A DNA stretch of 64,000 nt from Pedobacter frigiditerrae. GTDB lineage: Bacteria; Bacteroidota; Bacteroidia; Sphingobacteriales; Sphingobacteriaceae. Made by a program: the position numbers and the translations under genes. Below, piece after piece: positions 1 to 64,000 of this stretch. Positions within the stretch are counted from its first letter, which is position 1. Each line of letters starts with the position of its first letter. The stretch lies in contig NZ_SJSK01000001.1 of the NCBI RefSeq assembly GCF_004331645.1, positions 558,001 to 622,000 on the forward strand, written 5' to 3'. The notes under the pieces were generated by a model. It saw nothing but the letters and a program-made list of their open reading frames with translations, did no database searches and was not told the DNA's origin.

Positions 1-171
1 AGGACCCTGTTCATCAACTACAGTTCCTGTTATTTTTCGTCGCTGTTGTGCCGCAGCATGATCAACCAAAAGTAAGGAAGCCATTAGTGTTAAATAAATT
101 ACGAGCAGCGCCTGCTTATACCTCCAATACTTGGAGTGCACAGCAATACCCGTTTTGGTATTTTTTTCCAT
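1..171 (-). CDS. SusC-like TonB-dependent receptor, N-terminal fragment (cut by window edge)
   Basis: Reading leftward from an ATG at 171, 57 codons are open to the window edge. The translation has a hydrophobic export segment at about residues 20-40 ending in AAAQ, followed by RRKITGTVVDEQGP, the opening strand of the carboxypeptidase-regulatory-like domain that begins SusC/RagA receptors. The protein would import oligosaccharides across the outer membrane with TonB energy. It is the only SusC candidate adjoining the xylan enzymes, so it is probably their transporter, with susD further left outside the window. The long N-terminal extension before the hydrophobic stretch (about 20 residues with several Lys/Arg) is common in this family. 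Only the first 57 residues are visible. Confidence 0.8.
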   Translation of the reverse strand, partial: MEKNTKTGIAVHSKYWRYKQALLVIYLTLMASLLLVDHAAAQQRRKITGTVVDEQGP

Positions 172-1344
172 TATTTAAATCGTTTAAAGAGAAATAGAAC
201 TTGGATAATTATATCAATCCGAATTTAATAGGATTATAAAAACAGAGATTTGTACCTGTTTTAGCTGGGCAGGGGCAGATTTCTCCCGCGGTTAGATAGT
301 AGTTTTTTGTCATAGTATTAGGTTTATATTTTGGTTTTTTGATTGATTAGTTTAATGCATTTAAAAGGTTCTCATGCATTGATGTCCGCTGGGGACAGAG
401 ACGTTAACTTGGTGCTGTCATTGAGTTCGGTTCTATATGGTTTATATTTTTGGTTACAGCTAGATAAAACCATTTGAGAAGGATACGCTCTTCATCAATT
501 TGCATATTGATTGAAGCTATTATCGTCTACACATAATTAGCAGTGCTAAGGTCAAATTCTTAACTCAAGTGCATTGCGTTCCCAAAATAATGAGAGCGAT
601 CGAATGAAATGTGTTAAGCGACTGATTCATAAACTGCTGCTAGGAAATGTTTTGGTCTATATTTAGTTTAACGAAACTAGTACAGCTACAATTTTTATGA
701 TAGCACAATTGTTCAAATTTATACCCTGTTTGTTTAAGGATGCAAAAACAGCATTTAAAGCATAATAAAAGGGGTTTTATTATAAAAATGTTCTATAATT
801 ATTGAACAAATGAGATGAAAACCTATATAAAAACTACAAATTTCGCATCCATTTTAACCAAAGTCTAACGTTCTATCTTTAAAATTAGTCGGCATCGGTT
901 GCACGGAAGCTTAAAACTGTATAAACTCCTTCATCAAGAAAACATCGAATTATAGCCCTAAGCGTACATTTAATAATGTTACATTATTTATTCAATCGGT
1001 TGCATAGAAATACTGATATTTAAGAGTCGATAGTATTATCTACTTATTTATATATATAAAGGAGTCTGCTTTATATGGGTTTTTAAAAACTTAAGGGCGC
1101 CCAAGATTAGCATATTGCGAATCGTTCAAAACATTGGATTTATACTTATATGAAACAAAGTACTTGCCCCCCTTTTTGCTGGATAAGTATCGATAAAAAC
1201 AAACAATTCATTAAAAGGGTAAATAGCTATCGCAACTTGTGTAAATGTTCAAATGTACTAGTAAAAATGATGAATTAAACCATTCGAAAAGTGTGTAGGT
1301 AGATAAATTCGCAATGTTGATTTAATTAATAAACTGACCAAAAT
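172..1344. other. 1.17-kb gene-free region between divergent susC-like and GH10 genes
   Basis: No open frame with coding character is visible here; the longest ATG-initiated frames are a few dozen codons and resemble nothing known. The stretch is AT-rich and lies between divergent genes, so it must contain the control regions of both. It holds a TATTTTTG at 445-452 matching the Bacteroidota -7 consensus TAnnTTTG on the plus strand and a TAAATTTG at 721-714 on the minus strand. Two copies of ATCGGTTGCA (894-903 and 995-1004) resemble LacI-family half-sites. It is long for a promoter region and could hide a small RNA or decayed gene. Confidence 0.6.
991..1004 (+). promoter_or_regulatory. Candidate LacI-family operator upstream of the GH10 group
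   Basis: TTCAATCGGTTGCA matches a LacI/PurR-type operator pattern (TGCAAnCGnTTGCA) at all but one defined position: CG in the centre, TTCAA on the left and TTGCA on the right. The right part, ATCGGTTGCA, also occurs at 894-903, 101 bp upstream. The LacI-type regulator at 21173-22210 is the obvious candidate ligand. A repeated 10-mer in a 1.2-kb region can arise by chance, so the support comes from the match to the operator pattern rather than from the repetition. Confidence 0.3.
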
Positions 1345-2424
1345 ATGAATGTGAAACTGAACAAATTACAATTAGGCATTTTACTGCTTTTTATAGGAAC
1401 CTTATTAATATCAGGCGTTAAAAAAACAGATGGACTTAAAGACTATTACAAAAAATATTTCCCCATAGGAGTTGCAGTTAAACCAAGCGACCTTAGGGGC
1501 AAAGAAAAATCACTGATCCTTGAGCATTTTAATAGTATCACTGCAGAGAATGCGATGAAAATGGGCCCAATACATCCTGGTGAAAACAGGTATTTTTGGC
1601 CAATTGCTGATTCGATCGTTGAATTTGGCGTTGCGAATAAAATAAAAGTAAGAGGACATTGTTTGGTATGGCATGCACAAACACCATTCTGGCTTTTTAA
1701 AGATTCAATAGGGCAGCCAGTTTCAAAACAAGTTTTGTTAAGCAGGATGAAAAATCATATCGAAACAGTGGTATCTCGCTACCGCGGAAAAATATATGCA
1801 TGGGATGTTGTAAATGAAGTGATTGCAGATGATACTAGTTACTACCGTAAATCGCAATTTCTTAAAATTGCTGGAGAGGATTTTATAGAAGAGGCCTTTA
1901 GATATGCCCACAAGGCAGACCCTAAAGCCATCTTATTTTATAATGATTACAATACTGAAAACGCTGCGAAAAGGGATAAAATTTATAAAATGCTTAAAAA
2001 CTTATTGGCTAAGGGAGTGCCCATACACGGTGTAGGGTTGCAAGCTCACTGGTCGATCAATAGCCCTACTAGAGCAGAACTTGAAAAATCTATCGAAATG
2101 TTCTCTTCATTAGGTTTACAGATTCAGTTTACCGAACTGGATATTTCTGTTTATGCCGGAAGACAGGGTGGACAACTCATTACTGGCGAAAAGAGCATTC
2201 AGCCTACTACGTTTACTCCAGAGATGGAACAAAAACAACTCGAGAAATATCAAATGATTTTTGAGGTATTTAGAAAGTATAAAAAAAATATAACCGGTGT
2301 TACTTTTTGGAACCTATCAGATAAATATAGTTGGTTGGATGGCAGGGGCCGAAAAAACTACCCCTTACTTTTCGACACCGAGCTAAAGCCTAAGAAAGCC
2401 TATTACGAAGTCATCAAATTCTAA
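1345..2424 (+). CDS. GH10 endo-beta-1,4-xylanase
   Basis: This is a single-domain GH10 (beta/alpha)8 barrel of 359 residues, the normal length for the family, cleaving internal beta-1,4-xylosidic bonds by a retaining mechanism. The acid/base is Glu158 in WDVVNE and the nucleophile is Glu264 in QFTELDIS; RGHCLVWH (about 103-110) and FWNLSDKYSWLDG (321-333) form the usual subsite motifs. The N-terminus has a hydrophobic segment (residues 9-24) ending LLISGVKK. The paralogue at 3395 has a lipobox Cys at the matching place and this protein has Val, so it may be periplasmic or membrane-anchored rather than a surface lipoprotein. It is the first gene of a rightward group of four. Confidence 0.95.
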   Translation: MNVKLNKLQLGILLLFIGTLLISGVKKTDGLKDYYKKYFPIGVAVKPSDLRGKEKSLILEHFNSITAENAMKMGPIHPGENRYFWPIADSIVEFGVANKIKVRGHCLVWHAQTPFWLFKDSIGQPVSKQVLLSRMKNHIETVVSRYRGKIYAWDVVNEVIADDTSYYRKSQFLKIAGEDFIEEAFRYAHKADPKAILFYNDYNTENAAKRDKIYKMLKNLLAKGVPIHGVGLQAHWSINSPTRAELEKSIEMFSSLGLQIQFTELDISVYAGRQGGQLITGEKSIQPTTFTPEMEQKQLEKYQMIFEVFRKYKKNITGVTFWNLSDKYSWLDGRGRKNYPLLFDTELKPKKAYYEVIKF

Positions 2425-2433
2425 AATCAATAA

Positions 2434-3297
<864 letters not shown>

Positions 3298-3394
3298 GCA
3301 CATAAAGATATTTACCCACTATCCAAATCAACACTTTTCAAATGCTAGACGACCATGCATTCAATAGTTTGATGAAACCTTAGAAAGAATACCT

Positions 3395-4507
3395 ATGAAC
3401 CGACCAACTATCAGCTGTAGCTATGTTATAGCTATATTTCTCATTATAATTTTAGGGGCATGCAAAACCAAACAATCAGCCCTAAACTACCAAGATGATC
3501 CTCGTGGATTAAAAGATTTTTACAAAGACTATTTCTCTATTGGTGTTGCTGTTGGCAAAAGAAACCTAGCTGGAGAAGAAGCAATGCTCATTAAAAAACA
3601 ATTTAATAGCGTTACGGCAGAGAACGACATGAAAATGGAGATGATGCAGCCTGTTGAGGGAAGATTTAATTGGTCTACAGCCGACTCAATTGTAAGTTTT
3701 GCCATGAAAAATAACATTAAAGTGAGGGGACATAACCTTTGTTGGCATGAACAAGCTCCTTCTTGGTTTTTTGTAGATAAAGATGGAAAACAAGTTAGCA
3801 AAGAAGTGCTTTTACAAAGGTTAAAAAGCCACATCGACGCAGTAGTTGGTAGATATAAAGGAAACATATATGCATGGGATGTGGTAAACGAAGCCATTGA
3901 TGATGATTCGACCAAATACCTTCGTGACTCTAAGTGGTACCAAATATGTGGAGAGGATTTTATCATTAAAGCTTTTGAATATGCACATGCTGCAGATCCA
4001 GATGCAAAATTGTACTACAACGACTATAATACCGAACGTCCTGAAAAAAGAGAAAGGCTTTACAAGCTCCTCAAAAGTTTAAAGGAGAAAGGTGTTCCAA
4101 TTGATGGCGTAGGGCTACAGGCACATTGGTCGATATATGAACCTACTGAAAATGAGCTGGTCACTGCAATTGAAAAGTATTCGTCTCTAGGGCTCAAGAT
4201 TCAGTTTACGGAGCTTGACATTTCCGTATACCCATGGGAGAAATTTAAACGTGCAAGAGGCGCAAACGAACCTGATGAATTTACACCGGCATTGGAAGCC
4301 CAGCAAATGGCAAAGTACAAAATGGTATTTGATGTGTTTAGGAGATACAAAAATGTAATCACGAATGTTACGTTTTGGAATATTTCGGACCGTAGAACCT
4401 GGCTTGACTCTTACCCTGTTGCGGGAAGAAAAAATTATCCGCTATTGTTTGATGCTCAATTTAAGCCGAAAAAAGCTTATTGGGAAGTAATCAATTTTAA
4501 GAAGTAA
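3395..4507 (+). CDS. GH10 endo-beta-1,4-xylanase, lipoprotein
   Basis: A second GH10 barrel (370 residues). The N-terminus is a lipoprotein signal with lipobox LGAC and Cys23, so the mature enzyme should be lipid-anchored, probably on the cell surface where Bacteroidota keep their endo-acting enzymes. The acid/base is Glu166 in WDVVNEAID and the nucleophile is Glu273 in FTELDIS. It shares long stretches with the GH10 at 1345 (both contain GVGLQAHWSI and IQFTELDISVY), so the two are recent paralogues. A surface and a non-surface copy would fit staged cleavage of long and then imported xylan chains; that division of labour is inferred. Confidence 0.95.
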   Translation: MNRPTISCSYVIAIFLIIILGACKTKQSALNYQDDPRGLKDFYKDYFSIGVAVGKRNLAGEEAMLIKKQFNSVTAENDMKMEMMQPVEGRFNWSTADSIVSFAMKNNIKVRGHNLCWHEQAPSWFFVDKDGKQVSKEVLLQRLKSHIDAVVGRYKGNIYAWDVVNEAIDDDSTKYLRDSKWYQICGEDFIIKAFEYAHAADPDAKLYYNDYNTERPEKRERLYKLLKSLKEKGVPIDGVGLQAHWSIYEPTENELVTAIEKYSSLGLKIQFTELDISVYPWEKFKRARGANEPDEFTPALEAQQMAKYKMVFDVFRRYKNVITNVTFWNISDRRTWLDSYPVAGRKNYPLLFDAQFKPKKAYWEVINFKK

Positions 4508-4549
4508 AAACTATTTGCTGGTTTAAATGAATCTTAATATAGTACTGAA

Positions 4550-5503
4550 ATGAAAAAGAATATTTTAATTGCGATATCGCTAGTATTTAGCTGTTTTTGG
4601 GCAAGCGCCCAAAACCCTATCATCAAGCACATCTTTACGGCAGATCCCGCTCCAATTGTTTACAGAGATACCGTTTTTCTATTTACTGGTCATGATACGG
4701 CGTCAGTTTCTGCAACTAATTATAAGATGCCCGATTGGCACGTTTTCTCTTCCACGGATTTAGTTAACTGGAAAGACTATGGAGCAGCCCTTTCTCCCAA
4801 AACCTTTTCATGGGCAACGGGTGATGCCTATGCTGCACAATGTATAGAGCGAGATGGCAAATTTTACTGGTTTGTGTCTACCTTCCATAAAAAGGATGAT
4901 AGAAGTAATGGCGGAGCGGCTATAGGTGTTGCCGTTTCTGATCATCCTACTGGGCCTTATAAAGATGCCATTGGAAAAGCCTTGGTAATTAACGAAATGA
5001 CCACAGACTTAAAACATGCTTGGGATGATATTGACCCAACGGTGATGATTGATGATGATGGACAGGCTTACATGTTCTGGGGAAATGGGAGTTGCAGATG
5101 GGTAAAGTTAAAAAAGAACATGATTGAAATGGATGGAGAGATTACCATCATCACTCCGAAAAACTATATAGAAGGACCTTGGGTATACAAAAGAAATGAT
5201 CTTTATTATTTGTTATACGCAAGCAAAGGCACCAAGCCAGAGATGATTGAATATTGTACAGCTAAAAGCATTACAGGGCCCTGGACTTATCAAGGCATTA
5301 TACAAGAAAACGTACCTAATAGTTTTACCACTCATCCTGGTGTGTTAGATTATAAAGGTAAATCTTATTTCTTTTATCATAACGGCTCGTTGCCAACTGG
5401 TGGAAGCTACAGACGGTCTATTTGTATTGACGAAATGTTTTATAATGCGGATGGTACGATAAAGAAAATTGTTCAAACGGCAACGGGCGTTGCCGTAAAG
5501 TAG
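4550..5503 (+). CDS. GH43 beta-xylosidase/alpha-L-arabinofuranosidase, catalytic domain only
   Basis: A 317-residue five-bladed beta-propeller of GH43 with a signal peptide ending ASAQ (residue 21). The inverting catalytic triad is visible: base Asp32 (TADPAP), pKa modulator Asp162 (DIDPTVMIDDDGQ) and acid Glu208 (IEGPW); His262 in THPG matches the propeller-centre histidine. It is closely related to the GH43 proteins at 16499 and 9366 but ends just where they continue into a CBM6 domain, so it is a CBM-less member. It is the last gene of the rightward xylanase group and is followed by a structured intergenic element. Confidence 0.92.
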   Translation: MKKNILIAISLVFSCFWASAQNPIIKHIFTADPAPIVYRDTVFLFTGHDTASVSATNYKMPDWHVFSSTDLVNWKDYGAALSPKTFSWATGDAYAAQCIERDGKFYWFVSTFHKKDDRSNGGAAIGVAVSDHPTGPYKDAIGKALVINEMTTDLKHAWDDIDPTVMIDDDGQAYMFWGNGSCRWVKLKKNMIEMDGEITIITPKNYIEGPWVYKRNDLYYLLYASKGTKPEMIEYCTAKSITGPWTYQGIIQENVPNSFTTHPGVLDYKGKSYFFYHNGSLPTGGSYRRSICIDEMFYNADGTIKKIVQTATGVAVK

Positions 5504-5547
5504 ATAAAATCAATCGATGACAAGCTATTATACAGGATAGTTAGTCC

Positions 5548-5715
5548 GACGCTCTTGCTTGCCTCGGCCCTTGACGGCCGAAGGGTCAAGTCCTTTTGGC
5601 TTGAACCAAAAGGACCAAAAGTTCAAGGCTGTGAATCATTACTAGGATTACGCTATCCAAACTTTTATGGGGACAGAAAAAGGTCCGAAGAAAAATCGGA
5701 CTGCTTTCTGTCTTG
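5548..5715. repeat. Structured intergenic element, probably an interspersed repeat
   Basis: This is GC-richer than its surroundings and contains several inverted repeats. TCCTTTTGG (5591-5599) pairs with CCAAAAGGA (5606-5614) across a 6-nt loop. GACAGAAA (5672-5679) and GTCCGA (5683-5688) pair in order with TCGGAC (5696-5701) and TTTCTGTC (5705-5712), giving a long interrupted hairpin. From memory, similar 'CCTTTTGG...CCAAAAGG' intergenic blocks recur in Sphingobacteriaceae genomes, but only one copy is in this window so repetition cannot be shown here. It may also terminate transcription from the GH43 gene at 4550-5503. Confidence 0.5.
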
Positions 5716-5920
5716 GGTTGTGGTTTTTGTAAGGTAGTGGATAAGTTTGAATGCGTTCTCCGTCGAAATGATTCAAGGCCGTGGCGTAGTGGGTTTGGCC
5801 TGTGTGAATTTGATGGGTTGCGATTTGCTTAACCCACCATATTTGTCATTGATAGCTTGACTAGGTATCGTAATGCACGTAACGTTTTTTTTCTAACGAT
5901 CTGTGTCTAAACGACCAAAA

Positions 5921-5964
5921 AATTCCGTTTATTTCGGCTGGTGTCTCACCAGCCGATAGGAATT
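5921..5964 (-). terminator. Perfect 10-bp hairpin after the esterase gene; terminator or REP-like palindrome
   Basis: TCGGCTGGTG (5934-5943), loop TCT, CACCAGCCGA (5947-5956) form a perfect stem with a 3-nt loop, flanked by a second pairing AATTCC (5921-5926) with GGAATT (5959-5964). It starts about 20 nt beyond the stop codon of the leftward esterase gene. On the minus strand the hairpin is followed at a short distance by AATTTTTTGG, so it could end the leftward GH operon. The CTGGTGTCTCACCAG core looks like a palindrome I associate with repeated intergenic elements in Bacteroidota. Confidence 0.55.
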
Positions 5965-5976
5965 CGAAACCCATAC

Positions 5977-9313
<3,337 letters not shown>

Positions 9314-9365
9314 TACTTTAAATTCTTGATCTACTTTGTGTACAATTTATCTGCTATGATTGGAT

Positions 9366-10736
9366 TTATTTTGCTTTCAACTGCCACCAGTCGAAGTCAA
9401 AAAGATTTTCTTTGCCTCCTTTAAATACCAGATATACATCGTGTTTTCCTTTTATCTCTTTAAGGTTACAAGCTATCGTTTTCCAGGCTTTACTTGCGCC
9501 ATTGCTTTTCACATTCAGGGTGCCTAATAAGATTCCAGCCTTATCATCGATTCTTATCTCAATACGTCCACCCGAAACAGCCGCAATATTCGCTTCGAAT
9601 TTTTTGGCGCTTTTACCAAAATCTACCCCACGTACTTTGATGAAATCATTATCATTAATATTGGTAACATACATTTGGTTTGTGCTATTATCCTTTAGTG
9701 TGTTAACGCCCTCTGACCAATTAATGGTTTCTGCCTCAATACGGTTGAACGGATTAAATGAACCTACTTGGTTAACTCCGGTCTCAGACCACCAAGGCAC
9801 TTCAGTAATTGTTCCGTCTGGATTGTATTTCAGTTCTTCTATACATACAGACCGTCTTTCGTGATGTAGATCCGCAAGCATAAAGTTTAGACGAAAATTG
9901 AAACCAAAAACATAAGATTTGCCTTTGTAATCAATTATTCCTGGATGATTGCCGCTCGATTTTCCGTTTGGTTTCATGATGTATCCTTTGTATTCCCAAG
10001 GACCGGTTGCGCTGTTGCTCATGGCATATCCGATGCCTTCTGGGCAGCAGGTAGAGGCATAACTCATGTAATAGTGGCCGTTTCGCTTGTAAGCCCAAGG
10101 CCCCTCCTGATAATGGTATACATCTGGGGTGGTTTGGCCTTTTGCCTTACCTACTTCTGGAACTTTGACAATCTCCCCAGAATAGGAGATCATGTCTTTG
10201 TTCAACTTCACATACCATAAGCTTGGGTTGCCCCAATATAGGTAAGCCTGCCCATCATCGTCAATAAACACACTAGGATCAATAGTGCTCCAAATATCAT
10301 CACCTCCAACTAGTTTTTTACCTAAAGGATCTTTAAATGGCCCATAAGGGCTATCGGCCACTAATACGCCGATTCCACTTCCCTGCACGGTGCAATACAA
10401 GTAAAACTTGCCATTTCGCTCTATGCATTGATGTGCCCATGCTCCGTTATCTTGTCTTCCCCAGCTAAAGCTTTTTAAAGAAGCGACTACACCACGATCA
10501 GTCCAATTTACCATATCGGTTGAAGTGTACAAAAGCCAGTCTTTCATCAAGAATTTCCCCATTCCTGGGCCTGCATTATTCTCATCATGTGTGGTATAAA
10601 GATAAACTGTATCCTTATGTACCAATGGGGCTGGATCTGCAGTAAATTTTGTCTGGATAATGGGGTTCTGAGCCATTGCAGATAGCGATAATGCAAGTAT
10701 CATTAAAGCAGAAAGCTTGCTGATTCTATTTTTCAT
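9366..10736 (-). CDS. GH43-CBM6 arabinofuranosidase/xylosidase
   Basis: The 456-residue protein has a signal peptide ending AMAQ (23), a GH43 propeller at about 25-320 and a CBM6 beta-sandwich at about 328-456 that starts FNRIEAETINW and ends FDFDWWQLKAK. Catalytic residues are Asp34 (TADPAP), Asp153 (TIDPSVFIDDDGQ) and Glu211 (QEGPW). The CBM6 probably binds xylan or xylo-oligosaccharides and keeps the catalytic domain on substrate. It is one of three or four paralogues in the locus with this domain pair. It is third of five genes in the leftward operon, 24 bp after GH31 and 52 bp before GH95. Confidence 0.93.
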   Translation of the reverse strand: MKNRISKLSALMILALSLSAMAQNPIIQTKFTADPAPLVHKDTVYLYTTHDENNAGPGMGKFLMKDWLLYTSTDMVNWTDRGVVASLKSFSWGRQDNGAWAHQCIERNGKFYLYCTVQGSGIGVLVADSPYGPFKDPLGKKLVGGDDIWSTIDPSVFIDDDGQAYLYWGNPSLWYVKLNKDMISYSGEIVKVPEVGKAKGQTTPDVYHYQEGPWAYKRNGHYYMSYASTCCPEGIGYAMSNSATGPWEYKGYIMKPNGKSSGNHPGIIDYKGKSYVFGFNFRLNFMLADLHHERRSVCIEELKYNPDGTITEVPWWSETGVNQVGSFNPFNRIEAETINWSEGVNTLKDNSTNQMYVTNINDNDFIKVRGVDFGKSAKKFEANIAAVSGGRIEIRIDDKAGILLGTLNVKSNGASKAWKTIACNLKEIKGKHDVYLVFKGGKENLFDFDWWQLKAK

Positions 10737-10760
10737 TCTTTTTTTATAATCTTGAATAAA

Positions 10761-13235
10761 TTAAAACTTTACAGCTATTCTCCGCCCCATATAAGTAATT
10801 TCTTTATGATCATTTTTAACACCTGTTTCCGTACTTTGATCTGCCATTACCTTCAAAATTTTGAATTTACGACTGCTTAACATTCCAGGAAAACTACCTT
10901 TGCGATCTGCTATACTTAGTGTTTTGGTTTTGTTATTCCAATTAAAATTGATTGTTGCATAAATTCCTTTTTCATAATTATAATTGTCATTTTCATCTTC
11001 GTATAAAGTGAAGCTTCCATCGGCACCTTCATATATCCTAATTTCTAAATTATCCCAATTTTTTTCAGAGGCATATTGCACATCGGGACCTATTGGGATT
11101 ATGCTACCAGCTTTTACAAATAAAGGAATGGTGCTTAAAGTAGTTGTTTTTAAAACTTCCTGACCGCCATTGTGCATTTGGTTGGTCCAGAAATCATACC
11201 AAGCTACGCCAGCTGGCAAATACACTTTCGTAGCTTTAGGCTGGGTAAAGGTTTCAGTAACGGTTGCCTTTTCTTTATCATTGTCTTTTTTGTTCCAACC
11301 CGTTTTTTCATTCGTCTTTACAATGGTTTCGGGTGTGTATTGTGCATTTATTACTGGTGCTACCAAAATAGATGGACCGAAAAGATATTCATTGTTAATA
11401 TTTGAAACATTCTTATCCTTACTAAAATCCATCATCAACGCTCTCATAAATGTTGATTGCTCATTCGTAACCTCCCGTGCTGTAGAGTAGATGTATGGCA
11501 GTAAGGAATAACGTAGTTTGATCGCGCTCTCTATGGCATTATAAACGGGTTCGCCTTTTTCCCCAAACTGGTAAATTTCTCGTGGAACGTCTGTACCATG
11601 CGAACGCATCATTGGTGTAAACGCTCCAAATTGCAACCAGCGCACATAAAGCTCTTGAAATAGCGGGTTCTTAGCGCCCGAACCATCGTTCCAACTTTTG
11701 TTGTATCCGCCAGCAAAAAAACCACCAATGTCGCTATTCCAATAAGGGATGCCACATAATGAGAAATTTAAACCGGCGGGAATTTGGTTTCTTAGCGACT
11801 CCCACGAAGAAGTAATGTCACCCGACCACGTATTTGCTCCATAGCGCTGTTGTCCGGCAAAAGCAGAACGAGTTAAGATAAACACACGTTTATCGGCGCT
11901 TGCTGCACGCTGATGTTCAGCAACACCACCTACAGCCATCAAGGGGTAAGCATTGCGTACTTTACGAAAAGAACCCAAATAGGTTTTGGTATCCATATCG
12001 GCAGGTTTAAAACTGAGATGGTCTGGCTCGGTAGAATCCATCCACCAACCATCAATCTTGCGAGAAAAAAGTCCTTTGTTCAAAAAATCCCAGTAAATAT
12101 CTCGTGCTTTTGGGTGATAAGCATCGTACACTCGAACACCCGAAGGATAATTCATGTTTGGGGGCCAAGTTTCCGAGCCTGACTCTGGCCATGTAGCAAA
12201 ATTGAAAAGTGCTCCAATACTGTCTAGCTTATGGTATTGTTTGGTTGCAGGTCCAAATGAAGACCAAATAGAAATGATAAGATGAGCATTAAGATTATGC
12301 ACATCATCGACCATTTTTTGCGGGTTTGAAAACTCGGGATTGAGGAAATCCATGGCATTCCACAAATAATTGTTCCCCCAGTATTGCCAATCCTGTATCA
12401 CCCCATCAAGCGGAACCCCAAGTTCCCTATATTTTTTAACTACACCTACCAACTCAGTTTGGCTTTTATACCGTTCTTTACTTTGCCAGAACCCATAAGT
12501 CCACAATGGAAACATTGGCACCTGCCCAGTCAAGTTTCGCATACCAGCAACTACTCCGTCAGCATTCCCGCCGTACATAAAATAATAATCTATGCCATCG
12601 CCCACTTCAGAACTAAAAGAAGTTTCCTCTGCATTGTCATTAAAAGTAGTGGGAGAATAGTTGTCCCAAAATAATCCATAACCTTTTATCGACTGAAAGA
12701 AAGTAACGAAGTCCCAGGTATTGTTCTGCACCATCCTTATCTTTTGATTTCTTTGCGATAGTTTGCCATTTTGAAGAATACCCAATCCATAAATAGGTTC
12801 CTCCTTTTCAAGTACAAATGACTGGGCAACTGTATATGTTTTTGTTCCGGAATCGGTAAAATCGGTAAAAGAAGATCCTGCTCCTTTTTCATTGAGTAAA
12901 GCTGTACCATCTGGCCTTCTGAAAGTAACTTGACCGTCTTTCAGGTTTAGGGTTGCCACCAATTCCTTACTGGATATTAGAAGCCTATCTTTATTTTCTT
13001 GAATTTTTATTGGTGTTTTTTCAGGTACCTTTATAACAGATAGGCTTTGCTTAGTGAAGGTGTTGCCTGCTGGCCATTTTAGAACCCTTACAAGCGTAGG
13101 GCTATAAAACTGAATTTCAACTGTAGTTTGATTGATGGTTGCTTTGGCTCCTAAGGTCGTTTTTTCATAACGTTGTGCTTTAGTAGGTAAAAAAACCATC
13201 ATCAAAGCAGAAAAAAATAAACAAATACGGATCAT
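10761..13235 (-). CDS. GH31 alpha-xylosidase/alpha-glucosidase
   Basis: An 824-residue GH31 enzyme with signal peptide ending TKAQ (21), an N-terminal beta-sandwich (about 25-240), a (beta/alpha)8 barrel (about 245-590) and C-terminal beta domains. The nucleophile is Asp400 in WWMDSTEPD and the acid/base Asp473 in NTWSGDITSSW; DGVIQDWQYWG (277-287) is the usual barrel strand. GH31 retains anomeric configuration and includes alpha-xylosidases, which would fit alpha-xylosyl decorations on complex xylan. An alpha-glucosidase cannot be excluded. It is the second gene of the leftward operon, 24 bp from the following GH43 gene. Confidence 0.92.
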   Translation of the reverse strand: MIRICLFFSALMMVFLPTKAQRYEKTTLGAKATINQTTVEIQFYSPTLVRVLKWPAGNTFTKQSLSVIKVPEKTPIKIQENKDRLLISSKELVATLNLKDGQVTFRRPDGTALLNEKGAGSSFTDFTDSGTKTYTVAQSFVLEKEEPIYGLGILQNGKLSQRNQKIRMVQNNTWDFVTFFQSIKGYGLFWDNYSPTTFNDNAEETSFSSEVGDGIDYYFMYGGNADGVVAGMRNLTGQVPMFPLWTYGFWQSKERYKSQTELVGVVKKYRELGVPLDGVIQDWQYWGNNYLWNAMDFLNPEFSNPQKMVDDVHNLNAHLIISIWSSFGPATKQYHKLDSIGALFNFATWPESGSETWPPNMNYPSGVRVYDAYHPKARDIYWDFLNKGLFSRKIDGWWMDSTEPDHLSFKPADMDTKTYLGSFRKVRNAYPLMAVGGVAEHQRAASADKRVFILTRSAFAGQQRYGANTWSGDITSSWESLRNQIPAGLNFSLCGIPYWNSDIGGFFAGGYNKSWNDGSGAKNPLFQELYVRWLQFGAFTPMMRSHGTDVPREIYQFGEKGEPVYNAIESAIKLRYSLLPYIYSTAREVTNEQSTFMRALMMDFSKDKNVSNINNEYLFGPSILVAPVINAQYTPETIVKTNEKTGWNKKDNDKEKATVTETFTQPKATKVYLPAGVAWYDFWTNQMHNGGQEVLKTTTLSTIPLFVKAGSIIPIGPDVQYASEKNWDNLEIRIYEGADGSFTLYEDENDNYNYEKGIYATINFNWNNKTKTLSIADRKGSFPGMLSSRKFKILKVMADQSTETGVKNDHKEITYMGRRIAVKF

Positions 13236-13323
13236 TCTATTAATTTATGATTAGGGATATAAGGTCGATATTTATATTATTAGTTTAATGTGAGCATATG
13301 GATAGAAAAGGCTCTTAACAGTC

Positions 13324-14880
13324 TTATTTTGTCTCAATTCTAAAATAATCGAAATCTACGTAGCCACCAGTGTTTTCAACGGCATAATTGAAAAGGCCGA
13401 ATCGATAACCTATAAAATGAGGCAGCGTATATGACATCTGTAATGGCTCACCAATAGATTTCCAGGTTTTACCATCGAAACTGTAGAAAAAATAGCCTTT
13501 ATCTGTGCGATTCTTAAAGTCGCAATGTGCTTTTAGAAAGACTGTTTGTTGCCCATCTGGAACTTCCTCTCCTTCAACAGTACCTTTTTGATCACTAACC
13601 ATTACTACTTTCCTCTTTCCGTTATCGTTTTTTACACCAACCCAGCCGTATTTGCGCTGCAGGAGCATTAATCCAGCCCTATCTCCACTTTTCATATTAG
13701 CAATGTCCATTGAGATTGTACCCGAAGAAACTGGACCGATTGTACGTTGAGTTAAAGTGTTACGAGCTAACAAAATGTTTGTATCTATTCTTGAAGTAGT
13801 AATTCTTAAATATCCAGGGCGTTTGTTTACAGACCAATTTTTAGGGTCAGGATTGTGGTTCCATTGCCAAACCAAGGGAAGCAATGGTTCTGCTTTAGTG
13901 CGATTAAACTCATCTGACGCCACTATGCCAGGAATCAGTCCTTTGCTCGCTGGGAGATCAAGTACCGCTGGAACTTTGCCATTATCTCCCAATACGGGCC
14001 AACCTTCTTCCCAGTTCACTGGAACCAAATACGGAATGCGACCAACCGAACCAAAATCCCTAAAAAGATAGGAGAACCATTTTCCTTCAGGGGTATTGAT
14101 TAAGCCACCCTGAGCTACTCCCAAATCTTGGAGCGCTACTCTACCTTCATAAGGACCGGTAAGGTTATCTGAACGATGAATCACTACCGTTCTCATTCCA
14201 TTTTTTGGCCAGGTGATATTAAAGATGTAGTATTTACCATTGATTTTGAACAGTTGAGAACCCTCTGAGGGTAAGCCGGTATTTGCACCCGCTGGAAGAC
14301 TAGCATTTTCGATGATTACTTTAGGCTTTGAACCTATTTTAATGGCTGATAAATCAGCATTTAGTTCAACAAGGATAATTTTACCCGCACCATATACCAT
14401 ATAAACACGACCATCATCTTCAAAAAACAAAGAGTGATCATGTAGTGATGGCTTAAATGAAACGCATTTCCAAGGCCCCTTTTCAATATTTTTAGTGCTA
14501 TAGATATAGGTTTTCCCCGTTGTTCCAGAAAAGGTGCTCACATAATAAATCCCATTATGATAGCGAAGGCTACTTGCCCAAGACCCTCTCCCATAATCCC
14601 ATTTTCCGTTGGATAAGGTAAGTTCATCTGAATTTCCAAGTGTATCATAAGCATAACTTACTATTTTCCAATTTACAAGGTCTGTAGATTTCATGATGGG
14701 CACACCTGGATTCATGTGCATCGTGGTACTGCTCATGTAATATACCTTACCTACCCTAATCATTGAGAGATCGGGCACATCGGCATATAAAACAGGATTT
14801 TGTGCTTTCTGAGCTTGAATATAGCTAATGCTAACCAGAGAAAAATAAAGCAAGAAAGTGAATCGTTTAAGTTTCTTCAT
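13324..14880 (-). CDS. GH43 with C-terminal beta-sandwich (beta-xylosidase/arabinofuranosidase)
   Basis: I start this at ATG 14880 (518 residues), because the signal peptide MKKLKRFTFLLYFS...IQAQ begins there; an in-frame start at 14925 would only add 15 residues in front of it. The GH43 propeller spans about 27-320 with Asp37 (ADVPDLS), Asp148 (LHDHSLFFEDDG) and Glu206 (LPSEGSQL). A second beta-sandwich at about 335-518 (EFNRTKAEPLLPLVWQWNHN onward) is the concanavalin-like C-terminal domain of two-domain GH43 enzymes that completes the active site. It differs from the CBM6-type GH43s nearby. It is first in the leftward operon and has a TAGCTTTG promoter element 43 bp upstream. Confidence 0.9.
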   Translation of the reverse strand: MKKLKRFTFLLYFSLVSISYIQAQKAQNPVLYADVPDLSMIRVGKVYYMSSTTMHMNPGVPIMKSTDLVNWKIVSYAYDTLGNSDELTLSNGKWDYGRGSWASSLRYHNGIYYVSTFSGTTGKTYIYSTKNIEKGPWKCVSFKPSLHDHSLFFEDDGRVYMVYGAGKIILVELNADLSAIKIGSKPKVIIENASLPAGANTGLPSEGSQLFKINGKYYIFNITWPKNGMRTVVIHRSDNLTGPYEGRVALQDLGVAQGGLINTPEGKWFSYLFRDFGSVGRIPYLVPVNWEEGWPVLGDNGKVPAVLDLPASKGLIPGIVASDEFNRTKAEPLLPLVWQWNHNPDPKNWSVNKRPGYLRITTSRIDTNILLARNTLTQRTIGPVSSGTISMDIANMKSGDRAGLMLLQRKYGWVGVKNDNGKRKVVMVSDQKGTVEGEEVPDGQQTVFLKAHCDFKNRTDKGYFFYSFDGKTWKSIGEPLQMSYTLPHFIGYRFGLFNYAVENTGGYVDFDYFRIETK

Positions 14881-15125
14881 ACAGCTTATAAAAATTTGGA
14901 AAGGTTTTACACTTAGGTTATCCAAAGCTATTTACAAAAAAGTTAAACCTACCTAGCGCTTTGTTCAAATCTATGCGATGAATGTTTTCTCGTCAAAATT
15001 GTCACCCTGGCTTTTTAAGTAAAATAAATCAAATGTAATAGTAAATATGACGAAATAGACTAGTGACACAATCCCTGTCTCAATAATTTAGTGGAATTGA
15101 TTTAAACACCCAAATTGAATACTTT
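14881..15125. promoter_or_regulatory. Divergent promoter region between the two GH operons
   Basis: The 245-bp AT-rich spacer separates the leftward operon (first codon at 14880) from the rightward operon (15126). On the minus strand TAGCTTTG at 14930-14923 matches the Bacteroidota -7 consensus TAnnTTTG and is 43 bp before the GH43 start. No matching element with good -33 spacing was found for the rightward genes. It is the natural place for the hybrid two-component regulator to bind; no clear direct repeat was recognised by eye. Confidence 0.5.
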
Positions 15126-16496
15126 ATGAACATCAAAGCAATTTTTACAATTCTTATTTTTTCCCTATCACTTTGTATAATTAAACCTAGCTACGCAGAT
15201 GATGTAATTGTTGGCTACCGACATTTAGCAGACCCAGGCACACTAGTTTACAATGGAAGGATATATCTGTATGCTTCTAATGATGACGACAATACCTCAG
15301 AAAAAAATAGTGGCTATAAAATGAAATCTATTGTTTGTGTTTCAAGCAGTGACATGAAAAACTGGACTGACCATGGTGTAGTTTTTGAAGCACCAAGAGA
15401 CGTGGCTTGGGCAGGAAGAACTTGGGCGCCAGCAGCAGTGGCTAGAGATGGAAAAATCTTCCTTTATTTTGGAAACGGTGGAAATGGTATTGGTGTAGCT
15501 ACCTCAACTAGCCCGACAGGTCCATTTAAAGACCCGATTGGGAAGAAACTTGTCGAGACCCAAACACCAGGTGTACTTCCTGCACCAAATATGTGGTTAT
15601 TTGACCCGATGACCTTTATTGACGATGATGGCCAAGCCTATATGTATTTTGGTGGAAACGGCGATAGCAATGTAAGGGTGATTAAACTGAATAAGGATAT
15701 GATTAGTACCGATGGCCCCGCGATCTCAATAACCGCACCAGCATTCTTTGAGGCTTCTTGGATGCATAAAAGAAATGGGATCTATTATTTTTCATACTCA
15801 ACCAATCCGCGGGCACAAATGCGAATAGATTACATGACCAGTAAAAGTCCTACCTCAGGCTTTACCTATGCCGGCATTGTTGCTGCACAGCCCCCAAAAA
15901 ACAACAATAATAACCATCAAGGAATATTTGAATTTAAGGGCGAATGGTATCATGTTTACCACAATAGAAAGGTGGCCTACGCCTTGGGCATCCCTACCGA
16001 GTTTAAGCGCAATTTGGCGATAGAAAAACTAAATTATAAAGCAGACGGTACCATTGAGCAAGTAACCTATACTGAAGATGGGATATCGCAGGTTAACGGA
16101 CTAAACCCTTACGAACGTGTAGAAGCCGAGACCATGTACACACAACAGGGTGTAAAAACTGAGGCTTGTAGCAATGGAGGCTTAAACGTTACCCATGTAA
16201 AAAATGGAGATTGGATTAAAATCAAAGGAGTAGATTTTGGAAAAAAAGGTGCAAAGAAGTTTAGCACTTCTATTGCCAGCACAGGTAGTAACAACACAGT
16301 TGAATTACGTTTAGGTAGTCCAACAGGTAAAATAGTGGGAAAAATGGCCGTTCCGAATACAAGTAATGGTCAAACTTGGAAAACGGTTAGCTGTAAGGTT
16401 GATGGGGCGATTGGACTACAAGATCTTTTTATAACCATAAAGGGGTCGGAAACGCCTGAGGTAAACATGGATTGGTGGGAATTTTCGGCGAAATAG
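15126..16496 (+). CDS. GH43-CBM6 arabinofuranosidase/xylosidase
   Basis: The 456-residue enzyme has a signal peptide ending near PSYADD (25), a GH43 propeller to about residue 330 and a CBM6 domain (YERVEAETMYTQQG to the end, VNMDWWEFSAK). The triad is Asp36 (LADPGT), Asp160 (LFDPMTFIDDDGQ) and Glu209 (FFEASW). The motif around the acid is FEASW rather than the EGPW of its neighbours, which hints at a different GH43 subfamily and perhaps a different linkage. It begins the rightward operon; the next start codon is only 2 bp after its stop. Confidence 0.92.
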   Translation: MNIKAIFTILIFSLSLCIIKPSYADDVIVGYRHLADPGTLVYNGRIYLYASNDDDNTSEKNSGYKMKSIVCVSSSDMKNWTDHGVVFEAPRDVAWAGRTWAPAAVARDGKIFLYFGNGGNGIGVATSTSPTGPFKDPIGKKLVETQTPGVLPAPNMWLFDPMTFIDDDGQAYMYFGGNGDSNVRVIKLNKDMISTDGPAISITAPAFFEASWMHKRNGIYYFSYSTNPRAQMRIDYMTSKSPTSGFTYAGIVAAQPPKNNNNNHQGIFEFKGEWYHVYHNRKVAYALGIPTEFKRNLAIEKLNYKADGTIEQVTYTEDGISQVNGLNPYERVEAETMYTQQGVKTEACSNGGLNVTHVKNGDWIKIKGVDFGKKGAKKFSTSIASTGSNNTVELRLGSPTGKIVGKMAVPNTSNGQTWKTVSCKVDGAIGLQDLFITIKGSETPEVNMDWWEFSAK

Positions 16497-16498
16497 TT

Positions 16499-17866
16499 AT
16501 GGCTATTAAAAGATTAGTACAATTATGCGCTTTCGCCAGTTTTATTGGCTCACCTTTCGTAACAATTGCTCAAAATCCAATTGTCCAGGCTGTATATACT
16601 GCAGATCCAGCACCATTGGTATATAAAGACACTGTTTTTCTATATACTGGTCATGACGAAGACAAGTCCACCTGGTTTACCATGAAAGATTGGCGTGCTT
16701 ACTCTACGGTTGATATGGTCAACTGGACAGATCGCGGATCGCCATTATCACTCGAAACATTTAAATGGGCTAACAAGGATGCTTGGGCAGGGCAGTGTAC
16801 CTTTAGAAACGGAAAATTCTATTGGCATGTTCCCGTAAATCAAGCAAATGGAAAAGGAATGGCAATTGGAGTTGCGGTATCTACAAGTCCAACTGGACCA
16901 TTTAAAGATGTACTTGGCAAGCCATTGGTGCACAGTGGCAATGGAGACATTGATCCCACAGTATTTATTGACGATAATGGCCAAGCTTATTTGTATTGGG
17001 GCAATCCTTACCTAAAATATGTGAAACTGAATGCCGATATGATATCCTACTCTGGCGAAGTAATCACCGTTCCCCTAAACAAGGAAGGTTTTAGTGTTCG
17101 TTATAAAGATGCAGACAAACGACCTTCAGCTTATGAAGAAGGACCTTGGCTACATAAACGAAAAGGATTATATTATCTGTTATATGCAGCCGGGGGAGTT
17201 CCAGAACACCTTGCCTATTCTACCAGTAAAACTGCAACAGGTCCATGGAACTACAGAGATACCATCATGACAGTCATCAAAAAAGGAGGGGCATTTACCA
17301 ATCACCCCGGACTAATTGACTATAAAGGGAAGTCTTATTTCTTTTATCACAATGGCGCCTTAAAAGGTGGTGGCGGATTTAATAGATCTGTTGCTGTGGA
17401 AGAATTTACTTTTAATCCAGATGGCTCCATTCCCAGAATTGAGCATACGGTAACTGGTGTTAAGGCAATTCAAACATTAAATCCATATCAAATTACACAA
17501 GCCGAAACCATTGCCTGGCAAGATGGAATTGAAACAGCATTTGACCCCAGTATTGGTGTATATGTAACTGATATTAGTGCTGGAGATTATCTAAAAGTGA
17601 GGAATGTAAATCTTAGAAAAGGACCAAAATCGATTGAGTTAAGAACTTCCGCAGCATTAGAAGGTACGAGTATCGAAATAAGAACAGATAGTTTAACCGG
17701 CCAAACAATAGGCACTGTTATACTTAAACCAGCAACAAATAAAGAAAAATGGATTACCCAGGTATTTAAGACAGAAAAAGTGATTACGGGGATTCATGAT
17801 CTTTTCTTTGTTTTCAAAGGTTCCAACGGCAATCTTTTCAACTTCGATTGGTGGAAATTTAACTAG
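16499..17866 (+). CDS. GH43-CBM6 arabinofuranosidase/xylosidase
   Basis: I start this at ATG 16499, directly after the preceding stop codon, giving 455 residues with signal peptide MAIKRLVQLC...TIAQ (25); an in-frame ATG at 16472 would overlap the upstream gene and break the signal. The GH43 propeller has Asp36 (TADPAP), Asp152 (DIDPTVFIDDNGQ) and Glu214 (EEGPW). The CBM6 domain runs from about 328 (PYQITQAETIAWQDG) to the end (FNFDWWKFN). The catalytic domain closely resembles the CBM-less GH43 at 4550. It is the second gene of the rightward operon, 11 bp before GH97. Confidence 0.92.
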   Translation: MAIKRLVQLCAFASFIGSPFVTIAQNPIVQAVYTADPAPLVYKDTVFLYTGHDEDKSTWFTMKDWRAYSTVDMVNWTDRGSPLSLETFKWANKDAWAGQCTFRNGKFYWHVPVNQANGKGMAIGVAVSTSPTGPFKDVLGKPLVHSGNGDIDPTVFIDDNGQAYLYWGNPYLKYVKLNADMISYSGEVITVPLNKEGFSVRYKDADKRPSAYEEGPWLHKRKGLYYLLYAAGGVPEHLAYSTSKTATGPWNYRDTIMTVIKKGGAFTNHPGLIDYKGKSYFFYHNGALKGGGGFNRSVAVEEFTFNPDGSIPRIEHTVTGVKAIQTLNPYQITQAETIAWQDGIETAFDPSIGVYVTDISAGDYLKVRNVNLRKGPKSIELRTSAALEGTSIEIRTDSLTGQTIGTVILKPATNKEKWITQVFKTEKVITGIHDLFFVFKGSNGNLFNFDWWKFN

Positions 17867-17877
17867 CAATAAAACAA

Positions 17878-19821
17878 ATGAATATTCTTAAAAAACTCAT
17901 CCTTCCTATTTTATCGCTATTGTGCATAAACAGTTTTTCACAATCCGTATATACGGTAAGCAGTCCCGATAAAAAAATTGTGCTGAGTTGCGATATGAGC
18001 ACCAACACCTATCATATTGTTCGAAATGGCCAAATTGTTCTCCGCAAATCTAAACTTGGTTTAATAAGAGAAGATGAAGATTTTTCCAAAAACTTATTCG
18101 TCTTAAAAGTATCTGAACCCAAACTTATTGTAGATAACTACAGTATGGTTAATGCCAAAAAGAAGAACATCTCTTATCGTGCCATGCAACGGATTATAGA
18201 GACTAAAACTAAAACCGGAAAAAAAATGAACATCACATTTAGGGTTTCTAATGATGGCGTTGCCTTTCAATACGAATTCCCTGAGCGTAGCACCGACATC
18301 AAAAAGATAACAGCAGAGGCGACCAGTTTTCATTTTGTAGAAGGAACCAGGGCTTGGCTTCAGCCTAAGGCAGAGGCGCAAACAGGCTTTGAGCATACCA
18401 ATCCTTCTTACGAGGATTACTATCGAACTGATATCGCCACCGGAACATCATCTCCAGGATCAAATGGATGGGTGTACCCAGCATTATTTAAATATGGTGA
18501 AACTTGGTTGATGGTTACTGAAACTGCATTGGGAAGAGGTTATTGTGGTACCGCATTGCAACAGCATTCGCCAGATAGCGAATACAAAATAAACTTTCCC
18601 CAGCCTGCAGAAGTATTTACCAATGGCAGTGCAACCCTTCTTCCAGAATCATCATTACCCTGGAAAACACCTTGGAGAATAATTGTAATAGGAAGCCTAA
18701 AAAGCATAGCAGAATCTACACTAGGAACGGATTTGGCCCTCCCGCAAAAGAAAATGGATTTCTCGTTTGTTAAACCTGGAAAAGCATCATGGAGCTGGAT
18801 CTTAAAGAAAGATGATTCTACCGTTTATAAAGTACAAAAGAAGTATGTAGATCTTGCTGCGGATATGCAATGGCAATATTGTTTATTGGACGCCAATTGG
18901 GATCAATCAATAGGTTATGATTCTGTTAGGGTTCTAGTGGAATACGCGAAGAAGAAGAACGTAGGGTTACTGTTATGGTATAATTCTGCTGGAAGTTGGA
19001 ACACCGTTAAGTTTACACCAAAAAATAAACTACTTAATCATGCCGATAGGATGAAAGAGTTTGCCCGTTTAAGGGAAATGGGCATTAAGGGTCTAAAGAT
19101 TGACTTTTTTGCAGGCGATGGTCAGTCTATGATCAATTACTACGAAGATCTTTTGGAAGATGCGGCCAGTAATCAGTTAATGCTCAATTTCCATGGTGCA
19201 ACACTGCCAAGAGGGTTACAGCGCACCTATCCCAATCTGATGACTGCTGAAGCTGTGCATGGTTACGAAATGATTACTTTTTCCCAATCCGCAGCAAATC
19301 GAGCACCTGAACATATGGTACTCAATGCACTAATTCGGAACAATTTCGACCCGATGGATTTTACCCCGATGAACCTTTACAAAATTCCGAATATCAAAAG
19401 GGCAACCACTCCATCATTCGAGCTTGCAACGGCTGTAGCATTTTTGTCTGGCATACAGCATTATGCAGAAAGCCCAGAAGGAATGAATTATGTTTCGACT
19501 GAAGTAAAAGATTTTTTAAGAAATCTTCCGAACAGCTGGGATGATGTGAAACTAATAGAAGCCGAGCCAGGAAAGTCATTTGTAGTGGCCAGAAAAGCTG
19601 GTAACAAGTGGTATATAGCAGGTTTAAATGGAGAGAAAATAAAAAAGACATTGGACCTTGACTTGTCATTCTTAAAAGGAAAGCAAGCAGACCTGATTAC
19701 GGCAGAAATAGGGGCCGACAGCAAACCTAAATTTTTAACGAAGAAAATTACCGTCAACTCCAGCGGAAGAACAACTGTTTCTTTGCAAGGAAATGATGGT
19801 TTTGTAATGATATTTAACTAA
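17878..19821 (+). CDS. GH97 glycosidase, retaining type (alpha-galactosidase or beta-L-arabinopyranosidase)
   Basis: The 647-residue protein has a signal peptide ending FSQS (22), an N-terminal beta-sandwich (about 23-290), a (beta/alpha)8 barrel (about 300-560) and a C-terminal beta domain. In GH97, inverting SusB-like alpha-glucosidases use glutamate as base, whereas retaining alpha-galactosidases use an aspartate nucleophile. Here GLKIDFF places Asp409 at the nucleophile position and MTAEAVHG supplies Glu458 as acid/base. So I predict the retaining, galactosidase or beta-L-arabinopyranosidase branch. In arabinoxylan this would remove a galactose or arabinopyranose cap from side chains. It is 11 bp downstream of one GH43 gene and 7 bp upstream of another. 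Confidence 0.88.
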   Translation: MNILKKLILPILSLLCINSFSQSVYTVSSPDKKIVLSCDMSTNTYHIVRNGQIVLRKSKLGLIREDEDFSKNLFVLKVSEPKLIVDNYSMVNAKKKNISYRAMQRIIETKTKTGKKMNITFRVSNDGVAFQYEFPERSTDIKKITAEATSFHFVEGTRAWLQPKAEAQTGFEHTNPSYEDYYRTDIATGTSSPGSNGWVYPALFKYGETWLMVTETALGRGYCGTALQQHSPDSEYKINFPQPAEVFTNGSATLLPESSLPWKTPWRIIVIGSLKSIAESTLGTDLALPQKKMDFSFVKPGKASWSWILKKDDSTVYKVQKKYVDLAADMQWQYCLLDANWDQSIGYDSVRVLVEYAKKKNVGLLLWYNSAGSWNTVKFTPKNKLLNHADRMKEFARLREMGIKGLKIDFFAGDGQSMINYYEDLLEDAASNQLMLNFHGATLPRGLQRTYPNLMTAEAVHGYEMITFSQSAANRAPEHMVLNALIRNNFDPMDFTPMNLYKIPNIKRATTPSFELATAVAFLSGIQHYAESPEGMNYVSTEVKDFLRNLPNSWDDVKLIEAEPGKSFVVARKAGNKWYIAGLNGEKIKKTLDLDLSFLKGKQADLITAEIGADSKPKFLTKKITVNSSGRTTVSLQGNDGFVMIFN

Positions 19822-19828
19822 AACCAGT

Positions 19829-21169
19829 ATGCTAAAACACCTTGTTTTTTGCTTCGGCTTTATAACAGTTTTTAATTCAGTTAGTGCCCAAAACCCATTA
19901 ATTAATAGCCAATATACTGCAGATCCATCTGCTAGGGTTTTCGGTGATAGGGTGTACATTTACCCTTCTCATGATATCATAGCAACAAAGGAAAAAGGAA
20001 GACTGGGGTGGTTTGCAATGGAAGATTATCATGTCTTTTCATCTGCTAACCTTATCGATTGGACAGATCATGGTGTAATTGTAACGCAAAATAATGTCTC
20101 TTGGGTAAAACCAAACAGTTATAGCATGTGGGCACCAGACTGCATAGAAAGAAATGGGAAATATTACTTCTACTTTCCAACAACTCCAAAGGATACCATT
20201 GCTTATGGTAAGGGGTTTACCATTGGCGTAGCAGTTTCCAATAGACCTGAAGGTCCATTTATACCGGAAAGTACACCGATTAAAAATGTTAAAGGGATAG
20301 ATCCAAATGTCTTTATCGACAAAGATGGGCAAGCTTATCTTTACTGGTCAGGCGGTAACATATACGGCGCAAAACTCAAAGAAAATATGCTAGAGCTAGA
20401 ATCAGAAGTTAAAACGCTTGGCGATTTACCTACCAAAGGACTTAAAGAAGGCCCTTATATGTTTGAACGTAATGGGCTTTACTACCTTACCTACCCACAC
20501 GTAGAAAACAAAATTGAGCGGCTTGAATATGCCATTGGTAAACATCCCCTTGGTCCGTTTAAAGTAATGGGTGTTATCATGGATGAATCTGCGACAGGCT
20601 GCTGGACCAATCACCATTCCATTATCGAATTCAAGAAACAGTGGTATCTTTTTTATCATCACAATGATTACTCTCCAAATTTTGATAAGGCTCGATCTAT
20701 ACGAGCAGATAGTTTAACATTTAATGCAGACGGAACTATTAAAAAGGTTATTCCAACTTTAAGGGGAATTGGAGTTATTGATGCTAAGAAAACGATACAA
20801 TTAGACAGGTATTCTCAGATTAGTTCAAAAGGTGTGAGTATCGATTTTATAGATACTGCAGATAGATTTAAGGGTTGGAAAACAGTTTTTACCGAAAATA
20901 ATGCATGGTTGCAGTATAATACTGTTGCTTTTGGTAACAAGTCGTTGCACAATGTAAAGTTGAAGGCAAAATCAACTAAAGAGGTTTTAATTCAAATTCG
21001 CATTGGGAAACCTGATGGTCTTATGATTGCAGAAGTAAAAGTGCCGCAAAGCGAAAGCTTTATTGAAGTTAATGCTCCATTGTTAAAACGACAAACTGGT
21101 ATTCAAAATCTATTTATAGTAATGAAATCTAATGGCCATACTGAATTAGATTGGCTAACTTTCGAATAG
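19829..21169 (+). CDS. GH43 with C-terminal CBM6-like domain
   Basis: The 446-residue enzyme has a signal peptide ending VSAQ (21), a GH43 propeller with Asp32 (TADPSA), Asp158 (GIDPNVFIDKDGQ) and Glu207 (KEGPY), and a C-terminal CBM6-like beta-sandwich (about 325-446, ending TELDWLTFE). The C-terminal domain is more diverged than in the other CBM6 copies: the AETI/AETM strand motif is replaced by SKGVSIDFID. This gene ends the rightward operon, and its stop is 3 bp from the end of the convergent LacI gene, leaving no room for a terminator between them. Confidence 0.9.
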   Translation: MLKHLVFCFGFITVFNSVSAQNPLINSQYTADPSARVFGDRVYIYPSHDIIATKEKGRLGWFAMEDYHVFSSANLIDWTDHGVIVTQNNVSWVKPNSYSMWAPDCIERNGKYYFYFPTTPKDTIAYGKGFTIGVAVSNRPEGPFIPESTPIKNVKGIDPNVFIDKDGQAYLYWSGGNIYGAKLKENMLELESEVKTLGDLPTKGLKEGPYMFERNGLYYLTYPHVENKIERLEYAIGKHPLGPFKVMGVIMDESATGCWTNHHSIIEFKKQWYLFYHHNDYSPNFDKARSIRADSLTFNADGTIKKVIPTLRGIGVIDAKKTIQLDRYSQISSKGVSIDFIDTADRFKGWKTVFTENNAWLQYNTVAFGNKSLHNVKLKAKSTKEVLIQIRIGKPDGLMIAEVKVPQSESFIEVNAPLLKRQTGIQNLFIVMKSNGHTELDWLTFE

Positions 21170-21172
21170 CAA

Positions 21173-22210
21173 TTACACCACTTTTTGCTCTAAATAGGAT
21201 CTTGTCGATTGCCTATCCACAATAGTGGGTTCCACTATAATTTGTGTAAGCTTATCATAAGGATTTGCCTGTTTAATCATCTCTAGAAAAAGCTTTACGC
21301 ACTCTTTGCCAATTAAATCTGGGTGTTGGTCTACCGTAGAAAGGCTGGGACTTACGTAAGAAGAAAAAACTTCGTTTGCGAAACCCATAACCCCGATTAT
21401 TGGCGGTTCTAGACCAGCCTCTCTAAGTTTGCGAGCAACGCCTAAAGCGGTAAAATCATCTCCAGCAATAATTGCATCAGGTCTATTCTCATTTCTAAGT
21501 AGCTTGCTCACCCCAAACCTTCCATCTTTAATAGAAAGGCCGCCAAGAATGATATCCTCTTGGTAAATAGCCATGTTATTCATCCGTAACGCCTGTTTGT
21601 AGCCTTCTAGTCGTTCACCAAAAATTTTAATCTTATGACTGGTGGTTACAAAGGCTATTCTTTTATATCCTTTTTCAATGAGATGGCTTGCGGCTAAAAA
21701 GCCTGCCCTAAAATCGTTAATGGTTACAGTTGGTACTTTAAGGCTATCGTGTACCCTATCAAAAAGTATGAGTGGTTTATTCTGATTAATCACCTCTTGG
21801 AAATGGGAAACATCATCAGTAGTTTCTAAGGCAAGTGAGGCCATTATACCATCAACCTGTGTTTCTAGCAGCGTATTCAACCCCTTAACTTCCTTAGACC
21901 GTGATTCGCTTGATTGACATACAATGATGCTATAACCACTTTCCTTTAGCTCATCTTCAATGCTATGGATAATGGATGCAAAAAAATGGGCCTCAATGCT
22001 AGGCACAATTATCCCAATGATGTATGTTTTGCCAGATTTAAGTGCGGAAGCCAATTTATTAGGCCTATAATCAAGTTTGGCAGCCATGTCTACAACGGTT
22101 TTTCGCGTACTTTCGCTAGTTCCTGGAAAATCCCTTAATGCCCTCGAAACGGTAGAGACGGTTATGCCCAACGCACTAGCAATATCGTATATGGTAGTTA
22201 GCTTTTTCAA
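21173..22210 (-). CDS. LacI-family transcriptional regulator
   Basis: A 345-residue LacI/GalR protein with the helix-turn-helix at the N-terminus (IYDIASALGITVSTVSRALR, residues 7-26, then the hinge region NKLASALKSGKT) and a periplasmic-binding-protein-like ligand domain from residue 68. Such regulators bind a sugar and release, or gain, an operator. It lies downstream of GH43 and GH3 on the same strand (69-bp gap), so it probably belongs to that transcript. With the hybrid regulator nearby it gives the locus two independent inputs. Candidate operators are at 991-1004 and, weakly, 26615-26628. Confidence 0.93.
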   Translation of the reverse strand: MKKLTTIYDIASALGITVSTVSRALRDFPGTSESTRKTVVDMAAKLDYRPNKLASALKSGKTYIIGIIVPSIEAHFFASIIHSIEDELKESGYSIIVCQSSESRSKEVKGLNTLLETQVDGIMASLALETTDDVSHFQEVINQNKPLILFDRVHDSLKVPTVTINDFRAGFLAASHLIEKGYKRIAFVTTSHKIKIFGERLEGYKQALRMNNMAIYQEDIILGGLSIKDGRFGVSKLLRNENRPDAIIAGDDFTALGVARKLREAGLEPPIIGVMGFANEVFSSYVSPSLSTVDQHPDLIGKECVKLFLEMIKQANPYDKLTQIIVEPTIVDRQSTRSYLEQKVV

Positions 22211-22279
22211 TTTTTTGTTTGGGTTATTTAACTCTGTTTACACTAGCAATCTTGCTTTCTTGATATCTATTGATGGGCC

Positions 22280-23932
22280 TTATTTATTATAAACCGCATC
22301 ATTTCCACTATAATCTAGCCATTTGTACGAAGCTATATTTTTAGATGGCTCTCCAGATGAGGTTGCATACAATGCGAAAAGTGAGCCTACAAATCCACCA
22401 GCAGTTTGCGTACTTAAGAACTTCCCATCTGCTTTATCCTTTAGTAATTTCCATTTGCCAGAATTTTCTGAGAAATGAAAGCTGTAAAATTCTCTTTGCG
22501 CCTGGATCTTAAACTGAACTTTCTTGCCGCTAATTGGTGCTTCTGTTATCAAATCCATTGTCTTCGTTTTTGGATTACCTTGATAGAGTTGTACAACTTG
22601 TTTACCTTCTTTAATCGACTTACAGATGTAATAAAAATTGTATTCTCCTTGAAAGATGAGCATTCCAGCCTTTTCATTGGGTTTTTGTGCCTCAAATGTC
22701 ATCTCTGTGGTTGCGCTACCGGTTAAATGTTGCTGCCTTTTGCCAATAAACGCTGGGTTTCCTAAGCCCATGCAAGTTTCAGGTAGCAATTTCATGGTCA
22801 ATCCGTTTACCTTATCTAACTTATACCAACTTGTATCGTTAGTTCTCAGAAACAAAAGAGATTGATCAATCTTGTTTTCGAAAGTGGTCCTGTAGGCAAA
22901 ATTCCCACTTTGTGGTGGTGCAGTCTGTTTTACTTCTTTAAAACCAGCATTAAAATGGTAGGGTATCTCTTTTTGGTCAGGATTGATAATTGGCCAACCA
23001 TCTTCCCATTTTACTGGCGCAATAAAGGTTTCCCTACCCGTATTGTAATGGTTACCTTCATAAGGTCTAACAGCTAAAAAAACTGCATAGGTTTTGCCAT
23101 CTGGCCCTTCAACAAGTTCGGCATGGCCAGCAGAGGTAATCGGGTCTTTCCGATTGGGATCCAAGTCTCGTTGCGTTAAGATTGGATTTTTCTCATAAGG
23201 TATATACGGTCCTGTCGCATTTTTACTTCTCAAAATAACCTGTGAATGATTTACAGAAGTTCCCCCTTCTGCAGCACAGAGATAATACCAATTCTCACGC
23301 TTAAAGATATGTGGTCCCTCAATCCAAACAGGTTTTTTACTAATGTCTACACCTCCATTTACCAATTGTACTTCCTCGCCTATTACATTGAGCTTTACTG
23401 GATCAAATTCAAATGTGCGTATGGTACGGTGGCCAGGATAAAGCGATTTATTACCAGGAGGGTCACTATTATAGACAATATAAGCCTTGTCTTGATCGAA
23501 AAACAAGGAAGGATCAATTCCTCTAACCTTTGGAAGCCATACCGGATTACTCCATGGGCCTGCTGGGTTTTTAGCCGTCATCACGAAATTTCCATTTTTA
23601 TCGATATTGGTACAGGTCATGTAATAAGTACCCTTAAAGAAATTAATGGACGGAGCAAAAAGCCCCCTAGAGGTTTGGTCGCCAAAAAAAGTCATTTGAG
23701 ATGGTCTATCTATTACATTTCCAATCTGTTTCCAATTCTTCAAATCCTTGCTATGAAATACTGGAACACCAGGAAAGTAAGCAAAAGTGGAGTTTACTAG
23801 ATAGTAATCATCACCCACTTTAGTAACGCTGGGATCTGGATAAAACCCAGACATGATTGGATTTGTGAATTTAATTTGTGCCTGACATAAACCTGAGTAC
23901 AGGCCAATCAAAATCAAGATAATTTTTTTCAT
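22280..23932 (-). CDS. GH43 beta-xylosidase with C-terminal beta-sandwich
   Basis: The 550-residue enzyme has a signal peptide ending CQAQ (19), a GH43 propeller (about 22-330) and a C-terminal concanavalin-like sandwich (about 350-545). The signature GFYPDPSVTKVGDDYYLVNS is that of exo-acting two-domain GH43 beta-xylosidases. The triad is Asp33 (YPDPS), Asp140 (GIDPSLFFD) and Glu205 (IEGPH). It probably trims xylo-oligosaccharides or arabinosyl branches in the periplasm. It lies 47 bp after the GH3 gene and before LacI on the minus strand. An arabinofuranosidase activity is the main alternative. Confidence 0.92.
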   Translation of the reverse strand: MKKIILILIGLYSGLCQAQIKFTNPIMSGFYPDPSVTKVGDDYYLVNSTFAYFPGVPVFHSKDLKNWKQIGNVIDRPSQMTFFGDQTSRGLFAPSINFFKGTYYMTCTNIDKNGNFVMTAKNPAGPWSNPVWLPKVRGIDPSLFFDQDKAYIVYNSDPPGNKSLYPGHRTIRTFEFDPVKLNVIGEEVQLVNGGVDISKKPVWIEGPHIFKRENWYYLCAAEGGTSVNHSQVILRSKNATGPYIPYEKNPILTQRDLDPNRKDPITSAGHAELVEGPDGKTYAVFLAVRPYEGNHYNTGRETFIAPVKWEDGWPIINPDQKEIPYHFNAGFKEVKQTAPPQSGNFAYRTTFENKIDQSLLFLRTNDTSWYKLDKVNGLTMKLLPETCMGLGNPAFIGKRQQHLTGSATTEMTFEAQKPNEKAGMLIFQGEYNFYYICKSIKEGKQVVQLYQGNPKTKTMDLITEAPISGKKVQFKIQAQREFYSFHFSENSGKWKLLKDKADGKFLSTQTAGGFVGSLFALYATSSGEPSKNIASYKWLDYSGNDAVYNK

Positions 23933-23979
23933 ATATTATTTCTATGGGAATAGCTGTGCCCAAAGGGACATTATTTGTA

Positions 23980-26592
23980 TTAAAGTATGGTTATGGTTTT
24001 TTTAAGAAGATTGCCAGAAGTTGGGTTCATTTCATCAGGTTGTGACCCTCCAGCACTTATCACGAGTTTACCCTTTATCACCTGAGCAACCCCATCTTCT
24101 TTGATGAATGAAAGTTCCCTCGGCGAAAGGCTAAATTTTAGAACTTTACGTTCTCCAGGCTTCAGCACAATCCTCTCAAAACCTTTTAATGTTTTTATTG
24201 GAGATTTAACCTTTGAGTTCGGATTGCTGATGTAAAGCTGGACCACCTCCTCACCAGTAATATTACTTGTATTGGTTATCGCTACGCTTAAATTTAGCCT
24301 GGCACCTCCCTTAATCTGGGCGGGCATTATTAACTGCTCATACTTAAATGAACTATAGCTAAGTCCATATCCAAACCCATAAAGCGGTTTTCCAGAAAAG
24401 TACCTATATGTTCTGCCAGTCATTGAATAGTCTGAAAAGTTGGGTAAATCTGAATCGCTCGCATAAAAGGTAACAGGTAGTCTTCCTGCTGGATTATAGT
24501 CTCCAAAAAGCACATCAGCTACAGCAGTGCCGGCAGATTGCCCTCCATACCAACAATTGACTATGGCCGGAATATTTTCGGCTTCCCAAGGAATTGCAAT
24601 GGCGCTTCCTGTCATCATTACAAAAACCACTGGCTTTCCTGTACCGTGCAAGGCTTTCATTAAATCGGTTTGTACTTTTGGCAGCATGATAGAAGTTCTA
24701 TCGCCTCCGCTAAAACCGGGAAAATTAACCTTCATTTCTTCGCCCTCGAGTTGCGGAGATATACCGCCTACATACACAATTGCATCTGCATCTTTAATTC
24801 TTTCTACCAAGGCTATGAAGTTTGTCTTTTGGTAATTTCCAGCACTTAGCTTAATATTTGCTTTACCGTCGCCCTGCCAGTATTCTAGTACGATTTGGTA
24901 AGATTTACCTTTTTGTGCCAACAGTTTGTATTGTTGCGCTCCCCATCTATTTCTTGTCCAAGCATTAATCACTTCCTTACCATCAACCTTGAAACGGTAA
25001 CCATCATCACCCTCTATTTCGAAAGTAACTGGACCATCTGCATCTGACAAATAGTTAGTTGTATATCTTGCTGAAAAATTCCTGGCAACTATACCTTCGC
25101 CTACTTGCTGTCCTTCTTGCCAAGCATGTTCTAAACTTTGTTCTTGCCTTGAAACAGGATTACCTTTCAGTTCATTATTTGCAAAATATTCTGCCTTAAA
25201 ACCTTGCTTTCCATCAAAGCTGCATTGATTTGAATAGTTTCTATAAGCCAAAAGCGTATCATTGGTAAAGTTAATTGCCTTTTCATATACCACATTAGCA
25301 TTGGGCAGCTTTTCTTTAATACCTTGAAGAACCGTTTTAAGTACAGAAGGCGTACCATTGTAATTACCTAGTATGGCGATTGGGTTATCAGCATTGGGAC
25401 CTAAAACCACTATTTTTTTAACCGACTTGCTTAAGGGCAAGGTGTTGTTTTTATTTTTGAGCATCACTATTGATTGCCTAGCCATTTTCAGTGAATGGGC
25501 TTTGTGTTCATCGCTTTCAAGTACCGAAGATGAGGTTTGAGCATATTTAACCATCTCTTTTGGGTCGAACATACCTAGCTTGAACCTAGTCATGAAGAGG
25601 CGTTTTACAGAAACATCAATTTGGGATTCAAGCAGTTTACCTTCTTTAACCGCTTTTACGAGAGATTTGTAGGCGTCGGTTCCACATTCTACGTCGGTTC
25701 CATGTAAAACTGCATCTGCAGAGGCTGATGCAGCATCCTTATGTGTTTTGTGGTTCTTAAAAAAATCATCTATTCCCCAACAATCTGAGGTAACATATCC
25801 AGTAAAGTTCCATTGTTTGCGAAGGATATCTACCATTAAAAGATCACTGCCACAACAAGGTTGAGTTTGAAAGGCGTTATAGGCACACATTACTCCTTCA
25901 ACCTTACTCTCTACCACCAATTTTCTAAATGCCGGCAGATAAGTATCCCATAAATCGTACTTGCTAACTTCTGCATTAAAGACATGTCTATCAGGCTCTG
26001 GCCCACTGTGTACGGCATAATGTTTGGCACAAGCGGCAGCCTTTAGATATTTAGGATCATCACCCTGTAAACCTTTTACAAAAGAAGCACCCATTACCGA
26101 TGTCAAGTAAGGGTCTTCGCCATAGGTTTCTTGCCCACGGCCCCACCTTGGATCTCTAAAAATATTGATATTTGGTGTCCAGTAGGTAAGGCCAACATAA
26201 CGATCTCCGCTACGCCCCATTTCTATGGCTTTGTTATTTATTGCTCGCCCCTCCGATGCAGAATAGTCTGCCATTTTAAATAAAGACTGTTTATCGAAAG
26301 TTGCGGCCATACCAATTGCTTGGGGATACACAGTTACTTTGAATGGAGTTCTTGCAACTCCATGAAGCACCTCGTTCCACCAATCATAAGCAGGAATTCC
26401 CAATCTAGGAATGGCTGGAGCTGCATTAAGCATTTGTCCTACTTTCTCTTCCAAGGTCATTCTAGAGACAAGGTCATCAACCCTCTTCTTAAAATCGAGC
26501 TTAGTGTTTTGGAAAGGGTATTTGTTCTGTGCAATTACTGATAATGGTAGAGCAAGGAATAGACAGAGCGATATTTTGAGTTTGAATTTCAT
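23980..26592 (-). CDS. GH3 beta-xylosidase with inserted PA14 domain
   Basis: An 870-residue GH3 enzyme with signal peptide ending VIAQ (22). The order is GH3 barrel (about 28-350), an alpha/beta sandwich interrupted by a PA14 domain at about 455-605 (KAEYFANNELKGNPVSR opens it), the rest of the sandwich, and a fibronectin-III-like domain (about 765-865). The nucleophile is Asp270 in GYVTSDCWG. PA14 insertions of this kind are common in GH3 beta-xylosidases/glucosidases and shape the active-site entrance. It probably converts xylo-oligosaccharides to xylose. It is the first gene of the leftward GH3-GH43-LacI group. Confidence 0.93.
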   Translation of the reverse strand: MKFKLKISLCLFLALPLSVIAQNKYPFQNTKLDFKKRVDDLVSRMTLEEKVGQMLNAAPAIPRLGIPAYDWWNEVLHGVARTPFKVTVYPQAIGMAATFDKQSLFKMADYSASEGRAINNKAIEMGRSGDRYVGLTYWTPNINIFRDPRWGRGQETYGEDPYLTSVMGASFVKGLQGDDPKYLKAAACAKHYAVHSGPEPDRHVFNAEVSKYDLWDTYLPAFRKLVVESKVEGVMCAYNAFQTQPCCGSDLLMVDILRKQWNFTGYVTSDCWGIDDFFKNHKTHKDAASASADAVLHGTDVECGTDAYKSLVKAVKEGKLLESQIDVSVKRLFMTRFKLGMFDPKEMVKYAQTSSSVLESDEHKAHSLKMARQSIVMLKNKNNTLPLSKSVKKIVVLGPNADNPIAILGNYNGTPSVLKTVLQGIKEKLPNANVVYEKAINFTNDTLLAYRNYSNQCSFDGKQGFKAEYFANNELKGNPVSRQEQSLEHAWQEGQQVGEGIVARNFSARYTTNYLSDADGPVTFEIEGDDGYRFKVDGKEVINAWTRNRWGAQQYKLLAQKGKSYQIVLEYWQGDGKANIKLSAGNYQKTNFIALVERIKDADAIVYVGGISPQLEGEEMKVNFPGFSGGDRTSIMLPKVQTDLMKALHGTGKPVVFVMMTGSAIAIPWEAENIPAIVNCWYGGQSAGTAVADVLFGDYNPAGRLPVTFYASDSDLPNFSDYSMTGRTYRYFSGKPLYGFGYGLSYSSFKYEQLIMPAQIKGGARLNLSVAITNTSNITGEEVVQLYISNPNSKVKSPIKTLKGFERIVLKPGERKVLKFSLSPRELSFIKEDGVAQVIKGKLVISAGGSQPDEMNPTSGNLLKKTITIL

Positions 26593-26614
26593 TTTCCAAT
26601 TGATTTATTTGCCA

Positions 26615-26628
26615 TTGTATCGGTTTAT
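26615..26628 (-). promoter_or_regulatory. Weak candidate LacI operator upstream of the GH3 gene
   Basis: TTGTATCGGTTTAT has the ATCGGTT core found twice upstream of the first GH10 gene and sits 23 bp ahead of the GH3 start codon (26592), within the likely promoter of the GH3-GH43-LacI group. The flanks are only loosely palindromic. It would allow autoregulation by the LacI protein. The match is weak alone. Confidence 0.2.
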
Positions 26629-26789
26629 CTAGCGGGAATTAAGCCTTTTAAGCACAAATATTGATTTTCTCCTTTAATGCAATATGCCAAACAAGTAACA
26701 GGAATTTTTTGTAGTAATGGTCCATACGTATATTTGATTTATCCAAATCTAGTCCATGTTCAATAAATTGAATAGGTGATTTGTTCAAG

Positions 26790-26831
26790 AATAACCCACA
26801 AATGTTTTCTCTGTCAACATTGTAGGTTATT
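26790..26831 (-). terminator. Hairpin directly after the hybrid regulator gene
   Basis: AATAACCCACAAATGTT (26790-26806) pairs, with one mismatch and a bulge, with AACATTGTAGGTTATT (26816-26831). It begins 1 bp past the regulator's stop codon at 26833, which suits a terminator. The T-run after it on the minus strand is poor, so efficiency is uncertain. Confidence 0.5.
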
Positions 26832-26832
26832 G

Positions 26833-29800
26833 TTACGAATGATCTTTTTTATCCTTGCGCTTTGCATTGATATATTCTGAAGGAAGCATATTAAATTGAG
26901 CCTTAAAAAGCCTTGAGAAATAACTAGGCGTACCAAATCCTGTCATGTATGCAATTTGTGCAACATTATAATCACTTTTTTCCAATAGCTCTACAGCTCT
27001 TTCTAATTTAACTGATCGGATATACTCAATTGGTGTAAGACCAGTTATTTCCAATAGCTTATGATATAATGAGCCTCTGCTCATTCCAACATGCTTACTC
27101 AATTCTTCAACAGATAATTCTGGATTATTTAACTTCTCGTCTATATACTTTACGATTTTGCTCAATAACTTAACCTCGCTTGATTCGATTTCTATTTCCT
27201 TGGATTCAACTTTGACTTGTTTTGAATAAGCATTCTTTACTGATCGGTTGAACAGTAACAAATTCTCAATCTTTGCTTGTAGAATATCAAAATTAAAAGG
27301 CTTGGTAAGGTAATCGTTAGCTCCAGACTTCAGGCCTTTTATTTGGTCCTCTTCTCCACTAATTGCTGTAAGTAGAATTACGGGAATATGGCTGGTCCTT
27401 TTGTCGGCCTTGATTTTTTGACTAAGTTCGATACCGTTCATTTCTGGCATACTGATATCACTTACCACTAACTGAGGGTGTCCAGAAAGTGTTTTTTGCC
27501 ATCCTTCTTTCCCATTTGATGCTTCAATAATTTGGTAATAGGGTTGTAGGCTATCCCTTAAATGGAATCTAAACTCTTCATTGTCCTCTACTAAAAGAAC
27601 AGTTGCTATTTTTCCATTGGTAACTGCCGAACCTTGGTCAACTTCCGATTGGAAATCAGTCATCTCACCCAATACATAGTCATTGTTTTCAGAGCCAGAT
27701 ACTTGCTCTTGCTCTATTATCTCTACGGGTAGGGAAACCAGAAAAGTAGATCCTTTGCCAAGTTCACTTTCCAATGTGATCTCGCCTCCATGCAATTCTA
27801 TAAATTCTTTCACGATCGACAATCCAATCCCACTTCCTTGATTTAGAATCGAACTTACATTATTACCCATAAAGAAACGATCGAAGACCTTAACCTTGTT
27901 CTCAGGGGCTATCCCAATTCCCGTATCCGAAACTGCAATATCAAATATAGGTTTGGAGTTGCTAGGTGAAATTTGCAATGACATCCTTAAACTGACCGTT
28001 CCACCTTCTGGTGTAAATTTGAAAGCATTAGAGAGCAGATTGAATATAATCCGCTCCATTTTATCCTGATCAAAATAAGTTTGTAAACTAGGCGCATCAC
28101 TGCTCACTTGAAGAGAGATTTTTTTCCGATCGGAAAGGTCTTGAAAAGCTTCTGCTGCTTCCTTAACAAAGAGGATTAAATCGCCTTGGCTCAGGTTCAA
28201 TTTCAACTCTTGTTCTTCCATCTTTCTAAAATCGAGTAGCTGGTTAACAAGGTTCAGCAATCTACGGGCATTCCTCTTGATCATTTTTACCTGGCCAGAT
28301 ACATATTGATCTTGCTTAACAGAAAGCAATTTATCCACAGGGGCTAATATGAGTGAGATGGGTGTTCTAAACTCGTGGCTTAAGTTAGTGAGGAACTTGA
28401 TTTTTTGTATGTCTAATGCATGTGCACGTTCTGCTTCTCTTTGCTGCTGAAGTATCTTTTGTTGGATATTGATTTGCTCTTGCTCTAGCGCAAGTTGCCG
28501 TGTTATGCGTTGAATTCCTCTTCGTCTAATTGCAAATAACATAGTGCCAATTGCAATTACGTAAAAAGCATATGCATAAACAGTGCGCCATAGAGGGGGC
28601 TGCACATGTACGGATATAGAGGTTACCTTATTGCTCCAGGAACCATCGTTATTACTTGCCCTTACCTGAAAAGTGTAATTGCCTGGGTCTAGATTGGTAT
28701 AATAGGCTGTCTTTTCCCTTTCTACGTAATTCCATTTATCCTCAAGGCCTACAAGGCGGTAGGAGTAATTGTTTTGTTCAGGAGCTGTATAGTTCAGAGC
28801 TGTATAGCCGATGGAAAAGTTCTGACCGTAGTTTAAATCTATTTTTTTTGCAAATCCAATCTGTTCTTTAATAGGCGATTTTTCACCGGGAAGCACTACA
28901 ATGTTAGCGACCTTCAGCTCAGTAAGCAACACACTTGGGGCAGTTTTTGTAGCAGGTAAGTCCCTTGGAAAAAAGTAATTGAAGCCTTCTTGTCCACCAA
29001 AATAAAGTTCTCCGTCTGAAGTAGTAGTCCCAGAGCCTAGCACAAATGGGCTATCTTGTAATCCATTAGGGCGACCAAAGTTTTTGATTTTCTTGGTTTT
29101 AGGGTTAAGACTGCTAATTCCCCTATCCGTACTGAACCATATAACCCCAGCGTGATCTTCGAGTATCTTGTAGACAATTGGGCTTGGAAGACCATTCGAT
29201 TCGTTGAAATTGGTAAACCTACCAGTTCGAGGATCAAAAAAATCTAAGCCTCCACCATCTGTGCCTGCCCATAAATTGCCTTTACTGTCATGCAGTAAAC
29301 TCAACACCACATCATTAGAAAGCCCACTATTTGCCTTATTATATAGTTTGAACTTTCCTGTTTTATGCTGATAAACGGCTATTCCAGTTCCATTGGAGGC
29401 CAACCAGATGTCTCCTTTGGCATCCTCTGAAATGGCACGCATGTATCCATTGCTTGGCAGTAACATAGGAGGGATAAGATAGGTTCCATAACGTGTAAAA
29501 AGATTGGTCTTTGGATTGTATACATTAACTCCATTTCCATTTGTACCTATCCAAATCATTCCTCTACTGTCTTCTTTCACGAAGAAAATATCATTCTGGC
29601 TCAAATCACTGGCTAAAGGGCCAGCTAGAAATTGCTTATAGCTTTTTGTTAACATATTATAACAGAATAGCCCATCCTGATAAGTCCCTATCCACAAAAA
29701 ACCACGAGTGTCTAAGTCAAGTGCAAGTATGGAAAGTGGGTTCCCAGAATTATCAATCTTGCTCTTCACATTAATATGTTCAAAAAGCCCACTGCTCCTA

Positions 29801-30981
29801 TCAAAATAATGCACTCCACCTCCATCTGTGCCAATAAATAGCTTACCTTTTTTATGTTCTACAAAAGACGTAACAATTGGAGATCTTAAACCTTTGGGAT
29901 CAAAGGGACTGCTATGTTTTAGATTAAAAAGAGCCAAATTTGGGTCCAACTTATTCACTCCACCCTGAAAAGTTCCAAGCCAAATTATCCCATCTTTGGC
30001 CATACAAATGCTTCTTACAGATTTATGGCTCAAACCGAAAGGCTCTCGTCTGTTAGGTCGAATGTTAGAGAAGGTTTGTGTTTTAGTATCGAAAATACTC
30101 ACTCCCTCTTCTGTCCCGATCCAAATCTTGCCTTGTTTGGCTAAGCTAGTCTCGTAAATTAAATTATCCGAGAGCTGATTACTACTTGGTTGCAAAAATG
30201 CCTTAAACTGACCATTTTCGCTTATCAACATATTCAGCCCTCGGTTAGTGCCAAAATATATACGACCACTTTCATCTTTAATGATCGTGCTAATGCAATT
30301 GTTACTAAGACTGTTTGGATCTGATGGGTTATGAATGAATTTCTCGGTTATGCCAGATTTTAAATCAACTGCTAAAAGGCCCACATTTGTTCCAACCCAC
30401 ATCTTATTACTGTTTCCCTGAGAAAATGAGAGCACGCTAGATCCATTTCCCATAAAGGTATTGATCCCAACATTCCTTACCTTAAATGTCTTAGGGTTAA
30501 TTATTCTATATCCACCAAAGGTGCCAACCCAAATATTTCCACTCTGATCCTCATATAGGGTCAAAACATTAAATTGACCAGTCCGACCAGGTATCCCATC
30601 ACCAGTAAATGAGGTAAATGTATTCTTTTTAGAGTCATAGAAACACAAGCCTCCGGCACTTGTTCCTACCCATAACCTGCCTGATTTATCTTCTAAAAGG
30701 GCAGTTACGTTATTGGAAGGAATACTTGTACTATCCTTGCTTTTATTGGTATATACTGTAAAATTGGTGCCATCAAATTTGTTAAGGCCATCGTTGGTAC
30801 CGAACCAGGTTAGTCCATTGCGGTCTTGAAGAATAGTATTAACTGTATTTGATGATAATCCATTCTTGGTGGTTAGCGTAATGAAATTTGGAGTATTTTG
30901 CCCCAGAGCTACATTACACATTAATAACATAGCAATAAAGAGTAATATTACGCTTGAATTAGCTATTCTTTTGAACATCAT
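26833..30981 (-). CDS. Hybrid two-component system regulator (HTCS): sensor kinase, receiver and AraC DNA-binding domain
   Basis: A 1382-residue single-chain signalling protein. After a signal sequence (to about residue 28), two seven-bladed periplasmic propellers of two-component-regulator repeats occupy about 30-700, then a Y_Y_Y domain (about 725-795) and one transmembrane segment (about 805-822). Inside are a coiled linker, a HisKA domain with phospho-acceptor His869 in SHEFRTP, an HATPase domain (GTGIGI-like SDTGIGIAPE and GSGIGLSIVKE motifs), a receiver with Asp1175 in VSDISMPEMNG, and an AraC helix-turn-helix at about 1275-1375. Such proteins bind an oligosaccharide in the periplasm and activate their locus directly. 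Size and order are typical; ligand is presumably a xylo- or arabinoxylo-oligosaccharide. Confidence 0.96.
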   Translation of the reverse strand: MMFKRIANSSVILLFIAMLLMCNVALGQNTPNFITLTTKNGLSSNTVNTILQDRNGLTWFGTNDGLNKFDGTNFTVYTNKSKDSTSIPSNNVTALLEDKSGRLWVGTSAGGLCFYDSKKNTFTSFTGDGIPGRTGQFNVLTLYEDQSGNIWVGTFGGYRIINPKTFKVRNVGINTFMGNGSSVLSFSQGNSNKMWVGTNVGLLAVDLKSGITEKFIHNPSDPNSLSNNCISTIIKDESGRIYFGTNRGLNMLISENGQFKAFLQPSSNQLSDNLIYETSLAKQGKIWIGTEEGVSIFDTKTQTFSNIRPNRREPFGLSHKSVRSICMAKDGIIWLGTFQGGVNKLDPNLALFNLKHSSPFDPKGLRSPIVTSFVEHKKGKLFIGTDGGGVHYFDRSSGLFEHINVKSKIDNSGNPLSILALDLDTRGFLWIGTYQDGLFCYNMLTKSYKQFLAGPLASDLSQNDIFFVKEDSRGMIWIGTNGNGVNVYNPKTNLFTRYGTYLIPPMLLPSNGYMRAISEDAKGDIWLASNGTGIAVYQHKTGKFKLYNKANSGLSNDVVLSLLHDSKGNLWAGTDGGGLDFFDPRTGRFTNFNESNGLPSPIVYKILEDHAGVIWFSTDRGISSLNPKTKKIKNFGRPNGLQDSPFVLGSGTTTSDGELYFGGQEGFNYFFPRDLPATKTAPSVLLTELKVANIVVLPGEKSPIKEQIGFAKKIDLNYGQNFSIGYTALNYTAPEQNNYSYRLVGLEDKWNYVEREKTAYYTNLDPGNYTFQVRASNNDGSWSNKVTSISVHVQPPLWRTVYAYAFYVIAIGTMLFAIRRRGIQRITRQLALEQEQINIQQKILQQQREAERAHALDIQKIKFLTNLSHEFRTPISLILAPVDKLLSVKQDQYVSGQVKMIKRNARRLLNLVNQLLDFRKMEEQELKLNLSQGDLILFVKEAAEAFQDLSDRKKISLQVSSDAPSLQTYFDQDKMERIIFNLLSNAFKFTPEGGTVSLRMSLQISPSNSKPIFDIAVSDTGIGIAPENKVKVFDRFFMGNNVSSILNQGSGIGLSIVKEFIELHGGEITLESELGKGSTFLVSLPVEIIEQEQVSGSENNDYVLGEMTDFQSEVDQGSAVTNGKIATVLLVEDNEEFRFHLRDSLQPYYQIIEASNGKEGWQKTLSGHPQLVVSDISMPEMNGIELSQKIKADKRTSHIPVILLTAISGEEDQIKGLKSGANDYLTKPFNFDILQAKIENLLLFNRSVKNAYSKQVKVESKEIEIESSEVKLLSKIVKYIDEKLNNPELSVEELSKHVGMSRGSLYHKLLEITGLTPIEYIRSVKLERAVELLEKSDYNVAQIAYMTGFGTPSYFSRLFKAQFNMLPSEYINAKRKDKKDHS

Positions 30982-31317
30982 AACTTAGGGATCGAAATAC
31001 AAACGATTTGTGCTTGAAATGAAACGACTGTACAACTACCTAGCTGACCAAGTCTTACATTAGATTGATATTTGGTAAAATCTGAATTTAAACCACTCAT
31101 ATATTTGATATACACATTATTTTGGGTCCGTAGCTTTATTCTCTGCCACGGCAATCAATTTTAAAATTTACTGCAATACTTGTCGTAGTTTTCAATGCTC
31201 ATACTATATTCGAAGATACGCTATCCAAGAGAAAAAATTATTTACTAGGACAACTCCTTTTTTAATCGGAAACAATTTATAGATGTGCTAAAAAGATTAA
31301 TCCCAATTTAATCTCTG
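30982..31317. other. 336-bp gap upstream of the hybrid regulator
   Basis: AT-rich DNA between two leftward genes; it should contain the regulator's promoter. I found no TAnnTTTG match on the minus strand and no open frame of note. A short AT-rich hairpin at 31294-31314 belongs to the end of the adjacent hydrolase gene. Otherwise nothing recognisable. Confidence 0.5.
31294..31314 (-). terminator. Weak hairpin after the secreted hydrolase gene
   Basis: AGATTAA (31294-31300) and TTAATCT (31308-31314) form a 7-bp AT-rich stem; on the minus strand it is followed by a short T-run (CTTTTT). It is 3 bp past the stop codon at 31318. Stem stability is low. Confidence 0.4.
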
Positions 31318-32238
31318 TTAAGGTATCTTCTTTTTCTCAAATCTCCATTTTGGGTTTTTGGACAATCCAGCAGGCTCACCTTCAAAAACTTTAGCTGCTT
31401 CCTTATCTCCCTTTAACTGCCATTTATACCATGAGATGGCCAACTTAGCGAATTCACCTCCATGATGCTCACGATAGGTTCCTCCATGCCCTACATCCAT
31501 ATTTGCCATAAAAATGGGTACGTGATTGATTTGCTGATAATCATCCATTCCATTGTCATAGGCGATATCCTTTACTCCACCCAAAATATACAAAGTAGGC
31601 GAATGGATTTTTTTCAAGCTTTCCTTAGTAAGTTTAGGCATATTACTAATACCATTGCCTGGAGTTTTAAAAATACCACTATTGCAAACCACTACTGTGG
31701 TAACTCGAGCATCAGACGCAACCTCTAATGTCTGCAAGCCTCCGCATGACATCCCACTCACCGCAATTTTCTTTACGTCAATCTTATTATAATAAGCGCT
31801 TTTTTTATCATTATTCTGTGCAATAGCCCAATTAATTGCATCGGTAAGCTGAGATGAGGTTGATTTTCTGTTATCAGTTTTATCTTCAGAAATAGTACCT
31901 ATTGCCACCACTAAAAAACCGTAAGACGATACTTCGGATAAAAAATTCACATGCTCCCAAGGCGAATTGGCACAAGCACCATTTCCCCATACAATTATTG
32001 GCAATCTATTTTTGGTGTTAAAGAGATTTAGATTTTTAGGATGAAATACAGTATGTGTGGGAAGTGTTGTCTCGACTGCCATTATAGCTTTGTAGGGACC
32101 TGTGCCACCATCTTCGACAACTGCTTCAGTGTCTTTAGAGGGTGTAGTTTTTTGCTGTGCGAAGGTTTTTTCGGATATTCCCATGATAACCAAGACAACC
32201 CATGCGACGGCTAACATTTTCTTAAACATACAATTCAT
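31318..32238 (-). CDS. Secreted alpha/beta hydrolase of unknown substrate
   Basis: A 306-residue exported protein (signal peptide ending TFAQ, residue 28; a start three codons later, at 32229, is equally possible). It has an alpha/beta-hydrolase fold: IIVWGNGACANSPWEH (81-96) as oxyanion region, VSGMSCGG with nucleophile Ser164, GGVKDIAYDN with a probable acid at Asp224, and VGHGG giving His251. The cysteine next to the nucleophile (GMSCGG) is characteristic of a subgroup related to dienelactone hydrolase/PET-type hydrolases. Its place beside the xylan locus suggests an esterase for plant-cell-wall material, but no motif names a substrate. Confidence 0.75.
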   Translation of the reverse strand: MNCMFKKMLAVAWVVLVIMGISEKTFAQQKTTPSKDTEAVVEDGGTGPYKAIMAVETTLPTHTVFHPKNLNLFNTKNRLPIIVWGNGACANSPWEHVNFLSEVSSYGFLVVAIGTISEDKTDNRKSTSSQLTDAINWAIAQNNDKKSAYYNKIDVKKIAVSGMSCGGLQTLEVASDARVTTVVVCNSGIFKTPGNGISNMPKLTKESLKKIHSPTLYILGGVKDIAYDNGMDDYQQINHVPIFMANMDVGHGGTYREHHGGEFAKLAISWYKWQLKGDKEAAKVFEGEPAGLSKNPKWRFEKKKIP

Positions 32239-32447
32239 TTATTTGGTTTTTATGCGGATGATTTCAAAAAAGCTTTAACATAGGTTTAGCTAATTTTCCA
32301 TGTAAGCTTCTCCTTAATGGATCATCTATGATAAATATATAATAGATTACCATTAATGTAAACTCATTGAACATTATTACTACTGTTTTGACGAAATGTA
32401 TTGGATGCTGAGAGATGGCACTCGCTTATTTCATCCATTCTGGCCTA
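32239..32447. other. Promoter region of the secreted hydrolase
   Basis: AT-rich gap before the hydrolase start. No consensus promoter element or open frame is evident; a strong hairpin bounds its right side (32448-32480). Confidence 0.4.
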
Positions 32448-32480
32448 AACAAAAAGCCACCAAATTGGTGGCTTTTTGTT
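32448..32480 (-). terminator. Strong bidirectional-type terminator hairpin
   Basis: AACAAAAAGCCACC (32448-32461), loop AAATT, GGTGGCTTTTTGTT (32467-32480): a perfect 14-bp stem with built-in A- and T-tracts on both arms. It lies 50 bp past the stop codon of the leftward sugar isomerase-like gene at 32531 and separates it from the hydrolase gene. Confidence 0.9.
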
Positions 32481-32530
32481 TTGAAAGTAATCTAATTTAG
32501 TTTGGTGAACTACAGCCAAGGTAAAAAGAT

Positions 32531-33376
32531 CTAGCGGGTAGCATCACATACACCTCTAAAATAACCTACAGATTCAGCTATTCCTGCTAATGGGTCTTTC
32601 ATGTCTTTTTCGTACTCCAAACTACAAGAGCCTTTGTAATTAACCTTTCTTAACATTTTTACGAATGCCGGAATATCAATCACCCCACGACCTAGTTCGC
32701 AAGTGGTACCCTTATTTGCAGCTTCAGTTACATTCTTTAAATGCATGTCAAAAATCCGTTTTGAAAACTTCTGAAGGTCTGCAACTGAATCTCGTCCATC
32801 TCTTTTGTTATGTCCCATATCAAAGCATATACCAACGCGTTGATCTAGGTTTTTAATGAGGTTATAAATGCTTTCTGCATTTGGATATAGCTTGTCTTCG
32901 GGGCCATGATTATGGATGGCATAGCGAATATCATATTCTTTTGTTTTTTTGGCAACGTATTCCAGATCGGCATGGGCTGGAATACCTATCAACAAATCAA
33001 CACCAACCCTTTTTGCGTAATCAAATGCTTTGTCAATCTCTTCTTTAGTTTTAGTGTATATGGGGCCCACAGCATATCCTACTACATTATTGTCCTTCAA
33101 TTTAGCATGAAAGGCTGCAATTTCTTCTGTTGTACTTTTAAAAGGCAAATGAAAGTCTTTGATACAGAGATAATGTACATCAACCTTTTTCATTATTTTA
33201 AGTGATTCGTCAAGGTTAAAATTAAGAAAGCTATAACCTGCGATCCCTAATTTAAAAGAGTCTTCACCTGCGACATTACGTGCAACAGGCTCCGCGAAAA
33301 CTGATGGGATATTTATCAGTGTTGCTGCAGTTACGCCCAATATTCCTTTTTGTAAAAAATTTCTTCTTGTAGTCAT
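32531..33376 (-). CDS. Tat-exported sugar isomerase/epimerase-like TIM-barrel protein
   Basis: A 281-residue protein with a twin-arginine signal (TTRRNFLQKG, then a hydrophobic stretch to SVFAEP, about residue 30), implying export of a folded, cofactor-bearing enzyme. The mature part is a xylose-isomerase-like/AP-endonuclease-2 TIM barrel: motifs AIHNHGPEDK, CFDMGHNKRDG and CSLEYEKDM carry His, Asp and Glu residues suited to a divalent metal site. Such proteins isomerise or epimerise sugars or are of unknown function. It follows no recognisable operon partner and is isolated by the terminator at 32448-32480. Confidence 0.82.
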   Translation of the reverse strand: MTTRRNFLQKGILGVTAATLINIPSVFAEPVARNVAGEDSFKLGIAGYSFLNFNLDESLKIMKKVDVHYLCIKDFHLPFKSTTEEIAAFHAKLKDNNVVGYAVGPIYTKTKEEIDKAFDYAKRVGVDLLIGIPAHADLEYVAKKTKEYDIRYAIHNHGPEDKLYPNAESIYNLIKNLDQRVGICFDMGHNKRDGRDSVADLQKFSKRIFDMHLKNVTEAANKGTTCELGRGVIDIPAFVKMLRKVNYKGSCSLEYEKDMKDPLAGIAESVGYFRGVCDATR

Positions 33377-33506
33377 CTTAGTTCTATCTGTTTACTAAAG
33401 TTAATATTTAAATTGATGTGGTTCAAAATCAGGGAACGAAAATGTAGTAGCAAAATATCAACTTCATACTGATCTTAAGTTACATTTTTAAACCTCTTAG
33501 TTATAT

Positions 33507-34022
33507 CTACACGCTGTTATTAATGCTCTTAACTATTCTAGCATTGGTAATTTTAAGTTCTAACATAAGGAGTAAGAAAAACAGCATTGCCCCGACAAAA
33601 ACCGGACTCATTTCTTCAAAGATGTACGTGCCTTTTAATAAGCCAACAAAAGCTGTTAAAATCCCCATACTTAAAATTAAACATATGGTAAAAGGTACTG
33701 CACTTAATCTAATTTTATAAGACGTTGCCAACTCATCTTTAGGCAAGTTGATGATTAGCTTTGGCAACATGAACTCTAAGGAGGTTTTGGTTCTTGTAAA
33801 GCTTAAAGATTTCTTGCTTTCAAAACCTAAAAAGTCTTTATCTCTATTGACGTCAATTACCGATTTTTGAAAATCTAATACCGTTGTCTTCTTAATGGCT
33901 GATTTTCTTAATGCAGTTTCGATTTGATGTTGTGTAACATCATCAGGGAAGGTTATTGTTTTAAAATATAGCATATTTAGTTTACGGAATTGGTCAGTAA
34001 AACTAATGTATTTTTCAAACAA
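33507..34022 (-). CDS. Hypothetical protein with two C-terminal membrane segments
   Basis: I do not recognise this 171-residue protein. Residues 1-105 are soluble and rich in Lys, Asp and Phe; two hydrophobic segments follow at about 108-130 (VPFTICLILSMGILTAFVGL) and 137-155. No signal peptide is present, so it probably sits in the inner membrane with its N-terminal part in the cytoplasm. A start at Met17 (33974) is possible. It is 41 bp after a DinB-like gene on the same strand and may share its transcript. Confidence 0.6.
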   Translation of the reverse strand: MFEKYISFTDQFRKLNMLYFKTITFPDDVTQHQIETALRKSAIKKTTVLDFQKSVIDVNRDKDFLGFESKKSLSFTRTKTSLEFMLPKLIINLPKDELATSYKIRLSAVPFTICLILSMGILTAFVGLLKGTYIFEEMSPVFVGAMLFFLLLMLELKITNARIVKSINNSV

Positions 34023-34063
34023 CTTTATGATTTGTTAGATTACCATATTGATCGAAATAACTT

Positions 34064-34528
34064 CTACCTTGTAGCAATGATCAATTGTCTAATTGCGCCC
34101 AAATGATAAGCTGCGTGAGGAACTAGTGCTAAAACACCTTGGTTAAATTGTTCACTAGACCAATCTTTTCTCTCTGCTATTCCGTTTTTAAGGTCTTGAT
34201 AAGCCTTAAGTAAATCTTGTTGCAGCTTCTTCCATTCTTCTTCATTTACCTGTTTAACTTTCCAGCTTTCAGCCCAATCTGGTGAAGGCATTTTTCCATT
34301 GAAGAATTCGAGTGCCACGCGAATGCTCCACCTTAAGTGCTCAGTATGGGCAGCTATTGTAGAGCCACCTTGTACTGTTGAGGTCGAGGCTTGTTTCGCA
34401 TCAACTTGATCAATTGTTTTACTAAATCCATATCCTGGTTTTTGATCTATTACCCAGGTTTCATTGCCTGTAGAGCCAACATAAAGTTCTTCAAGCAAAT
34501 TAAGTAGTGATGAGATAATTGCTTCCAT
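34064..34528 (-). CDS. DinB-like four-helix-bundle protein
   Basis: A 154-residue all-helical protein with His61/His64 (AAHTEHLRW) and His138/His142 (VPHAAYHLGAIRQL), spaced as the metal-binding histidines of the DinB/YfiT superfamily. The terminal helix HLGAIRQL is typical. Members include thiol-S-transferases and proteins of unknown role; nothing here identifies a substrate. It has no signal peptide and should be cytoplasmic. It is 62 bp after a membrane protein gene on the same strand. Confidence 0.7.
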   Translation of the reverse strand: MEAIISSLLNLLEELYVGSTGNETWVIDQKPGYGFSKTIDQVDAKQASTSTVQGGSTIAAHTEHLRWSIRVALEFFNGKMPSPDWAESWKVKQVNEEEWKKLQQDLLKAYQDLKNGIAERKDWSSEQFNQGVLALVPHAAYHLGAIRQLIIATR

Positions 34529-34590
34529 GCTATAATAACCATCATCTTTTTAAAAAGTTTTATATTGCAAAAGCAGAACCTCATTAAGAA

Positions 34591-35298
34591 TTAGCCAGCA
34601 TATCCATCCATTAAACTCTTCCAAAATGCCCAACCTCCTGCATAATTCATCAACAGGTGTAGTAATCCAAAAATTACTAAGGCAAAAAAATAAGGCTTGC
34701 GAAAACTACCATTTCTTTTATCATCCCAAATTAAAATTAATAAGGTTATTTCCACACAAGCGAAACTTACATTAAGAGTTTTGGTGAAAGTGTCTAAAAA
34801 CGGGATAAAAAACAATAACCTTGTAATGGCAGGAGGAAGTAGGGTAAGGATTGTACACGCCATGTAACGAGCATGCAAATGAATGCATTTACCATGATAT
34901 AAGCTTAATCCAAAAAACAACAGAAACTGGATCAGCGAGTAAAAATCAATAAATGAAAGTCGATAAACTTCGCCAGGTGGGTAAAAATCTTGGCGTTGAA
35001 TCATCATTTGAATCATTTTTAATCCACCTAAAACTAAAAGGGGAACTAAAATAATTGAAGCAATCCACCCTAATTTGCGATGTAGTTTTAGCTTCCCATA
35101 CTTATACAATAAAGGTTGAACGATTAGCAAGGCAATCCATAATCCAGCAGTTGCGCCATGGATATGATGATAAACTGTTGATGCACCTAGTCTGGCAAAA
35201 TATGTAGTTGAAAACCCAACCCAGGTAATGAGTATCGCCAATGCAAAAAACCAAGATGCATAGGGATATAAAATGAATTTTTCTTGAGGAGGCGTCAT
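34591..35298 (-). CDS. Multi-pass membrane protein of unknown function
   Basis: This 235-residue protein has about seven hydrophobic segments and no signal peptide. Conserved-looking histidines occur in YHHIHGATAGLW (about 43-54), LHRKLGW (72-78) and HLHARYM; such patterns occur in heme- or metal-linked membrane proteins related to cytochrome b561/DUF2306, but I cannot place it with confidence. It is 45 bp downstream of the Na+/H+ antiporter gene on the same strand, which suggests co-transcription. Confidence 0.6.
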   Translation of the reverse strand: MTPPQEKFILYPYASWFFALAILITWVGFSTTYFARLGASTVYHHIHGATAGLWIALLIVQPLLYKYGKLKLHRKLGWIASIILVPLLVLGGLKMIQMMIQRQDFYPPGEVYRLSFIDFYSLIQFLLFFGLSLYHGKCIHLHARYMACTILTLLPPAITRLLFFIPFLDTFTKTLNVSFACVEITLLILIWDDKRNGSFRKPYFFALVIFGLLHLLMNYAGGWAFWKSLMDGYAG

Positions 35299-35343
35299 GT
35301 TGATTTTTAAATCTAATATAATGATTATCAGCCATTAAATGAA

Positions 35344-36924
35344 TTACAAAAACCTCAGTTTCTCCTCCTCCAGATCTAAATTCAGTAAATGTTTACGAAC
35401 AATATCTTCATCGAGCGTAGCTTCTTCATTGTTTTTTTGGTGTAGCCATTCTCTCTGCTTGCTTAAAATATCTAAATAAATAACCTTACACGCTTCTGCC
35501 ATTACCATATCATCGGCTAATCGACCTGCGTCTTCCCATTTTCTAGACATTTGTTGCAATACTGGGTCGGTTTCCAATTGTTCACTATAATTCGTTCGCA
35601 AATGAAACAAGGCATGATCGGCTAACTCTTTTCTAATGTGATGATAGACCTCATCTTCAGACAAGTCTGTTTCTAAGTTTGGTGTGATTAACTTTTTAAT
35701 TAAATAAGGCAAGGTTAATCCTTGTAGCAACAAGGTTAAAAGGATTACAATAAAAGTGATGAACAGGATTAAGTTACGTTGCGGAAAGGCAGACCCATCT
35801 GCTAATTGAACAGGAATTGATAATGCCGCAGCTAAAGATACCACACCTCTCATCCCTGTCCATCCTAATACTAAAGGCACTCTAAAACCCGGACTACGGG
35901 TATCTGCAACAGTTATGAAATTTCGCATGATTAAGGTAACGATCACTGCTCCATAAGCAGATAAAATTCTACCTACGATAAGCACCAAAGTGATCAACAG
36001 TCCATATCCAATAGCCGATGAAATACTTACACCTTCATTCCTTAATCCTTCTGTGATTTCTGGTAATGCCAACCCGATTAATATAAATACCAAGCCATTT
36101 AACACGAAACAAAAACTTTCCCAAACATTTACGCCTCGCAATCGGGATGTGCTACTTAAAAACAAATGCCTTTTATTTGCTAAAAGCAAACCACCGCTTA
36201 CTACAGCCAATACGCCAGAGCTATGGACTTCTTCTGCGGCTATGTACATTAAGTAAGGCGTTACAATAGATAATACAATGTCTGTATTTGCGTCTGTAGG
36301 TAAATATTTGTGTGCTTTCATGAATACAAAACCAACCAATAATCCTATTCCTACACCACCTAATAACATCCAACTAAAACTTAAGGCTGCTTCATACCAA
36401 ATAAATTGTCCTGTTGCCACGGCTATCATTGCAAAGCGGAAGATAATTAAAGAAGATGCATCATTTAACAAACTTTCTCCTTCTAAAATAGACGACATTC
36501 GCTTGGGTACTTTTACAAATTTTAAAATTGCCCCAGCACTTACCGCATCTGGCGGAGATACAATGCCACCTAATAAAAACCCTAACGCCAAAGAAATACC
36601 TGGAATAAAATGATTGGCTACAAGGGCTACGGACATCGCCGTTAGGAATACCACAACAAAGGCAAAACTTAAAATGATTCGTCGCCAGTGCCACAACTCT
36701 TTCCATGAGATAGACCAAGCCGCTTCATATAATAAAGGGGGAAGAAAGATGATGAAAATAAGTGCTGGGTCGATGTGTATGATGGGAATACCTGGGATAA
36801 AACAAATCCCTAATCCTGCTAAAACCAAAAGCACCGGATAGGCTACTTTAATTTTATTGGCTAACATAATCAATAATACGATGGCGATTACGAGGCTTAG
36901 GTAAAATGTGAAGTTTTCAATCAT
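35344..36924 (-). CDS. CPA1-family Na+/H+ antiporter
   Basis: A 526-residue antiporter with about 12 membrane segments and a hydrophilic C-terminal tail of about 110 residues. The family motifs are present: FLPPLLYEAAW, SPPDAVSAGAIL and GESLLNDASSLIIF, the last carrying the Asn-Asp pair used for ion exchange. It exchanges cytoplasmic Na+ (or K+) for H+ in the inner membrane. I use ATG 36924 rather than the in-frame TTG three codons upstream. The gene is divergent from the hydroxylase gene at 37007, with about 80 bp between. Confidence 0.92.
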   Translation of the reverse strand: MIENFTFYLSLVIAIVLLIMLANKIKVAYPVLLVLAGLGICFIPGIPIIHIDPALIFIIFLPPLLYEAAWSISWKELWHWRRIILSFAFVVVFLTAMSVALVANHFIPGISLALGFLLGGIVSPPDAVSAGAILKFVKVPKRMSSILEGESLLNDASSLIIFRFAMIAVATGQFIWYEAALSFSWMLLGGVGIGLLVGFVFMKAHKYLPTDANTDIVLSIVTPYLMYIAAEEVHSSGVLAVVSGGLLLANKRHLFLSSTSRLRGVNVWESFCFVLNGLVFILIGLALPEITEGLRNEGVSISSAIGYGLLITLVLIVGRILSAYGAVIVTLIMRNFITVADTRSPGFRVPLVLGWTGMRGVVSLAAALSIPVQLADGSAFPQRNLILFITFIVILLTLLLQGLTLPYLIKKLITPNLETDLSEDEVYHHIRKELADHALFHLRTNYSEQLETDPVLQQMSRKWEDAGRLADDMVMAEACKVIYLDILSKQREWLHQKNNEEATLDEDIVRKHLLNLDLEEEKLRFL

Positions 36925-36994
36925 TGGTGGCAAAACATTAATCTAGTAAAAGGTACAGGTTTTTATAGAATTATGCTAATCGACCTACAATGAT

Positions 36995-37002
36995 TAACTT
37001 TG
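36995..37002 (+). promoter_or_regulatory. TAnnTTTG promoter element ahead of the hydroxylase gene
   Basis: TAACTTTG fits the Bacteroidota -7 consensus. It ends only 4 bp before the GTG at 37007, so transcription would start at or within the first codon. Either the message is leaderless or the true start is a downstream ATG (37067). No good -33 box is seen. Confidence 0.4.
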
Positions 37003-37006
37003 TACT

Positions 37007-37834
37007 GTGGAACTGGAGTTTTATTATAAAATAATTTCGAAATGGTTTAATGGGGCAGTAGTGATGATGGCCCAATATTTTCTATTTACAGGAATTGTTT
37101 TTCTGACCTTGTATGTGTGGAAAAGAAAGAAGTTTTGGCACACCAAAATTCAGCAGCGTTATCCACAAAACAAACACGTTTTTCTTGAAATACGTTACTC
37201 CATTTATACTTTCCTGATTCTAAGTGCTTTTATAGCATTTGTAATTTGGGCCAATAAAAACGGCCTAACAATGGCTTATAGCCCGATAAGTAAATATGGT
37301 TATGGCTATTATTTCTTAAGCTTTTTAATCATGATTATTATTCATGATACTTATTTCTATTGGACGCATCGTTTATTACACTGGAAACCGCTCTTTAAGT
37401 TTGCTCATAAAACACATCATAAATCTATAAATCCAACCCCTTTTGCGGCTTACTCATTTCACCCTTTTGAGGCCATGATAGAGATGGGAATCATGTTGGT
37501 ACTCGTTTTTACCATTCCACATCACATCTCTGTAATTTCTGTTTTTGGTATTTATTCTTTAGTGATTAACGTTGCTGGCCACGCTGGTTTTGAGTTTTTA
37601 CCAAAATGGTTTGTTCGTCATAAAATATTTAAGTGGCACAATACCTCTACGCACCATAACTTACATCATACACACTTTAAAAGCAATTTCGGGTTGTACT
37701 TTACTTTTTGGGACAAGGTGATGAAAACTGAGCATCCAAAATATGAAGAGGAATTCGAGAAGTTAGCCGATTTAAGAAATCAAGCTAAAGAAGTAATCGA
37801 CGAGTCTTCCATAGGGCAACGGAAGGCTGTGTAA
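37007..37834 (+). CDS. Sterol desaturase/fatty acid hydroxylase family membrane enzyme
   Basis: A 275-residue integral membrane di-iron enzyme. The histidine boxes are HDTYFYWTH (113-121), HKTHH (134-138) and HNTSTHHNLHH (211-221), with four or five hydrophobic segments between. Members hydroxylate or desaturate lipids, and in Bacteroidota carotenoids or sphingolipids; the substrate is unknown here. The start is GTG at 37007 because no in-frame ATG is closer than 37067 (Met21). A promoter element almost touches the GTG, so the shorter form deserves consideration. Confidence 0.85.
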   Translation: MELEFYYKIISKWFNGAVVMMAQYFLFTGIVFLTLYVWKRKKFWHTKIQQRYPQNKHVFLEIRYSIYTFLILSAFIAFVIWANKNGLTMAYSPISKYGYGYYFLSFLIMIIIHDTYFYWTHRLLHWKPLFKFAHKTHHKSINPTPFAAYSFHPFEAMIEMGIMLVLVFTIPHHISVISVFGIYSLVINVAGHAGFEFLPKWFVRHKIFKWHNTSTHHNLHHTHFKSNFGLYFTFWDKVMKTEHPKYEEEFEKLADLRNQAKEVIDESSIGQRKAV

Positions 37835-37984
37835 ATTTAGTCGACATGCAATTATAAGTTAAGATTTATTATTTTTGCATTCCCATAAAACACCATCAAT
37901 GTAGGATTTAATTTCTTTTCGCGAAAAATCAAGAGAACCCGCCTCAAAGGGATTCTTTAATTATTCATTTTTAAGAAAGAAATC

Positions 37985-39571
37985 ATGCTTTATCTACAAG
38001 GTGTTACCTATATACACCCTAATAGAGATTTATTATTTAGTGATGTAAATCTCAACATAAACAAAAACGATAAAATTGCATTAATTGGCAATAACGGTAC
38101 TGGGAAGTCTACCCTTTTAAAAATCTTAGCAGGAAAACTACAAGCTACTATTGGTTCATTAAAAACTGGTGAAGACCCTTACTATGTTCCTCAGCATTTT
38201 GGTCAATTTAATAATAATAGCATTGCCGAAGTACTTCAAATAGCTGATAAATTAACTGCGCTTGCTGAAATTTTAAAAGGCCATGCAACTGATGAAAATC
38301 TAACTGTATTAAACGACGATTGGACAATTGAAGAACGTTGTGCAACAGCTTTGGCTTATTGGAACTTGGCCAGTCTAGACTTGAACCAACCACTAGAAAC
38401 ACTAAGTGGCGGCCAAAAAACTAGGGCTTTCCTTGCTGGGATTATTATTCATCAGCCTCAATTAGTTTTACTAGACGAGCCCACCAATCACTTAGATAGT
38501 TATAGCAGAAATACGCTTTATGATTATATCAAATCGACTAAAAACACCTTAATTGTGGTAAGCCACGATAGAACCCTACTTAACCTACTTAATTGTGTTT
38601 GCGAGTTAAGTAAAAACGGTATAATAAGTTATGGTGGCAATTATGACTTTTATACAACGCAGAAAGCAATAGCGATGGAATCTTTAAATCAGGGGCTAAG
38701 AAACAAGGAGAAAACACTCCGAAAAGCGAAAGAGACAGAAAGAGAGTCGATAGAAAGGCAGCAGAAATTAGATGCTAAAGGAAAGAAAAAACAAGAAAAA
38801 GCAGGGCTGCCTACCATTTCGATTAATACCCTTAAAAATAATGCGGAGAGAAGTACAGCTAAACTGAAAGGTGTTCATATCGAGAAAATAAGTAGCATAA
38901 CAGAGGAATTACATCAGCTCCGCCTAAACATCCCCGATAGGGATAAAATGAAAGTGAATTTTATAGACTCAGATCTTCATCAAGGAAAAATTTTGGTTAG
39001 TGCCAATGCTGTTAACTTTGGATACAATCATCAATTGCTGTGGAAAGATGATTTAAGCTTTCAGATTAAAAGTGGTGATCGCATTGCCATAAAAGGGACA
39101 AATGGATCAGGAAAAACAACATTAATCAGGTTGATATTGGGACAAGTAAAACCGATTTCGGGAACATTAGAGACCATTACCACTAAGGCAATTTATATCG
39201 ATCAAGACTACTCATTAATAAATAATCAATTAAGTGTTTATGAACAAGCGCAAAGTTTTAATACAGGAGCATTACAAGAACATGAGATAAAGATTAGGCT
39301 CAATCGCTTCTTATTTACAAAGGAATATTGGGATAAACCTTGCAGTGCGCTTAGTGGTGGTGAAAAGATGCGTTTGATACTTTGCTCATTTACCATTAAC
39401 AACACTGCTCCTGATCTTATCATTTTAGATGAACCAACCAATAACCTAGATATTCAGAATTTAGAGGTTTTGACGGATACGATAAATGAATATAAGGGAA
39501 CGCTATTAGTGGTTTCTCATGATGAATACTTTTTGAAGCAAGTAAACATTGAACTTACCATTAACCTCTAA
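37985..39571 (+). CDS. ABC-F family ATPase
   Basis: A 528-residue soluble protein with two ATP-binding cassettes and no membrane domain. Cassette 1 has Walker A GNNGTGKST (35-43), LSGGQ and LLDEPTNHLD; cassette 2 has GTNGSGKTT, LSGGEK and ILDEPTNNLD. The linker between (about 230-315) is Lys/Glu-rich and helical, like the P-site tRNA interaction motif. ABC-F proteins act on ribosomes, as translation factors or in antibiotic resistance. The length, shorter than EttA, and the divergent linker do not allow a firm choice. It converges on metG, with a terminator between. Confidence 0.9.
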   Translation: MLYLQGVTYIHPNRDLLFSDVNLNINKNDKIALIGNNGTGKSTLLKILAGKLQATIGSLKTGEDPYYVPQHFGQFNNNSIAEVLQIADKLTALAEILKGHATDENLTVLNDDWTIEERCATALAYWNLASLDLNQPLETLSGGQKTRAFLAGIIIHQPQLVLLDEPTNHLDSYSRNTLYDYIKSTKNTLIVVSHDRTLLNLLNCVCELSKNGIISYGGNYDFYTTQKAIAMESLNQGLRNKEKTLRKAKETERESIERQQKLDAKGKKKQEKAGLPTISINTLKNNAERSTAKLKGVHIEKISSITEELHQLRLNIPDRDKMKVNFIDSDLHQGKILVSANAVNFGYNHQLLWKDDLSFQIKSGDRIAIKGTNGSGKTTLIRLILGQVKPISGTLETITTKAIYIDQDYSLINNQLSVYEQAQSFNTGALQEHEIKIRLNRFLFTKEYWDKPCSALSGGEKMRLILCSFTINNTAPDLIILDEPTNNLDIQNLEVLTDTINEYKGTLLVVSHDEYFLKQVNIELTINL

Positions 39572-39592
39572 TCAAATTCTGAATTTATAAAA

Positions 39593-39620
39593 AAACCTTC
39601 CAGTGAAAACTGGAAGGTTT
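39593..39620. terminator. Bidirectional terminator between ABC-F and metG
   Basis: AAACCTTCCAGT (39593-39604), loop GAAA, ACTGGAAGGTTT (39609-39620): a perfect 12-bp stem capped by a stable GNRA-type tetraloop. A-tracts upstream (39590-39595) and T-tract downstream serve both strands. It lies 21 bp after the ABC-F stop and 18 bp after the metG stop. Confidence 0.9.
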
Positions 39621-39638
39621 CAGAGATTCAATTCAGCA

Positions 39639-41747
39639 TTATCTCACTACGCTTCCGTTATCAAACTTGGTAGTTGGCGCAACAAAAGTTAGTTTACCTT
39701 CTGCATCTTCTGCCATTAAAATCATTCCTTGTGATAGAATTCCTTTAATTTCTCTTGGCGCAAGGTTAACCAATAAACTCACTTGTTGTCCGATGATATC
39801 TTCTGGCTTGTAATGTTCAGCAATGCCAGAAACAACAGTTCTTTCATCTAAGCCTGTGTTTACAGTAAGCTTTAATAGCTTTTTGGTTTTATCTACTTTT
39901 TCTGCCGCTGTAATGGTTGCCACACGAATATCCATTGCACCAAATTGGTCGAATGTGATGTTTTCTTTTGCAGGCACCAAGGTAGCATTTGCTTGTGCAT
40001 TAGCGGTTTTGCTATTATTTAATTTATCTATTTGCGCTTGCACTTCTTCATCTTCAATTTTTGCAAATAGCAAGGTAGGTTCATTTAATTGGTGGCCGCG
40101 AGCCAGTAAATTAAGGCTCCCAGCATCTTCCCATTGGTGACCGCCATAATTTAACATCTTCATTAATTTATCGGCAGTAAATGGCAAGAAGGGCTCAATC
40201 AAAATCTCAATATTTGCCGCAATTTGTAATGAAATATGCAAGATAGTTCTTACCCTGTCTTCATCTGTTTTAATTGCTTTCCAAGGCTCTGTGTCAGCTA
40301 AATACTTATTACCTAAACGAGCTACATTCATCACTTCACCCAATGCTTCTCTAAACCTATAGTTTTCTATGGATGCACTAATTTTAGCAGGATATAATGC
40401 CAACTCATCAATTACAGCCTGGTCTTGCTCCGTAATTGTCATAAGCATAGGCACTTTTCCATCAAAATATTTATGCGTTAACACTGTAACCCTATTAATA
40501 AAGTTCCCTAAAATGGCCACTAACTCGTTATTGTTACGAGCTTGAAAATCTTTCCAAGTAAAATCATTATCCTTTGTTTCTGGTGCTGTAGCGGTTAACA
40601 CGTAACGCAATACATCCTGCTTATCTGGAAACTCTAACAAATATTCATTTAACCAAACAGCCCAGTTTTTAGAAGTCGATATTTTTTGTCCTTCTAAGTT
40701 TAAGAACTCATTTGCCGGAACGTTATCAGCCAATACAAATCCACCATGTGCCATTAACATTGCTGGGAAAATAATGCAATGGAATACGATATTATCCTTA
40801 CCAATAAAATGAACTAGTTTAGTAGAATCATCTTTCCAATATTCTTCCCAACCACACTTATCATCTTCCATTGGGTTAATGTAATACTCATCCGCTTTCG
40901 GATTCCAAACGTCTAGTGTAGCGTAATTACAAAGCTCTTTTGTTGCAGAGATGTAACCAATAGGTGCATCAAACCAAACATATAAAACCTTTCCATCTGC
41001 TCCTTTTACTGGTACTTTTACACCCCAATCTAAGTCTCTAGTCATCGCCCTTGGTTGCAAACCTGCATTTAACCAGCTTTGGCATTGTCCATAAACATTT
41101 GGTCGCCATTCTTTATGACTTTCGATATAACTTCTTAGTTGCCCTTCATATTTATCTAAAGGTAAAAACCAGTTTTTGGTTTCCTTTCTAACAGGTGGCT
41201 CTCCAGACAACGTAGATTTTGGGTTAATTAAGTCTGTTGCGTTAAGTGTACTTCCACAGTTTTCGCATTGGTCGCCATAAGCATTCTCATTGCCACACCT
41301 AGGGCAAGTACCTATAATGTATCTATCTGCCAAGAAAGTTTGCGCCTTCTCATCATAATATTGTTCGGTAACTTCTTCTGTAAAAACACCATCATCATGT
41401 AACTTCTTAAAAAAAGCAGACGCCGTTTGGTGGTGAGTTAAGGATGAGGTACGATGATAAATATCAAAAGACACGCCGAACTCCCTAAAAGAATCACCAA
41501 TAATTTTGTGGTATTTATCTACAACTTCTTGTGGCGTAATTCCTTCTTTTTTGGCTTTTAAAGTAATAGGCACTCCATTCTCATCAGAGCCACAAATAAA
41601 CTTTACATCCTTTTTATTGCTACGAAGGTAGCGCACATAAGTATCTGCAGGCAAATAAACACCGGCTAAGTGACCAATATGCACTGGGCCATTAGTGTAA
41701 GGCAAGGCTGCCGTTACCGTATATCTTTTAATTTTATCGTTATCCAA
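39639..41747 (-). CDS. metG: Methionine--tRNA ligase with C-terminal tRNA-binding domain
   Basis: A 702-residue class I aminoacyl-tRNA synthetase charging tRNA-Met. The HIGH motif is at 23-26 (PVHIGHL), the zinc knuckle is [17 protein letters not shown] (about 145-161), and the KMSKS loop is KISTSK (355-360). The last 100 residues ([18 protein letters not shown] onward) form the EMAP/Trbp111-like tRNA-binding dimerisation domain. The start codon is TTG at 41747: no ATG is in frame before the HIGH motif and an in-frame stop lies just upstream. A TATCTTTG element at 41773-41766 gives a short leader. Confidence 0.97.
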
Positions 41748-41765
41748 AACTATTTATTTATTTTG

Positions 41766-41773
41766 CAAAGATA
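41766..41773 (-). promoter_or_regulatory. TATCTTTG promoter element of metG
   Basis: On the minus strand TATCTTTG is a full match to the Bacteroidota -7 consensus TAnnTTTG, 18 bp before the metG TTG start. It lies in the 38-bp divergent gap with the LD-carboxypeptidase gene, so the two promoters must overlap. Confidence 0.6.
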
Positions 41774-41785
41774 TTGATTTTACCT

Positions 41786-42685
41786 ATGATTAAACAGCCA
41801 TCTTATTTAAAAAAGGGCGATAAAATTGCGATTGTCTGTCCAGCTAAAAAACTACCTAAATCTATTGATAGTGCTATTGAGACCTTAAAAAGTTGGGGTT
41901 TGGAAGTTGTTATTGGAAATACAGTGGGTGGATCATACCATCAGTTTTCGGGAACAGATGAAGAAAGAGCGGCAGATCTACAACAGTTTTTAGATGATAA
42001 AAGCATTAAAGCAATTATTGCTGCTCGTGGTGGTTATGGCACTATCCGGATTATAGATTTGCTTGATTTTACCATCTTCAATGAAGAGCCAAAATGGCTG
42101 GTTGGCTTTAGTGACATTACCATTTTGCTTTCTCACGCATTGGCGGATTTAACTATTCAAAGCATACATGCGCAAATGCCTTATACTTTTGATACCAGCA
42201 CGGCTGAAGCTTTGGAAAGTTTAAGAAAATCACTATTTGGGGAACCACTATCTTACCATTACACCAGCGAGTTTAGTAATCGTGAGGGTAAAACGAAAGG
42301 GATCTTAATTGGTGGTAACTTGAGTTTATTAATCACCGTTGAAGGTTCTGTTTCTGAAATGAACTACGATGATAAAATTCTTTTTTTAGAAGATGTTGGT
42401 GAACATGAATACTCTATTGATAGAATGATGCGTTTGCTTAAAAGAAAAGGCAAGCTGAACAAACTAAAGGGATTAATTGTAGGTGCTTTTAATGAAATTA
42501 GCGAAGAAAAAATTCCTTTTGGGCAAACACCTGAAGAAGTGATTTGGGAATTGGTAAAGGAATTTGATTATCCTGTTTGTTTTAACTTCCCCACAGGACA
42601 TATAGATGATAACCGAGCAATGGTTGTTGGCAAAAACATATCGCTTTCTGTAGCTAAAAATGATGTTCAATTAAACTATTTATAA
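41786..42685 (+). CDS. S66-family LD-carboxypeptidase (LdcA/MccF-like)
   Basis: A 299-residue cytoplasmic serine peptidase. I use ATG 41786 rather than an in-frame TTG four codons upstream. The S66 catalytic residues are Ser109 (GFSDI), Glu202 (LFLEDVGEHEYSIDRM) and His272 (PTGHIDDN); ARGGYG (80-85) is the conserved N-terminal motif. LD-carboxypeptidases cut the L,D-bond of recycled muropeptides to yield tripeptides; MccF relatives cleave microcin-type acyl-adenylates. Recycling is the likelier role. It is 1 bp upstream of a DoxX gene. Confidence 0.9.
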   Translation: MIKQPSYLKKGDKIAIVCPAKKLPKSIDSAIETLKSWGLEVVIGNTVGGSYHQFSGTDEERAADLQQFLDDKSIKAIIAARGGYGTIRIIDLLDFTIFNEEPKWLVGFSDITILLSHALADLTIQSIHAQMPYTFDTSTAEALESLRKSLFGEPLSYHYTSEFSNREGKTKGILIGGNLSLLITVEGSVSEMNYDDKILFLEDVGEHEYSIDRMMRLLKRKGKLNKLKGLIVGAFNEISEEKIPFGQTPEEVIWELVKEFDYPVCFNFPTGHIDDNRAMVVGKNISLSVAKNDVQLNYL

Positions 42686-42686
42686 C

Positions 42687-43094
42687 ATGGCAATTTTCGA
42701 GAGTTTAGGTAAATACCGCAATACTGGATTATTAATTTTAAGAGTTGGTTTAGGTGTAATGATGATGGTACACGGCTTACCAAAATTAATGGGTGGCCCA
42801 GATGGTTGGACAAAACTTGGTGCAAGTATGAAAGTTGTTCACATTGATTTTTTACCAATGTTATGGGGTTTTATGGCCGCAGCTTCTGAAGGTATTGGTG
42901 GTTTCTTATTGATTCTGGGTTTATTCTTCCGTCCTGTTAATTTACTGTTGGTAATTACCATGATTATTGCTGCGTTAGTTCATTTTGCCAAAGGCGATGG
43001 ATTGGATGGAGCTGGCCATGCTATAGAGTTAGGCATTGTGTTTTTTAGTTTGATTTTTATTGGCCCAGGAAAGTATAGTATTGATAAGAAGTAG
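42687..43094 (+). CDS. DoxX family membrane protein
   Basis: A 135-residue protein with four membrane segments and the DoxX opening LLILRVGLGVMMMVHGLPKL (15-34). The ATG follows the preceding stop after one base, so the gene is translationally linked to the LD-carboxypeptidase. Function in this family is poorly defined (quinol oxidase subunit or redox-linked membrane protein). A strong terminator follows. Confidence 0.88.
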   Translation: MAIFESLGKYRNTGLLILRVGLGVMMMVHGLPKLMGGPDGWTKLGASMKVVHIDFLPMLWGFMAAASEGIGGFLLILGLFFRPVNLLLVITMIIAALVHFAKGDGLDGAGHAIELGIVFFSLIFIGPGKYSIDKK

Positions 43095-43111
43095 CAGGAA
43101 TAATTATACTA

Positions 43112-43145
43112 AAAAGCCCAGCTTACAAATGTAAGCTGGGCTTTT
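43112..43145. terminator. Bidirectional terminator between doxX and susD-like gene
   Basis: AAAAGCCCAGCTTAC (43112-43126), loop AAAT, GTAAGCTGGGCTTTT (43131-43145): a perfect 15-bp GC-rich stem with A- and T-tracts in the arms, between the convergent DoxX and SusD-like genes. Confidence 0.93.
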
Positions 43146-43175
43146 ATTTTAACAAACTAATTTAGTTCTGTATAA

Positions 43176-44612
43176 TTAATTTGCGTATCCAGGGTTCTGC
43201 TGAGGTTTTAACGATGGATTAGCATTTAACTCAGCTTGAGGAAGAGGGAATACCAATCTGTTATCTCCTACTGGAAGATTTAAAGCTACCCAATGACCAT
43301 TTGTTGCTGTTCTCACGATAGGTGTTTTTGTTCTCAAAAGATCAAAAAACTTATGACCTTCACCATAAAGTTCTTTACCTCTTTCTGCTAAAATTTCATC
43401 AATTAGCGCTTGTCCAGTGTTTAATGAAAGAAGAGTACCAGGTATAGCCCTAGCTTGTATTGCTTGTAAAGCAAGCTTAGCGGCTGGCTCATTAGCTACA
43501 CCTAATCTAGCCTCAGCCTCTGCTTCAATTAGATACATTTCTGATGAACGAATTAATACCGTGTTAGTTGCAGCAGAAGTTCTAAAGTCGAATTTATTAA
43601 TTAAATAACCTTCTGGACCTCTTCTTGCACCTAATACGCCATTAACTAGAAACTGTTGCTTACGGATATCATTTGCAGCAAAAGAATTGAAGAATGCATC
43701 ATTTGCTCTAAAACTTGAGTAACCAATATCATAAGGATCATAGAACGAGTGAACGTTAAGGAAGCCTTGGTTATCATCAGTTCTAACATTAATCGCATAG
43801 ATCCATTCTGAAGTTGGCACTGTGAAACCTGTTAATAAAGCTGCACCTGTACTTAAAGTTTTACCTGTTCTCGCTAATTTAGCATATTTACTTGCTTCAG
43901 TATAATTACCCATTGTTAAATAGATTCTAGCCAAATAACCTTGTATTGCAGCTTTTGTGAACCTATAAACACTTGTTTTTGAAGTTGGAATGTTAGCTTC
44001 AGCAAATAATAAATCTGTAAGAATTTGAGCATACACTTCTTTAACCTTGTTTCTTAAAGGAGGCACATCAGTTGGTCCTAATGGCGCCAAAACCAATGGC
44101 ACACCCAAGGCTTCTGGATCAACCGTATAAGGTTTACCATACCATCTTACTAGATTAAAATAAGCTTCAGCTCTTAATGCTCTTGTTTCTGCTAAATATG
44201 CTGTTTTTTGAGCAGCTGTTAATGGAGAAGTAGGAATGTTTAACTCAAATTGGTTACAACCTGCAATAATTCTATAAGCTTGTGTCCAATAGGCTAAAGG
44301 CTCGTTAGAAGTATACGTTTGTGAGAATTGGTAGCCTGTAACAAAACGGCCATAATTACCAGCGCCACTAACCACCAATATATCATTCCCCTTAATGTCA
44401 GCAGTTAAGATCATGTCATTAGTATATGAACTTAATGTAGTTAGGTCATAAAGCCCTGTTAATCCAGATGCAATCCTTTCAGGACTAGTAAATGCCTCAC
44501 TTGCTTTGATTGAAGTAGTTGGTACGACCTCTAAAAATTCCTTTTTACATCCTGTAGCAATTGTCGCTAATAATAGGGATGTATATATTGTGATTTTATT
44601 TATCTTTTTCAT
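43176..44612 (-). CDS. SusD/RagB-type nutrient-binding lipoprotein
   Basis: A 478-residue lipoprotein (lipobox ATGC, Cys22, followed by KKEFLEV typical of SusD). The fold is helical TPR-like; motifs ALRAEAYFNLVRWYG (about 147-161) and LAERGKELYGEGHKFFDLLR (about 411-430) are family hallmarks. It caps its SusC partner on the cell surface and captures substrate. It starts 14 bp after the SusC gene. No glycosidase or sensor lies beside the pair, so its ligand is unknown; its relatively short length and an adjacent M14 peptidase leave a peptide-type ligand possible. Confidence 0.95.
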   Translation of the reverse strand: MKKINKITIYTSLLLATIATGCKKEFLEVVPTTSIKASEAFTSPERIASGLTGLYDLTTLSSYTNDMILTADIKGNDILVVSGAGNYGRFVTGYQFSQTYTSNEPLAYWTQAYRIIAGCNQFELNIPTSPLTAAQKTAYLAETRALRAEAYFNLVRWYGKPYTVDPEALGVPLVLAPLGPTDVPPLRNKVKEVYAQILTDLLFAEANIPTSKTSVYRFTKAAIQGYLARIYLTMGNYTEASKYAKLARTGKTLSTGAALLTGFTVPTSEWIYAINVRTDDNQGFLNVHSFYDPYDIGYSSFRANDAFFNSFAANDIRKQQFLVNGVLGARRGPEGYLINKFDFRTSAATNTVLIRSSEMYLIEAEAEARLGVANEPAAKLALQAIQARAIPGTLLSLNTGQALIDEILAERGKELYGEGHKFFDLLRTKTPIVRTATNGHWVALNLPVGDNRLVFPLPQAELNANPSLKPQQNPGYAN

Positions 44613-44626
44613 ATCTATCTTATATA

Positions 44627-47600
44627 TTAAAATCCAACAGTTAACCCAACAGAAAGTGTTTTAATGTTAGGGATATCATTGTTACTCGTTCCATTAATTG
44701 CTTGTTCAGGATCCAAACCTTTATGCTTAGCTAAGGTGAAAGGGTTTTCTGCCATAATAAAAATACGTGCACTGCCTAACTTCGCTTTCGCGGCCCAGTC
44801 TCTTTTAAGCTTATATCCAAGTGTGATGTTTTTCACTCTGATATAAGAACCATCGTGTAAATACCTAGTAGAAGGACTATTAGAGAAATCTGAGTTAACA
44901 GGAACAAATCTTGGAATAGTTGAAGATGTATTTGTTGGTGACCAAGCATTTAATACCTCTCTAGACAATTGCTGTCCAGGAGTAATGCCATTATGCGTTA
45001 ATGTTTGCTCAAGCGCATCGTAAACTTTCCCTCCATAAGAGAAATAAGTAAATACGCTAAAATCAAATTCTTTATAGGTTAATGTATTGTTAAAACCACC
45101 AAAGAAATCTGGTAATGCCGAACCATGTGTATTATATAATTTTGAACTTGCATAAGTTTTGGTAGTAATCTTATTTCCGTTTGCATCATCCATGTACCAC
45201 ATCGCTCTACCATCAGTTTGATCTATCCCTGCATATTCTCTTAAATTCCATGCATAACGGTCTCCACCAACTTTTAGATTATATTGTCCATCACCAACCT
45301 CAGCTTGAGATAGTTTTTTAATCTCGTTATTATTAGTAGTTACGTTTATAGACACATTCCAGTTGAAATCTGAAGTAACAATTGGCGTACCTCCTAAAGT
45401 AACCTCAAATCCAGAATTGTTTATTTCTGCTAAGTTTGTATTTAAACTGATAAACCCCGTCATCCTACTCAATGGTTGAGCAAATAATAAACCTTGAGAT
45501 TGTTTCTTGTAGTAGCCTAACTCACCATTAATGCGGCGATTTAAGATTGAAAATTCAATTCCAATGTCTGTCGTGTTATTTCTTTCCCATTGCAATGCAT
45601 CGTATGCTAATTGACTATAAACTGCTCCACCTGTTCCTTCATAAGCACCTGTTAACGAATATAATCCTTGTGCTGCATAACGACCGATCTTATTATTACC
45701 AGTTGTTCCATAACTTGCACGTAATTTCAATTCATTAATGAAGCTTAAGTTACTCATGAATTTTTCTTGAGTTACTCTCCAAGCACCACCTAACGACCAA
45801 AAATTACCATATTTTTTATCAGGCCCAAAAACAGAAGAACCATCACGTCTGAAAGTGGCTGAAAAATAATATTTATTGGCAAAATCATAATTTAATCTCG
45901 AGAAATAAGACGCGAATCTTTCTTCAGTAACACCAGAAGTAGTTCCTGAACCTGGAAGTGCAGCATTACCTAATTCTGTTTGTCCTGCAAATGAGAATTG
46001 TGTTCTCTCGGCAGAAAAAGTATCATATGTATTTTTAAATGCTTCTTGACCTAATAATACATTGATGTTATGGCTTCCTATGCTTTTATCATAAGTTAAG
46101 GTATTAATGTAGGTTGTAGTTATATCTTCTTTAGAATAACGATATGCTCTACCTTTTACGCCTACTCCATTACCATGCTCTAAATTGTAGAATTGGTTTT
46201 CTCTAACTCCTGTATAATCTAAACTTACCAATGATTTAGCTGTAAATCCATTTAAGAATTTTGCTTGAATGTATGGTACTGAATTGATACGTGTTGTTTT
46301 AGACAGATATTGATCCAGTTCATTTAATCCAACTGGATTAAAATCAGGTGAAACTGGGTTGACGTAATTATATACAGGCTTACCGTTAACATCATAAGTT
46401 ACATTACCATTAGCATCTCTTACATATAATGAATAAATGTTTGAGTTAATGTCTGCAAAACGAACAGGATTCGCTCCGCCACCAGCACCTGCAGGCGTAT
46501 TTTGAATTGAATTTGCCAAGGTATTATTGATACCAAAAGAGATTGATTTGTTTACATCACTTGAAAGATTAAACTTTCCTGTAAATCTTTTAAAATCTGA
46601 ACCAATAACAATACCTCTTTGGTCAAAGTACCCGCCTGAAACATAATATTTTAATTTTTCGGTACCGCCACTAGCAGAGATATTCGCGTCTTTGGTAATT
46701 CCTTTCCTTAAAACAGCATCTCTCCAATCTGTATCATACAATAAAGCTGCGCCAGGAGCTAGAGCTCCACCACCTACAAATGGATTTAAGGTATTAAAAG
46801 GATTTACACTTAGTTTAGTCCTTGTATTGGTATTTGCAGTAGTTGCTGCTGCAGCTGGTGTCGCTCCACCTGCGATTGCAGTTGCATAATAGCTATTGAA
46901 ATATAACCTGTAATATTCTTCGGCATTTAAAGTTTCATGCTTATCAACTGCTTGAGCAGAAAAACCTCCCGAAACACTTGCGCTAAATTTAGTTACACCA
47001 GCCTTTCCTTGTTTAGTAGTAATCAAAACTACTCCGTTAGCAGCTCTTGATCCATAAATAGCAGCTGCAGAAGCATCTTTTAAGATAGTAACCGATTCAA
47101 CATCATTTGGATTTAATGTCGCCATAAAATCTGCTGTTTGTGCAACACTTGTTAAGTCTGTACCAGTAGACGATATTGCAACACCATCCACCACATATAA
47201 CGGTTCAGCGGATTGTGTAATTGAACCAATACCACGAACACGAATTTGAGTTGATGCACCAGGCTGTCCAGAAACACTGCTTGCTTGAACACCAGCAGCC
47301 GCACCCTGTAAAGACTTTTGGAAAGACGTGGTAGGTCTGCTTTCGAAATTTTTAGCGCCTACCACTGCCGCAGAACCAACAAAACTTTCTTTTTTAACAG
47401 TACCATAAGCAACTACCATTACTTCTTGTAAGTCGTTTGTACTGTCTTCTAATGTTGCGTTAACAACATTACTTGTTCCAATAGTTAATGATTGATTAGC
47501 ATAACCTAATGAAGAGAATTCTATTATTGTAACTGAAGCAGGAACGCTAATACTAAAAGTACCATTTGAAGCTGTGCCCGTTACGGCATTTGAACCTCTA

Positions 47601-47731
47601 CCTTTTACAGTTACACCAGGGACAGGCAGTCCCGTTTTGTCTTTAACTGTTCCAGTAACCGTTCGGTTTTGTGCAAATGCCACAGAAAACAGCAAAGACA
47701 AAACGAGAAGGCTTTGTAAAATTTTTTTCAT
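44627..47731 (-). CDS. SusC/RagA-type TonB-dependent receptor
   Basis: A 1034-residue outer-membrane importer. After the signal peptide (ending FAQ, 21) comes a carboxypeptidase-regulatory-like domain (22-105), then the plug (about 110-235, with YVVDGVAISS and ILKDASAAAIYGSRAANGVVLI as SusC signatures) and the 22-strand barrel ending in LSVGLTVGF. No STN domain is present, so it does not seem to signal to an anti-sigma factor. It pairs with the SusD gene 14 bp downstream. The upstream gap is 444 bp. Confidence 0.95.
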   Translation of the reverse strand: MKKILQSLLVLSLLFSVAFAQNRTVTGTVKDKTGLPVPGVTVKGRGSNAVTGTASNGTFSISVPASVTIIEFSSLGYANQSLTIGTSNVVNATLEDSTNDLQEVMVVAYGTVKKESFVGSAAVVGAKNFESRPTTSFQKSLQGAAAGVQASSVSGQPGASTQIRVRGIGSITQSAEPLYVVDGVAISSTGTDLTSVAQTADFMATLNPNDVESVTILKDASAAAIYGSRAANGVVLITTKQGKAGVTKFSASVSGGFSAQAVDKHETLNAEEYYRLYFNSYYATAIAGGATPAAAATTANTNTRTKLSVNPFNTLNPFVGGGALAPGAALLYDTDWRDAVLRKGITKDANISASGGTEKLKYYVSGGYFDQRGIVIGSDFKRFTGKFNLSSDVNKSISFGINNTLANSIQNTPAGAGGGANPVRFADINSNIYSLYVRDANGNVTYDVNGKPVYNYVNPVSPDFNPVGLNELDQYLSKTTRINSVPYIQAKFLNGFTAKSLVSLDYTGVRENQFYNLEHGNGVGVKGRAYRYSKEDITTTYINTLTYDKSIGSHNINVLLGQEAFKNTYDTFSAERTQFSFAGQTELGNAALPGSGTTSGVTEERFASYFSRLNYDFANKYYFSATFRRDGSSVFGPDKKYGNFWSLGGAWRVTQEKFMSNLSFINELKLRASYGTTGNNKIGRYAAQGLYSLTGAYEGTGGAVYSQLAYDALQWERNNTTDIGIEFSILNRRINGELGYYKKQSQGLLFAQPLSRMTGFISLNTNLAEINNSGFEVTLGGTPIVTSDFNWNVSINVTTNNNEIKKLSQAEVGDGQYNLKVGGDRYAWNLREYAGIDQTDGRAMWYMDDANGNKITTKTYASSKLYNTHGSALPDFFGGFNNTLTYKEFDFSVFTYFSYGGKVYDALEQTLTHNGITPGQQLSREVLNAWSPTNTSSTIPRFVPVNSDFSNSPSTRYLHDGSYIRVKNITLGYKLKRDWAAKAKLGSARIFIMAENPFTLAKHKGLDPEQAINGTSNNDIPNIKTLSVGLTVGF

Positions 47732-48175
47732 AAATAATTAATTTTTGTGTGAAAAATGGTTGTTTTTGGCGAATTTTTAGATCATTTCATTCGAAATTGA
47801 TTTTGAGAATTATCATCTATTAAATAGATCAATCAAGACGAGTTTCGATCCCTCCACGCCTAATTCTTGTCACCTTTTGATAATGACAGTTTTTGTATTG
47901 GTAGTGTATTTTAAGTTAGTATTAAGTTAATTAACCACAAGTTTGCAAAAAAAATGTAGCTAAAACAAATTAATTGTAACATTTTCAGCACAAACCAAGA
48001 AAAATTACTGGCTACAATCAAAGTTCATCAAAAATTCACAAATAGTTAATAGACGATGTTTTGGCGTTAGCATCAATACTAAATCGATAAAGTTTCATTA
48101 AGCTTTATCGATTTTATCTTGCTTATGAAATTAGGGACACTAATAAAAATTTACAAAAGGAAGACCTTTTCAGAT
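47732..48175. other. 444-bp gap upstream of the isolated SusC gene
   Basis: It contains the SusC promoter and a long leader, and no open frame worth naming. I found no clean TAnnTTTG on the minus strand. A hairpin at 48081-48114 belongs to the end of the M14 peptidase gene. Confidence 0.5.
48081..48114 (-). terminator. Hairpin after the M14 peptidase gene
   Basis: AAATCGATAAAG (48081-48092), a 10-nt loop, CTTTATCGATTT (48103-48114) form a perfect 12-bp stem, about 60 bp past the peptidase stop codon. The T-run on the minus strand is weak, so efficient termination is uncertain. Confidence 0.5.
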
Positions 48176-50659
48176 TTAATTCACCAAAAACAATGCGTTT
48201 GTGAACATTTGTTTCCCATTTTCCCAGAAGGAGCGAAATAAAACATCGGTTCCAAGATAGATGATATTTCCTCTACCAGATTCTTGAACGCCATAAAGCA
48301 AGCCTGTAGCCAATTTCTTTTTTACTTTTTCTCCCGCAACACCAGCTATATAACTATTAGCTTTTAATGTGCCAACATTCCATCCATTTTCTAAAGGTTC
48401 GTAAATCTTCTCGTCTGTTTTTAGCGTGTAGTAGAATTTTCCTAAGCCCAAAGCCAATGGATGTGTTTGGTCTATAGAAACCTTATATATAGCTCCAGGA
48501 ATTGAATTTTGTAAATCGTCTTTATCTTTCTCAGCATACCTTCTTTCATTTATATCTTTATCCTTCTTTTCAGGGTATTCTTTTTTCTTGATATCAAAAG
48601 GTCTTTTACCAACTAATGAGCTAATCGCATCTTCCATTAATATCAATTTACCTCCTGCCGTAATCCAACTTGATAATTGCTCTGCTAATTTTTCGGTATA
48701 TGTTCCATCAGGGAGGATTAAAGTATTAATTTTATTGATATCTAGAAAGCCAGCATTTTGAACACTTATTAAGGTAATTGGATAATCCAATTCTTGTTCA
48801 AAGAAATGCCAAACCTCTCCAACTCCTTGAGAAGAAACTTCTTGACCCGTTACAACCGCAACTTTTGGCGTTGTTAATAGTTTATATACAGAAGAACCAA
48901 AATCCTTTCCTTTTTCTACATAACCACTTGCTATAGGATATAAGGAAACGTTATTACCTTTTGCTATTTCCGAAAGAATCTTACTGAAATCTTTAATACT
49001 CTTCTCATTTTCTGTTCTGTAAACCAATAAAGAACCAGCAGGATAAACTTTTCCGCCAATTGTGAATGCTTCTTCAGCTATGCGAACCTTAATGTTTTGC
49101 TTTTGCAGGGCGATTAATGTTTGTGCATCCTTAATAGAGTTCCAAGGCATTACCCAAGCATAAGGTTTTGCAATTGCGGGTATACTTTCTTTTTTCTCTT
49201 CAATGAAAGTATATGTCCCTATTAACGCTTCTTTAACAGCATAAGCATTTAGTCCGTATGCATAAGGCAAAGCCCATGCAGTAATATCATAGGTGTTAGA
49301 ATCTGTAACCATTGTTTGTGGTTCGAAGAGCACATTTGCCAAGACAGAACTAGGCTGCTGCAAATTCACAATCAAATCGTTTCTTTCTACTTTAAAATTT
49401 TCAAGCTTTTGGTTTTCGTAATTGTAACCATTTAAAGTTCTATCTGCACCAAAGGCAAACGCTATATGATTTCTTTTTAAGAGTTCTGCCATTTTACGCA
49501 AACGTTCTATGTTTTGCGCCTTAACAATATATGTCTTGTAATTTCCTGGAGGAGTAGCAGTGCTTTGCTCAAAATATTTTTTGAACTCGGTCAAAAGCTT
49601 TTCACTGTGTGTAGATACCGTTTCTAGCGTAGCTATTGAAGTAGTAAAGTGATGGTCAATCCTGTCTTTTAAGGTAAGCGTATCTCCATCTGATGTGATA
49701 ACCGCAAGACCAGCCCTAATTCCACCTTGCTCATAAGTCATTCCTATTGCCCCATTATATAAAGGATAAGTATCTCCATAAGAAGGGTATAATAAATCGA
49801 AACGTTCTTTGGTAAAATATTGCCATCCATTTTCATCAAAGTATTTTGCATTATTTTTTCCGACAGTAACCTGAAAATCTCTTTGCCAGGTGGTTATATC
49901 TTGATGAACAGGTTCTGCGGCAGGGGCAAAATAATAAGGTTCGTTATAACTTTGCTCGTGAAAATCTACATGAACTTGTGGCATCCATTTATGATATGCT
50001 ACCAATCTTTGTTGCGTTTCTATTTGTGTTTGCCAAGCCCAATCTCTATTTAAGTCGTAGTAATAATGATTAGGTCTTCCTCCTGGCCAAGGCTCGCTAT
50101 GTTCGCGAGCAGATGGGTCTGGATTTGGAACTACCCCACTTACCATATTAAAATTACTTACATATCTCTCTCTTCCATCTGGGTTTAAACAAGGGTCGAT
50201 AATCACTACTGTGTTTTTTAACCAATCTTTAACATTACTCTCTTTAGCCATTGCCAACGTATAAAGCACCCTCATTGAGGTCTCGGTTGAGTTAGCTTCA
50301 TTACCATGTACGTTATAACTTAACCATAAAATGGCGGGTTGTTTTGTTGCTTTTGCAGATTTTTCTGCATTGGACAAAGCCAAATTATTAGTTCTAATCT
50401 GTTCTAATCTATCCATATTTGAAGGATCAGATATTACCGCTAACAGTAATTCTCTTCCTTCATAAGTTTTTCCATAAACTTGTAATTGGATATTTTTATT
50501 AGCTGCAGCAACCTTTTTAAAATAATCCACCACCTTTTGATGCGGTGTAAATTTACTGCCCAAAGGATATCCTAAAAATTCATCTGGTGATGGAGTTTGG
50601 GCTAAAACAGTGGTTGTACCAAGGCAAACAAATAAAAGATAGAGCAGATAATTTTTCAT
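48176..50659 (-). CDS. Secreted M14-family zinc carboxypeptidase
   Basis: An 827-residue exported protein (signal ending VLAQ, 21). The catalytic M14 domain occupies about 25-350: zinc ligands His118 and Glu121 (NVHGNEAN) and His230 (VHVDFHEQ), substrate motif DLNRDW (202-207), and TYEQGG as probable site of the catalytic Glu. The C-terminal half (about 400-827) includes a class-I glutamine-amidotransferase-like fold (ILPDGTYTEKL, KLILMEDAI), common in large Bacteroidota M14 proteins. It trims C-terminal residues from peptides outside the cytoplasm. It lies upstream, on the same strand, of the isolated SusCD pair. Confidence 0.9.
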   Translation of the reverse strand: MKNYLLYLLFVCLGTTTVLAQTPSPDEFLGYPLGSKFTPHQKVVDYFKKVAAANKNIQLQVYGKTYEGRELLLAVISDPSNMDRLEQIRTNNLALSNAEKSAKATKQPAILWLSYNVHGNEANSTETSMRVLYTLAMAKESNVKDWLKNTVVIIDPCLNPDGRERYVSNFNMVSGVVPNPDPSAREHSEPWPGGRPNHYYYDLNRDWAWQTQIETQQRLVAYHKWMPQVHVDFHEQSYNEPYYFAPAAEPVHQDITTWQRDFQVTVGKNNAKYFDENGWQYFTKERFDLLYPSYGDTYPLYNGAIGMTYEQGGIRAGLAVITSDGDTLTLKDRIDHHFTTSIATLETVSTHSEKLLTEFKKYFEQSTATPPGNYKTYIVKAQNIERLRKMAELLKRNHIAFAFGADRTLNGYNYENQKLENFKVERNDLIVNLQQPSSVLANVLFEPQTMVTDSNTYDITAWALPYAYGLNAYAVKEALIGTYTFIEEKKESIPAIAKPYAWVMPWNSIKDAQTLIALQKQNIKVRIAEEAFTIGGKVYPAGSLLVYRTENEKSIKDFSKILSEIAKGNNVSLYPIASGYVEKGKDFGSSVYKLLTTPKVAVVTGQEVSSQGVGEVWHFFEQELDYPITLISVQNAGFLDINKINTLILPDGTYTEKLAEQLSSWITAGGKLILMEDAISSLVGKRPFDIKKKEYPEKKDKDINERRYAEKDKDDLQNSIPGAIYKVSIDQTHPLALGLGKFYYTLKTDEKIYEPLENGWNVGTLKANSYIAGVAGEKVKKKLATGLLYGVQESGRGNIIYLGTDVLFRSFWENGKQMFTNALFLVN

Positions 50660-50750
50660 ATAAAGGGAATATTTACCAATAATACTAAAAAGAATATTTT
50701 ATTTGTCTTTGCATTTGTAATTTTACGATTGAATTTATCCGCTTTGCACA

Positions 50751-52049
50751 ATGGCAAATACCGAACAGCTTTACAAACACTATTTAAACCACCCAACAAT
50801 TTGTACAGATACAAGGACCATTACCAAGGGTTGTTTGTTTTTTGCGCTTAAAGGTGAAAATTTTGATGCCAATACTTTTGCTTTGCAAGCAATTGAACAA
50901 GGAGCTGCTTTTGCAATTGTTGACAATGAAGAATACGCCAAAAATGATCAATGCATTTTAGTTCCTGATGTTTTAACAGCGTTACAGGACTTAGCCAAAC
51001 ACCACAGAAAACAATTAACCATACCAGTTATTGGCTTAACAGGCAGCAACGGAAAAACAACTACCAAAGAGCTTATTAGAGCAGTTTTAGCAGAGCGTTT
51101 TAAAACCTTTGCTACTAAAGGAAATTTAAACAATCATATTGGTGTGCCCTTATCTATCTTATCTATGCAAAGTGATATAGAAATTGCGGTAATAGAAATG
51201 GGAGCAAATCATCAAAAAGAGATTGAGTTTTTGTGTGAGATTGCACAACCAACTCATGGCTTAATTACAAATGTGGGTATGGCTCATTTAGATGGATTTG
51301 GGGGATTTGAGGGCGTAAAAAAAGGAAAGGCTGAGTTATTTGCTTATTTAAAAGCCCAGCATGGTTTTGCTTTTATTAATCGCAATAACCCTTATTTACT
51401 AGAGATGAGTGAACGTGCGGATTTGAATAAGGTAATTTATTACGGTACTGAAAAAGAAAATGCAGTAAGTGGCGAGTTAAAAAATAGCGACCCACTTATA
51501 GAGTTTAACTGGAGCACAAAGGGTAAAAACCACGAAGCTAAAGCAAACCTTACTGGAACATACAATTTCGAAAATATTTTAGCAGCAATATGTATCGGGA
51601 ATTTCTTTGATTTAACGCCTTCTCAAATCAACAACGGCTTGGCAAATTATTTCCCGACTAACAATCGCTCTCAATTAACAAAAACAGAGAACAATACTTT
51701 AATCTGCGATTTTTACAATGCAAACCCAAGTAGCATGACAGCGGCTTTAAATAATTTAAAAGCTTTAAGTGCTGAGCACAAAATTGCCATAATTGGTGAT
51801 ATGTTTGAGTTGGGCGCAGAAGGACCAGAACAACATGAAATAGTAGTTGAGCTTGCCGCTCAAAATGAATTATCAACTTTGTTTATAGGCAAGAGCTTTT
51901 ATGAGTTTAAAGATAAATATCCCGGTCAGTTTTTTAGCTCTCCTGCTGATGCAGCCAATCATTTGCAAGACAATCCGATTAAAGGCAAACTAGTTTTACT
52001 AAAAGGAAGTAGGGGAATGGCGCTAGAACAGTTGTTACCTTTGCTATAG
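50751..52049 (+). CDS. murF: UDP-N-acetylmuramoyl-tripeptide--D-alanyl-D-alanine ligase
   Basis: A 432-residue Mur ligase adding D-Ala-D-Ala to the peptidoglycan precursor in the cytoplasm. The three-domain layout is intact: N-terminal UDP-binding domain (1-90, with DTRTITKGCLFFALKGE), the ATPase domain with P-loop TGSNGKTTT (97-105) and EMGANHQKEI, and the C-terminal domain starting around 310 (DFYNANPSSM, GDMFELG). It stands alone, divergent from the M14 gene and convergent with a thioredoxin-fold gene. Confidence 0.95.
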   Translation: MANTEQLYKHYLNHPTICTDTRTITKGCLFFALKGENFDANTFALQAIEQGAAFAIVDNEEYAKNDQCILVPDVLTALQDLAKHHRKQLTIPVIGLTGSNGKTTTKELIRAVLAERFKTFATKGNLNNHIGVPLSILSMQSDIEIAVIEMGANHQKEIEFLCEIAQPTHGLITNVGMAHLDGFGGFEGVKKGKAELFAYLKAQHGFAFINRNNPYLLEMSERADLNKVIYYGTEKENAVSGELKNSDPLIEFNWSTKGKNHEAKANLTGTYNFENILAAICIGNFFDLTPSQINNGLANYFPTNNRSQLTKTENNTLICDFYNANPSSMTAALNNLKALSAEHKIAIIGDMFELGAEGPEQHEIVVELAAQNELSTLFIGKSFYEFKDKYPGQFFSSPADAANHLQDNPIKGKLVLLKGSRGMALEQLLPLL

Positions 52050-52079
52050 GTTGTTTTATTAAATCATTCTTAAGCAAAA

Positions 52080-52116
52080 AGCTGCAATCGTTTGAATAAA
52101 TTTATTCCTGTAGCTA
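52080..52116. terminator. Possible weak hairpin between convergent genes
   Basis: AGCTGCA near 52080 and TGTAGCT near 52116 can pair around the perfect palindrome GAATAAATTTATTC (52094-52107). It lies between the convergent murF and thioredoxin-fold genes. The stem is short, so the call is tentative. Confidence 0.3.
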
Positions 52117-52131
52117 TGGCTAAGTTTATAA

Positions 52132-53322
52132 TTATGGTTTCTGATTCATTCTTTCCAGTGCAGATTTTATGTCTTCTTTTACATTTTCAGGTGTATTAAC
52201 GTCTAGAATCATTTTGCTTGCAATTACTTTAAATTTGTCTAACTCTTTAGCTTTTATGTAAATGATTGCCTTTACAAAATCTTTCATATATGCCTTTTTC
52301 GAATCAAACTGTATCGCTTCAAATTTTTTCAAAACTGGGTCTAATTTTCCTTTTTCTAAAAGAATTGGCCCCAAATTCATCATTGCGTTACAAATTTGAT
52401 CAAGATTTACTTTGCTTGGTGTATTTACTATTAAGAGGTCTAATGAAGTTATAGCATCGTCAATCCTACCATTATCCAAACCATACTGTGCTTTAAAATA
52501 GTGCAATACAAAAAAGGCTTTTAATGGAATATATTTATCCAAAATAGTTTTTACTTTATCGAAGTCGAGTTTTTCAGCATCTCCTTGTGTTTTATCTGAA
52601 ATAGCGTAATCTATCGTTAATCCAATTAAACGTTCTTCAAAATCTGCTTTGGTATATTTGCCAGAAGCAGTAATCTTCGCTTCGCTTTTTGCCAAATAAG
52701 CCAAAGCCTTTTCATCTGGCAATGTATTAATTGGCACCATTATCAAATCAATTAAATCAGCATTAGCTAAAATGTCTGCTTGTTTTGCTAAATAATCCGA
52801 GCCTAATTGGTCAAAATCTTCATCTTCAAATGCTGCTGCTTGTTCGGCAAATTTTAAGAATTGAGCATTACTTAATTCTAATGCTTTCTTTTTTAAAGTA
52901 TAATACTGGGTGTTTGGGTCTTTAGCATTTTTACCTAAGTCTACAAATTCCTTTGCTTCCAAAAAGCCAACTCCTTTATGCAACAACACCCCTTCAGTAT
53001 CTATATACATTAAATTAGGATAGGCCTCAACCATATATTTCTCTGCCAATGTTTTACCTTCACCTTTTTCCATGTCATATTTAACATTGATAAAATTGGC
53101 ATTGTAGTAATCTGCAACAGCTTGATCTTTGTATGTTTCAGCATCCATTTTTTTACATGGACCGCACCAAGTTGCATAGCCATCTAAGAAAATCATTTTC
53201 TTTTCTTTTTTAGCTTTTTCTAAAACAGTTGCCCAAGTTGGGTTCTCTAAAAAAATGATTTCAGCAGCAGAGGCTGATACTGATATAATGAATAGGCAAA
53301 TTGCCGTGAACAATGACTTCAT
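52132..53322 (-). CDS. Exported thioredoxin-fold protein with helical C-terminal extension
   Basis: A 396-residue protein with a signal peptide ending SASA (19-20). The thioredoxin domain (about 20-135) has the active site TWCGPC with Cys53 and Cys56 and the cis-proline region VEAYPNLMYID. The remaining 260 residues are helical, resembling TPR-like scaffolds. It probably reduces or isomerises disulfides in the periplasm. No partner gene is evident; gldH lies 84 bp upstream on the same strand. Confidence 0.85.
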   Translation of the reverse strand: MKSLFTAICLFIISVSASAAEIIFLENPTWATVLEKAKKEKKMIFLDGYATWCGPCKKMDAETYKDQAVADYYNANFINVKYDMEKGEGKTLAEKYMVEAYPNLMYIDTEGVLLHKGVGFLEAKEFVDLGKNAKDPNTQYYTLKKKALELSNAQFLKFAEQAAAFEDEDFDQLGSDYLAKQADILANADLIDLIMVPINTLPDEKALAYLAKSEAKITASGKYTKADFEERLIGLTIDYAISDKTQGDAEKLDFDKVKTILDKYIPLKAFFVLHYFKAQYGLDNGRIDDAITSLDLLIVNTPSKVNLDQICNAMMNLGPILLEKGKLDPVLKKFEAIQFDSKKAYMKDFVKAIIYIKAKELDKFKVIASKMILDVNTPENVKEDIKSALERMNQKP

Positions 53323-53406
53323 CTGAATTGGTTTTATGCTTTCTGTTTGGTTAGCTAGTGCAAATTAGCGTTAAGATTATGGATATAAAATACCTAAAAA
53401 CAGGTA

Positions 53407-53880
53407 TTATTTTGCTTGAGTTTTGGCTACTGCTATTCCTGCGTCACTAATGCCACTTAGTGGATTATCACGCATATTTTGTTCTATTTCTATTTCGTAT
53501 TTACCGGGTTTGGCAAAGTGATAATTTGTTAATAAGGGGAAATTATAAGTAAAAATATCTCCAGAGCCTCTACCCAGCCATTCGCCATCGGCTTTTGCCA
53601 ATTTATATTGATAGCGATTATTTCGATTTAAGCCTTTTCCCTTAATATGTACAATTACATAGATATTTGAATAGCGATAATCTGCCGTATGGCGAAGTTT
53701 AAAATACAAATTATAAGGTTCGTTAATGTCTTTAACCTCCACAGTTGCCTTAACACTTTTTGCATAGGCCCAATTATTTTCTGGCATAGCCTGATTGGTA
53801 TCTACTAGGTTATCATTAACACAACCACCAAGCAAAATGCTAAATGCTGCTAAAAAACATATGAACCTTAATTTATGCAT
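53407..53880 (-). CDS. gldH: GldH-like gliding/T9SS-associated lipoprotein
   Basis: A 157-residue lipoprotein (lipobox LGGC, Cys20). The sequence NNWAYAKSVKATVEV, the FKLRHTADYRYSNIYV strand and the PGKYEIEIEQNMR end match the GldH family, required for gliding and linked with the type IX secretion apparatus. I begin at ATG 53880, 4 bp after the ricT stop. A much longer frame upstream (to 54177) overlaps ricT out of frame and lacks a signal peptide, so I reject it. The order holB-ricT-gldH is common in Bacteroidota. Presence does not prove motility. Confidence 0.8.
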   Translation of the reverse strand: MHKLRFICFLAAFSILLGGCVNDNLVDTNQAMPENNWAYAKSVKATVEVKDINEPYNLYFKLRHTADYRYSNIYVIVHIKGKGLNRNNRYQYKLAKADGEWLGRGSGDIFTYNFPLLTNYHFAKPGKYEIEIEQNMRDNPLSGISDAGIAVAKTQAK

Positions 53881-53884
53881 TGTA

Positions 53885-55342
53885 CTATTCATCGCCTTTT
53901 GGGGCATTTGGCGCTTGATCTTTAGACTTGTTTTTATTTCGATTTTTATTCCTGTTTTTATTGTTTCTGTTTGGTTTTGGCCCGTTTGGATTAGTAACCT
54001 CACTTTTCTCTGCAACAGGTTTTTGAACAGCCTGATTTGGATTTGGCTTTTGAGACTGTGGTCTTTGCTGTTGTGCTTGAGGTGGTTTGTTTTGTGCCAA
54101 AGGCACTCCTTTGGAGCTGACGGGCTTGCTCTGTTGCGCAGCCTTAGGCTGTTGTGGTCGTGTTTGTTGTGGCGCATTTCCCTGAGGCTGATTCCTGTTT
54201 CTATCGTTATTACGGTTATTGCGATTGTTACGGTTTTTGTTTCTATCGTCTAGCCTTGTTAAACTATCCTGACCAACTACATTTTCATAATCATGAACTT
54301 TTTCAACTATTGTTGTTGTCTTTAGTTCAACTGCTTCGTCCTTCAAATTAACTGGCTTTTCTCCTTTTTTATTCATTGCCATGATTTCTTTCACACGGTC
54401 AACTTTTAAAGGAATCCAATCTTCTTGATTGGCATAACTAAACCACATTAATTTTTTGAAGATGTCTGTTTTTTGATGGCGAGCAACCCCAACTTCTGTT
54501 TGCAAAGCCTCAATGCGATCTGGAATATCTTTTAAAGCATCCAAATAAGTATCTAATTCATAATTTAAACAGCATTTTAACTTACCGCATTGTCCAGCAA
54601 GTTTTAATGTATTTAAGGAAAGATTTTGGTACCTAGCCGCAGCTGTAGAAACTGTTTTGAAATTAGTTAACCAAGTAGAGCAGCACAATTCGCGACCACA
54701 AGAACCAATTCCGCCTAAACGACCCGCCTCTTGACGCATACCAATTTGGCGCATTTCAATTCTAATACGAAAAGTTTCAGCCATTTTTTTAATCAACTCT
54801 CTAAAATCTACACGACCTTCTGCTGTATAAAAAAACGTAGCTTTTGTTTTATCTCCTTGGTAATCTACATCGCTAATTTTCATCGACAAACGTAAATCTA
54901 ATGCCAAGGTACGGGCTTTATGCATGGTTTCCCATTCCATATCTTTTGCCAGTTTCCATTTATCTACATCAGCCTCTGTAGCCTTACGATATATTTTACG
55001 AGTAACTTGGTCTAGTGGCGTTTTGCGGCGTTTCATTTGCATGCGCACCAATTCTCCCGTTAAGGAAACGTGGCCAATATCGTATCCGCCAGTTGCACCT
55101 TCTACCGCAACCAACTCACCAATTTCAAGGTAAATATTATCGTTATTTAAAAAGAATTCTTTTCTAGCGCCTTTAAATTTTACTTCAACAACTTGAAAAG
55201 GTATATAATTAGATGGCATATCTAAATTGGATAGCCAATCGTGTACTTCCATTTTTTGGCATCCACCAGTAAGGCATGAGCCATTACTTTTGCAGCCAGA
55301 GGGAGCGCAACCGCCACCTGTAGAACAACTTCCACATCCCAT
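53885..55342 (-). CDS. ricT: PSP1-domain protein (RicT/YaaT-like)
   Basis: A 485-residue cytoplasmic protein. The N-terminus is Cys-rich (GCGSCSTGGGCAPSGCKSNG), the PSP1 domain covers about 60-280 with CGRELCCSTW and GQCGKLKCCLNYE, motifs containing cysteines that bind an iron-sulfur cluster in RicT. The last 115 residues are a low-complexity tail of Asn, Arg, Gln, Pro and Lys, likely disordered and possibly RNA-binding. In Bacillus RicT helps RNA maturation and development; its role in Bacteroidota is unclear. It starts 1 bp after holB and ends 4 bp before gldH. Confidence 0.85.
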   Translation of the reverse strand: MGCGSCSTGGGCAPSGCKSNGSCLTGGCQKMEVHDWLSNLDMPSNYIPFQVVEVKFKGARKEFFLNNDNIYLEIGELVAVEGATGGYDIGHVSLTGELVRMQMKRRKTPLDQVTRKIYRKATEADVDKWKLAKDMEWETMHKARTLALDLRLSMKISDVDYQGDKTKATFFYTAEGRVDFRELIKKMAETFRIRIEMRQIGMRQEAGRLGGIGSCGRELCCSTWLTNFKTVSTAAARYQNLSLNTLKLAGQCGKLKCCLNYELDTYLDALKDIPDRIEALQTEVGVARHQKTDIFKKLMWFSYANQEDWIPLKVDRVKEIMAMNKKGEKPVNLKDEAVELKTTTIVEKVHDYENVVGQDSLTRLDDRNKNRNNRNNRNNDRNRNQPQGNAPQQTRPQQPKAAQQSKPVSSKGVPLAQNKPPQAQQQRPQSQKPNPNQAVQKPVAEKSEVTNPNGPKPNRNNKNRNKNRNKNKSKDQAPNAPKGDE

Positions 55343-55343
55343 A

Positions 55344-56492
55344 TTAATTGTATATATGTTGAGTCCCTTTCGGGAACGTTTTAAACTTAATTATTTTAAC
55401 TAATTGTAAAGATACATCTAAAAACAGAATTTTTGGATTCGCATTCCGCTCGATGTGGTAATGTGCTTTCTCTAATTCGTTAATTAATGCTTCCACCATC
55501 CCCAAATTTAACACATGGGTGGATAATTTTATTGCCACCTCTAATGTTTGATGAGGCAATTTAACCAAATCATCAGCTCCGCTTAGCAGCAAGCTACATT
55601 CGCGTAAAAAGTTGATGCCATATTTTAAAAAATTCTTTTGATTTTCTCTACCCCAACTTGCAGCAGTATCTGTAAAGGCAATCATTGCTGGTACTTTATT
55701 GCCAAAACCCATACGTAACCACTCTGCAAAATAACTTGCGTTGTTGTTAGGTGTATCATTTAACATCGCCTTGGCTTCAATCAAATTTCCATCTGCCAAA
55801 AAGCTATATTCAGTTGCTTGATTTTCAGACAAGGCAGCTTTGTTAATTAAATATGCTTCAATTTCTGTATCTGGTAATTTCGGAATTTTAACAATCTGCG
55901 TGCGAGATAAAATAGTCGATAAAATCTGTTCTTGATTTTGAGCTACTAAAATAAACAGGGTGTTTGCAGGCGGTTCTTCAATTATTTTTAGCAGGGCATT
56001 TCCCTCCCTATCTAAAAATTCTGGCAACCACATGATTAAAACTTTCGTGTCTGCCTCAAATGCTTTGTAGCTTAATTTTTTGATGATATCATGACACTCT
56101 GCAATGTTAATATTTGCTTGTTTATTGTCTGCACTTAGCTTTGATCGCCAAATATCCAAATTGAAATATGGGTCTTCCAACAATAAACTTCTCCATTCTT
56201 CTAATACATCAACTGCGATTTTCACAGCAGCTGAAGCAAAAAATGGATAGGAGAAATGTAAGTCGGGATGAATATATCTTTCGTACTTTCTACAAGAGGA
56301 GCATTCTCCACAACTATCTGTAGGTGACTTATTTTGACAATTTAGATATTGTGCATAAGCAATGGCCAATGGCAAAGCACCGCTACCCTCTGGAGATAAA
56401 AACAATTGCGCATGACTAACCCTGTTCTCTACAACGGTTTGTATCAATTGCTTTTTAATGTCTTCCTGACCAATTATCTCTTTAAACTGCAT
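55344..56492 (-). CDS. holB: DNA polymerase III delta prime subunit
   Basis: A 382-residue clamp-loader AAA+ protein. It opens MQFKEIIGQEDIKKQL and has a degenerate P-loop (LSPEGSGALP, 32-41), as expected for the non-hydrolysing delta prime subunit, with zinc-binding cysteines at 52, 61, 64 and 67 (CGECSSC). The motif ILSRTQIVKIP (about 193-203) is the SRC-like sensor region. It loads the sliding clamp with DnaX and HolA. First gene of holB-ricT-gldH. Confidence 0.88.
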   Translation of the reverse strand: MQFKEIIGQEDIKKQLIQTVVENRVSHAQLFLSPEGSGALPLAIAYAQYLNCQNKSPTDSCGECSSCRKYERYIHPDLHFSYPFFASAAVKIAVDVLEEWRSLLLEDPYFNLDIWRSKLSADNKQANINIAECHDIIKKLSYKAFEADTKVLIMWLPEFLDREGNALLKIIEEPPANTLFILVAQNQEQILSTILSRTQIVKIPKLPDTEIEAYLINKAALSENQATEYSFLADGNLIEAKAMLNDTPNNNASYFAEWLRMGFGNKVPAMIAFTDTAASWGRENQKNFLKYGINFLRECSLLLSGADDLVKLPHQTLEVAIKLSTHVLNLGMVEALINELEKAHYHIERNANPKILFLDVSLQLVKIIKFKTFPKGTQHIYN

Positions 56493-56529
56493 TGGTGCAA
56501 AATAAGAAATAGATGTGAGAAATGGTATA

Positions 56530-56606
56530 GCGTATTGCGATTTGCGTATAGAGAAATGGTTTGATTCCTTCTAGTCTCAATACGCAATACTCAAATCCCA
56601 ATACGC
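56530..56606. repeat. Inverted array of 7-bp CAATACG-type repeats
   Basis: On the right, CAATACG, CAATACT, CAAATCC and CAATACG follow one another (56578-56605). On the left, GCGTATT, GCGATTT and GCGTATA (56530-56550) are the same units in reverse complement. TCTC/GAGA boundaries near 56575 and 56551 also pair, giving a long imperfect hairpin in the divergent gap between holB and the MarR gene. It resembles CAATACT-type short repeats I recall from Bacteroidota intergenic DNA. Confidence 0.55.
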
Positions 56607-56621
56607 TTTGTAAAATATTAG

Positions 56622-56633
56622 TTGATATATCAA
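56622..56633. promoter_or_regulatory. Palindromic candidate MarR operator
   Basis: TTGATATATCAA is a perfect 12-bp palindrome, the size and composition of a MarR-family site, 37 bp ahead of the MarR start codon. A further TTGAT half-site follows at 56637-56641. Location suggests autoregulation and control of the downstream receptor gene. Confidence 0.5.
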
Positions 56634-56651
56634 TTATTGATTTGGCATTTA

Positions 56652-56659
56652 TAAATTTG
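56652..56659 (+). promoter_or_regulatory. TAnnTTTG promoter element of the MarR gene
   Basis: TAAATTTG matches the Bacteroidota -7 consensus and ends 10 bp before the ATG at 56670, implying a very short leader. The palindrome at 56622-56633 lies within the expected promoter footprint, so binding there would block transcription. No good -33 box is seen. Confidence 0.5.
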
Positions 56660-56669
56660 CTATAGAATT

Positions 56670-57107
56670 ATGGAAAAGTTAAACAACACGCTGCTTTATA
56701 CTTTAGATAAATGCTTTAGGACCTATAATCAATTTGCACAAAGAAATGTTCGCAAAGCTGGTTACGACATCACTATTGACCAATGGTTAATTTTAAAAAG
56801 TGTTGCCGAAAATCCAAATATCACACAAAATGATATAAGTAAAATAGTATTTAAGGATAATGCTTCCATTACTAGAATCATCCAATTATTGATAAAACAA
56901 GATTTTTTAACTAGAGAAATTCATCCCTCTGATAGGAGAAGGGTAAACTTAACACTAACCGAAACTGGGAAAAAGATAACAATTGATGTAAATGAAATCG
57001 CCTTGCAAAATAGAGCTGCCGCACTAAAAGGTATTGATGAAGAATCCATTAAACTGATGAGGGATTTACTGCAAAAAGTAATAGGAAACTGTAATAATGG
57101 CTCTTAG
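56670..57107 (+). CDS. MarR-family transcriptional regulator
   Basis: A 145-residue winged-helix protein. The DNA-binding region runs from about 45 to 105: NITQNDISKIVFKDNASITR (recognition helix) and the wing REIHPSDRRRVNLTLTETGK, whose DRR motif is diagnostic. Terminal helices form the dimer. MarR proteins usually repress neighbouring genes until a small ligand binds. The next gene, an outer-membrane receptor, starts 35 bp downstream and is the likely co-transcribed target. Confidence 0.9.
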   Translation: MEKLNNTLLYTLDKCFRTYNQFAQRNVRKAGYDITIDQWLILKSVAENPNITQNDISKIVFKDNASITRIIQLLIKQDFLTREIHPSDRRRVNLTLTETGKKITIDVNEIALQNRAAALKGIDEESIKLMRDLLQKVIGNCNNGS

Positions 57108-57142
57108 TCGAGTCAGATTTAAACGAAACACACACCATACAA

Positions 57143-59560
57143 ATGAAATCTATTTTTAAAACCTTATTGTTGTTTTGCTGCTTAGCAATTAACAATAACT
57201 TATTGGCACAAACCAAGCCAATAAATATTCTTGTTTTAGATGAACAACAGAAACCAATTGAAAATGCAACTGTAGAATTACGCAAAGCTGATAATCAGGC
57301 TTTGGTTAAAGCTGCAATTACGAGCAATAAAGGCAGTGCCGATTTTCAGGTAGCTGATGGGAAATATATTGCAAAAGTAAATGCTTTGGGTTATGCTATT
57401 AAAAATAGCGAAGCGTTCCAAATCCCTTCTGCTACAAATAGCATTGTTGTAATTTTATCAACAAGCAGCAAGAACCTAAATGAAGTTACAGTTACATCAC
57501 AACGACCATTTGTACAAAGAACACAGGGTAAAACTGTGGTTAATGTTGATGCGGGAGTTACGAATGCGGGCACAACAGTTTTAGAGGTCTTAGAGAAATC
57601 GCCAGGTGTTATGGTTGATAGAAATGGCGGCATCAGTTTACAAGGTAAAGCCAGTGTTTTAGTGATGATAGATGATAAACCGACCTATCTTTCTGGTGCA
57701 GAATTGAACAATTTGTTAAATAGCATGAGCTCTTCTCAAGTTAATCAGATTGAATTAATTACAAGTCCTTCAGCTAAGTATGATGCAAGCGGAAATGCTG
57801 GCATCATCAATATCAAAACTAAAAAGAACAGACAAGAAGGTTTTAATGGCAATTTATCAACCAATGTTGGACAAGGAAAATATTTAAAGAGCAACAACTC
57901 TTTAGTGCTGAATTATAGGAAAGGAGTTTTTAACACATTCTTAAATTACAGCTATAACTATAACAAGGGTTTCACCTCTATTTATGCTGATAGGAAGTAT
58001 TTCGACAATAATGGTGCAATAGCGGCGAGGTTAGACCAGCCATCTTATTTAGGGAATAAAGGCAATAACAATACGCTAAAAACTGGGATAGATTTTTACG
58101 CATCGCAAAAAACAACTTTAGGCTTAACACTTACAGGAACAATTGTACAACGAAGGGGAAAAGGTGATGCGGTTGCAACTTGGCTTAATGCTCAAAATGT
58201 AGTTGATTCTGCAATTACTACTTATAGTGGAAGTGATTTTAAATTGAGAAATGGTGCTATAAATGTTTATGGAAGGCATAATATCAACAAAACTCAAGAC
58301 ATTGGCTTTGATGTGGATTATTTGAGATACGGAATTGATAATGACCAAAATTTCCAGAATATAAGAACAGGAATGGTAAATTATAACCAAGGTTCAAGAG
58401 GAGATATCCCTTCTAAACTGAAAATATTTGCAGCAAAGGCCGATTATACTTTACAAATTGGAAAAGATGCAAAGTTTGAAGCAGGTGTAAAAACATCAAA
58501 AATCAATACAGATAATACAGCTGCTTATGAGTTGTTTGATGGTGCCAATTGGAAAGCTGATTTAAAGAAAAGCAATCACTTTTTATATGAAGAAAACATC
58601 AACTCTGTTTACACAAGCATTGAGCACAAAATTAATCGTTTAAGTTATCAGCTGGGTTTACGTTATGAAAATACGCAATACGATGGTAACCAGCTAGGAA
58701 ATTCAGCACAAACTGGAAGTATATTCTCTAAAAAATATGATAATTTGTTTCCATCGGGCTATGTTTCTTATCAGGCAGATTCTGCCAATTCGTTTTCTTT
58801 TACCTCAGGGCGAAGAATTGACAGACCAGCTTATCAAAAGTTAAACCCGTTCGTTTTCATTATTAACAAGTATACTTATCAAAGAGGAAATCCGTTTTTC
58901 TTGCCACAATATACTTGGAACTTTGAGTTAAGTCATTCATTTAAGCAAGTATTAACTACTGCCGTTTCCTATAGTAACATTAAGAACTATTTTTCACAAT
59001 TATTCTTATCAGAAGGAAACGATATTTTGGTTTACACGGAAGGAAACGTGGGACAAATGTACAATCTAGGTGTTTCTGTTTCTACGCAGGTTTCTCCTTT
59101 TAAATGGTGGTCCTTAACTGCACAAAGCAACTTTAATTACAAAAGATTAAGTGGTTACCAAAACGTAAATTATAAATCATCCGTTAAGCAACTGCACACT
59201 AGTATGAACAATCAGTTTAAATTAAGCAAAACCTTAAACGGAGAAATTTCTGGCTTTTATACCACTAAAAACCGCAATGATTTACAAGAACTATTATCGC
59301 CAACTGGCCAGTTATCTGCTGGTTTAGCAAAAACTGTTTTAAAAGGGAAAGGCACTATCAGATTAACAGCAAGAGATATTTTTTACACACAATCTATGGA
59401 AGGTGTAACAGATTTTCCGGGTGCGAGCGAGTACTTCATTTTATGGAGGGATAGCCAAGTTTTAAATGTTGGTTTTAGTTACCGATTTGGTAAACCTTTA
59501 AAAGCTGCGAAACGTAGTACCGGTGGTGCTGGCGATGAGATTAATAGAGCAGGGAGCTAA
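57143..59560 (+). CDS. Outer-membrane beta-barrel receptor (TonB-dependent-like, OMP_b-brl family)
   Basis: An 805-residue protein with signal peptide ending LLAQ (22), a carboxypeptidase-regulatory-like domain (24-110), a plug domain (about 125-230, VLEKSPGVMVDRNGGISLQG and SAKYDASGNAGIINIKTKK) and a C-terminal barrel. The plug motif is that of the widespread Bacteroidota family of outer-membrane receptors, distinct from SusC. Its cargo is unknown; an associated MarR regulator hints at a stress- or metabolite-controlled transporter. No SusD follows. Confidence 0.88.
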   Translation: MKSIFKTLLLFCCLAINNNLLAQTKPINILVLDEQQKPIENATVELRKADNQALVKAAITSNKGSADFQVADGKYIAKVNALGYAIKNSEAFQIPSATNSIVVILSTSSKNLNEVTVTSQRPFVQRTQGKTVVNVDAGVTNAGTTVLEVLEKSPGVMVDRNGGISLQGKASVLVMIDDKPTYLSGAELNNLLNSMSSSQVNQIELITSPSAKYDASGNAGIINIKTKKNRQEGFNGNLSTNVGQGKYLKSNNSLVLNYRKGVFNTFLNYSYNYNKGFTSIYADRKYFDNNGAIAARLDQPSYLGNKGNNNTLKTGIDFYASQKTTLGLTLTGTIVQRRGKGDAVATWLNAQNVVDSAITTYSGSDFKLRNGAINVYGRHNINKTQDIGFDVDYLRYGIDNDQNFQNIRTGMVNYNQGSRGDIPSKLKIFAAKADYTLQIGKDAKFEAGVKTSKINTDNTAAYELFDGANWKADLKKSNHFLYEENINSVYTSIEHKINRLSYQLGLRYENTQYDGNQLGNSAQTGSIFSKKYDNLFPSGYVSYQADSANSFSFTSGRRIDRPAYQKLNPFVFIINKYTYQRGNPFFLPQYTWNFELSHSFKQVLTTAVSYSNIKNYFSQLFLSEGNDILVYTEGNVGQMYNLGVSVSTQVSPFKWWSLTAQSNFNYKRLSGYQNVNYKSSVKQLHTSMNNQFKLSKTLNGEISGFYTTKNRNDLQELLSPTGQLSAGLAKTVLKGKGTIRLTARDIFYTQSMEGVTDFPGASEYFILWRDSQVLNVGFSYRFGKPLKAAKRSTGGAGDEINRAGS

Positions 59561-59689
59561 TCAGTTTTCAGTTGGCGATTTTCAACGAAAATTTGAATCC
59601 AATTAACCTACCAATAGCGTTATGGATTTTCCCGCATTCTTCTATCCGAAAATGCTTGAATCACATTCGCTTATACTGGGCTTCGCTTA

Positions 59690-59723
59690 CGTTTATAAGG
59701 TCTCCTCAAGCGGTATATAAACG
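59690..59723. repeat. Inverted repeat beside the 11-bp tandem array
   Basis: CGTTTATA (59690-59697) pairs with TATAAACG (59716-59723) around an 18-nt loop. It immediately precedes the tandem repeat and may act as terminator for the receptor gene or be part of one interspersed element. Confidence 0.4.
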
Positions 59724-59730
59724 GCAATAT

Positions 59731-59774
59731 AACGTAAGATAAACGAAGGATGAACGTAAGATGAACGAAGGATG
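59731..59774. repeat. Four tandem 11-bp repeats (AACGwAnGATr)
   Basis: The units are AACGTAAGATA, AACGAAGGATG, AACGTAAGATG and AACGAAGGATG, contiguous over 44 bp and alternating in two versions, so the array arose from duplication of a 22-bp pair. It is intergenic, with no reading frame running through it. Confidence 0.85.
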
Positions 59775-59906
59775 ATTAATCAACCACTGATATACAATAC
59801 CACAACGAGTGATCAAGACCGATTCAATAGCTTTCTGTTTTTCTTGGGATTGACTAATTTTTCTCAAATTATAATCAGAACTTAGGTATTTAAATAACCC
59901 ACCTAA

Positions 59907-60374
59907 ATGAAAGAAGAAAAGTGGCTATTGAGAAAAACCTCAGGTTCAAAATCGAAATACAAAGTTAAGGGCGATTATGCTGATGACAAGGTTTCGGACT
60001 TAAACCTGCTTGATGAGTTACCAATACGAGAAAGCATTAAAACATCACGCTCTTTTTTAGATACTAGCTTGGTCAAAAAGTGGCTAAACAATTATATTGA
60101 CCAAGATTTTGATTTCATTTATGCTGAATTCATCAAACGAATACAACCTAAATATTTAGAAGAATACAGAGAATGCATATTCTGGTATACTGAGCCAAAA
60201 TCTAATGTAAGTTTTGATGAAGATGGAAATGTTTATGGAAAATTTATGGGTAAAGTTGTAAAGCTGCCCAACAGCACCACAAGTAAATTTTATGTTGACC
60301 CAGCAACCAATTTACTCAAAAGAATTCCCGAACATCAATTTAAAAGGGAAAAGATTACCTATAAGGATTACTGA
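59907..60374 (+). CDS. Hypothetical cytoplasmic protein
   Basis: I do not recognise this 155-residue protein. It has no signal peptide or membrane segment and is rich in Lys, Asp, Glu and aromatic residues (IDQDFDFIYAEFIKRIQPKY and ECIFWYTEPKSN are its most distinctive stretches). The second half may form a small beta structure. It sits between an outer-membrane receptor and ruvX, and its stop is 48 bp before the ruvX start. Coding is supported by an uninterrupted frame of normal composition. Confidence 0.6.
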   Translation: MKEEKWLLRKTSGSKSKYKVKGDYADDKVSDLNLLDELPIRESIKTSRSFLDTSLVKKWLNNYIDQDFDFIYAEFIKRIQPKYLEEYRECIFWYTEPKSNVSFDEDGNVYGKFMGKVVKLPNSTTSKFYVDPATNLLKRIPEHQFKREKITYKDY

Positions 60375-60408
60375 TAATTAGCTAAAAATTCAGTTTCGCT
60401 AAAAGTCT

Positions 60409-60416
60409 TATCTTTG
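60409..60416 (+). promoter_or_regulatory. TATCTTTG promoter element of ruvX
   Basis: A perfect TAnnTTTG -7 element that ends 6 bp before the ATG at 60423. Transcription would begin almost at the start codon, so the message has a minimal leader or none. Confidence 0.6.
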
Positions 60417-60422
60417 GCAGCT

Positions 60423-60839
60423 ATGGCACGTATCCTTGCTTTTGATTATGGCACCAAACGTATCGGCATTGCCGTAACAGACCCTTTGCAGATTATTGCT
60501 ACAGGATTGGATAATGTACACCCAAAAGACATTGTAGACTACCTTAAAAAGTATTTGCTTACAGAGCAAGTTGAGGCTTTTGTAATTGGCGACCCAAAAC
60601 AAATGGACGGCACCCCTTCAGAATCTGCTCAGCATGTAAAAGGCTTTTCTACCATTTTAAAAAAGAACTTTCCTACTATTCCACAACATTGGATTGATGA
60701 ACGTTATACTTCTAAATTAGCTACACAAACGATCATGCAAAGTGGGCTAAAAAAGAGCGATAGAAGAGATAAAGAAAGGGTTGACACCATAGCTGCCACA
60801 ATAATTCTGCAATATTTTATGGAAAAACCACGTTTATAA
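60423..60839 (+). CDS. ruvX: RuvX/YqgF-type Holliday junction resolvase-like nuclease
   Basis: I start at ATG 60423 (138 residues); an in-frame TTG three codons earlier overlaps the promoter element and is unlikely. The RNase-H-like fold shows [12 protein letters not shown] with catalytic Asp8, [10 protein letters not shown] in strand 4, the DERYTS motif and the terminal [12 protein letters not shown]. It acts in 16S rRNA 5' end processing and possibly in recombination. It is followed after 5 bp by an O-methyltransferase gene. Confidence 0.92.
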
Positions 60840-60844
60840 GCAAA

Positions 60845-61477
60845 ATGATTAGCGAAGAACTACAAAACTTACTCTTAAATTATTGCGAACCTGAAGACGA
60901 ATTACTTCAGCATATTGACAGGGAAACCAACCTAAAAGTTTTAATGCCCAGAATGTTAAGCGGGCATTATCAAGGTAGGGTTTTGAGTATGTTAAGCAAG
61001 ATGAATAATCCTAAAAGGATTTTAGAGATTGGTACTTTTACTGGTTACGCTACCCTGTGTTTTGCTGAAGGCTTAACAGAAGATGGCATTATTTATACTT
61101 TAGATATTAATGCAGAACTAGAAGATATGGTTCGTGAAAATTTCGCTAAATCACCTCTAAATTCTAAAATCAAATATATTATCGGCGATGCCCAAGCAAC
61201 ATTAAAAACCCTGAGTGAAGAGGTTTTTGATATGGTGTTTATTGATGCCGATAAAAAAAATAATGGCACTTATTACGATTTGGTTTTTGACCAAGTTAAG
61301 CCCGGCGGAATTATAATTGTGGATAATGTGCTGTGGAGTGGAAAAGTGTTGAACAACGCACAAGATAAAGACACCAAAAACATTAGTAATTTTAATGACC
61401 AGATTGCCACAGACAGCAGGGTTGAAAAATTAATTCTGCCAGTGAGAGATGGTCTTTTTGTAATAAGGAAGAAGTAG
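60845..61477 (+). CDS. Class I SAM-dependent O-methyltransferase
   Basis: A 210-residue cytoplasmic enzyme of the catechol/caffeoyl-CoA O-methyltransferase family. Motif I is LEIGTFTGYAT (60-70), the acidic residue of motif II is in YTLDIN, and the metal-binding region is FIDADKKNNGTYYD and IVDNVLWSGKV. It methylates a hydroxyl group with S-adenosylmethionine and a divalent metal; the acceptor is unknown. It is 5 bp downstream of ruvX and likely co-transcribed. Confidence 0.9.
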   Translation: MISEELQNLLLNYCEPEDELLQHIDRETNLKVLMPRMLSGHYQGRVLSMLSKMNNPKRILEIGTFTGYATLCFAEGLTEDGIIYTLDINAELEDMVRENFAKSPLNSKIKYIIGDAQATLKTLSEEVFDMVFIDADKKNNGTYYDLVFDQVKPGGIIIVDNVLWSGKVLNNAQDKDTKNISNFNDQIATDSRVEKLILPVRDGLFVIRKK

Positions 61478-61557
61478 TTTAACTGTATAATTGTTTAAAC
61501 TGGTTAACTGTTAGCATCAATTAAATGATCAGATAATTAACCGATTAACCCAAAGAA

Positions 61558-62259
61558 ATGAAAAAAATATTTACTTTCTGTTTATTCATTTTAATTCTCT
61601 CGAAAGTTAAAGCACAATCTACCGAAGATTACATTGCTGAGCATGTTAACCATGCACAAGAGTTAATGAGGATTCATCAATTACCTGCAAGTTTAATACT
61701 GGCTGTTGCCATACATGAATCTGCAGCAGGGAAAAGCAAGATTGCCAAGTATTTAAATAATCATTTCGGTGTAAAAGGAGAGAATAGTAGTGCCGAAATA
61801 AGGTCTGCTTATCGCGACTACCCGACAGTAGATTCTTCTTATAATCACTTTGTTTCTTTTTTACATAGCAGAACTTATTTTAATGTATTATTTGGTAAAT
61901 ATGACCAATACGATTTCAGGAATTGGGCTAGAGGTATACAACGTGGCGGTTATGCGCATAGCAGAACTTGGTCATCTCAGGTTATTGCATTGATAAACAA
62001 ATACCAGCTTTATCTTTATGATGAAAGACCGGATGATTATACGGAACCCGTGCCGCCTGTTTCAGAAGTTGCAGTAAAAAAAACAACTAGTAGAGGCAGA
62101 ATAAAATCATCAACCAAAAAAACAAATATTTATACTGTTAAAAAAGGCGATAACTTAAATAAATTAGCCGAACGAATTGGAACCACATCCGCAGCATTGA
62201 TGAAGAAAAATGGATTGAAATCAGCTGCGCTACAGCCTGGTCAGAAACTTAAATTATAA
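61558..62259 (+). CDS. Secreted glucosaminidase-LysM protein
   Basis: A 233-residue protein with a signal peptide ending VKAQ (20), a mannosyl-glycoprotein endo-beta-N-acetylglucosaminidase-like domain (GH73-type, about 35-165) in which AVAIHESAAGKSKIAKYLNNH carries the catalytic Glu in HESA, and one LysM (about 190-233, YTVKKGDNLNKLAERIGTT). It would cut peptidoglycan glycan strands while LysM holds it to the wall. Its last base overlaps the start of a related lipoprotein gene, so the two are expressed together. Confidence 0.9.
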   Translation: MKKIFTFCLFILILSKVKAQSTEDYIAEHVNHAQELMRIHQLPASLILAVAIHESAAGKSKIAKYLNNHFGVKGENSSAEIRSAYRDYPTVDSSYNHFVSFLHSRTYFNVLFGKYDQYDFRNWARGIQRGGYAHSRTWSSQVIALINKYQLYLYDERPDDYTEPVPPVSEVAVKKTTSRGRIKSSTKKTNIYTVKKGDNLNKLAERIGTTSAALMKKNGLKSAALQPGQKLKL

Positions 62260-63110
62260 TGAAGAAAACCCTACTATTTTTGGCTGTTGCCATTATCTTT
62301 TTTAGTTCTTGTAAATCGAGGCAATATAGCCGCAACAATAAACAAATTGAAAAGGCCGCAAATAAAGAAAATCCGAATTTTACTACTTATACAACCCTTA
62401 GTTATATAGCCGCTTTTAAAGCAGTGGCGATAGAGGAAATGAATAAGTATGGAATTCCGGCAAGCATAACCCTAGCACAAGGAATTTCCGAATCTGGCAG
62501 TGGAAATAGTAGTTTAGCTAAATATGCGAATAATCATTTTGGTATTAAATGTACATCAGATTGGAAAGGGAAAGCCTATTATAAAGATGATGACCAATCT
62601 AACGATTGTTTTAGGGTCTATAAAGATGCTAGAGAGTCTTATAAAGACCACTCTGAGTTTTTAAAACGTAAACGTTATAGCTTCCTTTTCGAGTTGGATA
62701 AAAACGATTACAGAAACTGGGCAATTGGTTTAAAAACTGCTGGATATGCAACCAATCCAAAATATGCTGATATGCTGATTGGCATTATAGAAAAGTATAA
62801 GTTAAATCAATACGATTCACCAGAATCTGAAAGTGAGAAAGTTGCCAGAGAAGACCGAGTTTTTACGGAGATAAATGCAAATATTCCAGTTGAGAAGAAA
62901 AAGTTTGCACCTATTGAAATTGCACCGAAGGACCCGCCTAGTGCTGCGATCACTACAGCACCAGCTGATGGCTATTATGTGGTAAAACAAGGCGACACTT
63001 TATTTAAAATCTCTCAACTTTTTAAACTAACGGTTGATGAATTGAAGGCTTTGAATAAAATGACCGACAACAACATCAAAATTGGTCAAAAACTATTGGT
63101 AGTTAAATAA
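62259..63110 (+). CDS. Glucosaminidase-LysM lipoprotein
   Basis: A 283-residue paralogue of the preceding gene, starting on the last base of its stop codon (TAATG). The lipobox SSC puts the modified residue at Cys18, so it is membrane-anchored where its sister is free. The glucosaminidase domain (about 50-190) has AQGISESGSGNSSLAKYANN with the catalytic Glu; one LysM lies at the end (YVVKQGDTLFKISQLF, about 239-283). A Pro/Lys-rich linker (about 205-235) separates them. The pair may act on peptidoglycan at different envelope sites. Confidence 0.92.
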   Translation: MKKTLLFLAVAIIFFSSCKSRQYSRNNKQIEKAANKENPNFTTYTTLSYIAAFKAVAIEEMNKYGIPASITLAQGISESGSGNSSLAKYANNHFGIKCTSDWKGKAYYKDDDQSNDCFRVYKDARESYKDHSEFLKRKRYSFLFELDKNDYRNWAIGLKTAGYATNPKYADMLIGIIEKYKLNQYDSPESESEKVAREDRVFTEINANIPVEKKKFAPIEIAPKDPPSAAITTAPADGYYVVKQGDTLFKISQLFKLTVDELKALNKMTDNNIKIGQKLLVVK

Positions 63111-63144
63111 TGTTAATATAAACAAACCTTATTTGCTTATATTG

Positions 63145-63152
63145 TAGTTTTG
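63145..63152 (+). promoter_or_regulatory. TAnnTTTG promoter element before the regulatory-domain protein
   Basis: TAGTTTTG matches the -7 consensus, ending 7 bp before the ATG at 63160. It is another short-leader arrangement like that of ruvX. No clear -33 box is visible. Confidence 0.45.
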
Positions 63153-63159
63153 TAAGCTA

Positions 63160-63927
63160 ATGAAATCTTTAAGCCTATTTCTATTAATGTTATGCTGTTG
63201 TACTCAACTCTTTGCCCAAAATAAAACGGTGCAAGGTTTTGTGGTAGACAAAGATAGCAAATTGAGATTAGCGAAAGTTTACATTTACAACCCGACAACC
63301 GACGAAGGAATTTACAATAACAATAAAGGAGAGTTTACAGCAACTGCAAAGGTTGGAGACACTTTATTTGCAGCCTTGAGTGGTTACGGAATGGATACAG
63401 TAATTTTCAAAGGTCAAAGTGCAATAGCATTTCAACTAAAATCTTTAAGCATCAAACTAAAAGAAGTTAAAATTTACGGTAAAACGCTCACTCCTCAAGA
63501 ACAATATTCAATTCTTAAAAAGGATTACAAATATCAGTTAGATAAAGGAAGTACTAAAGATTTATTTACTATGGGCCTCAATAGAGTTGGTTTAGGCATT
63601 GATGCGATCTATAACCTACTTAGCAGGCAAGGAAAAAATGCAAGGCATTTACAAGCAATTTTAGAACGAGATTATCGAGAAGAAATCATAGATTATCGTT
63701 TTAAACCAGACTATGTTAAAGCACTAACATCGGCCAATGATGCAGAGTTAAAGGATTTTATGTCGCAGTATCGCCCAACTTACCAATTCACCTTGTCTGC
63801 ATCTGAATATGCTTTTGTACTGTTCATCAAAAACAGCTTTGCGTCTTATAAAAGAAACCCTTCTTTATTAAGATTGCCAAGTTTACCTAAGGTAAATATC
63901 CCTAATTTGAGTTATCAAAATCAATGA
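63160..63927 (+). CDS. Exported protein with carboxypeptidase-regulatory-like domain
   Basis: A 255-residue protein with a signal peptide ending LFAQ (20). Residues 22-100 form a carboxypeptidase-regulatory-like/transthyretin-type domain (KTVQGFVVDKDSKLRLAKVYIY, NNNKGEFTATAKVGDTL). The rest is helical and charged with no recognised fold. Such domains are usually extracytoplasmic binding or scaffold modules. Its stop overlaps the ATG of the next gene (ATGA), implying coupled translation. Confidence 0.75.
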   Translation: MKSLSLFLLMLCCCTQLFAQNKTVQGFVVDKDSKLRLAKVYIYNPTTDEGIYNNNKGEFTATAKVGDTLFAALSGYGMDTVIFKGQSAIAFQLKSLSIKLKEVKIYGKTLTPQEQYSILKKDYKYQLDKGSTKDLFTMGLNRVGLGIDAIYNLLSRQGKNARHLQAILERDYREEIIDYRFKPDYVKALTSANDAELKDFMSQYRPTYQFTLSASEYAFVLFIKNSFASYKRNPSLLRLPSLPKVNIPNLSYQNQ

Positions 63928-64000
63928 GGTATTGGTTGTTAATTTTACCAAAACTGCCAGCTAACGCGATGGCAATATTTCCCTTCATTCTACTTAAAAA
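63924..64000 (+). CDS. Start of a further gene, cut by window edge
   Basis: An ATG at 63924 overlaps the previous stop (ATGA) and opens 25 codons to the window edge: MRYWLLILPKLPANAMAIFPFILLK. It is hydrophobic, suggesting a membrane protein or signal anchor. The overlap with the upstream gene supports a real start. No function can be given. Confidence 0.5.
   Translation, partial: MRYWLLILPKLPANAMAIFPFILLK

Follow-up and report, generated by a model that had tools for sequence, protein, structure and literature searches.

A Pedobacter frigiditerrae locus that appears to target complex feruloylated arabinoxylan, with a predicted alpha-L-galactosidase from a pectin-associated GH95 branch

Gene content and extent of the locus

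The window, i.e. the whole stretch of DNA analyzed, comprises 64,000 nucleotides of Pedobacter frigiditerrae (contig NZ_SJSK01000001.1, here C1, positions 558,001 to 622,000). The following features were identified (window coordinates, strand, assignment and its basis):

1..171 (whole gene C1:554998-558171), minus, susC1 5' end, first gene of the left operon, start codon at window 171 (Plug and CarboxypepD_reg domains)
990..1005, no strand, candidate LacI-type operator ATTCAATCGGTTGCAT, in the gap separating susC1 from the first GH10
1345..2424, plus, GH10 endo-xylanase (Pfam, E 4.9e-107)
2449..3297, plus, SASA-type esterase (Pfam)
3395..4507, plus, GH10 endo-xylanase (Pfam, E 1.2e-108; lipobox-like LGAC seen by eye at the N-terminus)
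4550..5503, plus, GH43 (Pfam)
5977..6849, minus, predicted CE1-type feruloyl esterase (Pfam; GLSMG motif at residue 182)
6821..9313, minus, GH95, predicted alpha-L-galactosidase (Pfam, active-site alignment, trees)
9366..10736, minus, GH43 with CBM6, arabinofuranosidase/xylosidase type (Pfam)
10761..13235, minus, GH31, predicted xylan-type alpha-xylosidase (Pfam, similarity)
13324..14925, minus, GH43 with GH43_C2, likely AXH-d3 type (Pfam, PDB matches)
15126..16496, plus, GH43 with CBM6 (Pfam)
16472..17866, plus, GH43 with CBM6 (Pfam)
17878..19821, plus, GH97, retaining branch (Pfam, residue alignment)
19829..21169, plus, GH43 with CBM6 (Pfam)
21173..22210, minus, LacI-family regulator (Pfam)
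22280..23932, minus, GH43 with GH43_C2, near a GH43_12 structure (Pfam, PDB match)
23980..26592, minus, GH3 with PA14 insert, predicted beta-xylosidase (Pfam)
26833..30981, minus, hybrid two-component regulator, HTCS (Reg_prop, Y_Y_Y, HisKA, HATPase, receiver and AraC HTH domains)

All families named in the original prediction, namely two GH10, seven GH43, GH3, GH95, GH31, GH97 and two esterases, were recovered among the window genes by Pfam, with scores far exceeding the cut-offs. The hybrid two-component regulator is likewise present, but it is not the sole regulator; the LacI gene at 21173-22210 had been overlooked, and the locus therefore has two. The left edge of the locus lies approximately 12.5 kb before window position 1, at C1:545521. 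It is reached by a left operon that starts in the window and has the gene order susC-susD-susC-susD-SGBP-GH10, the genes of the left extension being GH10, a DUF5627 surface protein, susD, susC, susD and susC. The search for susD in the DNA left of position 1, as originally proposed, was thus answered by two such genes.

The reported absence of GH67 and GH8 held for the entire genome, where neither family had a match while both were detected in control genomes. GH115, also reported as not seen, is absent among the genes scanned in the locus, left extension included, and two copies are found elsewhere in the genome (C10:123831 and C6:123111). Among the scanned locus genes there was no match to any of the complex-xylan endo-acting set GH98, GH30_8, GH115 and GH5_21; a genome search for GH98 gave no match here or in any of the 14 controls, and so is no evidence that this family is absent.

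Kinship with PUL-XylL

With a probability of roughly 0.78, we read the locus as a polysaccharide utilization locus (PUL) of the PUL-XylL kind, for the complex feruloylated arabinoxylan of grasses. Identities were taken against the Bacteroides xylanisolvens XB1A locus with a 98% orthologue of PDB entry 4UFC. For transport and binding they amount to 54% (SusC1), 54% (SusD1), 46-49% (SusC2), 53% (SusD2) and 36% (SGBP), and for the enzymes to 64-66% (GH31), 61% (SASA), 48% (GH95), 45% (GH3) and 38% (left-operon GH10), with 58, 53 and 40% for GH43s, the first two values belonging to the genes at 9366 and 16472. GH97 reaches 37-39% only and the HTCS 30% only; together with the best PDB match of the 37% GH97, 5xfm, these low values count against the main reading.

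Common to both loci are the susC-susD-susC-susD-SGBP-GH10 core, i.e. susC-susD pairs in tandem, followed by a surface binding protein and a GH10 lipoprotein, and the presence in one locus of GH31, GH97 and GH95 with several GH43, GH3, a SASA esterase and an HTCS, at identities of 30-64%. In contrast to PUL-XylL, the Pedobacter locus lacks GH115, GH30 and GH98 among the scanned genes, has a LacI regulator with a candidate operator, follows another gene order, and carries a GH95 of another clade with a CE1 gene directly behind it, whereas the XB1A stretch is without a CE1 match. The originally suggested comparison with known loci thus yielded a part-by-part match, although gene order differs, and most PUL-XylL components have relatives in the window and left extension. 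A highly substituted, galactose-containing arabinoxylan, as first proposed, is therefore the best-supported substrate.

The analogy drawn with the gut bacterium Bacteroides ovatus also agrees with the literature, where the PUL-XylL GH31 freed xylose and the GH95 L-galactose from corn xylan, and BACOVA_03422, 03423 and 03438 are reported as active on corn xylan or on a corresponding synthetic substrate (PMC4491172). The predicted enzymes fit the side chains FAXG, FAXGG and FAXGX. In these, 5-O-feruloyl-Araf is described as carrying Xyl, which in turn carries L-Gal, and in FAXGG and FAXGX the L-Gal bears a further D-Gal or D-Xyl; FAXG was detected in 12 out of 12 cereal grains tested (PMC4712305).

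The GH95 enzyme and its CE1 neighbor

The GH95 protein has the catalytic Asn pair, the Glu acid and the three-domain architecture of the family, and its T390, N392, N394 and E521 align with T370, N372, N374 and E501 of 4UFC, the B. ovatus alpha-L-galactosidase BACOVA_03438. At 48% identity (line 97 among the GH95 rows matched by 4UFC) it is alike in these active-site residues but differs in clade and is not the orthologue of that enzyme. In trees it groups inside GH95s from pectin and RG-II loci, separate from 4UFC, and tree topologies uniting it with the xylan GH95s were rejected with p-AU of about 0.006-0.007 (0.0067 for a single clade). Its nearer relatives are thus pectin/RG-II GH95s, the proven xylan alpha-L-galactosidase being more distant, an observation that counts against the main reading. 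A further enzyme for comparison is BT1010, a GH95 that frees L-Gal from RG-II chain A (PMC10154630); the window enzyme nests among GH95s of RG-II/pectin loci, in a tree without BT1010 itself, yet sits in a xylan locus. In the thermophile LL1355, the GH95 alpha-L-galactosidases 687 and 697 act, with a GH31 alpha-xylosidase, on corn-fibre glucuronoarabinoxylan oligosaccharides (PMC7176698).

Five positions separate pectin-clade from xylan-clade GH95, at four of which the window clade is pectin-type and at the fifth mixed; this speaks for kinship, not for substrate. None of the separating positions is a basic one clearly marking a glucuronate pocket. Thr370 was considered as a marker of L-galactose specificity and rejected, since XacAfc95, a fucosidase, is described as also carrying Thr at the -1 site (PMC8245568). 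From tree position and context, the window enzyme is predicted to be an alpha-L-galactosidase. New here is the likely L-galactose remover of a xylan locus from a GH95 branch otherwise found beside pectin-digesting genes.

The CE1 gene sits directly behind GH95 on the same minus strand, its true start probably being an inner ATG approximately 10 nt behind the GH95 stop. Its product has a GxSxG serine motif and resembles a known feruloyl esterase, the best PDB match being 1jjf from endo-xylanase Z (XynZ; 221 bits), which points to a feruloyl esterase; the serine motif is shared with XynZ, whereas the Pedobacter CE1 is stand-alone and 1JJF is part of a xylanase. CE1 relatives (at least 55% identity) were found within approximately 10 kb of 16 out of 37 XylB-clade, one out of 21 4UFC-clade and two out of four other window-clade GH95 genes, but of none of 57 pectin-clade (53 distinct sequences) or 42 other GH95 genes. 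Such relatives therefore accompany two xylan-type clades and the window group and no pectin-clade GH95, an association not noted before. The CE1 tree is poorly supported and does not establish a joint descent of CE1 and GH95.

In RG-II, L-Gal is linked alpha-1,2 to glucuronic acid, and in FAXG alpha-1,2 to xylose, which is glucuronic acid minus the carboxyl carbon. The acceptors are thus alike save for that carbon, so that a small change would be enough for recruitment. We consider it an even bet that this GH95 was recruited from RG-II digestion and replaces the usual Bacteroidota xylan-locus GH95 with the feruloyl esterase partner left unchanged, in a locus under both an HTCS oligosaccharide sensor and a LacI-type xylose regulator common to a separate GH115/xylose locus.

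Regulators and a candidate operator

The LacI protein is 67% identical to the LacI of the xylose/GH115 locus on C10, with an identical recognition helix. An operator pattern derived from the C10 LacI-GH115 gap, then searched in the window at up to one mismatch, gave a single site (990..1005; 0.01 expected, found in one of 100 shuffles). Of its four occurrences in the genome, three lie in the C10 locus and the fourth is this window site in the susC-GH10 gap. This candidate operator common to both loci, to which LacI may bind, is new. At up to three mismatches (5 found, 4.39 expected), or with a looser 14-base pattern (3 found, 2.93 expected), the window yielded no more than chance. When seven intergenic stretches in the window were searched for palindromes, three turned up, all AT-rich and all in the susC1-GH10 gap.

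The pattern was also scanned, at up to one mismatch, across fetched loci of at least 7 kb (3.57 Mb including overlaps; finally 178 loci, one added after the scan). Ten loci had it, including the window's own site, the C10 locus and a stretch (L222) near the window-group GH95 of L047. None of the scanned loci classed as xylan by our rule did, so conservation at relatives of this locus is not shown.

Alternative readings

The locus could be an ordinary arabinoxylan PUL in which the GH95, and perhaps the GH97, serves another polymer, e.g. RG-II, having been parked there by chance or shared regulation. The neighbors of the GH95s grouping with the window enzyme, which include pectinesterases, GH28, GH88, apiosidase-like proteins and rhamnosidases, would agree with this. 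We nevertheless find it quite improbable, given the CE1 gene directly behind GH95 with its relatives near xylan-clade and no pectin-clade GH95s, the single strand-run with xylan-type GH31 and GH43s, and the xylan-type GH43/GH3 relatives also carried by two loci of the group, L044 and L046 (approximately 9-17 kb from GH95 in L046). Two observations on this group count against the main reading: only one of the four other window-clade GH95 genes has a xylan context by our rule, and a further locus, L045, carries a GH30 and an amylase-like gene, its 60 kb read giving no match to the window xylan enzymes except GH95.

A xyloglucan locus with GH31 alpha-xylosidase, GH95 alpha-L-fucosidase and GH43 arabinofuranosidases is highly improbable and was rejected. 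The best PDB match of GH31 is BoGH31A, which we take to be a xyloglucan enzyme, but within the B. xylanisolvens genome the window GH31 is far closer to the PUL-XylL GH31 (1241 bits) than to the next one (552 bits), so that a xylan-type alpha-xylosidase is predicted. GH31 and GH95 are reported to cluster in xyloglucan loci as well (PMC8245568); against this stand three GH10, a predicted feruloyl esterase, SASA, the susCDCD-SGBP-GH10 core and the lack of any match to the endo-xyloglucanase families GH5, GH9, GH12 and GH74 among the scanned window and left-extension genes. Rather unlikely, too, is a xylan locus whose side chain differs from FAXG, with GH97 as beta-L-arabinopyranosidase or GH95 as alpha-L-fucosidase. 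GH97 Asp409 and Glu458 fall in the alignment columns of the 3a24 Asp and Glu, presumably nucleophile and acid/base, as in the retaining branch; its best match 5xfm is labelled Alpha-glucosidase and is, we assume, a beta-arabinopyranosidase, and either that activity or alpha-D-galactosidase is predicted. The B. ovatus PUL-XylL GH97, however, is reported to cleave pNP-alpha-D-galactoside (PMC4491172). For GH95, the -1 site does not reveal specificity (PMC8245568), but the enzyme belongs to a larger group that also takes in RG-II-context enzymes and either 4UFC or its orthologue (support 100, and 97 with 45 rows in a second tree), outside which fucosidase 7KMQ falls.

Proposed degradation pathway

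On the PUL-XylL reading, surface SusC/D pairs, the binding protein and lipoprotein GH10 would cut and import decorated xylo-oligosaccharides, whose side chains may then be dismantled tip-first in the periplasm. GH31 would take alpha-D-xylose and GH97 alpha-D-galactose, both capping L-galactose, after which GH95 would cleave off alpha-L-galactose and CE1, encoded directly behind it, ferulate. The beta-xylose would fall to GH3/GH43, and arabinose to several GH43, among them the gene product of 13324-14925, likely an arabinofuranosidase of doubly substituted xylose (793 bits to 6mly, 211 bits to HiAXHd3). SASA, probably an acetyl xylan esterase, would remove acetyl groups, and GH10/GH3/GH43 could finish the backbone. 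The HTCS may sense an oligosaccharide, while the LacI paralogue of the xylose-locus regulator would bind the single operator between susC and GH10. Gene content, kinship, tree and operator match are direct observations, and enzyme activities, cellular location, the sequence of steps and regulator binding are inferred.

Feruloylated side chains bearing L-galactose are believed to hinder the digestion of cereal bran; to our knowledge few enzymes remove L-galactose. The Pedobacter locus seems equipped to remove the most elaborate side chain of cereal bran, with its ferulic acid, L-galactose and xylose or galactose caps, and represents a complete candidate enzyme set for such chains, coupling the predicted L-galactose and feruloyl esterase steps. 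Lastly, pectin-type and xylan-type GH95 offer a natural comparison for specificity determinants that the -1 site does not explain.

Extent and content of the xylan locus

All enzyme families named in the original prediction were identified by Pfam with high significance, together with a LacI regulator that had been overlooked. The window belongs to contig C1 (G000:C1:558001-622000) of a 5.81 Mb genome in 13 contigs. The same prediction had pointed to the DNA left of position 1 as a place to look for susD, GH67 and GH115; susD is indeed there in two copies, whereas the two GH115 copies of the genome both lie elsewhere than in this locus, and neither GH67 nor GH8, which the prediction had not seen in the window, gave any match in a whole-genome search.

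Genes discussed here (window positions unless a contig is named)
C1:554998-558171, susC1, start codon inside the window at 171
5977-6849, minus strand, CE1, predicted feruloyl esterase
6821-9313, minus strand, GH95
10761-13235, minus strand, GH31
13324-14925, GH43
17878-19821, plus strand, GH97
21173-22210, LacI regulator

Leftward from the window edge are found susC1, susD1, susC2, susD2, a BT_3987-like/DUF5627 protein and a GH10, the match to which falls in two stretches. Since this part ends at C1:545521, the locus spans about 43 kb (C1:545521-588981). Farther left is another locus, with GH92, a sulfatase and a further SusC/SusD pair. Just past the hybrid regulator (HTCS), and outside the assigned locus, a PETase-like hydrolase and a xylose-isomerase-like TIM barrel are encoded at 31318-33376. 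A separate SusD/SusC pair occupies 43176-47731, with no xylan enzyme among its scanned neighbors and an M14 peptidase gene (48176-50659) on the same strand.

Comparison with a complex-xylan locus

PUL-XylL of Bacteroides ovatus carries GH31, GH95, GH97 and GH98, described by its authors as families not earlier implicated in xylan breakdown (PMC4491172, in excerpt). Relatives of the window genes are packed in about 38 kb in the B. xylanisolvens XB1A locus, which harbors a 98% orthologue of the PUL-XylL GH95 alpha-L-galactosidase BACOVA_03438 (PDB 4UFC). Identities to the window enzymes are 45% for GH3, 64% for GH31, 37% for GH97, 58%, 53% and 40% for GH43, 38% for GH10, 61% for the SASA esterase and 48% for GH95; among uptake and regulatory proteins they are 54% for SusC1 and SusD1, 46-49% for SusC2, 53% for SusD2, 36% for the surface binding protein (SGBP) and 30% for the HTCS. 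SusC identity in many other loci read was mostly 24-38%. GH31 and GH97 are adjacent in XB1A, and the consecutive tags BACOVA_03422/03423, of which we infer the XB1A genes to be orthologues, suggest the same in B. ovatus. No match to the window CE1 or LacI was found in the XB1A locus. The window locus is of a known kind, and its variant features are modest, namely a third-clade GH95, the CE1 partner, a candidate LacI operator and no GH98, GH115 or GH30 among the scanned genes. The open-licence literature searched gave no account of a pectin-type GH95 within a xylan locus.

GH95 clades and their genomic context

GH95 relatives were drawn from two sets, 121 same-family genomes (82 with a hit at E<=1e-100) and named genomes (best 80 loci); of the first set, 73 stretches were hand-picked as best matches and controls. 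Genes lying up to about 10 kb from GH95 were read in 153 loci, some shortened by contig ends. A FastTree of 165 rows (161 GH95 rows, the window GH95 and three PDB sequences) was combined with a fixed rule, by which a xylan context has at least two relatives of the window CE1, SASA, GH10 or GH43. Such a context was found for 8 of 21 rows in the 4UFC clade, 20 of 37 in the other xylan-type clade, XylB, none of 57 in the third clade (53 distinct sequences, six on loci <15 kb) and 1 of 42 other rows. The rule can overlook other xylan loci, as it scores likeness to window proteins. One third-clade GH95 counted 0 by it, on a 4.9 kb contig of a Hymenobacter MAG (L123, 176-4883), stands beside GH67 and a GH43 76% identical to that of the window, possibly a second recruitment of this type to a xylan setting.

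Judged by its neighbor genes, the third clade is pectic. Among the matches listed (25 of 70 families) for 75 neighbor proteins from 19 loci were eight pectinesterases, four GH28, four rhamnogalacturonase/epimerase-like proteins, four BD-FAE-like esterases, two GH88, two apiosidase-like proteins, two rhamnosidases and one BT_1020-type propeller. GH88 and an apiosidase-like gene occur together in P. vulgatus (L152), and a BT_1020-type protein with two rhamnosidases in Flavobacterium (L136). In the inner part of the clade, neighbor genes include one for a pectate lyase/pectinesterase in L150, those for a pectinesterase and a Pel9A-like protein in L053 and, as in uronate use, those for glucuronate isomerase and PfkB kinase in L121; the two neighbor genes of L061 gave no pointer. 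An S. copri GH95 in a CE8-bearing locus is reported to be upregulated on pectin (excerpt of PMC11784079).

Next to third-clade rows, and with full support, the window GH95 groups with four relatives (67-69%). One of these four has a xylan context by the rule. GH43 (67-68%) and GH3 (68%) relatives lie about 9-17 kb off in L046, while L044 has a GH51-like arabinofuranosidase and, directly behind the GH95, a BD-FAE-type esterase (L044:11202-12188); L045 showed no sign of a xylan setting in the neighborhood read. The founding BD-FAE released ferulate from oligosaccharides bearing the FAXG side chain (PMC8165983, in excerpt).

FastTree support is only 33 for the whole third clade and 99 for its inner part with the window. 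IQ-TREE on 50 rows gave 93 SH-aLRT for a 22-row clade of the window group (100) and pectin rows, placing L135 and L143, third-clade rows in FastTree, outside it. A tree constrained to unite the window group with 15 XylB-part rows was rejected (p-AU 0.0056), as was one that added six 4UFC-clade rows to these (p-AU 0.0067), values that are somewhat optimistic because the groups were named after a tree was seen. The 15 rows form one group (88) in IQ-TREE, and include L147, outside XylB in FastTree, and L134 and L067, both without xylan context.

GH95 genes of two different clades adjoin in L048, L049, L050, L051, L052, L054 and L124. Further GH95 matches in the genome, at G000:C10:54618-56891 and G000:C6:1119700-1121994, contain in-frame stop codons and are perhaps decaying genes.

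Predicted activity and side-chain removal

GH95s reported as L-galactose-releasing are BACOVA_03438 (xylan) and BT1010 (chain A of RG-II; excerpt of PMC10154630), and two of the thermophile LL1355 (excerpt of PMC7176698); RG-II chain A ends in L-Gal (excerpt of PMC12168206). The neighbor genes of the third clade suggest that BT1010 may be a member, and if so, the window GH95 would be bracketed by L-galactosidases. From tree position and genomic context, it is predicted to be an alpha-L-galactosidase. CE1 relatives (at least 55%) occur near GH95 in 16 of 37 XylB rows, 2 of the 4 other window-group rows, 1 of 21 in the 4UFC clade and 0 of 57 in the third clade, and in eight, one and one of the first three, respectively, the two genes share a strand and are no more than 400 bases apart. 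This distribution connects the window GH95, a member of a pectin-type clade, with a substrate that bears ferulate. The window GH95 and CE1 share a strand, and an inner ATG of the CE1 frame, about 10 nt past the GH95 stop, opens a plausible signal peptide.

The grass arabinoxylan side chain FAXG, alpha-L-Gal-(1,2)-beta-D-Xyl-(1,2)-5-O-feruloyl-Araf, was present in 12 of 12 cereal grains tested, and maize FAXGG and FAXGX add alpha-D-Gal or alpha-D-Xyl, respectively, at O3 of L-Gal (excerpt of PMC4712305). Each bond would have one predicted enzyme in the window, i.e. GH97, GH31, GH95, CE1, GH3/GH43 and the GH43 arabinofuranosidases. The GH43 at 13324-14925 best matches the GH43-CE protein 6mly (793 bits) and then HiAXHd3 (211 bits), a type which we take to act on doubly substituted xylose. 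Visual inspection of the N-termini suggests ordinary signal peptides on GH95, GH31, GH97 and the GH43s, and lipoprotein-like ones on GH10b, GH10c, the SusDs and SGBP. A tip-first order of removal is supported by work on a thermophile, whose GH95 alpha-L-galactosidase, acting with a GH31 alpha-xylosidase, made corn-fibre oligosaccharides accessible to arabinofuranosidases (excerpt of PMC7176698).

Proposed LacI regulation and a second xylan locus

A second xylan locus, with three candidate LacI-type operator sites, is situated at about G000:C10:115000-149000 (L117, L249). Its genes encode a xylose-isomerase-like TIM barrel, FGGY kinase, MFS and SSF transporters, LacI, GH115, GH43, SASA, GH10, SusD and SusC. 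The window LacI shares 67% identity with the LacI at C10:122075-123091, and the recognition helices are identical; the next best LacI in the genome reaches 39%. An operator pattern was built from the LacI-form palindrome in the C10 LacI-GH115 gap, ATGCAACCGATTGCAT. With at most one mismatch it has four sites in the genome, and a reversed control pattern has one.

Candidate operators
Around the C10 LacI gene, two sites, one being the pattern source
One site in the gap from C10 susC to a divergent gene that matches no Pfam family
Window 990-1005, between susC1 and GH10 (0.01 expected in the window)

Control of xylan systems by LacI or HTCS is already known in general (PMC12125979, in excerpt). 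Since the predicted xylose regulator of B. thetaiotaomicron is of the NrtR family (excerpt of PMC3878776), the LacI wiring proposed here would differ from the gut model. The C10 locus is a likely glucuronoxylan partner of the window locus.
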